NCBI GenBank assembly: GCA_034620365.1 | Contig: JAQGEQ010000225.1 | Span: forward strand, 372,001 to 436,000 | Direction of reading: 5' to 3' | From: Pegea sp. RAD2-039 | Lineage: Eukaryota; Chordata; Thaliacea; Salpida; Salpidae | DNA: 64,000 bases | In this document: piece by piece, positions 1 through 64,000 of the stretch | Layout of the letters: each line of letters opens with the position of its first letter | Position numbering within the stretch: the stretch's first letter is position 1 | Translations under genes and position numbers: made by a program | Notes under the pieces: generated by a model | The model's database searches: none | Seen by the model: only the letters and a program-made list of their open reading frames with translations | What the model was told of the DNA's origin: nothing

Positions 1-628
1 TCAGAGTATATTGCACAATAAACCGGTTATTTCAATATCAGATAAAAAATAATATAACCATCGTTTAGTCACCTTTTAAAATTAAATAAATCTTTAAGTT
101 CAGTGATTATTTCACAATTATTATTGTCAGAAAGTTTGATGAATTTTTTTTTATGAAGTTAGATAGTTTAGTTTCAATTAAAGAATAATTCTACTAATTT
201 TAAGTCATTTCTTTGTTCAATATAGTAAAAGTAAAATTGTAAAAATAACTTAAGCTTGAGTATATTAAGTTATCCTCAATAAATATTTAGTTTTTAATTC
301 TATTATTTCATAGTATGACTTTAATTGAATTTTTAAGTTAAGTATTAATATAAAGTAATTTATTACCAACTTGTAAAGTCTTTATCTTAAATGATAGTTC
401 GAAAGATTCTTTTATTTAGCAAAAATAGGAATTAAATGAAAAATAAATAGCTTTTTGAATTTTAGTACAGGAATTTGATGCTGATTAAACATAATTTTTA
501 TTTATTTGGAAAAATCTTAGCAGGCATAAATGTATTGAAATATAAATATTTAAAATTATAAAAATTTATCGATTATATTGCTTTATTTATTGTACAGTTA
601 CTTGTAGTTGTAAAAAAGACCATTTAAA
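1..628. other. AT-rich upstream flank of the sulfotransferase gene
   Basis: No open frame or repeat that I can support. A polypyrimidine-poor acceptor-like TTGTACAG ends at about 597, some 30 bp before the sulfotransferase ATG, so part of this stretch may be a 5' intron or a trans-splice outron. No TATA box or other promoter element stands out in DNA this AT-rich. Confidence 0.5.
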
Positions 629-2082
629 ATGCCTGGACGCAAATACCCTGTGCTATCTTCAGTAAAAACAAAAAACGGGGATTACCCTGTACCAACTGAG
701 ACGACTCAGGAAATTTTTGAATCAATTGCTTCGTTTAAACCCGATGATAAAGACATTTTTGTCGCTACTTATCCAAAAAATGGAACAACATGGATGGTAA
801 AAAGATTATTAACTGTTTTTACAAATAATATAAATAATATCAATATCAATTTTATCTGAAACCACAAGATTTTTAACTGAATAGTGTTTTAACATTTGTA
901 TATTGAAAATTATTTTAATCTAAAGATACAAATAGATTTTGATTCATGAATTAAAAGATGTGAATTGGATAGTGAAAAATGTACATTTTGTAACAAAAGA
1001 GGTTGCCGACTGAATTGAAACCATTTTAAATGAAATACAATTTGTTTAAAGAGTCTAGTACTTTGGTACACGCTTTAAATGATAAGTTCACAAAATTATT
1101 ATTAATCGAAGTATAAACAAAAATATTAATAGTAAAATATTCATCAACAGTTGTATTTGCTTCATATTTTGCGAGGAGGAAAAACTGAGTTTACAGAAAA
1201 TGACTTTTTCTTAAATCATTATGTTTCTATCGATTTTATTGGAGCTGAACAAGCCATAAAAGTCCCTCCTCCAAGACTTATTAAGACTCATTTGAAGTTC
1301 GACTTTGTTCCTTTTAATGATAAAAATAAATACGTTTTCGTTGGTGAGTAGAATTTAAAACTACAAATTAAAACTAATCAACTATTTATTTATAGCCCGA
1401 AACCCGAAAGATACAGTCGTCTCCTTTTTCTATCACACTGTTGGATTCAAATGCTATGATTATGCTGATGGTAAGTTCAGTGATTATTTGGATCTCTTCT
1501 TGAAAGGTGAATGTGATTTTGGTGACTACTTTGAAATGGTTCCCACATGGTGGCAGCAAAGCAAGAAACACGACAACATCTATTTCTTACTATACGAAGA
1601 TCTAAAAACTAACTTTGAAGAGTGAGTTTTTACTGAAATTGATAAATTGATAATTGCGGTTTATAATTTAGAGAAATGATAAAAGTGGCGGAATTTTTAG
1701 GAGAAGATTATAAAAAGAAGTTATTTGAAAATGATAATCAGTTGATGAATACTCTAAAAGAAGAATCAAAGATTGAGAAGATGAGGAAGCAGAGCACCCC
1801 GTCTTTTATTCCAGTAAACAGATTTATTTATTCTGACATTTGGTTGATTTTTAATCAAAATTTATTCAAATCTGAAAAATAATTTAAATTTAAACTATCT
1901 TGTATTAGATTGAAATGCAGCGGCCTGATGACTTACCTTTCATCCGCAAAGGAATCATTGGAGATTGGAAGAGCTTGATGAGCGAGTCTCAACGAGAAAG
2001 AGTTGATGAAAAGATGCGGGAAGCAGGAAGGAAGTATCCTGGTTTTGATCAACTGTGGGATTCTTACAATCAATATTTGTAG
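629..2082 (+). CDS. Cytosolic sulfotransferase (SULT family), 5 exons, 300 aa
   Basis: Transfers sulfonate from PAPS to a hydroxyl or amine acceptor in the cytosol. Exons: 629-796, 1151-1343, 1396-1621, 1672-1813 and 1909-2082; splice phases agree throughout and the joined frame is 300 aa, the usual length for the family. Exon 1 ends on the 5'-phosphosulfate loop YPKNGTTW. Exon 2 carries KTHL, whose His is the catalytic base in the family. Exon 3 carries the VVSFFYH motif and DYFEMVPTWW. The last exon has RKGIIGDWKS, the 3'-phosphate-binding motif RKGxxGDWKN. Introns 2 and 3 are only about 50 bp. The ATG at 629 gives the right distance to the PAPS loop (about 48 residues). A candidate poly(A) signal ATTAAA lies near 2155. 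The substrate class cannot be read from sequence. It looks intact. Confidence 0.93.
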
Positions 2083-3916
2083 TTAACTTCTGTTTATCTT
2101 TAACTTTTTAATTTTTGTTATTTCATTTTAATTTATGATAGGCAACAAATTAGCATTAAATGTTACAAATAATTGCTTTCAATCATTTGTGTTTTACCTT
2201 TAAATCCTTGAAGTCATTTCAGTAGAAGGTAGAATTAATATCTAAAGATCTGTTCACATAAGTTTTATAGATAAAACTCTTTTATTTATAAATAATTTGT
2301 CACAAAAAACTTCTGTGTATCGTTATCTTTTTAACTCTATTCTAATGAAAGTTTTTAAAATACAGTGTTTTGTCATTCAATTAAAGGTAACCAAATACAA
2401 AGATTTTTCTATATTAGCAGAAATGTTATTAAAGTTTGAAATTTATTTCGCTTTAATTCGACTGGATTCGCAATTTGATTTTTTAATTATTACTTTTGTA
2501 AAGCTCTTAAAATGCTTAAAAATTGGTTTAAAAAACAGAGAGAGTATATCTAAGGATTTATCATTCTTTACAAAACTTAATAATACTAAAATTATATATT
2601 ATTTTACATAAGTACAAATCATTTAAAGATTCAGACAATTCTAAAAAACAATTTTACAAAGTATAATTTAGAATATTTTGATTATTTAAACTAGTCACGT
2701 GACTTTTTTTAGAGTTTTCCGTTTTTCCAAATCAGAAATTATTTGTCTTCAAATAGAACAAGTTTTGATAGAAATTATTCAAAAGGAAATTTCAAAACTT
2801 GCCCTTTGCTGACCTTTCGGTTTATTTTCCTGAAAAAATGATTTTTTTGGTTGAAAAACTTTTGATTTTGTCCAATTGATGAAGTTCAAAGAATCTTTAT
2901 CTTTATTAAATTAGAAAATTAAAAAAAAATGATTTTGTAAAAAAATTAAATAATCATTTGATAATATGTTTTTGTAAACAGTTTGTTTAGATCTTTTTAA
3001 TGAAATATTTTAGACCGAAAGACGTTAAACTCTTTGAAAATAAAAAGTATTTTTCATTTAATACTAAATTCTGAAAAATTATTTTGAATTTATCTTATTG
3101 ATTTCTAAAAAATTTGAATTACAAAAATTGTTTAGATTAAATGTAAACTGAAAAAGTTTTCTAATAAGAAAGGAATTAATCAAGTAAAATAACAAAACTT
3201 ATTTTTATAAGATTGTAAAATATTCATCTATTTTCTTGATATTTAAACAATTATTTCCAATAAAGATCATTAACTTATTTTGTTACCTGATTATTTTACT
3301 AAAGTTTTGACAAAGAAGAAACTATTTGAAGAAATGGGTAACTTCATTAGAAAAAATTGTTTGTTGCAAATGAAATAATATAAAAACAATTGCTGAAAAA
3401 AGAATTTTAGATTAAAAGAAAATTTTGGAAGTTAAAAAAATTTTTTTTTTTTGGAATTGTGAATATTGAATTAGTAGAAATGAATTTTTGATGAAACATA
3501 ACCAAAATTTGATTCCAAGCAAGTTTAAAAATTAACTTTTATAAGTTCAACTTTAAGTTCAAAAGTTCTTTGAAAAAAAAAACTCAAAATTTCTTTTCAA
3601 AAAATTCTTTCTTTGCATTTTTTAATAATTATTATTTTAAAACTAATTTCATAAATTGCTCTAAATGTTCGAGACTAAATTTTCTAACCAATTTGTAAGA
3701 AATACAGATTGTAGCAAAAAACGTCATTAATATTTTAAAAAGGGAAATCCCCAAAACGACGCAAATATCTTCAAAAACATCTCAGATTTCAAAGAACAAC
3801 ATCACAACCACAACCACATCAATATCCTATTATCTTAAAGATTAAAACTCATAGCAAGATACAAAAACAAAAATTTAGAATTTTAATTCTCATAAATATA
3901 ATTGCAAAAAACTTAC
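2083..3916. other. AT-rich intergenic DNA
   Basis: Mostly low-complexity A/T. A 104-codon open frame at 2297-2611 has the amino-acid make-up of translated AT-rich DNA (F, L, I, K) and is not accepted. One TCACGTGA palindrome lies at about 2695. I see no gene. Confidence 0.6.
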
Positions 3917-4041
3917 AATCTGATGGATAGGCAATCACTACAGGTGCAGACCTCACAAAACAATTACGTGGCGTGGTGTGACACGAAGACGTTCTACTCG
4001 ATTGGTTCCACCACCAACAGTAGAAGTTGGCTTGTGTAGAT
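3917..4041 (-). other. Candidate exon of an unassigned minus-strand gene
   Basis: A GC-richer island of about 120 bp in AT-rich DNA. On the minus strand it is bounded by an acceptor (TCAGTCAG) at 4042-4043 and a strong donor (GTAAG followed by T-rich sequence) at 3916-3912. Two minus-strand frames are open. One runs through the whole island with several Cys and Trp codons. The other reads about 28 codons, GGGTNRVERLRVTP and onward, to a TGA. I found no partner exons, so the frame and the gene are unknown. Confidence 0.25.
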
Positions 4042-5324
4042 CTGACTGTTCTGAATTATTAAGTGTATGAAAAATTGATGAAGATAAGGAAGCAATCTAG
4101 AAGAAGTTTTAGAGAACATTTGAAAGTGTAGTTGGAAGCAGAAGGGAATTATTTATATGGAAATTAATGCGGTGAGCTAGTATCTGTTTAATTAAATGAA
4201 AAATTTGTATTTTTAACTTTTGTGACTTTGGTTTTTGCAGATGTTAATTAGATTAGAAACAGTTTTCTTTTCTGCTTTTTTTTTAATTTTTTGATTTCAG
4301 TTTGAACTGACTTGAGATGAATTTAGAAAAAATACTTTTTGAAATTAGTTGAAAATTAGTTTGAAAGTTTATAGAAGTGTTATATTAAATGGGCAAACAT
4401 CCAACAAATTTGCTCCTAGCAAAACTTTGTTGTCATAACTTATAGTTTTTTTTTGCTAAAATTACTTTTGTGATGGTTTACATTTTTAAATCATTAAAAA
4501 TTCATTTATCAAATTAACTACTGAAATTTTATCAAAATTAAAATTTGTAGAAATTGTAGATTTTAATTTTGAAATTAATTATTTACTGAATGCAAAGTCT
4601 TAAACTTCAAATTTACGAGGTTATTGAAATATTCCAATTAATTGAAAGTTAAGAAGTGTTATTTGAAGTCAATTTCTGTTTCTATAGTTTTCTGTAAAAT
4701 TTCTATTGTCAATTCTTATGCAACTATTTGTGTAGCTTTATCTTTATAATAAATATTAAAAATATTTAGCAAAGCAAACGATTATTCAATTTTTAAGCTT
4801 ATCTTTTTTTGTTTCAAAAACAAAATTATCGAATATTTTAATCCCAAATATAAAAAAATTACTAAAAGTTCAGAAGCTATAAATTAGAAAAAAAAATTAT
4901 TCTGCGTATAATAGTTTTAAAAAGTTTTAATTTTTCAATTTAGCAACAAGTTAGTAAATTAGTAAAAAGTTTTTGAACTTTAAATTTTTTTGTTTAGATT
5001 TTTAGTTTATTTTTGAAACCTCATTAAAGTTCAAAAGTTGACATTTCTTCAAAAGTATCGATTCAATCAGTTGAAAAGTCAGAAAAATAAAAATAGAAAC
5101 TCGTTGAAGAGCTTTTCGATGAAATCTTTTATTTTTTTTTAGAATTTTAAAAATGTTTTAAATCTTCATCTTATTGAAAAATCAAAATTCAACTCTATAT
5201 CAATCCAAGAGATTTGATAAAATGCTTTTTGGAATTATAAAATTGGGAATCAGACGACAGAAAATCCCTCTTATAACTTCATTTCAAGTCATTAGTGTCT
5301 TTAGCATCAACATAAATCCCCAAA
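4042..5324. other. AT-rich intergenic DNA upstream of the LRR gene
   Basis: No reading frame or repeat recognised. The composition becomes less AT-rich abruptly just before the ATG at 5325. Confidence 0.55.
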
Positions 5325-6795
5325 ATGAAGATCAATTACATCTTTAAATCTTTCTTCTTCTTCAATATTGCCCTGGAAACCTTAGAAATCACTCCCAAAT
5401 CTTCTCGGAGCTCTATGACATCACACAAGTCACATCCTTATAACGTCATGACTTCAACTTCGTGTTACTCCTGGCAACAAAAACCTTCATCAGTTTTTTA
5501 CGATTGTCACATCCCCTTAGCTCCCCATTCAAGTCCCATCAACATCTCGCATCCTTCACTCACTTACGGACTTCTTTATGACGTCACAACGCAGTGGGGC
5601 GTGCCCTCAACAACAACTGAATTAGTGTTGAATCGTCAAGGTATCTCTCAGGTTGAAGTGGACGCCTTTCAAACTGGACCACAGTCCCTGGTCACACTTG
5701 ACTTGGCCCACAACACTATCAGCTACGTTGCAGTTGGCGCATTTCGAGGTTGGTAACATCTACGTTGCTATGACGTCACGTGATGACGTCTTCTTCTCCA
5801 CAGGACTTGAACTGCTGCAGAATCTTGATATGTCTTTTAATAAGCTCCAAATTTTACCTTCTTGCTCCTTTGTGACCCTCACTAGGCTTCAGACACTGTT
5901 GTTGCGTAGCAACGAACTGGTGTCGATACAACGCGATTTATTGGTCGGTCTGACGTCACTGACACTCATTGATGTCTCTTCTAATCATCTCACGGATCTC
6001 GCACCGGATGTCTTCCGTGTCATGACCGCGTCACAAAGCATCGCGATCAACGTACGTCATAATCGCCTTATAAACCCGGATGTTGGTTGGTTGTCATTGG
6101 AGATTTCTTCTAATCTTCAACATAGCTGTGGCAGCGGGGAAATTACCGGATGTGAAAATTGCACGAGACATCAGCTTCCGGTGCATCTCTTATGGAGTGA
6201 AGGGAACCCTTGGTGCTGTTCGTGTCATCTGCTAGCGCGTTTTATAACGCGGTTGCACGATTTAGAAAGTGGTGGGGCGTGTTGGAACAGCGCTAACTGC
6301 TCGATTTTACGCGATTCTTCGGGAAGCTGTGTTCGGGGAATCACCTTACCCTGTAGCTACCCTTCTCGCTTTATCGGAATTAATTTAGCGTCCGCCCCCC
6401 AAGTCGTCAACTCGTTCTGGTCCATTTGCTGCGATAGTACCGATAATATCGGGAGCGTTTGCTTACCTGGCGGGGTTTGGAGTAACTTTTCCCGGTCAAG
6501 TAGTTGTCAGTTTGTCCAAAATTGGAAGAAAAATACAACAAGATCGTGCAAGCTCAACGAGAGGTACAAAAACGCGGAAAAAAGCTTTGATAATCGAGCG
6601 ACTCTTATTGGCATCTTTATTGTGATCGCGATCCCAGTTTTATTAACCTTGTTGCCTAGCTGCGACCGCGAGGACAAAAGAACAGAACATTTGTTATCGG
6701 GGGCTTCTATGATTGGGGTTACTATAGCTCATCATACAGTTTCAAACAACAGTTCCACTAATGTCCCTGCCTCTGGTGATGCGAATATCGAATGA
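5325..6795 (+). CDS. Leucine-rich-repeat type I membrane protein, 2 exons, 471 aa
   Basis: Exons 5325-5748 and 5804-6795 are joined across a 55-bp intron with a weak donor (GTTGGT); the join restores the LRR run GAFRG-LELLQNLDMSFNKL and keeps the frame. The N-terminal 90 residues are poorly conserved, with a hydrophobic F-rich stretch that could be a weak signal peptide. About four to five LRRs follow (xLxLxxNxIxxxxxxxF), then a Cys-rich LRRCT-like cap (EGNPWCCSCHLLARF) and a second Cys-rich segment. A transmembrane helix (IGIFIVIAIPVLLTLLP) lies at about residues 408-426, then a cytoplasmic tail of about 45 residues. Likely a surface LRR receptor or adhesion protein; the ortholog is not recognised. 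The second exon is clearly GC-richer than its flanks and contains TGACGTCA palindromes, as does the intron. AATAAA is at 6869. Confidence 0.75.
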
Positions 6796-8109
6796 AAATG
6801 AAGATTTAGAAAAATGAACTTTTATTGAAAAAAGAATTCATAAAACCTACTTCTAATTGAACTCTTGAAATAAACGAGTAAAATTAGATAATAAATATTT
6901 GTTTAGTGCAATTTAAAGTTTGAAAATATGAACATGGTTCATTTCAAAAAGAGTTTTTGAACTTCAAACAAGTTACTGAAAGTTGTAAGAGTTTGTTTTC
7001 GAATCAAAAAATAAAATTTGCTTAAATTTGTTGCCTGTTAGCTTAACAAGAACTTTAATTTGTAAAATAAACGATGTTAAGTTAGCTCAGCCGACAACAG
7101 CCCCACAAAAACTCCATTTAAGACTTCTTGTAAAACATCAATATCCATTAAAAACTTATCTTTGTTCAAGCTATATTTTAAGCATGCTAAATAAATAAAT
7201 CGATTTTTTGTGTTATTTTCAAATGAAACTTTTTTATCAACAAGTTGAGTCTTTATCAAACTTTTATGGACTTCTGCAGAATTGGAAATCTTTCAAATTT
7301 TGTAACTTGAAAAGGATTTTAATTTTAGACAGAAGATAAATTTACTGTATTTTCATCAGTAGCTTAAAACGTTTTCCTATAATAACTCCAAGATGTTTCA
7401 ACAAAGTAATAATAGCGGGTTAATTTAAAATAAAGTGAATACCTTCCATAAAATCGGTGAGTTTATGACTTCACAAAATCAGGGTTACAAAGTACTTTTT
7501 TAAAATTATGAATTATAAAAGATTTTGTTGTTATGGAAGCTTTAGATAAATTATTTAAAAAGTAATTAAATTTGATAAACGAAAAAATACTTTAAGTGTA
7601 GCTTAGAATTGAAAACTTAAGATATTTTGCAAGATTATTTTATAGTGTAATATCATCTACAACTGTATTAGCAAGACAAGAAAAAGAATTTATTAATAAA
7701 AAATTAAAGTAACATAGTAAGATATTTTGAGTTTCAATGAATTCATTCTTTAGTTTGAGTTTTACAAATTCAAACATGACATAGTTTTAACTTTTCAAAA
7801 CTTTCAATTTTGCTTTGAGCAATTAAGCCAAGGTAATAATTAACTTTATGTAATGATTGTTTTATGTAAATTTGATCGTCAACTTTACAAAATGTTTTTT
7901 AAGTAATTAAAGTATAGCTTGATAAATAAATTTTTAATAAGAAAGTTAAAATAGGTTTTTTATTTTACTTTTCATTATGCAAGTTGACATCACTTTCAAT
8001 TTGGATTTAGAAAACTTTTGAGCATTTTGGTTGAGTACCATTAGCAGTTCTTTTTTTAGTTTGGTTGTTGAGAAATATATGAACCAAATTTTTTGAATTT
8101 ATCTTCTGG
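6796..8109. other. AT-rich intergenic DNA after the LRR gene
   Basis: Holds the LRR poly(A) signal near 6869. A 60-codon minus-strand frame at 7077-7259 has no recognisable features. Nothing else is supported. Confidence 0.5.
6869..6874 (+). terminator. Poly(A) signal of the LRR gene
   Basis: AATAAA 74 bp after the LRR stop codon; the first canonical hexamer downstream of the gene. Confidence 0.5.
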
Positions 8110-8625
8110 AAATAATCTTCTTATAATAAACGTGAAGGAGGGTGTCTGAAGAGAGGACCTCTCTCTAACACACATTCTCATAAATAATATCTATTAAGTT
8201 AGAAATATAGAAAGTAAAAGATGTAACACATGGCATTTCAGTAGTCCTCAAAACATATAACAGAGAACAATTACATAGAATATTAATAATATTGAAAAAT
8301 GGGAAAACCATAGTTTAGAAATGGCAATTGTGGCAATATTGTAGCAGTCAACTTCTTCTTGAACAAAACGAGTGATTCTGACATGACAATGTCTGATGGC
8401 AGGTGGTTCCATGTACTAATTGTGCGGTATGAGAAAAACTTAGCTCTGATTAACGTAACAGATGATATGGGCTTATTAAGATGTAATGTGTGTCGTCTGA
8501 GTTGATTTAACTTGAGGGAAGGACTAATGGAATTGAAATCATCAAACTGAATGTCAATTAAGTTGTGGATAATTTTAAAAATAAGAATTAAGTCGTATTT
8601 AATTCGTCGAATTTCTTAATGATAA
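8110..8625 (-). mobile_element. 5'-truncated LINE, 3' end of ORF2 plus 3' UTR
   Basis: Read on the minus strand, about 110 codons are open from roughly 8617 to a TAA at 8282-8284. They show the typical C-terminus of a non-LTR retrotransposon ORF2: RRIKYDLILIFKII, later KLNQLRRHTLHL, then AKFFSYRTISTWNHLPSDIV and a closing LFKKKL. About 170 bp of 3' UTR follows. Two shorter copies of the UTR occur at 24.5 and 63.1 kb. A stop codon just upstream of the open part, and loss of similarity there, mark the 5' truncation. The uninterrupted frame suggests a fairly young insertion. The pattern fits the CR1/L2/Jockey/RTE-like groups; I cannot assign the clade. Confidence 0.85.
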
Positions 8626-9628
8626 GAATAATTAGGTAATATTTTCATTTGAATGTATATATAATCTATTGGTTTTTCAAACCATTTTTTATAAGTGTTT
8701 TGTTTCAGAAATTTATGAAACATTATTAATCTTAAACTGTTATGGTTTTAACGAACAAATATTTTAATAACCCAAAATGGCTTTTATGGAAGTTAGTATT
8801 AGCGGGAGCGATAAGTCGGCGTTTTCAGTTTATTTGTTGTTGACTGAAATTGCTTTTAATCTTTTATTTAGTCATTTAATATTAAAATAATTGCTGAAAA
8901 ATGTTTAATTTACAATTAAAATATTTACTTTTTGTTTTTAGTTTTTTTTTTAAATTAATTTAATTATAAAAATTATAATTGATTTAATTTATTGCTTTAT
9001 TTTTTACATTTAAACATAGAAACTTTTTTAATCTTTTAAATGAAATTGTTTTAATCTATCTCCTTAAATTCCAAGCTATTTATCTTTATAAATATTATGA
9101 TTTTATTTGAGTTTAAATTGTTTTAATAATTTTAACAAAGGTTTACTAATATTTGAAATATTTAAAAAGTTTTACTTATTTTTAAAAGGGATTATTTGCA
9201 AATTTTATAGATTTATATTATTTATTCATTTTAGATTATTTTAATTATCAGAAAAACTGTATTTGCTACAAAAAAAGGCATTTTGTTTTAAAGATTTTCT
9301 AATTTTTTTAAGTGATTTCTTATATATTTTAAAACTAACTTTTTATCAGATTTTTAAACCTTTTAATTTTTTACTTATAAAATTGATTTCTTATTTAATA
9401 AAAAATTTTTAAGTATTATTTTTATTTGGTTAATTTGTTTATATTTCTTTTTATTTGTTAACATTATAATTTATTAAAAACTTATTATAAACTTACTATT
9501 ATACAATCTTAAAATAATAAAGATACTTTTGTTTACAACAAAAATCATACTTAATAAAAATTAATAATATAAATCAGCTACCATTAACCTCAAAATATTT
9601 TCATCATTTTCAGTAAATAATATTCAAC
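8626..9628. other. Very AT-rich intergenic DNA upstream of UBL5
   Basis: About 85% A/T by eye, no open frames. It ends in a polypyrimidine-like CATCATTTTCAG at about 9602-9613, 15 bp before the UBL5 ATG, which could be a cis- or trans-splice acceptor. Confidence 0.55.
9602..9613 (+). promoter_or_regulatory. 3' splice acceptor just upstream of the UBL5 ATG
   Basis: CATCATTTTCAG ends 15 bp before the start codon. It could take a short 5' UTR exon in cis or a spliced leader in trans. The similar arrangement before SLX1 and the kinase favours trans-splicing for the set. Confidence 0.45.
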
Positions 9629-9850
9629 ATGATTGAGATCACTTGTAATGATCGTTTGGGCAAAAAAGTCCGAGTAAAATGCAATGAGGAAGACACCATT
9701 GGTGATTTGAAGAAACTAGTTGCTGCACAGACTGGGACAAGATATGACAAAATTGTTTTGAAGAAGTGGTACACTATCTTTAAAGATCATATCACTTTAA
9801 GAGATTATGAAGTTAGAGACGGAATGAATTTGGAACTTTACTATCAATAA
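9629..9850 (+). CDS. UBL5: Ubiquitin-like protein 5 (Hub1)
   Basis: A single-exon 73-aa protein, exactly the family length. It has the invariant stretches [41 protein letters not shown] and the C-terminal Tyr-Tyr (ELYYQ). UBL5/Hub1 binds spliceosomal proteins non-covalently and influences 5' splice-site choice; it also acts in the mitochondrial unfolded protein response in nematodes. It ends in Tyr-Tyr-Gln rather than Gly-Gly, as the family does. The gene starts 15 bp after a splice acceptor and is followed only 82 bp later by the inferred SLX1 start, as expected of the first gene of an operon. Its stop codon lies within an AATAAA (9846-9851). Confidence 0.97.
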
Positions 9851-9851
9851 A
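9846..9851 (+). terminator. AATAAA overlapping the UBL5 stop codon
   Basis: The TAA stop (9848-9850) is inside the hexamer. It is the only canonical hexamer between UBL5 and the SLX1 acceptor at 9930, so if UBL5 mRNA is made from a polycistronic precursor its 3' UTR must be under about 80 nt. Confidence 0.45.
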
Positions 9852-9910
9852 CTCATTTTGTTCTTTACATATTTCTTATTAAAATTATTGAGATATTTTA
9901 ATGTAAATTT

Positions 9911-9930
9911 TTTCTTCTGCATAAGCTTAG
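9911..9930 (+). promoter_or_regulatory. Intercistronic 3' splice acceptor upstream of SLX1
   Basis: A pyrimidine-rich run (TTTCTTCTGC) leads into AAGCTTAG, two bases before the ATG at 9933. It lies 80 bp after the UBL5 stop with no other exon in between, the layout of a spliced-leader acceptor in an operon. Cis-splicing from UBL5 is possible but would skip the UBL5 stop. Confidence 0.55.
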
Positions 9931-9932
9931 TG

Positions 9933-10757
9933 ATGGTTGTTGTAATTGAAAAGTTTTTTGGAGTTTATCTTCTAGTGTCCGTGAACCAAAAGCACAGAGG
10001 GGAGACTTATATTGGATTTACAGTTGATCCAGAACGCAGGATCAAGCAGCATAATAATGGGAGACTTAAAGGAGGTGCTCGAAAGACTGATAAAAAACGC
10101 CCCTGGGAAATGGTCTTGATAGTTCATGGCTTTTTATCAGATATCGACGCTTTAAAGTTCGAATGGGCATGGCAACAACCAAAAAACTCAACTCGCATAC
10201 GTCATGTCGAAGGAAAGAGAAGAGCGGAGACTCGATTTGAATATCGCGTCAGACTCGTTTGTGAGATGTTGGATACGAATCCTTGGAAGAGAATGTGTTT
10301 GACGTTTCGTTGGTTGAAACAGGACTTCGCGATTAATCTTAATAAAGAGCTTCCGTCTCATATGAAGTTGGTTTATGGACCAGTGAGTTCACGAATTACA
10401 ACAGATGATAAAGAGAATTTAAATGAGAGTACACATCCTTGTGATACGGATTCAAGTGATGAAGAGTGTCCTGATCTTATGTCAAGAGTTCTTGCTTCAA
10501 GAAAGTCTTTAGAAACAGTCAAAAAAACTTGCCAAAAATGCTTCCTCTGCTCGAGAACTAGTGACGAAATGTTCTTTTCGTGTACCAACACTTCTTGTAA
10601 TATGACCAGTCATGCTACTTGCTTGGCCCAAAACTTTCTCGCTGACGATAATTTCCATCTAGTCCCTATCCAGGGTAACTGTCCCATTTGTTCAACTGAA
10701 CTATTATGGGGCGAACTGGTCCGGAACTCTCAAGGACTTTGTCAATTTTTTAAATAA
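9933..10757 (+). CDS. SLX1: SLX1 structure-specific endonuclease subunit
   Basis: The catalytic GIY-YIG nuclease that, bound to SLX4, cuts Holliday junctions, 5' flaps and replication forks in the nucleus. From the ATG at 9933 it is 274 aa, close to the human protein. The frame stays open upstream to 9858, but those 25 residues (F/L-rich) are intercistronic, and the acceptor AG at 9930 decides the start. GVY (10-12) and YIG (26-28) form the GIY-YIG signature, followed by DPERRIKQHNNG with the catalytic Arg region and KFEWAWQ with the metal-binding Glu (about 77). The C-terminal third carries the SLX1-type zinc domain: CQKCFLC, CNMTSHATC and CPIC spacings. Intronless. Preceded by UBL5, followed 46 bp later by the kinase ATG. 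Confidence 0.95.
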   Translation: MVVVIEKFFGVYLLVSVNQKHRGETYIGFTVDPERRIKQHNNGRLKGGARKTDKKRPWEMVLIVHGFLSDIDALKFEWAWQQPKNSTRIRHVEGKRRAETRFEYRVRLVCEMLDTNPWKRMCLTFRWLKQDFAINLNKELPSHMKLVYGPVSSRITTDDKENLNESTHPCDTDSSDEECPDLMSRVLASRKSLETVKKTCQKCFLCSRTSDEMFFSCTNTSCNMTSHATCLAQNFLADDNFHLVPIQGNCPICSTELLWGELVRNSQGLCQFFK

Positions 10758-10779
10758 TTTTTTCCTCATCTTTTTAACG

Positions 10780-10796
10780 ATTTTAATTTTTTGCAG
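10780..10796 (+). promoter_or_regulatory. Intercistronic 3' splice acceptor upstream of the CHK2-type kinase
   Basis: A T-rich tract ending in TTTTTTGCAG, 39 bp after the SLX1 stop and 7 bp before the kinase ATG. A textbook acceptor in a gap too short for an independent promoter; best read as a spliced-leader trans-splice site. Confidence 0.65.
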
Positions 10797-10803
10797 AGTT
10801 AAG

Positions 10804-12048
10804 ATGAATATTGAAACTGATTCTGATCTTCCAGCTTGGGGCGTCCTGTACCCTCAATCTTCTCATTTCTCTTTCGTTGAATTCACCAAAACTGGATACA
10901 GCTTCGGGCGCGCGACCACCTGTGACGTCATCTTTGACTCAAACCGTCTGAACTGTTACAGTCAGTACAGTAAGCTTCACTTCACCGTCCATCGTCGATG
11001 TGATGAAAGCACCGGACGCTATGACGTCATCATCACCGATTTATCACGAAATGGCGTCTATGTCGATGAAATAAGGATCCCGAAAAAGACCCCTTTTCGC
11101 TTAAAATCCAACGTCATTATCAGTTTGTGTGACGTCACACGTCGCGCGTTTCATTTTGTCGACTTACAATCGCATATCGATGACGTCATCTTTCCGGCTG
11201 TCATGACCGACAAGTACCGGTCAGGTGAATTGTTGGGGTCCGGGGCATTTGGACGAGTGTACCTGGCGTACTCGGCCCAATTAAAATGTCGATGTGCAGT
11301 GAAGCGTGTAAAGCACACCGGAAGCGCGCGCGTTAAGTTTGAGGCGAGTATTTTGACCCAAATTCGTCATGTGAACATCATCGGGGTCTTAGACATCTAC
11401 GAGGTTCCCGACGCCGTTTTTATGGTTCTTGAATACGCTGATGGAGGCGATCTTCTCGAATTCGTGACGTCACGACGTCCATTTTCCGACCTACGCGCGA
11501 AGTTTGTCGCTACTCAACTCTTGTCAGCGATTCGCTACTTACACGGATGTGACGTCACTCATCGCGACGTCAAGCTCGAGAATATGTTAGCGATGACGCG
11601 AAACGAGTTTAGTGTCATCAAGTTGACAGATTTCGGGTTGTCACGTGTCATCGACGACGCGTCGCTCATGACAACGCTCGCTGGTAGTCCGTTGTATGCT
11701 GCACCGGAAATTGTCACCGGTTTCCAGGGCAACCCAGTTTCATATACGAGTAAAGTAGATCTTTGGGGATTGGGTGTGTCCCTGTTTGCTCTTCTTTCAA
11801 CCACCTTCCCGTTTCATCCTGATCGTAGTGACGTCACCATGACTTTAGACAATCAAATCCTGACCGGAAATTGGACCTTCGACGGCAAGTGGGATCGCAC
11901 AAGTCCCGAGTCTCGAGATTTCGTTTCTAAGCTGCTAGTAGTCAACTCCCATCGTCGACTTTCAGCATCAGAAGCGCTTAGACACTCGTGGTTCGATGAC
12001 GTCACACTGTTCGAGGTGCTCAACAAATTTACGCCTCAAACACTTTGA
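10804..12048 (+). CDS. CHEK2: CHK2-type checkpoint kinase (FHA + Ser/Thr kinase), 414 aa, intronless
   Basis: An FHA domain at about residues 30-120 shows FGRATTCD, YSKLHF and DLSRNGVYV, matching CHK2's phosphothreonine-binding fold. The kinase domain at about 138-400 has the glycine loop GSGAFGRVYLA, Lys167 in CAVKR, HRDVKLEN (253-260), DFG (276-278) and an activation segment LMTTLAGSPLYAAPE. The first activation Thr of human CHK2 (T383) is kept; the second (T387) is Ser. The N-terminal SQ/TQ cluster and the C-terminal basic tail of vertebrate CHK2 are missing, so it is shorter (414 against 543 aa). As a CHK2 it would act downstream of ATM in DNA-damage arrest. The CDS is GC-richer than UBL5 and SLX1 and carries eight TGACGTCA palindromes. 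The last residues and the stop lie in the first unit of a 57-bp repeat. Confidence 0.9.
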   Translation: MNIETDSDLPAWGVLYPQSSHFSFVEFTKTGYSFGRATTCDVIFDSNRLNCYSQYSKLHFTVHRRCDESTGRYDVIITDLSRNGVYVDEIRIPKKTPFRLKSNVIISLCDVTRRAFHFVDLQSHIDDVIFPAVMTDKYRSGELLGSGAFGRVYLAYSAQLKCRCAVKRVKHTGSARVKFEASILTQIRHVNIIGVLDIYEVPDAVFMVLEYADGGDLLEFVTSRRPFSDLRAKFVATQLLSAIRYLHGCDVTHRDVKLENMLAMTRNEFSVIKLTDFGLSRVIDDASLMTTLAGSPLYAAPEIVTGFQGNPVSYTSKVDLWGLGVSLFALLSTTFPFHPDRSDVTMTLDNQILTGNWTFDGKWDRTSPESRDFVSKLLVVNSHRRLSASEALRHSWFDDVTLFEVLNKFTPQTL

Positions 12049-12262
12049 TGACGTCATTAATTTTCGTTTGTTTTAATGACGTCGTCATCGCCTTAAACAG
12101 TTTAATGACGTCATCAATTTTCGTTTTTTTTAATGACGTCATCATCGCCTCAAACACTTTAATGACGTCATCAATTTTCGTTTGTTTTAATGACGTCATC
12201 ATCGCCTTAAACACTTTAATGACGTCATCAATTTTCGTTTGTTTTTATGACCTCATCATCGC
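12033..12262 (+). repeat. 57-bp dimeric minisatellite, about four units
   Basis: Units begin at about 12033, 12090, 12147 and 12204, with a decayed end at 12261, giving a constant 57-bp period. Each unit is itself two related half-units of about 28-29 bp, each centred on TGACGTCAT: one followed by CAATTTTCGTTTGTTTTAA, the other by CATCGCCTTAAACACTTTAA. The first unit covers the last six kinase codons and its TGA stop. Because 57 is a multiple of three, both strands stay open through the array; those frames are not genes. Confidence 0.95.
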
Positions 12263-12351
12263 TTTATACTCGCGACTACCTCCCAACTTTTGTCATCTCT
12301 TCATCTTCATCACTGTAAGATTTCGTTTTCCAGTTTTATCATGTTTCATTA

Positions 12352-12357
12352 AATAAA
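12352..12357 (+). terminator. Poly(A) signal for the UBL5-SLX1-kinase unit
   Basis: AATAAA about 300 bp after the kinase stop and 90 bp beyond the minisatellite, followed by T-rich DNA. Confidence 0.5.
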
Positions 12358-15300
12358 TTTATGCAAATTTTATCGCAAAATTTTCACTCGTTTATTCCCA
12401 TGAAGCAAATCCGACTTCAGTTTGATTCTTGAAGTAGTTTCAACTTTATTTTGTGAACCAAAAAATTCCCTTTTCTCAGTAACATCAGAAGTTGTAGAAA
12501 ATCTTTTTAGGTTTCTAAAAATCTTGAAAGAAAAGATCAAATTCTAAGATAAAAATTGATGTCAGAAAAGATCCTGATCTTTAGATGACTTCAGATTGAA
12601 GTATTTGGTTGAAACTACAGATGCGTTATTTAAACGGATTTTTATTGTCACTAGCCTCGAATAGTTGAGAGGAACTTGCTGTTTGGTGATTAAGGAACTC
12701 TTCACAGATGTAAAATCTGAAACTTATTGGGATTCTACCAAAAGTTGGAATTGTTCAAAATTAATCTTGTCAAAAATCAGTTCATTTTACAAATAAAACC
12801 AACTTACTTAATAAAAAAATAAATAAAAGTACTTACAACAAATTATAATATCTCTAAAAAGGGTTTATGTATCAAACCAAATGTACAACTGGATTCTGCT
12901 AAATTATTTCCTTGTTCAGTAAACAAATAGAAGTTTTCAGTTAAGATTGGAAAGTATTTTAAAGTGAGAACAAAAATTTCCAACCAACCTTTACAAGTGA
13001 CAAAATTGAACTTTGTAGCTTTATAGGTTCTCTATATTTTTATCTGGATAGTTTTGTTCGTTTTTAATAATGTCAGTATTTATAAAATCTTAGAAAATAA
13101 GATTGTATCAGAATAGAGAATGTTTTGGATAAAAATAAATTTTTTTTATCGGATTATTTGCTGGTAAACACTGTTAATGCGTTTTAGTTTATCCTAAATT
13201 ACAGAATTTATCTAATTTAGTAAAACCTAAATGAACTTTTTAATTCAAAGATAACTTTTTACTTTTCAATATAAGTTTTTAGAAAGGTATTTAATAAAAT
13301 AAAAAGTTTAGGTTCTAGTAATATGTTTTTTATTCAGAAGTAAAAAGATTTAAAACTCAGCAATTTTTATTATAGGAGATATAAAACAATTTATGAATAT
13401 TTACCAAAGCTTTTTGGAGCTTGTACTTTTGGTGAAATTTTATATGCAGGTTAATTCTTGGTTTTAGCTAGCCACTTACACAAAAACGAAAAAATAATTT
13501 TGCGTTTAAGGTATTTGAGCAAGCTACAACTTACATAGAAATAAAAGTAATTATCAATTTTAATTATAAGCTTTGTCGCCACCTAGTGGTAACAATTTAC
13601 AAACTCTATGAGATTTACATCAAGTTTACTTGAAAATTTTTCTGTTTATTCGAACACTTTGAAAAATATAATAGAGCTTACTGTGATTTATAAAAATTGA
13701 AAAAAAATTCGACAAAAGTTGGATAGTTAAGATTGAAAAGAACGATTGATTTTTTTACAAATCTTCAAGTTTAAAAAAAGATTTAACAGAATATTGATTT
13801 TTCTAGATTGAATAATAAAAGAAGTAAATATAAAGTTTACATGTTATGCGGTGGCAAAAGTCTTGTAATTTCAGTTTTCGTCAAACAGAACAAGCTCTAT
13901 ACCCAAAACTACTTAGTAATAGTTACAAAATCTTATTGTTTTGTCTTAAGTCCTAATTTTTAAGGATTATTAGAGATTAAATTAGCAACAAACGTTTTGT
14001 TGTACGTTTTTAATTAATTTAGTACTCATTAAGTCATACTGATTGACCCTATGCTTAAGTTTATTATTAAAGTTATTAAATCAGATTTTCACTTAAAAAA
14101 AGTTTTTTAAAAATTTCGATAAAAATTCCATTTCTTCCAAATTTTTTATAGGCGTCCAAAAAATTATTATTTTCATCACAAATTATTACGAAAATGATTT
14201 TAAATTTTTGTACACAGGCTTCATCATAATCACCAAAGTTTAAATATCAGTAAGTTAAAAAATTGAAAAGAATTTTTTTTACGCATATCTTCCTCGCACA
14301 TGCAAGATAAATGCTTCTAAATTAAATTCTTTTCAGTTTAATCGCTTTACAAAAGTATATCAGCTTTAAATAAGAAATCACAACACTGTAGGTAGCATAT
14401 GGTGTCTTTCAGTATCGCAAGTGTACAGTCTGCTAATACAATTAATGTTGTTTGTAGAAAATATTCTTTCATTATTTGAGATTGGCAGCTGTCAGTGGAA
14501 GTCAGTTTTAGATGTTGTCTTTTTTGTGTAACAAAATTTTTAGGATTTAACATTTTTTCTGTTTGTTGAGAAGAATTAGAAAATAAACATTTTCTAAATT
14601 GTTTTGATTCTTTATAATTTGTTTTTGATGCTTATCTGAAAATATTTTAATTAGATAATTAATAAAATTAAATGAATAAAACAATTTAAAGACTTAATTT
14701 AGAGAATTTTATGTTTGCATTAAGACATAATTAAAATTTAATTGATATCAACCTTTGAGCAAATCAATAAATAGACTTCAAGTTTTTACACTTTACTTTA
14801 AGTCTTTAAAAACATTTGAATTATTTCTTTTTGAAGTTTCTACCACAAAAAAATGGTTTATGAAATGATTAATTTATGAGTTGTAACAAAAAAAATAATT
14901 TTGAATGAGTTATTTCGAACGATTACAAGAAATTGATAATCTGAAATTTATGATATTATATAAATAATTGACTTAAATAAACACCTTTACAAGCAAGATA
15001 TCTACCGAAGCTATTGATTTAATTTAATTTGAAGTTCACTTTACAAAGTATTTTATTAATAACGTAAAAGCATTTTAACTTAAAAAATAAAATAAGTGTT
15101 ATAAAGTGAATTGAAACACTTTATATATATTACTTTAATTTTATTTACTTAAAATTGTAATTCATAAAAATGATCTGTTGGTTAGATAGTAGTTATGTGA
15201 ATCTGTTGACTTAGGCTCTATTGTTAAATAGAAAACAGAACTGTACTAAAACCATATTCTTTAAAATGTTGGTATACACTAAAAATCGATTATAACGATA

Positions 15301-16940
15301 AATTAGTTTTAAATTTACAAAAAAAAGGACTAAAAGAAAACTATGATATAATATATCTAAAAATGAATAAAGTTTTATTATTTTATCAAGATTTTTGTTC
15401 TGTATACTTATTTTTATTTGGTTGAGTATTTTTTGGATAAAATTTAGTCGAATTTCGAAATAAAATATAAATATAAAAGATCTTTTTTGTTTAATTTACC
15501 TTTTTGGTTTAATTCTGTCGTATTTACAAACGGTTTTCTTTCCAAATGTTTTCAGTTAAAAATTCTCATTTGAATTTTTTCTCGGAATCTACAAGAAATT
15601 GGTTTTTCTGTTGACTCAGACAACGAAGCAATTTCACGCAATACGAGATACAAATCCACACAGACTTTTGTGTCTTCAGAGTTATTTGAATATTAGATAA
15701 AAGATTCTTTACAGAGATTAATGTAAGTTAATGTAAATTTCAAATCTTACAAGAAGTTTGAGATTTAGCTAAAAAAGATGTATTTTATAAAACGATTTTA
15801 TATTAAGGGCAGAACTAGAGAGAGTTTGATTTTTAGATTTATTTTATTATTAATCACAGTTTAGTAGTAAGAAAATAAACAAGTTAATAAAATGCTACCA
15901 ATAAAATAACTTTTGTTAATTTTCAAATAAGATCGAATTAAGATTCTAAAAAACGGACTAATTGTTGTAAGTACTTTTCTAAATTTAAAAAGTTTGAATT
16001 AAGACGTTCAGAAATATATTTGGAAAAGTAAATAATTGAAATAAACCTATCATCTATCATCAAATAAGTAGAAAAATCTTCTAAAGTTTTTTATAAATTT
16101 CAAATATTGAAAAATTTCTTGTTTATAGCAACTATAGCTAAAAAATCAAAATGTATTTCAGTAAATATCCAACTCAAAATCTAAAACTAAATCATCTTAT
16201 CAATCGAGTCTTTAAACGTCTTCTTATAAAGATGAGTCTGATAAGAGCTCGATAAACAGATTCCCGTCAAAACCATCTTTCAATTTCGAAATGATAATGA
16301 TGAACAGCAAGAAAAGTTTGAAAGTACTTTAGCTTCAAGATTTTTGGTTTATTGATTGAATGGGAAAAATTGATAATGATCATTTTAGAGTTTTACTAAA
16401 ATTATTTTAAACAAATCTCCGATTGAAAGTTTTATAAAAAATTCTATTTAAAGATTCATTTTATCACAGAATCAGTTATTTAATAAGAAATTATAAAATT
16501 GAATTCAGTTTCTTCAACATTTTTTGAATCTCCACTCTGACTCTTTAACACATTTTTTCAACAACTTATTTATCAAATTATTGGAAATCGACGGTGCTAG
16601 TGGTGACAGTTAAAAGATAAGCAGACTCAAACGAAAAGAAGGAACATTACCAAGAGATCTTTTACACTGATAGCAAATAGATGATTAGCAGATGAATGTT
16701 TATTGATTTGTTTTTAGTTAAAGCATTCCACGAAAGTTACTTTCCGAAAAGGGAATGTTTTTTAGAAAATTTTGTAGTTCTCAGGTTGTTTTCAGTCCAT
16801 CTCTTCAACTAGCTGCTTATTTGATAACTTGCCAATACAACGTCAGAAACACGTGTCAAGTTGTTAGTTGTTATGTAGGGAAAGTACCCAGTGTGAAAGC
16901 TGTCTGAATGTTTTATAAAGAAAATTGTCAAAAGAGACAG
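12358..16940. other. AT-rich intergenic DNA, no confident gene
   Basis: About 4.6 kb of A/T-rich sequence. The one island that resembles coding DNA is 15600-15690, open on both strands for 30-45 codons (minus strand DLYLVLREIASLSES), without a convincing splice site on either side. A 68-codon minus-strand frame at 14347-14553 has no recognisable feature. Nothing else is supported. Confidence 0.5.
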
Positions 16941-16944
16941 GTTG

Positions 16945-17305
16945 GTTGTAAGAAGCAAAAGTTGAAAGATCAAACTTTCAAAGAAGACGAAAAGGAAAAA
17001 GATTTAAAGATTAGAAAAAAGAAGATAAGAATCAAGAAGATGAAGACTAGAAAGTGATGAGGGTCAGTAAGATCAGGATTAGAAAGATGAGGATCAGAAG
17101 ATCAAGATTAGAAAGTAATGAAGATCAAGAAGATGAAAATTAGAAAGATGAGGATCAGAAAGATAAGGATCAGGAAGATGAAGATTAGAAAGATGAGGAT
17201 CAGAAAGATAAGGATCAGGAAGATGAAGATTATAAAGATGAGGATCAGGAAGATGAATATTAGAAGGATAAGGATCAGAAAAATGAAAATCAGGATCAAA
17301 AGATG
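16945..17305 (+). repeat. Purine-rich tandem repeat, about 15-bp period
   Basis: Degenerate units such as AGAAAGATGAGGATC, AGAAAGATAAGGATC and AGGAAGATGAAGATT alternate, giving a 15- and 30-bp period, clearest from 17030 to 17300. One strand is almost all purine. The period is a multiple of three, so long frames (Lys/Arg/Met/Ile on plus, Ile/Leu/Phe on minus) are open but not genes. It ends about 200 bp before the first exon of the next gene. Confidence 0.9.
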
Positions 17306-17499
17306 AAGAAGTTTTTTTAGCTTAAAATCTTATTTTCTAAAAAACAGGAAAATTTGTAGAATTTTTAATTTTTTTTTAATTTCCAACTGTCATGAAACAC
17401 GTAAAGCGATGACGTCATCAAGAGGCATCTGGCAAGCATCATCGATCAGTTCACGTCATCGTATTTGCTGACGTCATCACCAGCTCTCATCACTTGGCA

Positions 17500-17687
17500 A
17501 TGTTCCAACAAGCTACTTCAAGCGCAGTAGAAAAGCGACGCGCAGTGACATCATCACTGACGTCACAAAATACGTTTAGGACCAATTCAAATCGTGCAGA
17601 AGGACTTCACGTCATATCTAGATCATCTTCACTCTTGCGTATTCGTCCTGCACATGCAATGACGTCAGTAATGACGTCATCAGCCAG
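17500..17687 (+). CDS. Probable first coding exon of the 17.5-20.5 kb gene
   Basis: ATG at 17500, 62 codons (MFQQATSSAVEKRRAVTSSL and onward), rich in Ser, Thr and Arg, ending at a strong donor CAG|GTAAG (17688). GC-richer than the flanks, with four TGACGTCA sites in or near it. It ends in phase 2. I could not find the next exon in matching phase: a segment after 18023 has an acceptor (TTTATAG) and an open Ala/Leu/Glu frame, but in another phase. Its link to the exons at 18.9-20.5 kb therefore rests on strand, proximity and composition only. Confidence 0.4.
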
Positions 17688-18935
17688 GTAAGATTCGAAT
17701 CTTTCAAATGCTAGTTACTATAGAAACCGATTTAATCGCGCGGATTTTGTTGCTGCCGAGTATTGTTTATTTAGTTGCTAGTAGCAACAGCCTTGATTCA
17801 TGAATATTTAATCATAATTTTTGTTTGGTCACCAACATCATCGTCCACCAACGACGATTTGAAAGTGGCCCGGTTGCCTAGCAACTTACTCGATTCATCA
17901 CAACTGACAGAGTTCACTAATCTGGGGGAATCCCCTCGATCGATAACCTTTTCAATGGGATTGTTCAGAAGCGTGACGTCATATGATCTGGTGTTGCGAG
18001 TGGTTGTTTACTTTGTTTATAGGAACAGATCAATCATCTGCTGCTGCTGCGAAGTTAGAAGAAGTTTTGGAAAGTTGTGTAAAAAGTGAAAAAATACATT
18101 TTAGTTTGCTCTCTTGTGGTAGAGTCCTTAGCATTTAGAGCTTGTATCCAAACGTTCAGATTCTTCATCATTACTTTTCATTGAATGACGTCACTGTGAC
18201 GTATGCAGAGGAGTTTAGAAGACTTAATTACAAAAACTTTTTAAAGAGTTTTTAGTTTAGATGATTTTTTTAGAATTAGATAAATAGAAAGTAAAGGAAG
18301 ATGATTTTGTTGAGTTGAAGTGATGTTTTGTTTTTCTATATTCTTTACAACATCTGTTTCAAATGAATCAACAAACATAGAATCAATTACCAATTAAGTC
18401 CAAAGCCATGAATAATTTATCAAGAAGTAAAATTCTTTTTTAATGCTAAACTAATTACTTAATTACCCCAACCAACAATTCACAAACTTCTAAAGATTCG
18501 AATTGTTCAACTGTTTTTACCGATTCAAAAAAACTCCAAACAAATTGAAAAGAACCAAAAGTTGTCGAATTTAAAACAGATTAAAGTAATTTAACTATTT
18601 TACTCAATAAATCAATGTTAAAAAGCTTAGTAGGCAATTTTACATTTCAATTTCTAACTATTTATTCAAAATTGAACTTTATAAGCTCTTTGTAAAGATC
18701 AATAAGTCTTGAAGGATTCACAGATCTATTAATTACAAATTACTGTCAGCTGGTCATACTGTTGCTGGTTAAAAGAACTTTCAAAGTCAGTTGCCTAGAT
18801 ACAGTTGCTTAGTTACAGATGGTTATCATCAGCTAATTGGTGATGTCGAAAAACGCGAGCTGTCGGTAAGCAGAAGCAGAAAATCAATAAAATTTTCAAA
18901 TTTACAAAAAAAATTTCATCTGGGAATAACTGCAG
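17688..18935 (+). other. Between the possible first exon and the main exons; one possible coding segment
   Basis: After an acceptor at 18021-18022 a frame reads about 33 codons (DQSSAAAAKLEEVLES and onward), which looks coding. The preceding stretch 17820-18000 (Ser/Asp-rich in one frame) is also less AT-rich. Phases do not link these to 17500-17687, so I leave them as possible exons. From 18100 to 18900 the DNA is AT-rich without features, except for one TGACGTCA near 18185. Confidence 0.35.
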
Positions 18936-20503
18936 GGAGCCGCGACAACTTCTAAAGACACGTCACGCCGACATTGATCATCTAGTGTGTCGCTCACAGA
19001 CGATCAGAAGTCGCCCGACGAGACTCGAACGAGAGGAGCATCGAAACCTACGTCTCGAGCACTGGTATGGAATCCCTGATGACCCCCGTGGAAGTTACCC
19101 GCCATTAAGGTCGTTCTGCAGCTCCCTAGCAACGTCTGGTAATGATCACAGGACGTTGACGTCACCTAGTGACGTAAAAAGGACGCGAAAGTTAGTCTGG
19201 AAGCCAATGTCACCTTCTACCTCATCAAAACTCGAAGAATCCTTTTCACGCTGCTCCAGTCGTCATGGTAACATGACGTCATACAGCAGAGTGAAAGAGA
19301 CTATTAAACTACGAGGTGACGTGGCAAGGAGCCAGAACGGTTTCCATGACAACCAATTGGTGCTGTTGTACGATTGTGGTTGCCATGGTTGTGCCGCTTA
19401 CGTGAAGCTAGTTGAAGAGCGACGCCGTAGAGGTGACCAACTGTCCCGGCTTGAAAGAGGATGTTTCCGGGTCGTACCCACGGTCGAACGACCCGCACCA
19501 CAGAAGGACCCTCCTAAGGACAAGTTCACGCAAACGTCAGTGTCGTGTAACTCCAGGTCAGGTGATGTGGTTGGGACTTTGTGACCCTGAACTGGTTGTT
19601 GTAGTTGGGCTGAAATCTTCTTCAGCTGCTTCCGTTGCGGAAGATCAAATGACACAGAGAGTCTGAGTTCTGCCGGATCAGATAGTGATGTGGATGCAGA
19701 CGGAGACGGATCAGGTGAATCAGGTTTGTGTCCCAACCTTCAAGATCTAATTTCATTTTAATCTAAAACTTTAAAAACTTTAAAAACTCTATTTGCGCTC
19801 TTTAAAAAGGTCCCGCTGGATTTCATCTTTAGAAGCTTCACGGGGCTCCTTAAGACCCTCTAAATTACTAGCACTCCTTAAAGATCTCTGTGACGTCACG
19901 TGACTCCTAGAAAACTTTCTCTTCTCTGTGTTTGATATTAGTTTCCATGCAAACCAGCATCATTCAAAAATCGATCTTCAAATTATCGACTGATTCACTG
20001 TGACGTCATACAGATGACCTCGAAGAGCACGAAGGCGAGATGAGCGTTGATGAGGACTCTGGAGGAGGTGATGACGCAGCTAGTGATGAAGGAAGTTTAA
20101 ATAGCGCCGAAGCGATTGAAGGCGACGGAAACCAGCTGGAAAATAGGTCGGTGTGACGTCATTGATGTCCACTGCAACCAGTTGTTGTCATAGAAACGGA
20201 ACCACTGAAGCGGATGGTGATGATGGAGACGGAGGGTCGTGTTGCTCCGATGGGTCGGACTCTTTGACGGAGTTACGCGCGCGTTTTGCGTTTTCACGAC
20301 GTCATCTGCTCGCGCGGAAATCCAACTATTCATCGCGACTTCAAACAGTGAGAGGAGGACGATCGACGCGAACTTGTCGCGGTTTCGGCGTCGATGACGA
20401 TGATGACGTAGATGACAGTGCAACTGAAGATCTTGAAGAAAGTGCAGAAGTAGATGAAGATGACTCTCTTGCTGAATTCGCGATGCTTGACGACGATGGT
20501 TGA
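18936..20503 (+). CDS. Unidentified gene, four linked exons, acidic Ser/Asp-rich C-terminus
   Basis: Exons 18936-19556, 19626-19714, 20014-20146 and 20182-20503 join in consistent phases to a TGA at 20501-20503, giving at least about 385 aa. The first exon is basic and Arg-rich, with RLEREEHRNLRLEHWYGIP and a short Cys motif CGCHGCAAYVKLVEERRRRG. The next two are Ser/Asp/Glu-rich (SSAGSDSDVDADGDGS, GEMSVDEDSGGGDDAAS). The last has Cys pairs (SCCSDGSDSLTELRARFAF), a basic patch and a strongly acidic end (VDDDDDVDDSATEDLEES). No family is recognised; low complexity and the acidic/basic alternation suggest a nuclear or scaffold protein, which is inference. The intron between the last two exons would be only 35 bp. 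About eleven TGACGTCA sites lie in the 17.4-20.2 kb region. AATAAA is at 20619. Confidence 0.6.
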
Positions 20504-23500
20504 CATGGTTACGGGCCAGTAGCAACCATCTTGTTGCTAACAGTTTTCAAAAAACTTTTTAAATTAAGCTTTTACAACAAGTTGAAATACTCGATTGTGA
20601 TTGGTTAAAAAATTTAAAAATAAAAAGTAACTTGCCAACAGCTGAATTTAAATTTGATTTTTTTAAGTCTTACCTTAGTCCAGTTTTATTTCTAAATTTA
20701 TTCATAATTTTAATCTTTTTAAGCAAAAAAATCCGCCAATAAAAAAGACTTGCTCCAAATAAATCTCCAAATAAATTAACGCTGAAGAAAATTCGTTAAC
20801 TTTTTGGCTAAAATATCTTTTTCCAAAAAACTTATACCCAAATAACCGCGGTTTATCTATCAGCTGATATTTTTAACGTTTCAGTTCTGGTTTTTACAAA
20901 AGTTTTACTTTAAAATTCATTTCTATTTTAGTATTTTGCGTTTTTACATCAAACCAAATAATTTATTTGAAACTTTTAGCTTCACATTAACAACTTAAAA
21001 ACATGATAAACATCTGCTTTCAATACTCGATTTTTAACAATTGTATCTAGAAACACAACTAAAACAATAAACAACTTTATTAAATTTAATTTGCATTCAT
21101 TGTCAGATGCTTTTAAGCAATTTATTATTTTTATGGCAGTTTTATTCGCTGGCTGTAGTTGTTTCATGTTTACTTAATAAACTTTAAATAATTAACAATT
21201 AAGTAGACATGTTTTAAAATTAATCGATAGAAATTTTTTCTAAAGATGTTTTAGACAATTAAGAAAGATTTTAGTGTAAAGACTTTACATGAAGAGTTGC
21301 CAAGTTTTAATTTTCTAATTTTGATTAAGTTGATGGTCAAAAATCTTTTTTAGAAAACCCATTTTATCTTGTAAATTAAACAGGGTTTCACTTTGAATAA
21401 TTAAAAATGAAATCAAATTTCAAAATGCTTTAAACATAAGTTTATATAAACTTTTTCTAATCAAGTCTTTTACAATTTTGAAATAATTCCTTATTAAAAC
21501 TTTTTTATAACTAAAAAACTAATAATAAGAACAGAAATAATTTTTGTCATTTAATTTAAGTTTAGATTTTAAATGTCGATTAAAACTTGTTCAATTATTT
21601 TTAGTTAACACTTGTAGTTAACACAGATACAAATTTGATTTTTTTGCTGATATTATTAAAATTTCAACTAATTACATTTTCGCATATTTTTTTTGAAATC
21701 AGTAATCTGACTTTTTTGAAGCGGAGATTTGCTGAAACGGAAAAAGATAAACTAAAAAAAGACGAACTGGTTATAGATTTTGTACATGGCAACATTACCA
21801 CAATCAACTAAGAACTAACATTTTCTGAAATAAACCCAGTCGATATAGAAATTATCTTTTACAAGACACTTAAAGATTGCAAAAATAAACGAAAAATTCG
21901 GATATATAAAATTCTGCAACAAAAAACTAAAGTAAAGATAAAAAATACAGTTTTGTTTCGAATATAAGTAACTAAGAAAGTAGCGACAATAGAAAGAAGT
22001 TTGAGATAAAGATGTTGATTGTAGAAAGAGTTTTCTTTCTATATAATATGTGAGATATCAATGATAATATGAAAAGACTCTCTCTTCTAACTGCGAAGAG
22101 CTTTTCAAACTTTATCTAATAGAGGCTATAATAGATAGATAAGATACATTGTTTAGCTATTAAATAAAGTTTAAAAATCTCTTGCAAATAATATTATTAA
22201 AGCAATTTAAAATGAAACTTTTGTGTTAGACTATTTTGTATGAGAATATTTTAAAAATTTTATTGAAATATAATTGATTATAATATATATTATACATAAT
22301 TATCGGTTATTTTTTTTAACCGGTTGTCAGTTATCAACCAGGTAACTTAGGCCTACAGGCTCAATAATTAATGTATGTTACTATTTTATTGCTAACTATT
22401 AGTTAAAATATATTATTAGAATAATATTATAGAATTATTATTCTAAATTCTATATTATAGAATATATTATTATATAAAAGTAAGTGTAAGAATAGTTTAT
22501 AAATCCAAAATTTCAAAATCTATTTTATTGGTACATAAATTTAAATATTCTGAATATTAATTCAATATAACATACAACAAAATTGTATTTTAAGCATTCC
22601 AAGTGTTTAATAAATAAAATCAGTGAACATTATAAGTTACTACTAATGGATAACTACATTAAATAGAAGCTCTGAAAACAACAGTTAATTACCATTTTAT
22701 TTATAATAGATGTATGAAATACTCCATCAAGTTGATGATAAAGAAACACAAAACTTCTTGACTTTTTCTATTTAACTTTTCCTATTTAATCAAATTTTTA
22801 ATCATTTTACGCATGAAGTCAAACAATTTTTAGTCAAATTTAAGGTTTTCTGATTTTATGATAATGAAATAATTAAGTAAATTACTGGTTTTATTTAATA
22901 AATTGTATTAAATTAAATTTTGGCATATCACTCATTCAGTACTTTTGTTCTAAAAGATTTAATTTTTAGTATTTTTTAAACTAAATTTTATATTTTTGTT
23001 TCTAAATTGGCGAAAAGCATAAGCTATACACAAGAAAAAGTACTTTTATAAAATAATAAATTATCTTAATCTAAAGAAATAATTTATAAATTTAATTCAA
23101 GTTTTATTTTTGACAAAAATTACAGATTTTTAAATTTTTTTTAAAGAAAAAAACTTTTTTGATAATATAACGTGATAATACTTTGTGAAGTTTGAACATT
23201 AAACAAAAATTAACACATCATATTTAAAAAATAAATGCGAAACGAAATCTTATAAATTATTATTTATATTTATTTGTTTTGTTACTTTAATTTATAGTAG
23301 AATTATAATAGAATTAATTTTAGCCGCAAATATCTATTATATCAATTTAATTTATTTGTTTATTTTTCTTTTGCTTTAAAATAACAAATAATAAAAGTTA
23401 ATAATTTGAAGTATTTATTACTATTGAAATTTAAATTATTAACTTGTCAGCTTGCTTTTTACTTTTTAATTTTTTTACTTTGTATCAATTTTTTATTGTT

Positions 23501-23803
23501 TTTAATAAATGACTTTGAAAATTTATCTTCCTAAATTTTTAAATTAACTTATTAATTAATTATTAATAAAAAATATTTATTAGAAATAACTTTTAATAAG
23601 TTGAAAACTTTTGTTATATGGTTTTATGACTTTTATAATAATCAGTTTTTATAAATTACATTGTACTTTAGAATACTTAAATAAATATATTTTTATGTCT
23701 ATAAAAAGATATATAATTCATATAATTATTCAAATTTAGGATATTATTTGATATTTAATATATAATAATTTTTTATTTTATTTTTAGATTTAAAAAACTG
23801 AAA
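20504..23803. other. AT-rich intergenic DNA
   Basis: Holds the poly(A) signal at 20619-20624 and then about 3 kb of very AT-rich DNA. A short inverted repeat (CGGTTA, T-run, TAACCG) sits at about 22303-22323, next to a less AT-rich patch. AT-only palindromic sequence runs through 22400-22490. No gene is supported. An acceptor (TATTTTATTTTTAG) at about 23776-23789 precedes DPM3. Confidence 0.5.
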
Positions 23804-24082
23804 ATGACAAAACTAATGGAATGGTTGTTTGGTTTGAGTATTATTCTATCTATTTGGACATCTATTGTATTTAAATATGTTGAAAATATTCCTTCACAAG
23901 TTTATGATTTGGTTTTTATTACACCTTTACTATTAGTTGCTTTATTTGGATTATTTTCAATCTCTATAATTGCTTATAGAGTAAAAAGTTTTAATGATTG
24001 TATTGAAGCTGCTGATGAACTAAAAGATCAAATCAAAGAAGCAAGAAAGGACCTCTCTTCTAAAGGAATGAAGTTCCAATAG
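23804..24082 (+). CDS. DPM3: Dolichol-phosphate mannosyltransferase subunit 3
   Basis: A 92-aa protein, the same length as human DPM3. It begins MTKLMEWLFGL, has two transmembrane helices (about residues 6-26 and 33-58) and ends in the conserved cytosolic coiled coil YRVKSFNDCIEAADELKDQI with EARKDL after it. DPM3 tethers the catalytic DPM1 to the ER membrane, with DPM2, for synthesis of dolichol-phosphate mannose, the donor for N-glycans, GPI anchors and O-mannosylation. The coding part is a single exon; a splice acceptor lies 15 bp before the ATG, so there is a 5' UTR exon or a spliced leader. AATAAA follows at 24272. The codons are AT-rich like the surroundings. Confidence 0.95.
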   Translation: MTKLMEWLFGLSIILSIWTSIVFKYVENIPSQVYDLVFITPLLLVALFGLFSISIIAYRVKSFNDCIEAADELKDQIKEARKDLSSKGMKFQ

Positions 24083-24271
24083 ATGTAGTTTTAACATGCA
24101 AAAAAATTGTCTATAAATAATAGACTATTTATTCTAAAATTATTATTGTTTAGTCAGTTTTATAAATATAACAGTGAATATTTTTCCTTTTCTTTTTATA
24201 AAATCATTTAGAGAACTTATGTGTCTGTAATACTTGATGATTCAAAGATGATAAAGTTGTTTAATTGTTTC

Positions 24272-24277
24272 AATAAA
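24272..24277 (+). terminator. Poly(A) signal of DPM3
   Basis: AATAAA 190 bp after the DPM3 stop; a second one lies at about 24299. Confidence 0.45.
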
Positions 24278-24483
24278 ACTTTTGTTGAAGTATTGGTACA
24301 ATAAAAACTTTGGTTTAAAGTACAGTAAAGTTGGTTTAAGCCTTGCTTAGATAAGATTTTAGTAATTATCTTGATTTAGAGGCAAATTTCTTTTCTAACA
24401 ACTTATTTAATGATAAATCTTATGTTTAGTGGTTTAAAATTTTACTAATTGTAAACAAATTTTGTGGTAACTTTTATTTATTT

Positions 24484-24745
24484 ATTTATTACAATAAATG
24501 CGAAGGAGGATGCCTGAAGAGAGCACCTCTTGCTAACACACATTCTTGCAAATAACATCTATTTAGCCAAAATTATAGAAAGTAAAAGATGTAACACATG
24601 GTATTTCAGTAGTCCTCAAAACATATAACAGTGAACAATTACATAGAATGTTAATAATATAAGAAAGAGAAATAAAATCATATGTTGAAAAAAATGTTGG
24701 CAATATTAAAACAGTTCAACTTCTTGAACAACACGAGTTTACTTG
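24484..24745 (-). mobile_element. LINE 3' fragment, second copy
   Basis: About 260 bp closely related to the 8.1-kb element (shared GGAGGATGCCTGAAGAGAGC, CATTTCAGTAGTCCTCAAAACA-type and ACATAGAATGTTAATAATAT-type segments). Read on the minus strand it is 3' UTR ending in an ATAAAT-type tail near 24484-24500. It is 5'-truncated near 24745, in the last codons of ORF2. Confidence 0.85.
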
Positions 24746-25254
24746 ATAATGATGACCAATCAACAATAATAATTAATCTATTTTACTGAAAATAAGTAGA
24801 ATCATAAAAATTTAATTTGAAACACAATTTATGATTTAGTTTTTTAAATTGCTTCAAAATTATTTGCTTTAATATTACAAGATATTTCTAACTGTGACTG
24901 AAAAACTAGAAGATGAAGAATAGTTTTTTGATAATTAAGTAATAAAAATAGATGAACAAGTTTTATTATTGACAAATATTTGATAAATCACCCAGGAAAA
25001 CAAACATTGTCAACATTTTTAGCCAATAAATCAGCTTTTAAAAGAATTTTGTTGAAAACTCAGCAACTTTAGGGGATTATAATTATATTGAAAAGCTGAG
25101 TAAGCATTTTCATCAATTAGATAAATAGTTCTAAGGTTTTGTTTCTCATTGAACCAAGTTTTGGAATTAAGAAGCCAATAAAACCTTATTCTTGTCTTAT
25201 ATTTATTTAGTGTTTCTATTTGTTCTATAAATTATATTTTTTCTTTATCAATTA
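24746..25254. other. AT-rich DNA between LINE fragments
   Basis: No open frame, repeat or splice-bounded island recognised. Confidence 0.5.
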
Positions 25255-25350
25255 TATAACGATCTTATATTATCTTTTAGCTTATATTGTTTGCAATAAG
25301 ATCTGTAAATTTGTCATCTGCAGCCATGTGTTGACTAAAATTAAATAAAA
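25255..25350 (+). mobile_element. Second LINE-like 3' tail family, copy 1
   Basis: Shares TTTTAGCTTATATTGTTTGC, a degenerate AATAAGATCTGTAAATTTGTC block and GCAGCCATGTGTTGA, then an A/T tail, with a copy at about 38.16 kb and a fragment at 30.95 kb. The TGTTGA(ATAAATAAATA) ending is typical of a non-LTR 3' end. No coding part remains. Confidence 0.6.
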
Positions 25351-25992
25351 AAAGATTCTCAAGCTGCTGACTATAAATTCATCCGCTAGTAATGATAACG
25401 AGTATTTAATAATTTATCTTTTCCAAATTTATTTATAAATCAATTTTTCAGTTTATTTTAAGCAAATAATTTCAAATATTTAGTTGAAATTTTAAATAAT
25501 TTTTTAAATTAAAAACTCTTTCTGAAAATTATTTAGTTTTTTTCATGATAAAAAATTATAAATGCGAGAAAAAGTGTTTCAAAATAAAAATTTAAAAACT
25601 TCTGAACAGCAAATTCATTAGAAGTTTTTACGACTGAAGTTTATTTAAACAAAAAATTATTGATTTCTATTTTTAAAACCACTTGAAACAAAAAAATCAT
25701 AAAAAATTTATAGAAGTTATTTAAAGTAAAAAAAAGTTTTTTAACTGAATTTGAAAGTTTCTAAACTGAAAAAAATCTTTAAGATCAGATCAAAAAAAAA
25801 ATTAAAGATTGAATTAGAGTTTATTGAACAGTATCATGACAAATACAAATAATTAATAGTTCAGACAAATCCGATTAAACTTTAAAATCAGTAGAAGGAT
25901 CTAGAAATTTGGAAGAAGAATCATAGATCACGATATGATCAGAAGAAGATAAATTGCACAAAAATGATAAATAAAAAAAATGAGAAGAAAAT
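25351..25992. other. AT-rich DNA downstream of the minus-strand 170-codon frame
   Basis: A minus-strand AATAAA (plus-strand 25820-25825) about 170 bp beyond the stop at 25993 could end the 170-aa gene. Nothing else is seen. Confidence 0.4.
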
Positions 25993-26505
25993 TTAGTCTT
26001 GCCACTTAAAACCACTGTTATCGACCCCATTCAAGTATTCAAACTGGACCAGATCTTGATTGTTCAAACTGCTACGCAGAGGTGGTCGCCCCAATTGGTT
26101 GACCGCGACCCAAGACTCATTTAGGGGTCGCTTCTTCTTGCGAAGACTGCTTCTTATCGATGAGTAGGCTCTTTGAAATGCAGTTTTTTGAAAATCAACC
26201 TCTTTGTTGTGAGAAAACTTGATTAATCTGTTAAGAAATAATGACGTAAGCGCGATGACGTCACAATCGAACGCGATGAAGTACTTCTCGCTTCTGGTTA
26301 TTGATCTGCCATGACCAGGAGATGACCCAGAGTCACAAATAGTCCCATAATCATTTGAATACTTGATAGGGTGATTATTGCTGCTGTTGTTGATATTTTC
26401 GAACGGAATCTGTTGAATAAAAGATGAGCTAGAAGAAGATACCACTAGAAGGCGTATTTGCAAGCAAATTAGTCGGCAGAAGCACTCACGCTTATTGGTG
26501 AACAT
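25993..26505 (-). CDS. Unidentified 170-aa protein, directly downstream of Munc18
   Basis: An open frame from ATG at 26505 to TAA at 25993, GC-richer than its flanks and not low-complexity overall. It starts with a Cys/Leu-rich stretch (MFTNKRECFCRLICLQ), then a Ser/Asn-rich linker (NINNSSNNH), then a more ordered half with AFQRAYSSIRSSLRKKKRPL, SWVAVNQLGRPPLRSS and FEYLNGVDNSGFKW. No family is recognised. A splice acceptor (TGCAATAG) ends 6 bp before the ATG and only 53 bp separate it from the Munc18 stop. Two readings fit: second gene of an operon, or an alternative C-terminal exon of Munc18, since two phase-0 donor candidates (CAG|GTG) in the last Munc18 exon would join it in frame. Confidence 0.6.
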   Translation of the reverse strand: MFTNKRECFCRLICLQIRLLVVSSSSSSFIQQIPFENINNSSNNHPIKYSNDYGTICDSGSSPGHGRSITRSEKYFIAFDCDVIALTSLFLNRLIKFSHNKEVDFQKTAFQRAYSSIRSSLRKKKRPLNESWVAVNQLGRPPLRSSLNNQDLVQFEYLNGVDNSGFKWQD

Positions 26506-26513
26506 GCGGATCT
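26506..26513 (-). promoter_or_regulatory. 3' splice acceptor between Munc18 and the 170-aa frame
   Basis: On the minus strand CTGCAATAG ends at 26512, 53 bp after the Munc18 stop (26565) and just before the ATG at 26505. It parallels the spacing before SLX1 and the CHK2-type kinase. Confidence 0.5.
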
Positions 26514-26564
26514 ATTGCAGCAATTGTGGTTAGTATAAGCAGCTGGTTTCAGTGGCAATGACTG

Positions 26565-29500
26565 TCAGATGTTTGATTCTTCTCCGCTAGCGTGTTTAGC
26601 GGTCACCTGTGGTTCAGAAGCCACCTGTGGTTTGTCGGTGAGGTTCATGAGTTGAATGAGAAAGTCGTTTGGATGCCACATATGAGTTGAACCTGTGATA
26701 TATCATGATGGTTTCGATTTGAAGAAGATGAGGGGTGTTACAAGACATCAATACGGACGACAACGACATGCGATCTTGGATTTAGAGGGAACTTCTCAAT
26801 TTTCAACCAGCTTCAGTTTCAGAAAAAAAAGTAAACAAAAAAAAGGAGAAGAAAAGGTTGAAGGGAGTTTAACTGAATTTGACAGTTTGAGTTAAACGCG
26901 CGACGTCTTCCAGGAACGAAACAGGATTGATACAATTAGTTGAACCTTTAAGACAGACGACAACAAGCGATATACGTACGTGACCAGGTCCCCAAATAAC
27001 AGGTCAGTGAAAAATAAATGAAATTGACGAGTTAGTGACAAGTTGAAGACTGCGAAAGATCGCGAAGTAAACACCTCACCTAGCAACACTTCCCACTTCT
27101 GGTTCTTGGACCTCATCAAGTTAGTGACCTCATAAGCGGCTCGCATCTCTGAGCAAGTCATGCCCCCAATCACAAAGACAAAGAGACGTGGACCAGACTT
27201 GTACTCAGATGGACCTTTCTTCTCATGCCACTGGTACCTAGCACTGGTTTAATGTTAGTATTAAAGTGACCACATGTGACCAAGGTACCTTCTAGCCCCG
27301 GTTTTACTGGTTGCTGCCCCACGACCTGATAGGAACGGGAACAACTTCTCATCGAGCTTATCTTCGATCGCCATGATCATGACATCTTTTAGGATCGGCG
27401 TCCATCGCGATAATTGATAAGTCGCTTCATGTTCAAGACGATTCAACTTCGGAGCGCTTCTCTTAGAGTTCTGATCAGGAGTTGGGATCAGATAAAGAAA
27501 TCTTAAGATGATCTCACCTCAGTTTGAATGATGTTTGTTCCTAACAGAGATAAGTTTTTGATAGAAGCTTCGTTGCCAGGTGATATACGCGCGTGCAGAA
27601 TCAACTTCTCAAGATTATGAGCAGGGATACCTGAAACAAGGACTTTTAAAAGAGCGGAAGAAGACATCCGGGACCTCTACCTCCTCGTTGAACGATGTAA
27701 AGAAGAATGATTCGGATTTTATCAGATGGATAAATATCTTGATCAAGTAAAATATGAACAACATTTTTCATTGGGTCTTTTATAGGGTTCCCCTGAGCAT
27801 CATTGCCCATCGCGAGGTCCTGTTCCACCTTACACAGCTTGTCAACTCTCTCTTGATAATGTTTCATACAATCTTCAGCCATATGCAAATGAGTTGAATA
27901 TTTAGAAAGCTCTTTCTGATACTGAGGCATCTTCTTCAACATATTTGATAAATCCTTCATCGTCGTCTTCTCACTCCCTCCCATTCGCTTCTCGCGCGCG
28001 AAATCTTTCAAGTGTGACGTCACCTTCCTGATGACAAACTAGTTGATGTATCACGTGATGATGATAGTCGAGATGTTACTTGGATACGTCAGCGATATGT
28101 TCGTGACGAAGCGACACCCATAAGTCGTCATCCTCATCTAGAAGGACTTGCTTCTCAGGTAGTCCTTGTTGCTGTTGATTCTCATATCTAATATTGAAAC
28201 TGTCCACCATTTGCCGGTCACTTGGGACATCGACTTACTTGTAGACGTCATTTTCAATTGGTAGCAGGTCTTGGACCATCGCTTGGTAAGTGAGTTCATG
28301 CAGAAGAACAGATACAGGGTCGAAGCCGCGATCGACGATTACCAGCTGTGATCGCGCTTTGTCTGGTCCTTCGCCCATTGTTGGGTTGTCCGCCTGTTAG
28401 TTAAAGGTGGTTAAAGGACAGGTGGTTGGTGGACAAGTGGACAAGTGGTCAAGTGGTTGGTGGATAAGTAGTTGGTGGACAGGTGGTTAAAGGACAATTG
28501 GTTAGTGGACAGGTGGTTGGTGGACAAGTAGTTGGTGGACAGGTGGTTGAAGAACAAGTGGTTGGTGGACAGGTGGTTAAAGGACAAGTGGTTGGTGGTC
28601 AAGTGGTTGGTGGACAAGTGGTTGGTGGACAGGTGGTTGGTGGATAGGTGGTTGGTGGATAGGTGGTTGGTGGACAGGTGGTTGGTGGACAGGTGGTTGG
28701 TGGACAGGTGGTTGGTGGACAAGTATTTGGTGGACAAGTGGTTAAAGGACTGGTGGTCAAGTGGTTGGTGGACAAGTAGTTGGTGGACAGGTGGTTAAAG
28801 GACAAGTGGTTGGTGGACAGATGGTTAAAGGACAAGTGGTTGGTGGTCAAGTGGTTGGCGGAGAAGTAGTTGGTGGACAGGCGGTTGGTGGATAAGTGGT
28901 TGGTGGACAGTTGGTCTAGTGGTTAGTGGACAGGTGATTGGTGGACAGGTGGTTGGTGGACAGGTGGTTAGTGGACAGGTGGTTAAAGGACAAGTGGTTG
29001 GTGGACATGTGGTTGGTGAACAGGTGGTTGGTGGACAAGTAGTTGGTGGACAGGTGGTTGGTGGACAAGTAGTTGGTGGACAGGTGGTTGGTGGATAAGT
29101 GGTTGGTGGACAGTTGGTCTAGTGGTTAGTGGACAGGTGGTTGGTAGACAGTTGGTACACTGGTTAGTGGAAAGGTGGTTAAAGGACAAGTAGTTGGTGG
29201 TCAAGTGGTTGGCGGACAAGTAGTTGGTGGACAGGTGGTTGGTGGACAAGTAGTTGGTGGTCAAGTGGTTGGCGGACAAGTAGTTGGTGGACAGGTGGTT
29301 GGTGGACAAGTAGTCGGTGGACAGGTGGTTAGTGGACAAGTAGTTGGTAGACAGGTGGTTGGTGGACAAGTAGTTGGTGGACAGGTGGTTAGTGGACAGG
29401 TGGTTAAAGGACAAGTGGTTGGTGGACAAGTGGTTGGTAGACAGTTGGTTAAAGGACAAGTGGTTGGTGGTCAAGTGGTTGGCGGACAAGTAGTTGGTGG

Positions 29501-30715
29501 ACAAGTGGTTAGTGGACAAGTAGTTGGTGGACAAATTGATGTTATTTATGGAATCATCAAAGTTTTAACTATCATAAACCACAAAAACATAACAAAATCG
29601 GAAATGACGTCATAATGCAGATAGCGGTGAGTATTTGAAAAGATGCTGTTAATTAAAAGTTCAAAGAATTTGGTTACCTTGAAAGCGTTCAGCTTGTTTT
29701 GTAGAAACTGAGCTAAAATCATAGAGTTCTCCCCTTCTCTACATATAACAGGTCACAAAATGATGATGTGAGTTGGTGAAGGACTTACTGGCGATATCTG
29801 ATTGCAGGGTACTCGCCCAGGGTGGCACACACTGTTGATAATTGCTCTGCGATCCGTTCTAGCACTCGCTCGCGTTTATTGATATGATCAGGACTGTATA
29901 TGGCTTCAAATGAATTTTGACAATCCAAAGAAAAAATCTGGCAGATAAATATTGGAGGTTAGTAATCAATAATAAGTTGAAAGTTACTTGTGATTCATAA
30001 GGGAGAAATGCGATGTTGACTTCTTTCAATGTTTTGATGTATTTAGTGATTTTACTCTGTCCAAGTAACTTGAATAGTGATTCTGGACAACCTATAACAT
30101 TTGCATAAAATCTTTTTGTAGAAATACAAAAAATAATTTGATTTTATCAACATTTACTTCTAAATTTTTTAATCTATTAAATAATTTTGGAATTTACTGT
30201 CAGTGAAATAGATGTGAACATATTTATATTTTCTATCCACATTAAAATCCTCGATAATTCTATCAATTGATTCCTTAGTTGGTGTAATGAAATAAATAAC
30301 TTCAAATGTTGGCATTGGTTGTCTGTTCTTTGATAAGTCTTCAACCACTAAAACATAAAAGTAGCTCTTGTATATGTTTGTAAAAGAAGATTTGATCTTA
30401 CAAAAGATCTAAACTACTAGATTAGCCATAACATGAACAGAAATAGGATTAAAAATTGTAATTAGTAGATTCACTTACAAGTGATTCCTTTATCTATTAC
30501 ATCTTTCATCTTACAGCACGAAGACATAATCCTTACACTCAATCTATCCAGAACAAGGATCTATAATGATTCAATATTTCATTGAAGTAAAGATAGAAAA
30601 ACTTTTTCAAGTTTTCATTGGATTTAAAAACATGAAATTATTTTGAAGTTAGAAAATACCTTCCATTTCGAAGAGGATGTTATCTTGTTCTGGTGAATTA
30701 TGTCCTCCATAATTT
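26565..30715 (-). CDS. STXBP1: Munc18/STXBP1-like Sec1 family protein, 13 exons, N-terminal exon missing
   Basis: An SM protein that clasps syntaxin and templates SNARE assembly in vesicle exocytosis. Exons on the minus strand: 30715-30660, 30560-30479, 30347-30198, 30091-29988, 29937-29789, 29738-29678, 28393-28239, 28187-28080, 28027-27681, 27630-27518, 27470-27289, 27237-27080 and 26692-26565. All phases agree and give 596 aa. Only about the first 10-15 residues of the 594-aa vertebrate protein are not found. Recognisable blocks: [33 protein letters not shown] with [79 protein letters not shown] and the final [11 protein letters not shown]. Closest to neuronal STXBP1/2 rather than STXBP3. 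The C-terminus runs about 25 residues past the usual end. Most introns are 50-60 bp; one of 1.28 kb holds a minisatellite. Confidence 0.95.
28397..29535 (+). repeat. 15-bp G-rich minisatellite in a Munc18 intron, about 75 units
   Basis: Tandem units of GTGGTTGGTGGACAG with common variants GTAGTTGGTGGACAA, GTGGTTAAAGGACAA and GTGGTTGGTGGATAA fill nearly the whole intron between the exons at 29678 and 28393. Higher-order 30- and 45-bp patterns repeat inside it. The plus strand is G-rich with regular GG pairs; the gene is transcribed from the other direction, so the G-rich strand is the template and the pre-mRNA is C-rich (CTGTCCACCAACCAC). The period is a multiple of three, so long frames of VVGGQ and of STNHL type are open on either strand; these are not proteins. 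Confidence 0.97.
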
Positions 30716-32670
30716 CTATGAAAGAATAATTTTCATTTTTACTAACAAGTATAAACAGCTTCATTATTATTTATTCTTTCTGATTACATCAACATCAACC
30801 TTATCTTTAAAATACTTTATTTAAAATATGAATTTCTTTAATAAATCATAACACTACCAGTTTCTTTACTTATTTTCTTATATTAAATTTTAAATTCAGA
30901 ATTTATCTTTTAATCTGCAGTATTTCTATTCTTTTTATATCAATTACTAAATTATGATACTTAAGACCTTTCCATTATCTTTCTGCTCATATTGTTTGCT
31001 TTTTTTATGGGAATATATTTTGTTGTTTTCAGTCAATAATATAAATAGAAATATTAATTATTTAGAGAATTTAGAAAAGAACTTACTTTCACCAATTCTT
31101 AACTTTAGAGTCATTCTCTTTATTTTAATAAAACTATTTATCAGTTAAATCCTTTAAAAAACAGCAGAATAACAAACATATTTTATGCAAATATACTTTT
31201 AATTAAAAATTTTAATGAAGCAACAATTTGTACAACTACTAAATTAAATGTATGAACGTAATAATGAAAATGATATAAAGATATATGTAATTATCATAAA
31301 ATTAAAATTGTATTACAAAGATATTCAAAGTTGTTACAGTAAAGAATATTTTATTTGATTATAAGTTTTATAATATTATAAATGTGATATAATAATAAAC
31401 CTTCATAAAAAATAATAAGCATTTGATAGATTTAGAAGTTGATTTTATAACAAAAAATTAAAAAAACAACAGAAAAATTATCAAAACAATAACAAATAAA
31501 TATGAAAATCTAATATTTATTCAAAATTTAAAACCCAGAAATTTATCAATATTTCTAGATGTCAATAAACTAAATTATTAACTAAAATGATGAGAAAATC
31601 ACTATAAAAATTAAGAACTAACAGAAAAAGTCATTAATTTTAAGATATTTTAATAAAAATAACCATTAGGTTAATTTTAAACAATTTAAATCAAAATAAC
31701 ATATCAAAAATAAAAAATATTGATTCAAATCTCTTAATGATCAATAAAATAAATAAAAAAGTTAATAAGTACAAAACCTTAAAAAGAAACAATTAAAATA
31801 ATTTGTTAAAACTATTTTAGAGTTAAATTTGGAAACAAGATAACCTTTCTATGTATAAATTCATATTTCTTTAAACAAACTGAGTAAAAACTCAAGGACA
31901 ATTTTTGAGTAGTGATTATTTCAACTAAATATTTTCGTACACAATTAAGCAATTCATTTTAAGCAAAAAAAGGTATAATAATAATTTTAAGTAGTTTACT
32001 AAATACTTCATTTAATTAATTGCCATAAATTAAAAAAAAAAACTAAAAATTTTAAACAATAAATTAATTAAGGTAAGTTAAATTACAAATAATTTACATT
32101 ATCTAATAAAAAAAGTTTTTTATTTACTTTTATCATTAAATAATTTGAATTAAAATTTATAAAAAAAAATATAATAATAAAAACAATTCATATCAGGTAA
32201 ATAGTAAAAACATAAATAAACTTTTAAAATATTTCAAAAACATTTTTTCTGTAGGTTAAACTCGAAAAAGTAAACAAAATAAAATTTAGCTAGAAGTTTT
32301 GTAAGAAGCCTTATAAATACTACGCCCCAAATAATATCAAATAATAAGATAACATTTTGTCTACAGTTTATTTATAGTATCTTTTGTGATTAAGCTTAAA
32401 TAGTGAAAATAAGAAAAATTCTTTGTTTAAAAATCTTTAAAATTACAATAAAATAGTTTTAAAAATATAGATAACTTTTATTAAACATTTGTTGATCGTA
32501 AACTTTTTTAAAATGATCAGCATTAAACTTAAGAAAATAAGATGTTAATACTTCAGTAAGAAAAAAAAAACTTTAAATTAAACTTCAAAGTTACCAAATA
32601 GTTCAAATACTACTTATAACAATAATAAATATTATTCATAAACTATAAAGTTGGAAGAAAGCCTCAGATC
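30716..32670. other. AT-rich DNA 5' of the recognised Munc18 exons
   Basis: Must contain, or lie before, the missing first Munc18 exon, which I could not find. A fragment of the second LINE-like tail family (GATACTTAAGACCTTTCCATT and GCTCATATTGTTTGC) sits at 30953-31002. Otherwise very AT-rich with no accepted frame. Confidence 0.5.
30953..31002 (+). mobile_element. Fragment of the second LINE-like tail family
   Basis: About 50 bp matching the start of the 38.16-kb copy (GATACTTAAGACCTTT, then CTCATATTGTT). The rest of the tail is missing. Confidence 0.45.
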
Positions 32671-32979
32671 ATGAATAATAATGAGAAGAAATGGCCTGCT
32701 TCAGCCAAGAACGACAATGATGTGAGCCAAGGTAGAAATTATGGAGATCCAATTGTTGGTTATCTAGTAGGATTCAACTGTCCACGCCAACAAGACAGCA
32801 GAAGAGACGGACTGATGCAGCTACGCCCAACTGACGTTGCAGGAGCTGTCCGAACGACAATGAGTACAGTTTCCTTGAAGTTTCATGAAAACTGCCTACG
32901 GGGCTCCAACTCCGGCTTTAGCTTCGGAGTTTTGCGTCCCTTAGAAGTGTTGTCACTAACCAGACTAACAAGATCATAA
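32671..32979 (+). other. GC-richer island with a 102-codon open frame
   Basis: Starts MNNNEKKWPASAKNDNDVSQ; G+C is clearly above the surroundings from 32670 to 32960. A donor-like CCAAG|GTAGAA occurs 60 bp in. The end of the island (GGCTCCAACTCCGGCTTTAG, later AGATCATAAATAAATA) resembles a retroelement 3' end with an ATAAATA tail, so the island may be an inserted element rather than a gene. No protein family is recognised. Confidence 0.3.
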
Positions 32980-33201
32980 ATAAATATCAATTTTATTTTG
33001 TTTTGATGAATGAAATACAACATGGCTTAACAGGCAATACCTCAATAAACCATTTAAAAGTTGTACCAACTGCTTTCATATGACTGTCATTAATTTCTTT
33101 AGTTCCTTTTTGAATATCTTCGAAGCTCTTTACTACGACACAGAATATTTCTTGGAAACTTTTGACAAATTACTGAACTTCTTTACATTTTCTGCAATAT
33201 C

Positions 33202-33444
33202 ATGAATTGTAAATTTTTTCTCCAAAATAAACCTCATAAAAATCTTCAGCTTTCAAATAAAAAGCTTCATAAAGAAGCTTCAGGTCTAGAAGATGACAAA
33301 GAAAAGACTCTTCTTCTAAAACACAGACAAATGATGCTTCTAAATTTTATTCGCTGTCAGATCCTGTTAAAGTTAAAAGAGCTTCTTTATCTCGATTTTA
33401 ACATCTTCTCATCTAAAAAGACGACATCACGAGCCTGTGGGTAA
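33202..33444 (+). other. Open frame of 80 codons, doubtful exon
   Basis: MNCKFFLQNKPHK and onward: Lys/Leu/Gln-rich, ending at a GGGTAA that could be a donor (TGTGG|GTAACC). Slightly less AT-rich than its neighbours. There is no recognised domain or partner exon. Confidence 0.2.
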
Positions 33445-36400
33445 CCTTTCATCATGTTAGTTGTGATTCATCCGACCTCTACTCCATTTATCTATTCTTC
33501 TCATATTTTGTTTATTTCTTCTTTTAGGGATTAGGTATCATTTCAAGGTATTTAATTCTAATTAAAGTATGTTTAGTAGGAAGTCATCCATATCTACACC
33601 GATTATTATTTCCACTTATAAAGTTTCATCTCGATTTTGATGCTTTTAAAATCTTCAAAAGTTTATTTCTTGCACAGTTTAACTAAATAATAACCTCAAA
33701 TTGTTTTAAATAAAACACAAACTTATAACAATTTAGAGGTGAAGTATTAAAGTATATGACAAAAGACAAAGAATGAGACATAATTATTCATATAAATGGA
33801 TTTATTTAATAAGTAACACTCTTGATTAGAAGATGACACTTGGAAAAAAGTTTGAAAGATTTTGAGTATCTTAAAACTCAAGTATTAATACAAATATTAA
33901 TGAAGTTTGGTAATTAATTATCCAAAGAAGCTGTTTTAGAAATTAGTTGTGATTGGAATTTTCTAGGAAAGTGTTTGAACTACTATTGATACAAGCCCTA
34001 AACGCTGTCAAGCTTGATTTAGTTTTATAATAAATTGTGTTGGAAAAAGATGCCATCAACTAGCTTCTGGTTTACACTGAGCTCAGTGATATTTTAAACT
34101 ATATTTTTGTGTTATTTTCACAAATAAAAGATTTAATTTCACTTCTTCTTTACTTATTATAGGTTGTTTTTAGTTTCTTTTGAGATAGAGGAGTTGGTTT
34201 AAAAAAAAAACTTTATTGATCATTGTTATGATGTTCAAAAAGAAACTCTCTGAGTTTCATTAAGATTCTGAATATTTCTGACAACTCTGTTTGAAAGTAA
34301 AATAAAGTTTCTGATGTGAAAACTGAATTTCTATTTTTCATTTATAATTAAATCTCTAAAAACTTATTTTTCATTTACCTCATCACTAAATTCATATTCT
34401 AATAAACATTCAATTATCTTTTATTAAAAAATCAATAATTACTGAAATGGAAAAAAAAATTAAGAGTTTCTTTTATAAGATACAAAATCTATTTCAGAAT
34501 TTTGTTTTTCTGGTTAAAATTAGAAAAGTTGTGAAAAAAGTTATCAAAAAGTTGTAAGTTATTAAATGCGGTTTAAAACTTTAATAATTTAATTCTGAAA
34601 TATATATTTTTCTTAAATGAGTTTGTTGATAAGGTATGCGCTATATTGAAAAACAATATTACAAAAAATTTTCTTAAAAATACTTTCACGTTTGCACCAT
34701 TCAGTTTTATGGAACAAAATAAATTGACAACAAAATAAATAGAGCTTGAGTATTTATATCAGATCTGTGGTTGAAAAAATGCTCTATATAGGCAAGTTTT
34801 ATTTTAAATAAAAGTATTGAATAAAAAGAAGTTTTATTAAAAATAAATTAAAGAACCAATAATCTAAAGAAGAATTTTGTTTTGTAATCTAAATTTTAAG
34901 ATTGTTTTGTTAGTGGTAATTCAGTAAGATATTTGTTGATACTAAGGACATATGATACATTAAAAAGGTTATGAAATTCCGAAGTTTAAACTACCGAATG
35001 ATTAAATCAAATCGATTAATTAACTTTAATGAAATTATTTTCTGATAATTTTCAAATGGCAAAAATTATTAATTTCAAAAAAGTGTTTTTGCAAACAACC
35101 ATAAAAGTCATTAAATTAGTTTAAAAATAAAAACTTTTCAAATTTAATTGATTTTAAAGCCTGTAAAGTAATTGGAAAGTTGGTTATTGATTGAATTAAA
35201 GTAATTTGCTGAAAAGTTACACATTAAAGAATAATATACAAAAATAATAATCGAAAAATTATCTTAATCAAAGAAAAACTCATTAAATGGAATGAAAAAT
35301 ATTTATACAAAAATTTATTTGTATCAAATACTAAGCTGAATAATGTTTCTTTGTTTTGCTTGAACAATCAAAAACTTACTTAAATTATCAAAATATAAGC
35401 TTATCAGCATTACGAGGACTTATTTACAGATACATAAAGTCAATCTTTCTACTTCCAAAATGATCTAAGAACAAGAAGATCTACAAATAAATCCTTAAAC
35501 TATTTTATGCCTTTGATATAGTTTTAAGTAAATGATTTTGTTTTTAAACTATTTATATACTTAAAGTGTAATCTTATTTTCAATCTTCTTAAATAGTCTT
35601 ATTGTTAATTGATTCTTTGCTTTATTTACATTATAAATATATTTGTATTGAGGAAGTTTGTATATTTCAAAATATTTTTACTCATTATGAAAAGCCTAAT
35701 GAAAAATAAACTATTAAATCAATATAAGCTGGTCTTATCTACGGGTTTTGATATAATACTATAAAAACAAGTAATACTTTCATGGTGATAGTATTAAAGG
35801 TTTAATTAGGGCACATCATATAAAATTAAATATGAAAAGGCTAGAGATCTGAGATTCTTTTATCTGAAGTGAATCTTCTGTAAAAATAATTGCTAAAAGG
35901 AAACCATTAGAAGATTAAACTTTAAATGAACAATTTTAATTAATGAATAAAAACAAAGACTTTATACAAATTTAAAGATGTTGAGCTTACAGAAGATGCA
36001 AATTAAATTCAGAAGATCTAATTAAAAGAATAAAAAGTAGAATTTGAAAACCGTTTTGACTGGTTTGTTGTTGAAGCTATAAACTCGTTAAGTGCGTTGT
36101 AGGATAATGTTGCTTCTTTAAAACAAATTTCCTACAACCTTACAACTTTTTCTTTATTTATTATACAAATTTTATTTCAAAATCAAAAGCTACAAAATTT
36201 TTGATCAACTAATTAATTTTGATTTTATTATAATTTTTTAAAATATATTTTAATTATATTTATCGACCTATTTAGTGAATTGATATTAAGAGACGAAAAA
36301 GCTCACGAACTGAACATAAGTGCAAGATATAAGATTTATTAAAAGTTTTTTTTTATACTTGTAAGTATATAAAAACTCTAGAAAATGAAAATAATCGAGT

Positions 36401-39400
36401 TAAATTTGCAAAATAAAACAATTGATTTATTTTTACAAAAAAGAGATAATGTTACATCAAGATGAAAAACTTCTTGTTACTATGATTATTATCAAATTGT
36501 TATTGTTGTAACCATGAAATTGCAAATGTGCTCAACTCAAAAATGTTTTTGTTTATTGAAATTTCTCGAAAGTTTTTTAAATTATGCTGGTTCAATTGGA
36601 ATTAGAATAATCCCAATTTTAGCTCATAAATAAATAATATTATGTGAAGAGCACAGACGCCTAATGTATTTCAAATTACTGATAAATTATCTTTAAAAAA
36701 TATTAAAACCTTATAAAGTATCAAAGGTAAAATTTAAACAAACAAATAAATTTTTTTGTCATTATTTAAACACAAATGGTTTCCAATTTATTAAATAATT
36801 AATTAATCAAATTATAATATTATCTACTAATAACTTTTTATCTTTAGATAAATATAATTTTTGAGAAAATTCATCTTTACTGGTTTAGTCTTCCTAAGAT
36901 GTACTTATGAACAGATGTTAGTTTTTTTGCTAAACTTTAAAAGCTACATAATCAGATAAACTCCTAAATTGTTCTTAAACTTTCAATGACACAATTTTAC
37001 AAAAAAAAATTTGTTTTGTGGTTCACATTTTCAATGATTTCTTTAAATTTTAGAAATCAAATAAAATTCAGTAAAAAAAGTTACCTTCAATAATTAGTTA
37101 ATTAGTTAGTCTTAATTTAGTTAAACGTAATTTTTCTAGAGGTAACACTTGTTTTTTATAATTACGTTTGTTAAAAACTAATTTTTTATAATTAAAAGAG
37201 TTTTCAACAACAAAAGCTCAACATTTTTTGTAATTTATTTTAATTTAATCTTCATAATCACAAACCATTATTCAGGGATTTTTCAATCAAAGTCAAATTG
37301 TGAAAGCGCCAATTTCGTGGTATATAAATTATATTTTTATACATCTTATATTGAATGCCAAAAAATCACCGATTTTAATTAATTTGCGAATCCAGAAGAA
37401 TAAATTAATTTTGAAGAAAGATGTATGACATCACATGATTAAAAAGATTTGAGATTAAAATTTATTTCTTAAATTATTTCTAATCTTTTCATTTCACTTT
37501 TACAGTAAATATTCTTCCATAAAACTGAACAGAATTTGAAGTCTTTAAAGTTTTAAGCTTTTTATAAACTTGATAAATATTTATACCTGTGCAGAAGATT
37601 ATATTAACATTTTGGCTTTTTAACACAATGAAATAAATTTTATTTACAAATTAAATAAAGATACTCTATAATTAAATAAATTAAAGAGTAAAGAACCAGA
37701 AGTTATTACCGCATATTTGTAATGAACTTTTTTCTAATTCTTATTTAAACATACCCTGTGAAAGTTTATATGTAGAATAAATATTGAAAAAGAATGATAT
37801 AAAGTAGAACAAGAACAAAAGAGCGAGTTGTATTTGAATATTGTATGCATGACAAGTAACAGATGGTTATTTGTGTGTGTGGTTTTCTATGCTTTGTTAT
37901 TTTAATGCTATTGTTTGCATAATGTCTATTTATTTATATGTTGTATGCCTTTCTCATAGAAATTTTAAATATTTTTTTTCTATTTTCTTCTACTTAATAA
38001 TATTTTGAATTTTCATCAAAAACTTTATTTTTATCAAGTTGAGGATAAAATTAATAAAAATTGTAAATTGCTTCAAGTATAAAGAACTTTACGAATAATT
38101 TTTAGATTAAACTTTGTATAAAAATGTCTTTTAATCATTTTAAATTTGTTAAATTGTGATACTTAAGACCTTTTTATTATATTTCAGCTCATATTGTTCG
38201 CTATAAGAGCTGTAGAATTTGTCACTCGCAGCCATGTGTTGAATAAATAAATATCCCATAATTTATTAAATAAATCAAATTACAAATGAAATTATATATA
38301 AAATTATGATATCTTCAAAAATATATATTCAAAATTTGGAAATGTTTTTTAGAAGTAAAGCTTTTAGATAGTTTAAAAAAGTCTTATACTGTTGATAAAT
38401 ATCTTCATCTTTTGATTGGAGATTTGAGGGAGATTTTCATTGATGATGTCAATCTTGAAGTTTCAAAGTTTAATAAAATTTCCACTAAAATTACATTTTT
38501 GAAAGGGTGGAAATTTTGAAAGTTTTTTCTAGTAGTCTCTTGGCGGTGTTGACGTCACTGTTACTTAAAAGCGAGTTTATGCATTAAAGTTGGTGAAAGT
38601 TCTTAAAGAGATGAAGATAAGATTAATCTGATAAAGCTGTTTAGATGGGTTACACTTTCAAAGAATAAATTGGAGAGAGTAAAAAGCTATAATCAAAACT
38701 TTACTGTTTCATTAAAACTGTTAAATTGTAAAATATATTTATTAAAATGCAAATTAAAAGTTTATTTCAATCAAAATAACCGACAGGAAACCGAGTTTGG
38801 GTATTTACTTTATGCCAGGCGAGGCTGAAAAATGACCGTTGGTCTCATTATATTAAATTTTTAGTTTGCTTTCAGTTTTTTGTGGCTTAAAAAACTCTAT
38901 TCAAAGATTTTCGAAAATTTGAAACTGGCCTTTTTGCTTCCTTAATGTGTTTTGACAAGAATATTCTAAAATTTGATTAATTAAAAAAATATGTTTCTTC
39001 ACACTTTGAAAAGACAAAAAAAAGTTGCTAACCAAACTCTGCTAGTTCTTAAACTTATTTTTACATTTTATCAAAGATTTAAAATTTGCATCTCTTATAA
39101 ATCTCTTAAAATAGATTGTTATGACTCACAATAAAACTTAAAAAAAAATCAGATAGATCTTATAAGTTTTAATAAACTTGACTTATTGTTCTTTAACTCA
39201 TTCTAGTGATAAAATCGTTTACAGCCTGCTTATATCTGTATAAGATCGATTATAACTAAAACTATAAAAACGTTTTTCGTTATAAAGTAACTTTTTTTCT
39301 AATCAATCATTTTTACTAAGAGATAAAACAGAACCTGATCATACATCATTTATTGTCTAAATTTTGATTAAATTTTCTTGTAATGTATAATTATAGACAG

Positions 39401-42400
39401 CTTCAAATTTAACTTTCACCTTTATTGTTTTCATTTTGATTTGATTTTACAGTTTAATTTAGAATATACGATAAATCATTCTTGGATTTTGAAGCTCTGT
39501 GTTAGTTAGATTGTAATTTATTGCAAAAACCTCTATAAACGATACTAAAGTTTATACAAAGTAAGTTTAGATGTCACCTTGCTTAATCATTCTTAAAGAC
39601 AAACTCAAAATGAATTAAATAAAAAAGTTAAAGACAAAATCGAATGCTATTAAGAAGTTATAAATCTCAATATTGCTGTACAAACTGTTAAAACTAGTTT
39701 TGAGTGTTTACAGACTTGGTAAAGGTTCTTGCTTAATTTGAATAAGTTTTTTTTTGAAATTATGAAAAGGTTTTGGTGAAATGCTATTTTAATAACTTGA
39801 AGATTAATTATTTAATATAAAAAGTTTCTTACAGTAGTTAAATTTATTTCTATATCAGATATAGTTTTGAAGGTAAATGATTGATATTAATTTAGAAAAA
39901 AAAGCTTTTAATAAATTCAAAAAAAGTAGATAAAATCAACGAAATATTTCTACTTAAGATAGGAAATTAGGATTTCTGTTCTATCTTAAGTAAACACCAT
40001 TTAAAAAAGAATGATTTATAATTGGAGAATGTGGCATGGATTTCTTTTTTAAGTTTGTTTGCTAGAACGTTGAAGATGTCAATAATGTTTAGATGGGTTT
40101 TGTTAATGGCAAAAAACATTAAAAAGTTTCTTTGTTGGATTTATGAGTACAAGAAGATTAATTTAAGATGAAGAAGCCTTTCAAGTTTCTTGATGAGGTT
40201 TCATTCAAAATATCTCATCAGATTTTCTATCAATAATTAAACGCAGAAATGTAACCAGTCGTGTCATCATCGATTTCTATTTCTTTGTCATCTCAACTTA
40301 AAAAAAAATTGCTCCAAAAAATTGAAGGATTAACAAGTAGAAATCTTCTGTTTTTAGGCTGATTCATTTTGGAGTTCTCAAAGTTTTATTTTTACTCGTT
40401 TGTGAATAGCTAATCACGTGACAATCGCAAGTCAGCGTTCTTCAAAAAAAAAGCAGCAAACTAAGAAATAAGGAACGAAAAAAATGATTCTGCTAATGCT
40501 AGTTGAAGCCAGAGAATCAGAAAGTCAAACGGAATAGAAAATCAGAATTTTAGATTCAGTGAAATATTAAATGATTCATAAGCCAGTTTTAACAATATTC
40601 AAATTGATTCATTTACAGAATAGTCGATCGTTTGCTTCTAGCAGACTTGTCATGCTTGAATGGTTTTCTTGCTTTATTATCAGCTGTATAAGACTTAGAA
40701 TAAAGGGTCAACTTTGCAGAACTTTAGGTCAATCAATGTAGTTTATGATAGCTGATGATTCACGTTAGATGTTTAGATATTTACTCAGAATCGATTGAAG
40801 CATCTAGAATCTTTATATAAAATTTGTTACTAAATCTTTAAAGAGAAAACTTTTAATTAAAACGTTTAAATGATTTTTTGTATAATTTTCTAAGATTTTT
40901 TTAAAGTATAAATTTAAAGTTTAAAAATCATTGAATGATAAAAAAGATTTGAATAAAGTAAATCCAAATATTTTTTTTGCATTTTTTTTCTCATGATATT
41001 TTAGTGATTTAAAAATTGGAAATTTTCGAGTAGTTTTAAAGAAAAGCAAACAAGTTTTTTGAAGTATTTTGTTGTTGATTTATTAAAGATATTATCAAAT
41101 TTTTATTTAAAAGATTTCTAATTTCTTCAAATAGTGATTGTAAATCTCTACAAGAAAGTTTATTTATTTTGAATTATATTTATGAATGAAATTAAACTAA
41201 ATATTTATCATTTAAAAATACTGATTGGAAAAAATGGATTTTTCTGATAATGTTTTATCAAATTATCAGCTTTAGATTTAATTAATTTCTCAAAAATTTA
41301 CGATTATGGAAGTAGAAAAACCTAAAAAAAAAACTCTCTTAGATATCATACAATAATTTCAGACTAGAATAAGCATCTGTATGTGATATGTCCAAAGATA
41401 ATACTGATGTTTACCTAAAGTACAAACAGAATTACCACGTCTGAAGCTACAAAAAGTTTGTTTGCTTTCCAAAAAATGTTGATTGCTTAAAGTTAGTAAA
41501 CGAATTGGTTTAAGCCGTAGCATCTAAAGTATAAACAATTAATCAAAATTTGAACAAAAATAGACAATGTTGATTGTACTCACAGAAATTTATTACCAAA
41601 ATAATTTGTTAGCTTTTAAAAAACTTGGCCCAAATCCTAGACTTCTACCTCGAACCTAAATAACCTCAATGTGGAATCTGTACTCAAATCACTTGTAAAA
41701 GTTCACTTGCCAATTTTAAGTGACTAAATGTGTATTTGAACGCCTATTTTCAAGTTGAGAAGTTCTCTTTTTGATTATAAAAGTCCTTCGTTTTTCATTC
41801 AATCAATTTTTTTACTGATTCATAATTTTAGGTAACTACAAAATGAAATAGGAAGAACGTTTTTCAACTTATATATTTACATCCTAAAAAGATTTTAGTC
41901 TTTTTTATCAATTATAAAATCAAGATGTCTTCTGCATCATCAGAATCGTTATTATGTGAATCACTTTAGCGATTTAAATATTTACTTTGTTTCGACGACT
42001 CATTTTCTTATTTGAGTTGTTGTCAGTTGTTATTTGAAAATCAAACTAAAAACATTCATTAAGTCTCTTTCGAAATCTCTTCAATAATCTTCAAATATGA
42101 TTCAATTTATTATTCATCTGTACAGATGAAATCCGAGTGATTTTATGTGTTTCAATTCCTTATAAATAATTAATCAGCTGGTAATCTGTTAAATACATTT
42201 AAACTTCATTTATGTGATTATGTGAGAGGTGATCTTTGTTTGTAGAAAAAGCGTTTGATGTTTGAAGCTTTGATAATATTGTTTAAAGTATAAAGAAAAG
42301 TTTTAGATAAAAACATGTTTCAAAATGATACGGTTTAAAAAAGCAACAACTCAATCTAATGAATGCTACAAAACGGATTTGATATCATTTGTAAGTCAAA

Positions 42401-43668
42401 ATGTTTATTCATGCTTTTATTGAAGTTCAGATGTTAAAGTGTTCCAAAAAAACTTTTGAAGAAAATAACTTTATGATGTTTTTGATGGTTTCTTCCATCA
42501 AAGTGTTTGAGGTTTGATTTGTTTGAATTGCTCAAACTTTTTAACTTTTTTCATGAAGTTAATTTCTGTCAGATGGAAATGAGTGTTGAATGAAAGGTGG
42601 TAAGAGTTGCTGAAACCATATGAGCTTTTGTATTGATTTCTACATTAGCGACAAAACTTTTTAGAAAGATTTGAAATGCACACATAAATGGAAAACATCT
42701 TTTGTTCTAAATGAGTTAAAGCTAAAAGTAATCTTAAATCGACTTTAACTTTAAGTTATCATGACATTTTAAAAACTTTTCAGACCAAAACAAGGTTCTT
42801 TTCGATAATAAAAACAAGTTGATCTTCTAATTACTCTTTATCATCAATTGGTAAAAATGAAGATACAAAATTTCTGAGGTTTCTTGATCAGCTAATTATA
42901 ATTACAATATAAAAGTGTATCCCTAGGGAAAGCTGTTTCTATATTCAGTATGGAATAATCCTTACAAGAAATATATTCCTTCGTTCATTGGGTCATTATT
43001 CTTTATAAATAAATCGATTTTTTTTAAAGAAAGTACTTTGTGAATAACGAGCCTATATGTTTTATCTTCAAAATTGTTGTTGTTTAGAAAGCATTGTTTG
43101 ATTATTGAAGGTAAATAAGAGTTGTGATGAATTCAAATATTTTTACATTTAAAAGCTTAAATTCATCAAGATTTTTCCGAAAAGCTCAATTTTGTGTATA
43201 GTTTTTTACATTACAAGCTCCATTGACAGACTTGAATCATACTTCTTGTAACCTACAACAATTAAGAAGAAGCTAGAATTGTTTCTTCAATTCATTATCA
43301 AATATCGAATGACAATTCTCATTTTTCTACTAAATAATTTAACTTGTTTACAACAATAACAGCAAATATTTTAGTCTTTTTATGATTACCAGTTCAATAA
43401 CTTCCAAAATTCTTTTTACTGCAACCCACTAAAACAGTTTTAAAAGATCAGATTTTAGAAAATTTCTAAATTGCTCAGAAAATAAAGAAAATGACAAATA
43501 AAGGAAGAAGGGATGGAATAATGACATGAACACGCTAAAGGCTATTTCACATCAGGTTTAGAATCAGGTTTAGTTAGTTGTAAGTGTGATTGAAAGATAA
43601 GTTTATACAATAAACTCAACTTTTTTTTTGTGTTTTTTAAGTTTCAATTTCAACTCTTAGCTGACTTG
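33445..43668. other. About 10 kb of AT-rich DNA without recognised genes
   Basis: No frame with coding character and no splice-bounded island. It contains one LINE-like tail (38.16 kb), one isolated TGACGTCA near 38549 and one TCACGTGA near 40413. It may be intergenic or the 5' intron of teneurin. Confidence 0.5.
38155..38268 (+). mobile_element. Second LINE-like 3' tail family, best copy
   Basis: Reads GATACTTAAGACCTTTTTAT, then TTTCAGCTCATATTGTTCGC, a TAAGAGCTGTAGAATTTGTC block, GCAGCCATGTGTTGAATAAA and a TAAATA tail. The copy at 25.26 kb shares most of this. Only a 3' tail is left. Confidence 0.6.
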
Positions 43669-43856
43669 ATGACGTCACTGAGTCGAGAAAACTCAACTAA
43701 AAGCACATTGTCGTCAAAGTCTGCCTCTAGTCATGCTTTAATAATTTTGATTCAAGTTCGTTTTTTCTTTAAATTGCCCGACCTGCCAAGCAAACCACCC
43801 AGGCGGACAATTTGGCGTTTTACAAATTGTACTTATTACTTACAACCAATTGTGAG
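43669..43856 (+). CDS. Possible 5' exon of teneurin
   Basis: ATG at 43669 opens MTSLSRENSTKSTLSSKSAS, similar in style to the SSRENSALTLTDSD segment of vertebrate teneurin intracellular domains, and the frame runs to a good donor (GAG|GTAACA) at 43857. An acceptor (CAACTCTTAG) lies 8 bp before the ATG. The phase at this donor does not fit the next recognised exon (45150), although an internal weaker donor (CAA|GTTCGT) would. Membership in teneurin is therefore uncertain. Confidence 0.35.
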
Positions 43857-45149
43857 GTAACAGATGATCTGATCTCTCTTAAAATTTGACTTTTTGGATT
43901 TAAGATTTTTACTTGAACTAGTCGTTGCTTTTATCAAACTTTAAAAGTCTTCCAGTGAACCTCTAATCCAATAAAAGCTTAAAAAAGCAGAAGTAAGATA
44001 TCATTAATTACCAGATGGATTATTGATGTAAGTATCCATAAAGTTGATATTCTCAGCAAGTCACATATTCATAAGTGTCTTGCCAACATTAGCTTCTTAA
44101 ACCTACTCCACTGTCTATCGTCTAAGCTTCACGCTTGGCTTACCCCGAGTTTGCATTGGTTTTTTGTGTGGTTCTGAGTTTTCTGTGACTTTGCAAATGA
44201 TGAGTTAACTGACGTGAGTCTGTAGAGGTTTAATCAGACAAATTATCAGGATAACTTTACAGATTTTTTGTTTTATTTGCTGCATCTTTATGATAACTTT
44301 ATTAAATTTAAAATTAAATTATTGAAAATCGTTTTTTTGAGCGTTACTCAGCAATTATAGAAGAAAAATTGACGAGTTTTTGGTTCAATCATTTCAAATG
44401 AATTGTTTACAAAATATTTTTGTACATTTAACTAATCTAAAACTCAATCAAGAACTGACTTGAGGTTTTGATGTACAAAATAAACAGAACTGTTCACAAA
44501 GCAACAGGAATAAAACAGATTTATTAAAGTGACTGATATATAACGTTTTTATATTTCATTTTTTTATCAAACTGCCTCAAGCAACACTTTTAAAACTTCA
44601 TCAAGTTTTAAGCACTTTGAAAATTATCTTTTGGTAATTTGACAAACTCTGTGAAGTATCAAAAGTTTATCTATTTGTTCATCAAATTTTTTGATTTTAT
44701 TAAAAGTTCTTTCAAAACAGATCTTAGAATATTTGACCTTTTATTTTTAAGAATTCTTATTTAGTTCTTTATTTAATAATCTAAGCTTGAAAAACAACTG
44801 AATTTAACATCGTTTTATTCTATTTTAGACTACAGCCAGCTTTTAGAGGCAAATACTTTCTTAGAAAAACTATTAAAAGCTTATTTTGTGTTTAGAAATA
44901 CTCTTTTTATTCTGTCACCTCCAATTGAAATATTTCAGGAAAATTTTTTTAATGAATTTAAATTGAATTTTACTGAAAATTAAAGATTAAAGAAGAAACC
45001 TAAGAATGCTAAAGAGGTTCTCAGAATCAACGTGAGTCTAAAACTTATTTCTAAAAGATCTTAAGAGTCCAGCTCTTTTCTTATAATAATATTTATTCAT
45101 AAACACCAAAAATCAAATTGAATATTCTGCTCTTAATACAAGTCATCAG
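43857..45149. other. AT-rich stretch between possible teneurin exons
   Basis: Nothing recognised. Probably intron if 43669-43856 is an exon of the same gene. Confidence 0.4.
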
Positions 45150-48100
45150 AACAAGACTACATCAGTTGAATTATGCATGAGGGAGCTGACATCACGTGAC
45201 ACATGCAATAATGAGTCACGTGATATTGAGGAGTCAAACCATAGAAGAGACCCAAGGACAGCTCGAAGTGATAGCGCTGATTCTGGTCATTTTACGGCCC
45301 CTAAATCACTTGTACCTGATTCGTCTCCTTCAGGTAAGTCCTGATTTGTTGATATTAATGATTAAACATTTTTGGGTTAAAAGTTTGGGTGTTTTATCCG
45401 GTTAAAAACTTGATTTTTTAAAGTATTTTTCGGGGTTATTTGACATTGAAAAGAACTTTTTGTAGAATTTGAAGAACGAATGTTTAAAAGTCGACAAATT
45501 TTCATGCTTATTAGCCGACCCGCAAATAACAGAAAAACTTTATTGTTTTCATCAAATAATATTTCAATTCTGTTTCTTTAAGTTTGAAAATTAATCAATT
45601 TTTCAGAGTATTTCTTCTATTTAAGCTAATTGCAAAATTTTCACTTCACGAGTGTATTGAAATTGATTAATATTTTAACTCTAAGATGCTTTAATTTTTA
45701 TTCTTTTAAAAATATTTTCAACATTTGCTGATATTGACAATTTAAAATTGATAGTTTAACTTAATTACCTTCTAATTCTTTAACTTTCTTTATCTAATTA
45801 AAAATATATTTTATCAAATTGATTTTTTCAAGTCAAATAACATTGATAGAAAACTTATTCTTGAACCTGTAAACTTTCTAACTTCAAAGACCTTTAAGTT
45901 CTATTGTGATAAAACTCAAATGTTATTGTGATAACTGACTTACAGAACCAGATACTAAAATCACTAATGTTTGTTGGTTTTGTAGTTTTGAAAGTTCTTT
46001 AAAAGGACAAGTAGCAATCTTCAAAACTTTTGTAATTGCATTTGAAGAATTATTTTAGTTTTTTTCTTTACATGTTGATTATAACATCACTTCAATCTAT
46101 CAGTAACTAAATCGGAATGAACGAGCTATAAAGTATTTGTTTGAAAAATTAAATTGTTTGTAGTTTTTTTTCATTAAACATTGCGTCTTGAAACTCAAAA
46201 GTTATTTTAGCTTTTAGGGTGTTTTCATTTAGTATCAAGGAATTTGTTTTTCAATAAAAGGTTTAGAACTCATTTTCAACCTTGATTAAATTTTAAGAAG
46301 GTGTGACAATATAGACGTAAGCTTTTAGAATCTTAAGATTTGATCTTAATTTTTTACAAATAAAATTCTAATTAAAGTAATTTGAATTTAATCACTGAAT
46401 CTATCTTTTTTAACTCTTTTTCATTTAGAATCACTAATAAGTGATTGAAAATTTGTTTGTATCTTTAGCATGACTTAGAGATTATTCACTTCAGATAGTC
46501 TCTAAACTAAAAGTTTTGATAAAGTATTAGAAGTATTTTGAAGCTACAGTATTTTAAGCTTATGATGTTTTAGTTGCTTGATGTGATTACAAGACATATT
46601 TGTTATTAATACAAGAAATTTTTTCAACAGTTAGTCTAAATTGAAACATTTTATCCACCTTAAAACGTAGAAAATACTTTTAAAATCAAGTTAGCAAAAA
46701 AGCAGCAGTGTTTAATCGATCTTTTTCTATTTCGAAATTCCATTCTTACATTAGTGTTGCCTGATTTTCACAATCTGAAGTTTTACTGATGTTGCAACAC
46801 CTTCTAACCATTCCGACAAATATTTATTGAGTTTGCTTATCTAACCAAAACAAGCTAACCTTCAAAGACTTACTTTAAGTCAATTTTGAGCTAGAAGTGT
46901 TAACATTTTAACAATAGATTTTCGTTATATTTGCCATAAACATATTTTTGTATTGATGTTCTTTCTGTTGTAAGCTGACAAAGCAAAATCAAATATAATT
47001 GTTAAGTGGTAACTTGCAAAATTTTACAAACATTAGATTCATCAAATAAAGCTTGAATCAGTGTTTGCAAATGATCGGAAATTCACTTTAGTTTGTTTGT
47101 GCTTTCACCAGTGTCTCATCTTCATCTTTCTTTAGTGAATCTTTAACAAGATCTTAATTATCGTGTTGCTTTAGCAACAATGAGTTACTATAAGCTAGAA
47201 AAACTTGTAGAACTTAAACAAATTACTGTCTCTTATAAGCAGTAGACTGTTTAGTTTTTCCATTTAGAAAGATAAAGATTTAAAAGTAAGATTTTATTAA
47301 AATCTTCCTCATTCAAATTGATCTACAATTTTTAAAAAGAATCTTACAAAGTGTGAAAATACTTCGACAAAATGTAAACAGAGAAAGTTAGAAAGTTTGC
47401 TAACCACTCATCTTATTTGGAAAAGATGCAGCAGACAATGGCGCCATTAATCAAACAATATCCAATCAGATTCAATTAGAATTTAATGAAGTTTTATTGA
47501 ACGTTTTTGGCGTTTATCATTCTTGAAATTTATTTTTTTAAAGTCATGATAAGAATAATTTTAATGAAAGGTTTTCTTCATCTTCAGAAGACACTTAATA
47601 TCTTGTCGGGACGGATTTGATGATGAATAGTTCTTATGTAAATCGGTTGTTTTGAAATCTTTCAAAACCCCTTTTTATCCAAATTGCTTAAATAGAAAAT
47701 CATTGAAGCGGAACAACAAGTCAACTGGAACATTTTTGTTTTCAGGAGACGACAAAATTTCCTCGTACGCGTCTGCTAACCGGCAAGGCACTATTAGAAG
47801 CGTCAATGACGTCATCAGATCGAATGAGCGACCGAGTGGAAGCAGCGTGTTGTCTTTCCACGCGTGTAAAGGTGTTTTGGACAGCGAAAAATATCTCAGT
47901 ACAGCTTCAGATAAAGCGGCTGACAACGAGGTTGCTATGACAACAGAATGGTTGCTACTACGCCAACTAAAATCGAATTATTTCGCTTAAATCTCATTTT
48001 ATGAACTTTTTACCACCTGGTGACGACAGAGAGTAATTTTTTTAAATTTTCACTTCTCAGGTGCGCGAAATTTTTCTGCCGACTTTATCGCCTCTCATTC

Positions 48101-51100
48101 CCGCCAACGAGCTGAAAAAACCCGAAGAGACGCAAAATAAACATCCACGGTGTAAGGCTCAAAGTAGACGCAGCAAACAGCTCCACCAAGTGGCGGAAAC
48201 GATAAATTCGCGCGCATATGACGTGTCATCGGAGGAATACGCAGATCTCGCCCCACATCAAAAGAAAAGTCTTTTGGGTTGGCAAGGTAAGATGACGTCA
48301 TCGGCTGTTAAAATGATTGGTTGCTTCAAACTCGCGGCGTAGTAATGACGTCAGCAAGACTAGTGGCGTGAGTAAATAGCGATATACTAGTGACGTCATC
48401 AATCGCGCGATGTACGTCACTCAACACCATGTCAAAGTGTCTTCCTTTTAAAGAGCGTCGATGACGTCATAAGGGGATTTTCTTGACATCAACAATTTGT
48501 TGATCAGGTCTCAGATCAAAAAGATCAATGATGACGTCATCATCGTTCACAGCTATTCTTGCTGTGACGTCATCAAAGTTTATTGAAAACAGAAAAATGA
48601 TTTTTTTGAGAAAGAAAGTGGCGACCACCAAAAGAGAAAAGTTAATTATCGAAGTTTCGATGACGTCATATAAATAAATAAATTCTTCGTCACCTAGCAA
48701 CAAGACCTTGAAGTGTAGGTACTAATATTATATTTACGAAAAGCTTTTAATCATCAGAATTAATCACCAAAAATGAACATAAAGATTTAATTCTTCTAAG
48801 CAGTGAGCCGATGTCTTAAGAGGAGAATTGATTAGATTATTTGATATCGGAGCGATTATTTGTTGAGAGTAATTTTGTTGAATTGTTAGCAAGAAATTAT
48901 TATTTGCCGTTTTTTTTATATATAGTTGAAAGCAGAAAATTTAATCGTTTTGTTAAATGTTTTGTAACAAACTAAAAAGTTTTCAAGATAAGCTGCTGTT
49001 AACAAAAATGAAGTCTTCATCTTCTAAAATAAAATCTGATCAAAATTAAAAACTTTATTAATTTTTTTGTATCACATTTTAATAACAGTAGTTAAATGAT
49101 ATTAACCAAAGGTGCCTAGCACCAGCTGTCTTATTAACTTCTCTTATCTAATTTTTTAAGCTTAATTACGCACCGAGTCGAAGAAATCACATTACTGTAG
49201 CTATTTGTGAGTCTTTGGGTCAATATTTAAGCAAGTGTGTTACTTACATATACACAAGTGACATTTTAGTGAGTTTTGAATGCTAATAATCAGTGCGAGT
49301 AAACTTTATTATTATTTCAGCCGTGTTTTGTATCTTTAAATTTAAATGAAATCGTGACTATAAAGTTTAAATATAAAGTTTGATAATAACTTTTATTTTA
49401 TGGTATTATATATTTGTTGTGTTCTTAGGAAAGATTTTAGATGAATTATCTTATAATCTGTTAATAAATAGAAGATTTTCAAACAGAACGTCGACAGAAA
49501 TTTTGGAATTATTTTAATTTAAATTAAACTAATTGACATTTGAAATAAAATCGAAGACAAAATGCTTCCTCTTATAATATACCAAATATTTAATTTGTTA
49601 GTAGCGGTTATTTCATCGTAAAAACGATAAATAAAGTCGAGCTGTTTATTAAAGATTGAAAAGATTTAATCCTTCAATTTAGTAAATAAAAATCTTTAAA
49701 CTTATTTTTATAAAAGATTAAATATTTCTTCATTTGAAAAACATCTTTGGTATTATTTACATCTTAAATTATTTACCTCAGATTGAATTTAATGTATCAT
49801 TTTATGAAATCTTTTAGGTTTGATCGAAATGACATTATGGTTGAAATAAAGTTTATTTAAATAAGTCTGTTTATCATAATTTCATCTATGTTCTGACACA
49901 GGTGGCTTTATATAAAATGAGACGTTTATCTGCAATTTTTTACAAACGTTTATATCTATTTCTAAGAAGCTATTTTATAAATATGTAGCAATAATGTTAA
50001 CTGAAAGTCTTATGAAATTGAATAGCAGAAACATCTAAGCTTGAATTAGTAAAATATAAGATAAAAAGTCAGATGAAATCTGAAAAAAGATTTCCATCAA
50101 AAATTTTGTTACTAAAAATAAAATTAAAATTGAAAAAGAAGATTTCAATGAAAATCGAACATTACCAATTTTTTTTACAAAATCTTTTGGGGATTTCAGT
50201 TCAATATTTCGATAGTAAGCTCTACATTAGAGTCTTTAAGATATTTTACAATCAGTTTTTTTCAATATTGAGGTTAACATCAGACAAGAACAGGAAGAAA
50301 TCTTTATTTAGTCGATCGATCAGAGCCTGTAGTTTGACTTTTTTTATATGTTTAGTTTGTACAATTATTTATTCAGTTGAACAAATTAAAAAAGTATTGA
50401 TATAAATCATCTCTTAGAGAGTAATTTAAGCTGAATCTTCGAAATTTGTTTATATAAACAAACAAATCATTTTTACACTGAATCATATAATGGTTTGTGA
50501 TAATTAAGGCCATTAAAATTAATGGTTTCAACATATAAAGCAAAAGCTGTCAGTAAAGATGAGGTTAACAACGAATAACATTTCTATGTCTGTTGGTTCC
50601 ATACAAGCTTGGAACTGTGATTTTATAATTTCTAAATTTATTAGGCTCAAAACTGAGCATAGAAAATCGATGTTATAGAAGACTATTAAACGCAGAAAAG
50701 AACAAATTGTTTTGTGAGGTATGCTAGATTGGTTTACATAAGTAATCTTTAGCCTTCAAAGATTTATTAGCAAAATGACAAGTAAAAGAGGAATTTTTCT
50801 TCTAGCTACCTCTTTACGTTTCTTTCATCTTATAAGATAATTTTAAGACCACTTGAAGATATATATCTCCTTTTAAATAGTTAAATAAAGTGTTGGAGCC
50901 AAATTGGAAAAGAACAATTTGGAACACAAGTTTTATTTTTTGTGATGAAGCAAGCTTAAGTTTTAGCTGCTTATATTTTATCCAGTTTTCTATTTGAAGG
51001 TTGAAAACAAGCTAAAGTTACTAATGCTATCAATATTGATATGGTGATTTCGGTAAGAGAGAAAACTTTATTAATAATGTATTCAGTCACGCTATCAAAT

Positions 51101-54100
51101 ATCTGTGTAAAAAGTTTGATAAACGCTTTGCTGTGTGCCGAAAAAGAACTTCAAAATTAAATTAAGACGATTTAAATGCAGTGACAGGAAGCAGTTGGTA
51201 GTTTTTTAGTGTTTTAGATCCCGATTTTGATGATAATTTATTAAAATTGGTGACTGAAATTGAAACTATGAATCAATTAAAAACGTTTTAAGTTTTTTTC
51301 AACTTTGTTTACGAAGATAACATCTGTTCATATAACTTTCTAATGTTTAGTGCAATGACTAATTTTTAATTTACGAAATGATTAAAATGACTTTCTTCAT
51401 ATTTGGATGAAATGCTGAAATAGGTTTGTAGAACTAAATCACACATTTATCATAAAATAAGAATTTATTTTATCTTTAAAGACTTTGCTGACAGAAATTC
51501 TTCAAAATTGTTTATTTAATAACTAGTTTATAAGATAAACAACTTTAAACACATTGACATGAGTTTATTAACAAGTTTTTTTTTAATGTTATGTGTATTA
51601 AAACTTATTTTGTTTACTTTAACTGCTTTAAATATAATATTTATGCAATCATTGAAAAAATCAGCTGATACTAGAGTTTGTTGCTTTTGTGTAAACATCA
51701 GTACCTGATAAGTTTAAATCTTATTAAAGAAATATCTGTTCAATTTTCTGGTGCTTAAATAAAACCTAACTTTGTCATACTTGATAAGTTTAAGAAATAG
51801 AGGTACGAATGACCGGTTGGCTTAATTTTGTTGTAAATATTTATGCTTTAAGTCAACAATGAATGTTTTAAAGTAGAATTTTTTCAGCCAATTTATTACT
51901 AAATTTCAAGAAGTTTTGTATATAACTGGTAGTAGATTAATATCTGCTACTAATTTCTAAGTTTAGAATAAATTTAAAATAGATGAAGCCACTTCTGGAT
52001 TAAAAGTCTATAAATATGATGAAAAAAACTGTTCCAAAAAAGCTAATATCTTGAAGTATACACCTAAAAAAAATTAAGTCGTTAATAAAGCATCTTTAAA
52101 GTAATAAATGGAACTAATGAACCATTAAAAAGTTTCCAAGTTAGATATTTATGTGCAGAACAAACAATAGTTTATCAAAAGTAAATTTAATTTAATTGAT
52201 TTAATGGTGATGGTCTGTTGTAACTCATTCAACCAATTTATTAACAACCTATCAATTATTCTTTTGGGTTTTATACTTACCTAGCAGAAACTTGTTATAA
52301 ATATTTGATAAGTACAATAAGCTGTACTTTTGTTTTAACCTATTTAACTTACTTTGCACAGAATAAAGTTTATCACTATTCGAACATTCGTACTGTTATG
52401 ACGACTAGAAAATGGGATATAAACAAAGAAACTGAACTGTTATATTTTGTATAAAATAATTTGAATTATATCGCTACTGAATATAGAGAAGAATATTTCT
52501 GTTTAAGATGCGAAGTTGAAACCAATTTATAAACTTGATTATTAAACTTGTTTATAAATATACTTCAATTTTCAAAACTATATCAACTTATTCTGATATC
52601 AGTTGCAAACTTTTATCTACTTCAAAATAAGGCTATAATTTAGTTTTGAAAGCTGTTCACAAGCTTGTACTATTAACAGTTGGTATCATTGTTGCTGTAA
52701 TATGTATTGAAGTAAGAGATGGAAGGTATTTATGTACGGAGCTACAATAGTTGGTGTTGTTTGAAAGTTGAACTTTTATATTGGATAGCGCAAAAAAACC
52801 GACAATTTTATTCGTAAATTTCGGACTTTTATCGTGAAAATCGTAATTGAAAATTGTTCTGTTTAAGTCTCGCTAGCAATTTTTCAAACATGTTAAAGGT
52901 GTTCTAAACTCAAAGTAACTTTAAAATATTTACTTTTTATCATTTTATTTAATCTACAAGCCCAATTTAAATGAAAAATCTTCAAAGAAATCTTCTTTAA
53001 ATTCAATCCAGAATAAGAAGATAGGAACTTATATCTTGATACGTAAAGAAAATAGTTTATGATTTAATCAGGAGACTTGAGAAGAACTTTACATTACATC
53101 GCCGTTAATTACTCAAGACCTATTTCAATTATTCAAATTTTTCTTGAGTGGTTTTCTTGGTGGTTCTACGACTAGATCTTCTTCTCTAGAATTGATCTTC
53201 TAGAGCTTGAAGTATTTATTACATCATGACAACGTCTCATAGGCTATAATAGAAAGGATTACTAGGGAGCAGTTCTTTACTTCAAAGTACTTTCAATCCA
53301 ACTGAAATGAAAATTCTTCTTAAGAACATAAATTTGTAATTTTTGAAGTCATAGATGTTCAAACTCTATAAATACACGAATATTCAGGTAAAAAAGTTGT
53401 GTGAATAAGCAGAACTCTGTATTTTATGAATATTAATTCGTATAATGATATATTAGAGTTATAAGATTGAGCTAAACACAACAATATGCTTTTACGTAAC
53501 ATTGTAAGCATCACAATACTTTATATGCTTCACTAAGCCCGATGTTCAGTCTTTAAGAGTTTATAAATATGAGTTTTAAACAAATATGGAACCAGATAAC
53601 AGTTATTTTGTTTTAAAACACTTTTAATTTAATTAGTTAGTTTTTTGGGATTCTTTTTTTTGTTTTAAAATGGAAAAAACCGATTAATTAAAAATAAATT
53701 TTGTGAAAGAACATTTTGAAAAACTATTAGAGATAGCTGCTATAATTATCACAGACAAGAGATGTAATTTGACCCAAAAATATTTGAATAGAAAAGACAA
53801 AGTATTAACTGCAAAAGTAAATACAATTTCAGCAGAATTTCTAACATTACTTCATCATGTTGAAAGCTTCAAGAATTTTCACATTTTTTAAAAAGTTAAA
53901 AACAAAAGTTTGAAAGATAAAAATCTTGCAACAAATAAATGAAAAGAAATTTGGACAGGAAACGGAATATTAAGAGAGAATTTTATAAAAATCTGCCTTA
54001 AGGTTGAAATTAACTTTCAAAGGTTCTTATCTAATTTCTTCTGGAGTCTTTTTAATGAGTTTTATGTAAATGAACGGTCAACAAACGAAGGATATTTCAA

Positions 54101-57100
54101 GAAGTCCATTGTTTGTTTCATCGTCAACTGTTGTGTCACTCCATATGAAGTTTAATCAATGTTTTTAATTTAGAAAGTTGTGTAAACGTAAGCTACCCAC
54201 AACCAATCACTCCATCAATATCATCTGGTTATTTAATTAATTTAATCCCAAATACAAAGATCTTATCAAATCTTCTTCAAGATCTTCTTAAACTAACTTT
54301 TCAAGTCTCTACTTTTCTCTTCTAGATTATCTCAAGGTAAGATGGCGCCGCGTGTGACGTCACAACCGCTTAAGCTGCGTTGTCGACGCGGTTACCGCTC
54401 GCTGCTGTCATAGTGATCGCTAGTTAATTGTAAATCACGTGATCAGTGAAGCAGCTAGAGATTCAATTGTGATCTTAGATCGAAGAAACCTCGATCTTTC
54501 ATTCAAAAGATTCTTCATTTAAATCTTTACATCAATCTGGACAGTGGATTAGGACCGGTGTACATCAACCAGTCGTTTCTGACCAATTAAAAATCCTCAA
54601 ATTTTAAACTGCTAGATGATTGATCTAGTTGGCGTTGCTAGGCAGCTATTGAAGCGTCACTTGCGTTCGGGAAGCAGTGACGATGCAATTTCAATCTCAA
54701 CTACCATCACCTGAACAACCAGCCCTATCAACAAAGCATTTATGACGTCTTCAAGCGCTCTTCTATCCAGAGCTGTTAAAAGTGATGATGACGTCATCGA
54801 CGGATATTGCGCGCTGTTCGCCGCTGGCTTCGTTCAAGCCGCGATTTGATTGATGCTTTTTATTATGCCAGTGTAAACATGATGACGTCATCAATAGCTT
54901 CTTAGTCAGCGCGCGGTGAATTCATGGAAAGTTTTAGATGATGACTTCATTGCCCACAAAGGTTGTTTCGATGAACAAGTCGATAACAACAACAAGTTGG
55001 TAACAATAACAATAACAGGAGGATAACAAAAATAACAACAAGTGGATAACAAAAACAAGAAGATAACAACAACAATAACAATAAAATGTAAACAATCTTC
55101 TTTTCGAATAATTTTTTTTGAAGATCTGAAGAAACTTTTTATAATTTCAATTCTCTCACACAATGCACGATGACGTCATTGATACACTGAACGTGATGAC
55201 GTCATCAGAACAGTATTTGAGGCAAATTAATTGAAAGATAAGACAGTGAAAGAGCTTAGTGCTAGTAATTAAATTTCTTCGATTCTAATTTTCCACTTGA
55301 TATTGGTCAAATGTCAATCAAAACGCGTCGATGACGTCATCGTTGGCGCGGCAGCGGGCTTCGACTCGAAAAATTCTGACTACAAAAGCTGTCACTTTCA
55401 TTCACGTGACTTGTGTGAAAGGTGGTTGATGGTGATGAGGAGGAACTAGCTCTTTTAAAAGATGAGATTTAGTTGATGGTTTGCGTAAGATGTTGATATC
55501 AAAGCATCTTGGAGTAAATCTTCATCTTTCAGCAGATCAATCATTTATTAGATTGATTTCAATCAAGCATTTTCTACCATGATTAAACTCGGAGCAACTT
55601 CACAAATATCTTTAGGAGTTATTCGAGAGATTTTAGAAAAAGAGGCAGACTTGGCCAGAAAAAAGTAAAAGTTTGCAAGCTCTTGAAAAACTTGCCGCTG
55701 TATGCTAGAATAAAACAGTTCTAATGAAGTTTTTTGTATCTCTAGTGATTAGTTTGTAAGTAAAGTTGTTTTTTGTTGCTGTGTTTCCAAACTAGTTTTA
55801 ATAATTTGTCTTGAAGTGATGCTTTAATAGGTTTAATGTTTCCAATTATACTTTTATAAAATTGCATTTAAAGTTTTTTAAACCACAAAAAATAGTCAAA
55901 TTCAATAAATTGAAGCAGAAATCACCTTTTTTTTGGTGTTCACTGAATTTCTAAAGGTTTTTAAGTTTTAGAAAGCAAACTAAACAATTTTTAAGACTGT
56001 ACTCGAGTAAGATAAACGTCTGACTGAGTTTAAGATAACAAAGCCGGTGAAGTCTTTATAATTCTCCAGTAAAAAAATAGCAACTTTTAATAAAAATCTT
56101 TAAAATGTTCGCAAGTTCAGTAATTGAAGTAATTTCTGATAAATTTTATGAAACGTGTTTAGGGTTTGTATCGATTTATTTTTTTATTGGAAAGGAAATA
56201 GTTTTAGTTTAAGATCAGATTGAACTTTTAAACAATTTATTTTCTTGAATATAAAAGTTGAATGTAACAGATTTACGAGATTTAAAGATTTCTTTTTTTA
56301 CAAAGCCCATTAAAATATTTTTATTGAAAGCTTTTAGAATAAGTTCAATTTTAATAAACAATTTTATTGACTATTTTGAAGTAATAATTTTTAAATTAAG
56401 CGTTTTTCTTTTGTAACGATTAACCAAATAATCTCATATAATTTTAGTGTAATTAGCACCTATCATTATAATAATCTTCAAATTATTTACAACCTTCAAG
56501 AAAGTAACTCATTTTTTCTAATCTTTTTTTAAATCTCTAACAAACAATAAAGAATACTTTAAGCTTGTTGTAAAATATCAGATTGTAGTTTGTTTATACT
56601 TAAGTATATTTTAATTGAATAAATTTATTTCAATCTAAACTTGTATTAAATACGTCATTTTTCAATCTTAAGTAATTTAATTTGATTATATTCTTCAATT
56701 TAAATATAAGTCGTAATTGATGAATATTAATAATAAATATAAATAACTTTTTGTTAGTCTCCTGAAAGATTACAAAGATACAACTAAGTTCAAAAGATAT
56801 TTTTAATAACTTTTAGAAAGTCATACTTGCATATTTCAATTAGTTTCTAATTTTAACTGCTTTTAAAAAAATTTGAGTCAATTTTAAAGCCAAGTTATTG
56901 AAATTCTGTAGGTGTCTTTCTAACCTTTCCTTTATGTTTGGCTCTTTGCTAGCAGAAGTGAATCTGCGTTAAACATTACAATAATTAAATTTTCTACTGG
57001 CATCTCTCCATATTGTGAGCAAATTAGTAGATGGATGCAAGCGGACTTCAAACTGAGAAAAACTGACGGCCACCCAGGGAACTAACCTCTTTTCCAATAA

Positions 57101-60100
57101 TCAAATCTCACATATTTTTACGCAAATTTTAGTGATTTTTATTCCAACAGATTTTTATACTTCTTAAATACAAATTACTTTTTTTGATTAAAAATATCTA
57201 AGACGTTTGCCTGTAAGGTTGATGAAGATGTCCAGAAAAACAGTTTCTAACTATACCGACACTGAGTCTTCAGGTAGCTTCGTATTATTGGTTTTATATT
57301 TACCTCTTTAGTAATTGATCTTTAACTTTTACATCATTTTAACGTTTCAGGTTTAATTACTAATGTTTAGAAGCTGAAAACTCGACTTAGTTTACTGTTA
57401 CTCACATCAGCTTAAGTACATACCAGTTTATATGAGCTGACAACTTAACCTACTGTCGAAAATCTGCAATTATTCTGTTTATGCAGAAATTTTATCGTGA
57501 AATAGTCTTGCAGATGTTACTTAGTTTCCACCTAAAGTTGTTTACCAGTTAAAATATTTAGTACTTTGTCAATTAGGTTTTTTTGAAATTATATTATAAA
57601 AGCTAAATAAAATCGGTTTTGAAACTAAATTCGTTTAAGTAATTTGTCTAAATTTGAAATCGTTTTTAGGATTGCAAAAAAAAGCTCGACAGATTTGATG
57701 AGTCAGTGTTTCAAATGTTTTTTTCGTAAAATAACAACTTTTTCGTTTCAAAAAATCGCTGAGTGTAGATTAAAAAACTGAAATAACTTCTCAGAATAAA
57801 ATTAAACAAATTAGCTGAATGTAGAAAACGTTGCATTGCTCATCAAACTAAGTTCCATCTAACCCAGGTGTTTAAACCTAAATTAGATTTATTAAACTCA
57901 AACTCTTCATAAAATCCTTAATTACTCTTACCTTTTACCCTCTATTCGTTTGTGTAGAACCTTTTGAATAATGGTGTTGACACCATATCACCTCATCTAT
58001 CTCAACAGCAACTATGAACACTTTTAAAACTTTATTTCTTAGCTAGATGTGAAGGACGCCTTATCTTATAATCCTTAGTAATTGCTCAAAAGCAAACAAT
58101 AGTAAATAGAACAAAAAAGAAAAATTTTTGTGCCTTATTTCGCCGGCCAAAATGGATTTTTACGTTTTCTACACTTTTCTGTTGCTTAGCAACCGGTCGA
58201 AGCGAGTCCAATCTAGTTAACACTTCTTAGAGGCGTTAAGCAAATCTCAGTGAAAATTGAAGATGTAGAAGCCACGACTTACAAGAACAACTCGATAGAC
58301 GAGTGACAAGAAATATTTGGAATGGAATTTTATTTTAGATATCTTCCTTAAATTATTTGATTTAATTGAAATTGAAAAAAGATTTTTAATAAGTATTAGT
58401 TAGATTTTATTTTTAAAATTATTTCGTAAATTATAAATTTTTAGAAACTGACACATTTTTATTTACAAATTTGATATAATCGTTAGGAAATTGTCGAACT
58501 TTTGATTAATTTTTAGGTCAAATTTTGATAAAAATCGATATTCAAAAAGTTGTCTCAATAAATTTCCAAATTTTTTCATCAGGAGTTTCTTCAAACGATA
58601 CCAACAGGAGATCATCTAACAGCCGATTCGATCACGTGATCAGTGCATCTGCATCAGATCATCCATCAACATCTTCAACTCCTCCACATCGAAAGACATT
58701 AAGGGGCTTGGAGACCCCGGATTCGATGCTACTTGAAGAGGAGGCGGATCATTTACCGGAGGAGACAGATGAGATTGAAGGACTGATTTCTCATCTTCCT
58801 CAACCGTCAATCATCGAATCTTCATCAACTCACATCCAAGGGACTTCAACGAGACCTCATCCAAGCTCATATCTGGGAAGAACTTCGAATTCATATAAAT
58901 CAGGTCTCATTGATTCTGTGGTTTAAAATTGAGTTTGAAATTAATCATTAGCATCAAAAGATGAAATCCTTAGGGACTTCTAAAGGTCAAAAACATTAAT
59001 CCCCATTAGATCTCTTTTGAGCAGAATTTGCACTCTTGCCCAAATTGATTTAAAAATAAATTTGTGTCGAAACGTCGAAGTGAGTGTCATTAGGTGATTG
59101 AGGTCTTTGTATAGAAAGCGAAAATAGCTGATTCAACCTCTATTCAACTTAGCAAGTGTTACCAACATATTTTTTTAATTTCTGAAGCTTTTTTACAAAG
59201 TTTTAATACTCTGCTTTCTAATTGCCTCATAACTATTGATATTTCAAGTATTTACGTTTAGAAATTTACTTTAAAACTTTTTATTTTTGGTTTCTATAGG
59301 AAATCTGTTGAAGGGTTAGATTAGTTTCTAATTTAATCTGTTTTATTTTCAGCGAATGGAAATGGATTACCAAGAATAGGTTCTAACGTTTCTTCTTCTT
59401 CTTCTCCGGTTAATCCTTCTTTATCTGCTTCAGGCAGTTTCTACAACCAATCTCCTCATGTCAGTAAACTATTCGATAAAATTTGCAAGATTTAAAGTCA
59501 TAGACATCATAAAATTGTATTAAAAAACGAATTATTAAGTTTAAAAACTTAGATTTTAATGATAAGATTTATATTATTGATAATCTTAAGAAACTAAATT
59601 AAATAAAAAATATATTAGAATTTAGATAGTTTAAGTAAAAAACTTCTAACATTTAGTGTTAATCTAAAACAAAATCAAAATGATTTTACTAAAAATCTTT
59701 TAAATTTTTACAAGGCAACTGTTACTGCAAACAACACCGTAACTTTAAAAGTATTTTAATAATTAGAACATTTTCCACCGAGTACAATATGTTTCTTTCA
59801 TATTTAAAGAGTTTAACTTTATTACTGTAACTCACGATAAATAAAACATTTTCTACTTTATCGCGTTACTGATAAGACATCACATCTGAATTATTGTTTT
59901 AAACACCACAAATTTGTAGTTGACGGTTTCTAAAACATGTTATTTACAGGGTGAACAGTATGACCCAGTTATTACCACGACAATAAAACCAACATATGAA
60001 GTAGACGCTATGTGGAGTTTTAAGAAAGGTCCTGTTAATGACAGGTAAAGTATTTTATTTGTTTATCTACTTATCGTTTCTATTATTATCATTATTGCCT

Positions 60101-63100
60101 TTCGTTCAAAATTTGTCCATTGGTATTAATTTTGTAAAAATATTATGTTTGCTTAAAGGAAAGATGTTCCTTTTTATTTTTAAACATTTTAAACAACTTG
60201 AAGTTCAAAAAATAGTAAGAAAAAAAGGAAAACTAATAGCTTGATTCAAAAATTTAAGATTGAAGTTATCGTCTTCAAAGCTCTCATGGAAACAATACAG
60301 AAAACACAAAAGAAAAAATAGAAATTGAGATGTATATCTTGAACTGGTTGATACAAAGAACAAAGTTTTTTTGTTCCATAATTTTATATTTACAAGTATA
60401 CATCTTACGAAATATGTCAACTGATGCAGATTTTCAATCCATCAATTTTTTTTAAGAGAAGTAAACATAAAAAGTGTTCATTGTGGAGATCTTACCATCC
60501 AATAACTTTAAAATTAAGTCAGAAAGTAAAGAAGATTAATACCAATAACTTCATTTAGTTGAAACTTTTTTGAGCAGTTTAGTAAATGCAGTGAAATTTA
60601 TTCAATCTCTATCAATGCTAATAGCACGAAAATAGACTATTGTGAAGTGTAGAAACGAAAAAGGCATTTTACGCTGTTAAAAAACATCTCAATTATCATT
60701 GAATTTGTTGGGAGGCTGGCAGATTACATCAAAGATATCTGATTCGTTTACAGAATCAACAAAATAAAATTTCTTGAAATTATTGTTTAGATTAAAGTAA
60801 TAGAAAGAAACCAAATCAGATTCTACACTTTTAATTGTCCTTCTACACTTACTACCCTCTTTAATTTTCACTGATACTGATTTTTCTATCCTATGACAGT
60901 ATTTTGGCCGCATAAGAAAGCTTTATTTGCTTTAAACTACGGCTGCTGAAAACCAGTACTGAAGCCGGTTTGTAGCCTATTCATGGTTCCTCTATATCTT
61001 CAGCTCTTCGACATCAAATGTGAAGATATTTAAGCTCTAAAAACTGGATAAAAATTTATAACTTTTAAACGCATTAAGTGTTTTTATGATGATAATTTGC
61101 GGTTATTTGTAAGAAAATTGATGTATCTTTTTAGTTTTCTTTTCTGAAAATATTCGGTTGGTTTTCGGGTTTTAGTAATTAAATGATTAAAACAAATTTA
61201 ATTAAGAAACGCAAATAGTACCCACTTATAATTTGAAACATTCGCAAAGATACAAAGATCGTTATAGATTTGTTAATTAATATTTAGTTTAGTAAACCAC
61301 AAGAAGTAAACAAAAAGAACAAACATCAATAAAAATCCAGAACAGTTCTCTTTAAGTCCTTACATCTCTTCACTATCTTTACATTTGCAAAGATAGTTGA
61401 AGGAAGTGTCGACTGACGGACTGTATCAAAAGTTTCATTGTAGTCACGGACAGAGTCTAAGTATTCGCTGATGCAATGGGTCAGTGGTGTGTGCGTGACC
61501 ATCTGTTGAATACGCCAAAGATAACTTCATTTTGTTCTTTAAAAACTTAACAAACTTTTCTTATTTATACAAATTTCTATCAACAATCTCTTTATATTTC
61601 TACGTTTTATTTACAAATGTTTCGTCGATTTAAAGATAAATAAAAGCTCTGGCGAAATTCAAGGTTGGTATAAATTGACATCGAGTACCAACGTCTACTT
61701 TTTTGTGTTTGAACTCATGAACCAATGACGATGTTTCTATTTTTCTGCCTGACCAATCAAGCGACTATTCTCAAAACACTAGTCTCTCAACATTTAGTCT
61801 AAATCTACTTAAAGTAACAAATTGAAACTTTTTAGGTTAGGACTGGATATTTGTAGTGTCGGATTTCTCACCATAATTTCTCTTTCCTTTCAGATCACGA
61901 ACAGCCTTCAATCCAAACATACCGACCGCCACCGTCCCACCAAACACAACATCAAGATATGAAAGCAACCAGACTGCCTACACGGCCGGGGCCGGACTTT
62001 CTCGCTCTTTCACAAACGCTAATCAACGAACTGGGGTTTCTAGGCAACCACGAGGCTCTAGTCGGCGTTTACATAAATGGGCGGAAAGTAGTGGACGTTG
62101 TAAGGCGTCATGGAAACTAATGGCAATCATCTTGACTCTCATCTGTGTCCTCCTCCTCGCCCTGCTTCTCGCGTTTCTATGTAAGTAATAAAAGTCAACA
62201 AAGTTCCAAACTGAAATAAATTTGACAAAATCGCGTCGCTATCTGATTTCCCAAATCCACTTTTGGTTTCGTAAAAACCACAAGTAGTGTTTCTAGTAGC
62301 CGACTTCATGTCATTTCGTGTTTCCATCTACACTGACGACTTGGCAGAAAGGATTAAAAATGACGCCGACGAGTTCTTACTGAGCATGTTTTTTTCTTTT
62401 CGTAGCTGGTATTATCCAGTCAACCTCTGATACAAACGGTTCTAATAAAGCTTGCCAACAGTCGAATGCAAGTCATCCAGAAGACGAACGCAGAACAAAG
62501 TCATCAGCTGATGATGGAGCCTTGTCTCAAGGTAATGCTTATTTTATTGACAATAGCGTGTAAGCCAGCTATTGGATGCTTTCTCCTTCATTTACTAAGT
62601 TACTTATTTGATGTTTTCAAGCGGGCATATCTAATCTGACGGCCGTTTTTTAAGTATTTTCAGAAGGGATTAAAATTTCAAAACTTTATGAATATATATG
62701 TTTATATAAGATAGCTGGGAAAATAGTTTATGTCTTTGTCTTTCAAATAGTTTGCGTGATACTATATGATATGAGAAGATGTGTTTTTTCCATCAAACGT
62801 AATTTAAAAAATGAAATAAACGTAAAAGGTTATTTCAGTTCAAAACTTTTCTTTCTAACAACTTTTTTTAAACTTTTCACAGCATTGAAAATAGATCTTC
62901 AACTAGATCAAGCTTTCCAGGCCTGTTGTCCGCCTGCTATATTCACTCATATGCAATTCTATGTAAGCAATGCTGCCAACTTCAAGTTCAATTTTACTTT
63001 TCCTGTTCAAACTGATGCAGCAGTTTATGGGCGAAAAGGTTTGAGGCCAACTCATACAAAAGTAAGCCACTTGTTGATTACATTTTTATTTAAAGTATAT

Positions 63101-64000
63101 TTTTACTCATTTATTTATTTATTTCAATAAACGCAAAGGAGGATGCCTGAAGAGAGCATATCCCACTAACACAAATAATTATTCTCACAAATAACATCTA
63201 TTTAGTCAAAAATATAGAAAGTGAAAGATGCAACACATGGTATTTCAGTAGTCCTCAAAGCATATAACAGTGAACAATCACATAGAATGTTAATAATATA
63301 AAAAAGAGAAAAAAATCACAGTTTAGAAATGGCAATGTTGACAATATTAAAACGGTTCAACTTCTTTAAAGATAATTTTTAAAAGCTTAATAATCAATTT
63401 AAAAAAAAATTTAGCGAGATTATTCAACAAAATGTTTGCAATAAAACCACTTATTTGTGTCTTTGAAACTGGTTTCTGATTGGCTGATTAGTGATTTGGT
63501 ATTATAGTGGGATGTAAAGGCGAGATTTTGTCCGTCGATGAAAGCTACAATTATATTATGTCACGTGGTCAACGCGGGAAAATTCCTCGTTGCCGCCATA
63601 ATAATTGCAGCGCAAAAAATAAACTGAACATAATCGGCTTGTCACGTGATCAGTTTTCTTCTAGTACTTAGGTGGAGAAAGTTTTCCAATGAAAATGCTA
63701 AAATGTCGGAAATAAAGAAACTTTTACAAAAGCGATAGTTTTCAAAAGATTATGCATGAATACGTTCTTAAGATGAGATGAAGATACTCTCGAAAACGCT
63801 GGTTGAAAAAGGGTTTCCTGCTCATACCAGCTCGAAAATCAGTGAAGCAAAACAACTCGATGACTCTTGTTCAATTTTATTTAGAGCAATTGTAAATATC
63901 ATATTTCTAAGAAGAACAACTCTTTACTTCCTCCTCTAGCTTTTAAAAGTTTCAAATTGAAGCAAACTAAAAAAAGTTAATTTTTCTTTTATAGTATGAA
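45150..64000 (+). CDS. TENM: Teneurin (Ten-m/Odz), 5' half, continues past the right edge
   Basis: A type II adhesion protein of neurons; the large ectodomain (EGF repeats, beta-propeller, YD-repeat barrel) lies beyond the window. Upstream exons: 45150-45333, 47746-about 47930 and 48061-48286. Alternative start exon: 57222-57273 (MKMSRKTVSNYTDTESSG). Common exons: 58583-58903, 59353-59459, 59950-60044, 61894-62180, 62406-62531 and 62883-63061, all in phase. The intracellular part is Ser/Pro-rich and acidic in places. A basic stretch and SGRCKASWKL precede the transmembrane helix MAIILTLICVLLLALLLAFL at the end of exon 61894-62180. The last exon reads FNFTFPVQTDAAVYGRKGLR and then PTHTK, matching the teneurin segment just after the membrane (vertebrate [20 protein letters not shown]). 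The next exon is not visible before 64000. Confidence 0.85.
45334..47745 (+). other. Teneurin intron
   Basis: A 2.4-kb AT-rich intron from GTAAGT (45334) to TTTTCAG (47745). No repeats or frames recognised. Confidence 0.6.
48287..48720 (+). promoter_or_regulatory. Cluster of seven TGACGTCA palindromes after a teneurin exon
   Basis: TGACGTCA occurs near 48295, 48345, 48391, 48462, 48532, 48563 and 48660, mostly as ATGACGTCAT, in a GC-richer intronic patch. The motif is the consensus CRE bound by CREB/ATF proteins. Whether the cluster regulates anything or merely reflects the window-wide excess of this word is open. A 78-codon minus-strand frame here is a by-product. Confidence 0.35.
48721..54320 (+). 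other. AT-rich, probably the long teneurin intron
   Basis: About 5.6 kb with no splice-bounded islands. A 110-codon frame at 50073-50405 and a 62-codon one at 53703-53891 are Lys/Ile/Phe-rich translations of AT-rich DNA and are not accepted. Confidence 0.5.
54321..55350 (+). promoter_or_regulatory. GC-richer, gene-less island with six TGACGTCA sites
   Basis: Begins with an acceptor and donor only 11 bp apart (TTCTAG, ATTATCTCAAG, GTAAG) followed by ATGGCGCCGCG. It contains TGACGTCA near 54353, 54787, 54880, 55167, 55194 and 55330, plus TCACGTGA near 54437. Short frames (up to about 40 codons, MTSSSALLSRAVKSDDDV and onward at 54741) have no good splice sites. An AAC/ATAAC-rich low-complexity tract fills 54960-55090. 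The island lies 1.9-2.9 kb upstream of the alternative teneurin start exon, so it could be its promoter region; this is inference. Confidence 0.35.
54960..55092 (+). repeat. ATAAC/AAC-rich simple repeat
   Basis: Irregular tandem of GATAACAACAACAA, GTTGGTAACAATAACAATAA and GTGGATAACAAAAACAAG blocks inside the GC-richer island. Confidence 0.7.
55351..57221 (+). other. AT-rich stretch before the alternative teneurin start exon
   Basis: One TCACGTGA at about 55402; otherwise nothing recognised. A less AT-rich patch at about 56930-57090 has no open frame with splice sites. Confidence 0.4.
57222..57273 (+). CDS. TENM: Alternative first coding exon of teneurin
   Basis: Two in-frame ATGs (57222, 57228) open MKMSRKTVSNYTDTESSG, ending at TTCAG|GTAGC in phase 1. 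That phase matches the acceptor of the common exon at 58583, as does the exon ending at 48286. Using it gives a shorter intracellular domain of about 263 residues before the membrane helix. The first in-frame ATG is used for the coordinates given. Confidence 0.6.
57274..58582 (+). other. Teneurin intron
   Basis: A 1.3-kb AT-rich intron ending TTTTTTCATCAG. One GCTTAGCAACCGG element lies near 58186. Confidence 0.6.
58904..59352 (+). other. Teneurin intron with a weak donor
   Basis: The donor is GTCTCA, poor against the consensus, but required: the frame stops 8 codons later and the next exon (59353) continues in phase. Confidence 0.5.
60045..61893 (+). other. Teneurin intron, 1.85 kb
   Basis: Bounded by CAG|GTAAAG and TTTCCTTTCAG. 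A 74-codon minus-strand frame at 60689-60913 is less AT-like than average but has no recognised domain. Confidence 0.6.
63104..63375 (-). mobile_element. LINE 3' fragment in a teneurin intron, third copy
   Basis: About 265 bp matching the 24.5-kb copy, including GGAGGATGCCTGAAGAGAGC, TATTTCAGTAGTCCTCAAAG and GAAATGGCAATGTTGACAAT. The 3' end on the minus strand is an AATAAATAAATAAAT tail at about 63104-63125. It starts 43 bp after the donor of the last visible teneurin exon and is antisense to the gene. Confidence 0.85.
63376..64000 (+). other. Teneurin intron, right edge
   Basis: A less AT-rich patch at 63480-63660 contains TCACGTGG and TCACGTGA motifs but no frame resembling the next teneurin exon. 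Confidence 0.4.

Follow-up and report, generated by a model that had tools for sequence, protein, structure and literature searches.

TGACGTCA, a palindromic octamer in genome-wide excess, as a possibly maintained iterated palindrome

Abundance of TGACGTCA in the window and across the genome

The 64-kb stretch of DNA analysed here (the window) is studded with copies of one palindrome, TGACGTCA, and raises the question of how far this excess extends and what sustains it. Counting gives 48 exact copies spanning 5579-55339, compared with a mean of 0.48 and a maximum of 3 in 100 dinucleotide shuffles, which bears out the roughly 100-fold excess estimated by eye in an earlier, sequence-only reading (about 45-50 copies, with about 0.5 expected). 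Markov models of orders 0-2 fitted to the window predict 0.45-0.65 copies, and those of orders 3-6 predict from 3.7 to 46, the latter values being high because TGACGTCA inflates its own sub-words. The copies, together with those of a second palindrome, TCACGTGA, are arranged as follows.

5579..5958, strand., three copies in the LRR gene region (5579, 5771, 5951); 5951 lies in a Pfam-matched stretch of the gene (LRR_8), 5579 in an overlapping upstream frame, its coding status being less sure, and at 5771-5783 TGACGTCA overlaps TCACGTGA
10923..12004, strand., eight copies in the CHK2-like kinase CDS (10923, 11022, 11130, 11181, 11465, 11550, 11829, 11997)
12032..12266, strand., minisatellite with six exact copies (12049, 12106, 12134, 12163, 12191, 12220) and two one-mismatch copies (12077, 12248)
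17410..18193, strand., seven copies (17410, 17469, 17558, 17660, 17672, 17974, 18186)
19157..20161, strand., five copies (19157, 19274, 19891, 20001, 20154)
26256..26263, strand., lone copy
28015..28022, strand., copy in a Munc18 exon, codons V-T-S
29605..29612, strand., lone copy
38550..38557, strand., lone copy
43670..43677, strand., lone copy
47807..48668, strand., eight copies (47807, 48293, 48346, 48391, 48462, 48532, 48565, 48661)
54355..55339, strand., six copies (54355, 54789, 54883, 55171, 55197, 55332)
2695..63649, strand., 11 copies of TCACGTGA (2695, 5776, 19896, 28051, 40414, 45192, 45216, 54435, 55402, 58632, 63642)

Across the whole genome (105.7 Mb) there are 27,792 copies, 29 times the 969 of the reversed word and 39-72 times the Markov expectation of 387-711, for which models were built from sampled 10-kb stretches. 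The excess in the window is thus real, confirmed and genome-wide: it persists in the genome-wide Markov count that the sequence-only reading had proposed as a check, and confinement to the window, which that reading had named as a possible refutation, is not what is seen. The genome averages one copy per 3.8 kb, and copies in the window are about 2.9 times as dense. Seventeen sampled 10-kb stretches (L019-L035; 17 of 20 requested, three being out of range, at fixed, hand-picked offsets) hold 19 copies in total, with at least one in 10 of the 17, or one per 8.9 kb; L022 was placed in an already known dense run, and the other 16 hold 15 copies. As the genome mean is 2.4-fold above the density of these stretches, dense clusters or arrays supply many of the copies. 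A limited literature search found no animal precedent for such an iterated palindrome.

GC islands and genic context

Almost all of the window copies (46 of 48) fall within six islands, 17 kb in all, which were drawn from a GC table with the copy positions already known. The O/E of TGACGTCA climbs from 11 at <25% GC to 129-144 at ≥35% GC, copies prefer GC-rich, CpG-normal DNA, and the GC of copy-bearing islands falls off over about 1 kb. Bins of ≥40% GC contain one copy per 340 bp when loci picked for their density are included, and one per 900 bp in the sampled stretches alone (n=5 sites); the density-chosen loci, L036-L038, also enter the palindrome-control and flank analyses. The previously described scatter through GC-richer islands is therefore upheld, as is the near-absence from four AT-rich stretches (1-5, 20.5-26, 30.7-37 and 49-54 kb), all of which hold zero copies. 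Recognised CDS accounts for 11 or 12 of the 48 copies (8 kinase, 2 LRR and 1 Munc18, plus that at 5579 if counted), and the minisatellite at 12 kb for a further 6. The indifference to gene boundaries that had been suggested holds in that copies occur in CDS, in the minisatellite and elsewhere, but density tracks GC. Likewise, the form ATGACGTCAT, said to be frequent, is present, but a G...C flanked class also exists.

Copies within the kinase gene and its fragments

In the single-exon CHK2-like kinase CDS (10804-12048, + strand), TGACGTCA reads D-V in seven copies and T-S in one. Alignment to human CHK2 reveals no gap inside the motif codons of these eight copies, three of the eight lying in clean stretches and all in one gene; given such gapless codons, and flanks that are common for only 3-4 bases, the copies appear not to be insertions. 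Kinase pseudogene fragments bearing a frameshift and stops, at 77-79% identity, retain both shared copies (hypergeometric P 0.012-0.019), although the DNA similarity search that located them is biased towards conserved stretches. Duplicates at 94-95% identity retain 3 of 3 copies, an uninformative count, with one pair fetched through the motif. The amino-acid changes in the kinase suit a drive as well as they suit selection. A DNA word could shape protein sequence, as in the repeated D-V and T-S pairs.

One-mismatch words, flanks and decay

One-mismatch words of TGACGTCA number 37,125 genome-wide, compared with 27,699 for the reversed control (1.3 times), and stand at 1.6-2.2 times the Markov expectation, as opposed to 39-72 times for TGACGTCA itself. 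By position, they amount to 3,063 (1/8), 9,103 (2/7) and 3,680 (3/6); a word-position difference in the spectrum of a small sample does not hold up genome-wide. TGATGTCA, which is the main decay product expected of TGACGTCA, occurs 11,070 times against 2,673 for its reversed form (4.1 times), and by counts alone a deamination halo therefore exists; at 1.9-2.9 times Markov, this weaker CRE variant does not have the enrichment of TGACGTCA in common.

It is the flank test alone, with 26 TGATGTCA sites of which at most about a third would be former copies, that argues against such a halo. Intact TGACGTCA (n=170 sites) carries R/Y at 93% of its flanks, compared with 48% for the 26 TGATGTCA sites, 47% for two-mismatch words (972 sites) and 64% for CpG-retaining one-mismatch words (58 sites). 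Loci L001-L008 were obtained via the pattern ATGACGTCATCA, which biases the flank counts; repeating the test without them gives 93.6% for TGACGTCA (149 sites) and 45.5% for TGATGTCA (22 sites), whilst the window and L019-L035 alone give 90% (61 sites) and 47% (19 sites), respectively. For this and the shared-flank test, overlapping loci L004, L009, L015, L016 and L018 were dropped and five arrays masked; the comparison of duplicates likewise omitted these overlapping loci. The left and right flanks of TGACGTCA are independent of each other, as for a dimer. The hybrid TGACGTGA shows no clear enrichment (7 vs 2.8 expected). The one-mismatch excess, derived from Markov counts, is about 0.5-0.7 of the core, compared with about 1.14 expected under neutral decay; as this deficit is weaker than first judged, the argument against decay rests on the flank test. 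TGACGTCA (extended TGRTGACGTCAYCA) is thus genome-wide and exact to eight bases, with a purine before and a pyrimidine after favoured, and it lacks the surrounding one-mismatch words with inherited flanks that are expected from a word in decay. Neutral decay does not seem to describe its copies. There is little gain for weaker CRE variants, a sharper pattern than graded transcription-factor binding predicts.

A maintained palindrome and its alternatives

Our tentative preference, held at somewhat less than even confidence, is that TGACGTCA is a maintained iterated palindrome with a dimeric CREB/ATF-class bZIP as its reader and weak selection as the most likely source of its maintenance. Copies would be gained by substitution and retained by a weak force. 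The intact double half-site would be read in germline chromatin by the bZIP dimer, with each site conferring a very small advantage, of a scaled strength estimated at about 3.2-3.5 genome-wide and higher in GC-rich gene islands; since tandem-array copies enter the 27,792 total, this value may be too high. At mutation-drift equilibrium, such a strength would be enough to make an octamer tens of times more frequent. The force most likely originates in weak selection for distributed binding, keeping gene-bearing chromatin open or licensed, with repair or conversion bias as the main alternative. Such a dimer, of CREB/ATF type, is the probable reader, although the E-box palindrome obeys the same R/Y flank rule, which goes beyond what a bZIP alone explains. 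The genome yields 12 PF00170 hits, which we take to resemble CREB, JUN, C/EBP and ATF3/FOS; the translated exon of L040 is presumably a CREB-like bZIP, and the bZIP and UBL5-like proteins here are, we assume, unlike those of nematodes. A search for COX1, meant to place the phylum, gave no hit. TGACGTCATCA occurs in a satellite probe described for Caenorhabditis auriculariae (PMC13370393).

The foremost rival, which we consider possible if unlikely, is a word-specific repair or conversion drive of the sort put forward for HIP1. A DNA-modifying or DNA-binding enzyme would recognise the palindrome, or just its ACGT core, and tilt mismatch repair or the resolution of heteroduplexes towards the exact word, with no host benefit needed. 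Sharp specificity for a palindrome would fit, as would coding copies with an amino-acid change, the climb of O/E with GC, and, as candidate enzymes, seven C5-methylase copies with long ORFs, which form two groups and lie on four contigs. In its favour too, TCACGTGA is also over-represented genome-wide (4,614 vs 237 reversed) and has the ACGT core in common with TGACGTCA; yet the other 14 ACGT palindromes are not enriched (summed O/E 1.1), and we know of no eukaryotic precedent. Elhai's HIP model, as far as the available text sets it out, would yield such words (PMC4390886). A eukaryotic 'HIP', with an enzyme- or bZIP-dependent drive rewriting the genome towards TGACGTCA and TCACGTGA and overriding protein sequence in GC-rich islands, appears similarly unlikely; were drive the true cause, the 27,792 copies would be the level at which a bias, selfish or mechanistic, reaches equilibrium, and not regulatory sites.

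Less probable again is a meiotic landmark, in which CREs set recombination hotspots (as with S. pombe M26/Atf1-Pcr1) or pair homologues, with selection for crossover placement and GC islands as the footprint of conversion. The location of copies in GC-rich islands would agree with this, as would the minisatellite units that both palindromes form. Conversion normally eliminates hotspot alleles, however, which is the opposite of the pattern here. A plus TGACGTCA contains ATGACGT, the M26 heptamer, which is read by an ATF/CREB dimer in S. pombe, but the accessible portion of a review reports that the CRE in ade6 is neither bound nor active, and gives its authors' unpublished view that not all CREs are (PMC9775316). 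M26 is also a hotspot by genetics, whereas the present copies are known from sequence alone.

Ordinary regulatory CREs, serving as enhancers or promoters of a CREB-rich network, seem improbable. The exact consensus octamer, the preference of CREB/ATF proteins for R/Y flanks and the presence of bZIP genes (the 12 hits, with type names presumed) all accord with such a role; against it stand the background flanks of TGATGTCA, a weaker functional variant, and a total of roughly 28,000 sites. The sequence-only reading doubted ordinary enhancers, and was likely right to do so, given 11-12 of 48 copies in coding sequence and 6 in the minisatellite.

The interpretation given in that reading is borne out in part. 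Besides a mutational or conversion bias and a chromatin or pairing signal, both of them conceivable, it offered a spreading short sequence, i.e. insertion of a micro-transposon or minisatellite seed followed by decay, which now looks very improbable. Five TGACGTCA-bearing tandem arrays do exist, and the 2.4-fold higher genome mean suggests that arrays or clusters hold many copies, but flanks are not common beyond about 4 bases, kinase motif codons are in frame and gapless, flank-bearing derivatives are few, and along the initial 1.54 Mb of C1, where copies are sparse, only 6 of the 99 gaps between neighbours are <50 bp. A composition or CpG artefact, with which the preference for GC-rich, CpG-normal DNA would agree, is refuted by matched controls: 1,034 same-composition words with one CpG average 1 copy vs 67 for TGACGTCA (the highest, at 44, being a shifted part of the TGACGTCA motif), and only three of 95 other 4-GC palindromes exceed 4-fold (TCACGTGA, 22 vs 1.4; GTCATGAC, 6 vs 1.5; ACGTACGT, 5 vs 0.4).

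Comparison with known systems

By analogy, the closest known kind would be cyanobacterial HIP1, which is spread over coding and non-coding DNA and whose copies are gained by substitution. The features found here that resemble it are a gross genome-wide excess, coding and non-coding copies, and gapless motif codons (in one gene). Unlike HIP1, the word is a CRE, occurs once per 3.8 kb on average in a 105.7-Mb genome with animal-type, not cyanobacterial, genes, and has a bZIP dimer as its proposed reader. HIP1 (GCGATCGC) and the alternate HIPs are likewise palindromic octamers at high genome-wide frequency, in the available text of PMC4390886. Iterated palindromes are a cyanobacterial puzzle, with selection and repair bias under debate as explanations; an animal whose iterated palindrome, tens of fold in excess, is the best studied bZIP site would render both explanations testable.

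The cAMP response element, i.e. the CREB/ATF site, is an octamer identical to TGACGTCA and has similar R...Y flanks (as CREB/ATF preference), but here the word is found in CDS and satellites, and as the exact word only. Where orthologous CREs differ in mammals, the variant is most often TGATGTCA, as stated in part of one study (PMC1796609), whereas TGATGTCA here shows no inherited flank. Periodic An/Tn Clusters (PATCs) of C. elegans are likewise a pervasive DNA signal, making up 6-10% of the genome and aiding germline transgene expression in the excerpted account (PMC7725773); they differ in being periodic AT runs in non-coding DNA, as opposed to an exact palindrome.

Spacing and tandem arrays

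Helical phasing was considered and rejected, as no clear period of 10-11 bp emerges from pair distances within 200 bp; range truncation makes the value at 147 unreliable. The window minisatellite has a period of 57, composed of two half-units of 28-29 bp, and the five TGACGTCA-bearing arrays were found by similarity to it. Two arrays of fixed period show core differences at 2/104 and 2/320 bases, and spacer differences at 43/286 and 63/760, with Fisher tests that treat units as independent, though they are not. The word itself served to select the units of L011, L014 and the window array, and these arrays carry no weight as evidence. An open frame, D-D-V-T-E-S-E-K-V, runs through the L017 array, and protein constraint may help there.

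Abundance, clustering and GC dependence

The window contains 48 exact copies of TGACGTCA, the CREB/ATF (CRE) palindrome, whereas 100 dinucleotide shuffles gave 0.48 on average. This bears out the copy number and roughly 100-fold excess proposed by the sequence-only reading; the AT-rich stretches that it named as copy-poor hold none at all. Amongst 4-GC palindromes the word ranks first in the window, ahead of the 11 copies of the runner-up, the E-box-type palindrome TCACGTGA, which are located as follows.

2695-63649, TCACGTGA, 11 sites

The excess extends beyond the window, as a search of the whole assembly (105,744,746 bases, 387 contigs), whose gene content is animal-like, returned 27,792 copies of TGACGTCA versus 969 of the reversed word of equal composition. 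Markov models trained on 17 sampled 10-kb stretches predict 387 (order-2) or 711 (order-3), and the genome-wide excess is thus 39- to 72-fold. Amongst the 2,520 words of composition A2C2G2T2, TGACGTCA again ranks first, with 67 copies in 234 kb; the mean for 1,034 one-CpG control words is 1.0 copy. Similarly, ATGACGTCATCA is found 9,629 times on both strands of the genome, versus 64 for its reversed form, and TCACGTGA 4,614 times, versus 237.

The 17 sampled stretches harbour 19 copies in 170 kb, which is below the number expected from the genome mean, and copies are therefore strongly clustered. Within the first 1.54 Mb of contig C1, 29 of the 99 gaps between copies are shorter than 500 bp (3.1 expected). 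Observed/expected ratios climb from 11 below 25 % GC to 129-144 at 35 % or above, in a set that includes three loci picked for density; the sampled stretches alone display the same trend, with no copies in 30 bins below 20 % GC and 11 per 10 kb in bins of at least 40 % GC (9 bins, 5 sites).

Flanks and near-miss words

Copies of TGACGTCA prefer a purine before and a pyrimidine after (R/Y), with outward bases of T 209, C 112, G 15 and A 8 across 344 flanks. Beyond this, C and then A are favoured, giving the extended form TGRTGACGTCAYCA, and copies have little in common more than about 3-4 bases out. The left flank is statistically independent of the right one. The R/Y rule is also followed by TCACGTGA (70 of 74 flanks, 16 of them from one 24-bp array), whilst the hybrid TGACGTGA shows no clear enrichment (7 observed versus about 2.8 expected, over five GC classes).

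Genome-wide counts of one-mismatch words
Positions 1/8: 3,063; reversed control 5,199
Positions 2/7: 9,103; reversed control 8,117
Positions 3/6: 3,680; reversed control 3,379
TGATGTCA: 11,070; reversed control 2,673
All one-mismatch words: 37,125; reversed control 27,699

Probable maintenance and gain of copies

Sequence comparisons suggest that the copies are maintained rather than decaying. Neutral decay would leave the flank in place, and one-mismatch descendants should therefore inherit it. The R/Y share of flanks, however, is 93 % at 170 intact sites versus 48 % at 26 sites of TGATGTCA, the main expected decay product (P 3e-14). It is 38 % at 30 further sites that have lost the CpG, 47 % at 972 sites with two mismatches and an intermediate 64 % at 58 one-mismatch sites that retain the CpG. 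Rerunning the test minus flank-fetched loci and one duplicate gave 93.6 % (149), 45.5 % (22), 35 % (27), 47 % (880) and 64 % (55), respectively. Former copies can make up no more than about a third of the TGATGTCA sites, and near-copies are estimated at roughly 21, and up to about 43, per 170 intact sites (upper confidence limits); by our derivation, near-copies in a neutral stationary population should outnumber copies. Against maintenance stand the counts themselves, as TGATGTCA occurs at 4.1 times its reversed control and 1.9-2.9 times the Markov prediction, and all one-mismatch words at 1.6-2.2 times the latter.

Retention is also seen in two CHK2-like kinase fragments with a frameshift and stops, which keep both shared copies at 77-79 % identity to the kinase of the window (P 0.012-0.019); being 95 % alike, they count as one observation.

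L010 1501-1647 and L012 1501-1649, contig C107, frameshifted CHK2-like kinase fragments in a duplicated 1.4-kb block

In two arrays cut at fixed period, the word differs at 2/104 and 2/320 bases and the spacers at 43/286 and 63/760, respectively, although units are not independent of one another.

Coding copies suggest, from alignment, that the word arises by substitution. Eight in-frame copies lie in the CHK2-like kinase of the window, seven encoding D-V and one T-S, and alignment to human CHK2 places no gap within the motif codons of any. Three (11130, 11465 and 11550) align cleanly and ungapped, with 11550 immediately preceding the catalytic H-R-D; a gap falls no more than about three residues away from four others, and the remaining one lies at the alignment end. 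The copy at 28015, in a Munc18 exon, encodes V-T-S, where the human protein presumably reads V-T-R.

Possible mechanisms

Under a reversible mutation-drift model, the core/one-mismatch enrichment ratio suggests a scaled advantage for TGACGTCA of 3.2-3.5, which would be an upper bound should array units make up much of the total. Codon bias and GC-biased conversion are weak uniform forces of similar size. A force of this kind would suffice for the excess, and strong per-site selection is not required.

A dimeric reader would fit best, given the exact double half-site, the independent flanks and the form RTGACGTCAY. The genome contains a bZIP-type exon, which we take to be CREB-like, and further bZIP-type genes, presumably JUN-, ATF3/FOS- and C/EBP-like. 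Dimers of this type are predicted to bind at sites distributed over gene-bearing chromatin and kept by selection. Such selection is our first choice, by analogy with the Periodic An/Tn Clusters (PATCs) of C. elegans (PMC7725773).

The main rival would be a repair or conversion bias toward the word, as proposed for HIP1, the highly iterated palindrome of cyanobacteria (PMC4390886). In its favour, the genome holds seven long-ORF C5 DNA methylase copies in two groups.

C57/C249, three copies; C32/C52, four copies; uninterrupted frames of 832-873 aa, grouped by score

These copies are possibly mobile-element genes. Beyond these, C262 has a partial C5 methylase match within a frame of 603 aa, and C49 has a match that is split.

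Meiotic hotspots tend to lose their own motif, which counts against a meiotic role for the word. A role like that of M26, the S. pombe hotspot, is possible by analogy (PMC9775316).

Minisatellites and other repeats

Minisatellites of 27-30 bp at four loci on four contigs (L013, L014, L017 and L011) have TGACGTCA in almost all of their units. At L017 the array is an open frame with a D-D-V-T-E-S-E-K-V repeat, and in L013 a TGACGTCA array adjoins a 24-bp array with TCACGTGA as its unit. In Caenorhabditis auriculariae, TGACGTCATCA is part of a FISH probe directed at a satellite of eliminated DNA (PMC13370393). Among the papers listed by a search of mostly open-access literature, none showed a comparable iterated CRE in an animal genome.

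At 28416-29534 of the window lies a strongly G-skewed 15-bp minisatellite of about 76 units. Overlapping words including AACCAGTT and CTAACAAC are probably parts of one repeat, with counts of about 150-195 in the 170 kb of sampled stretches.
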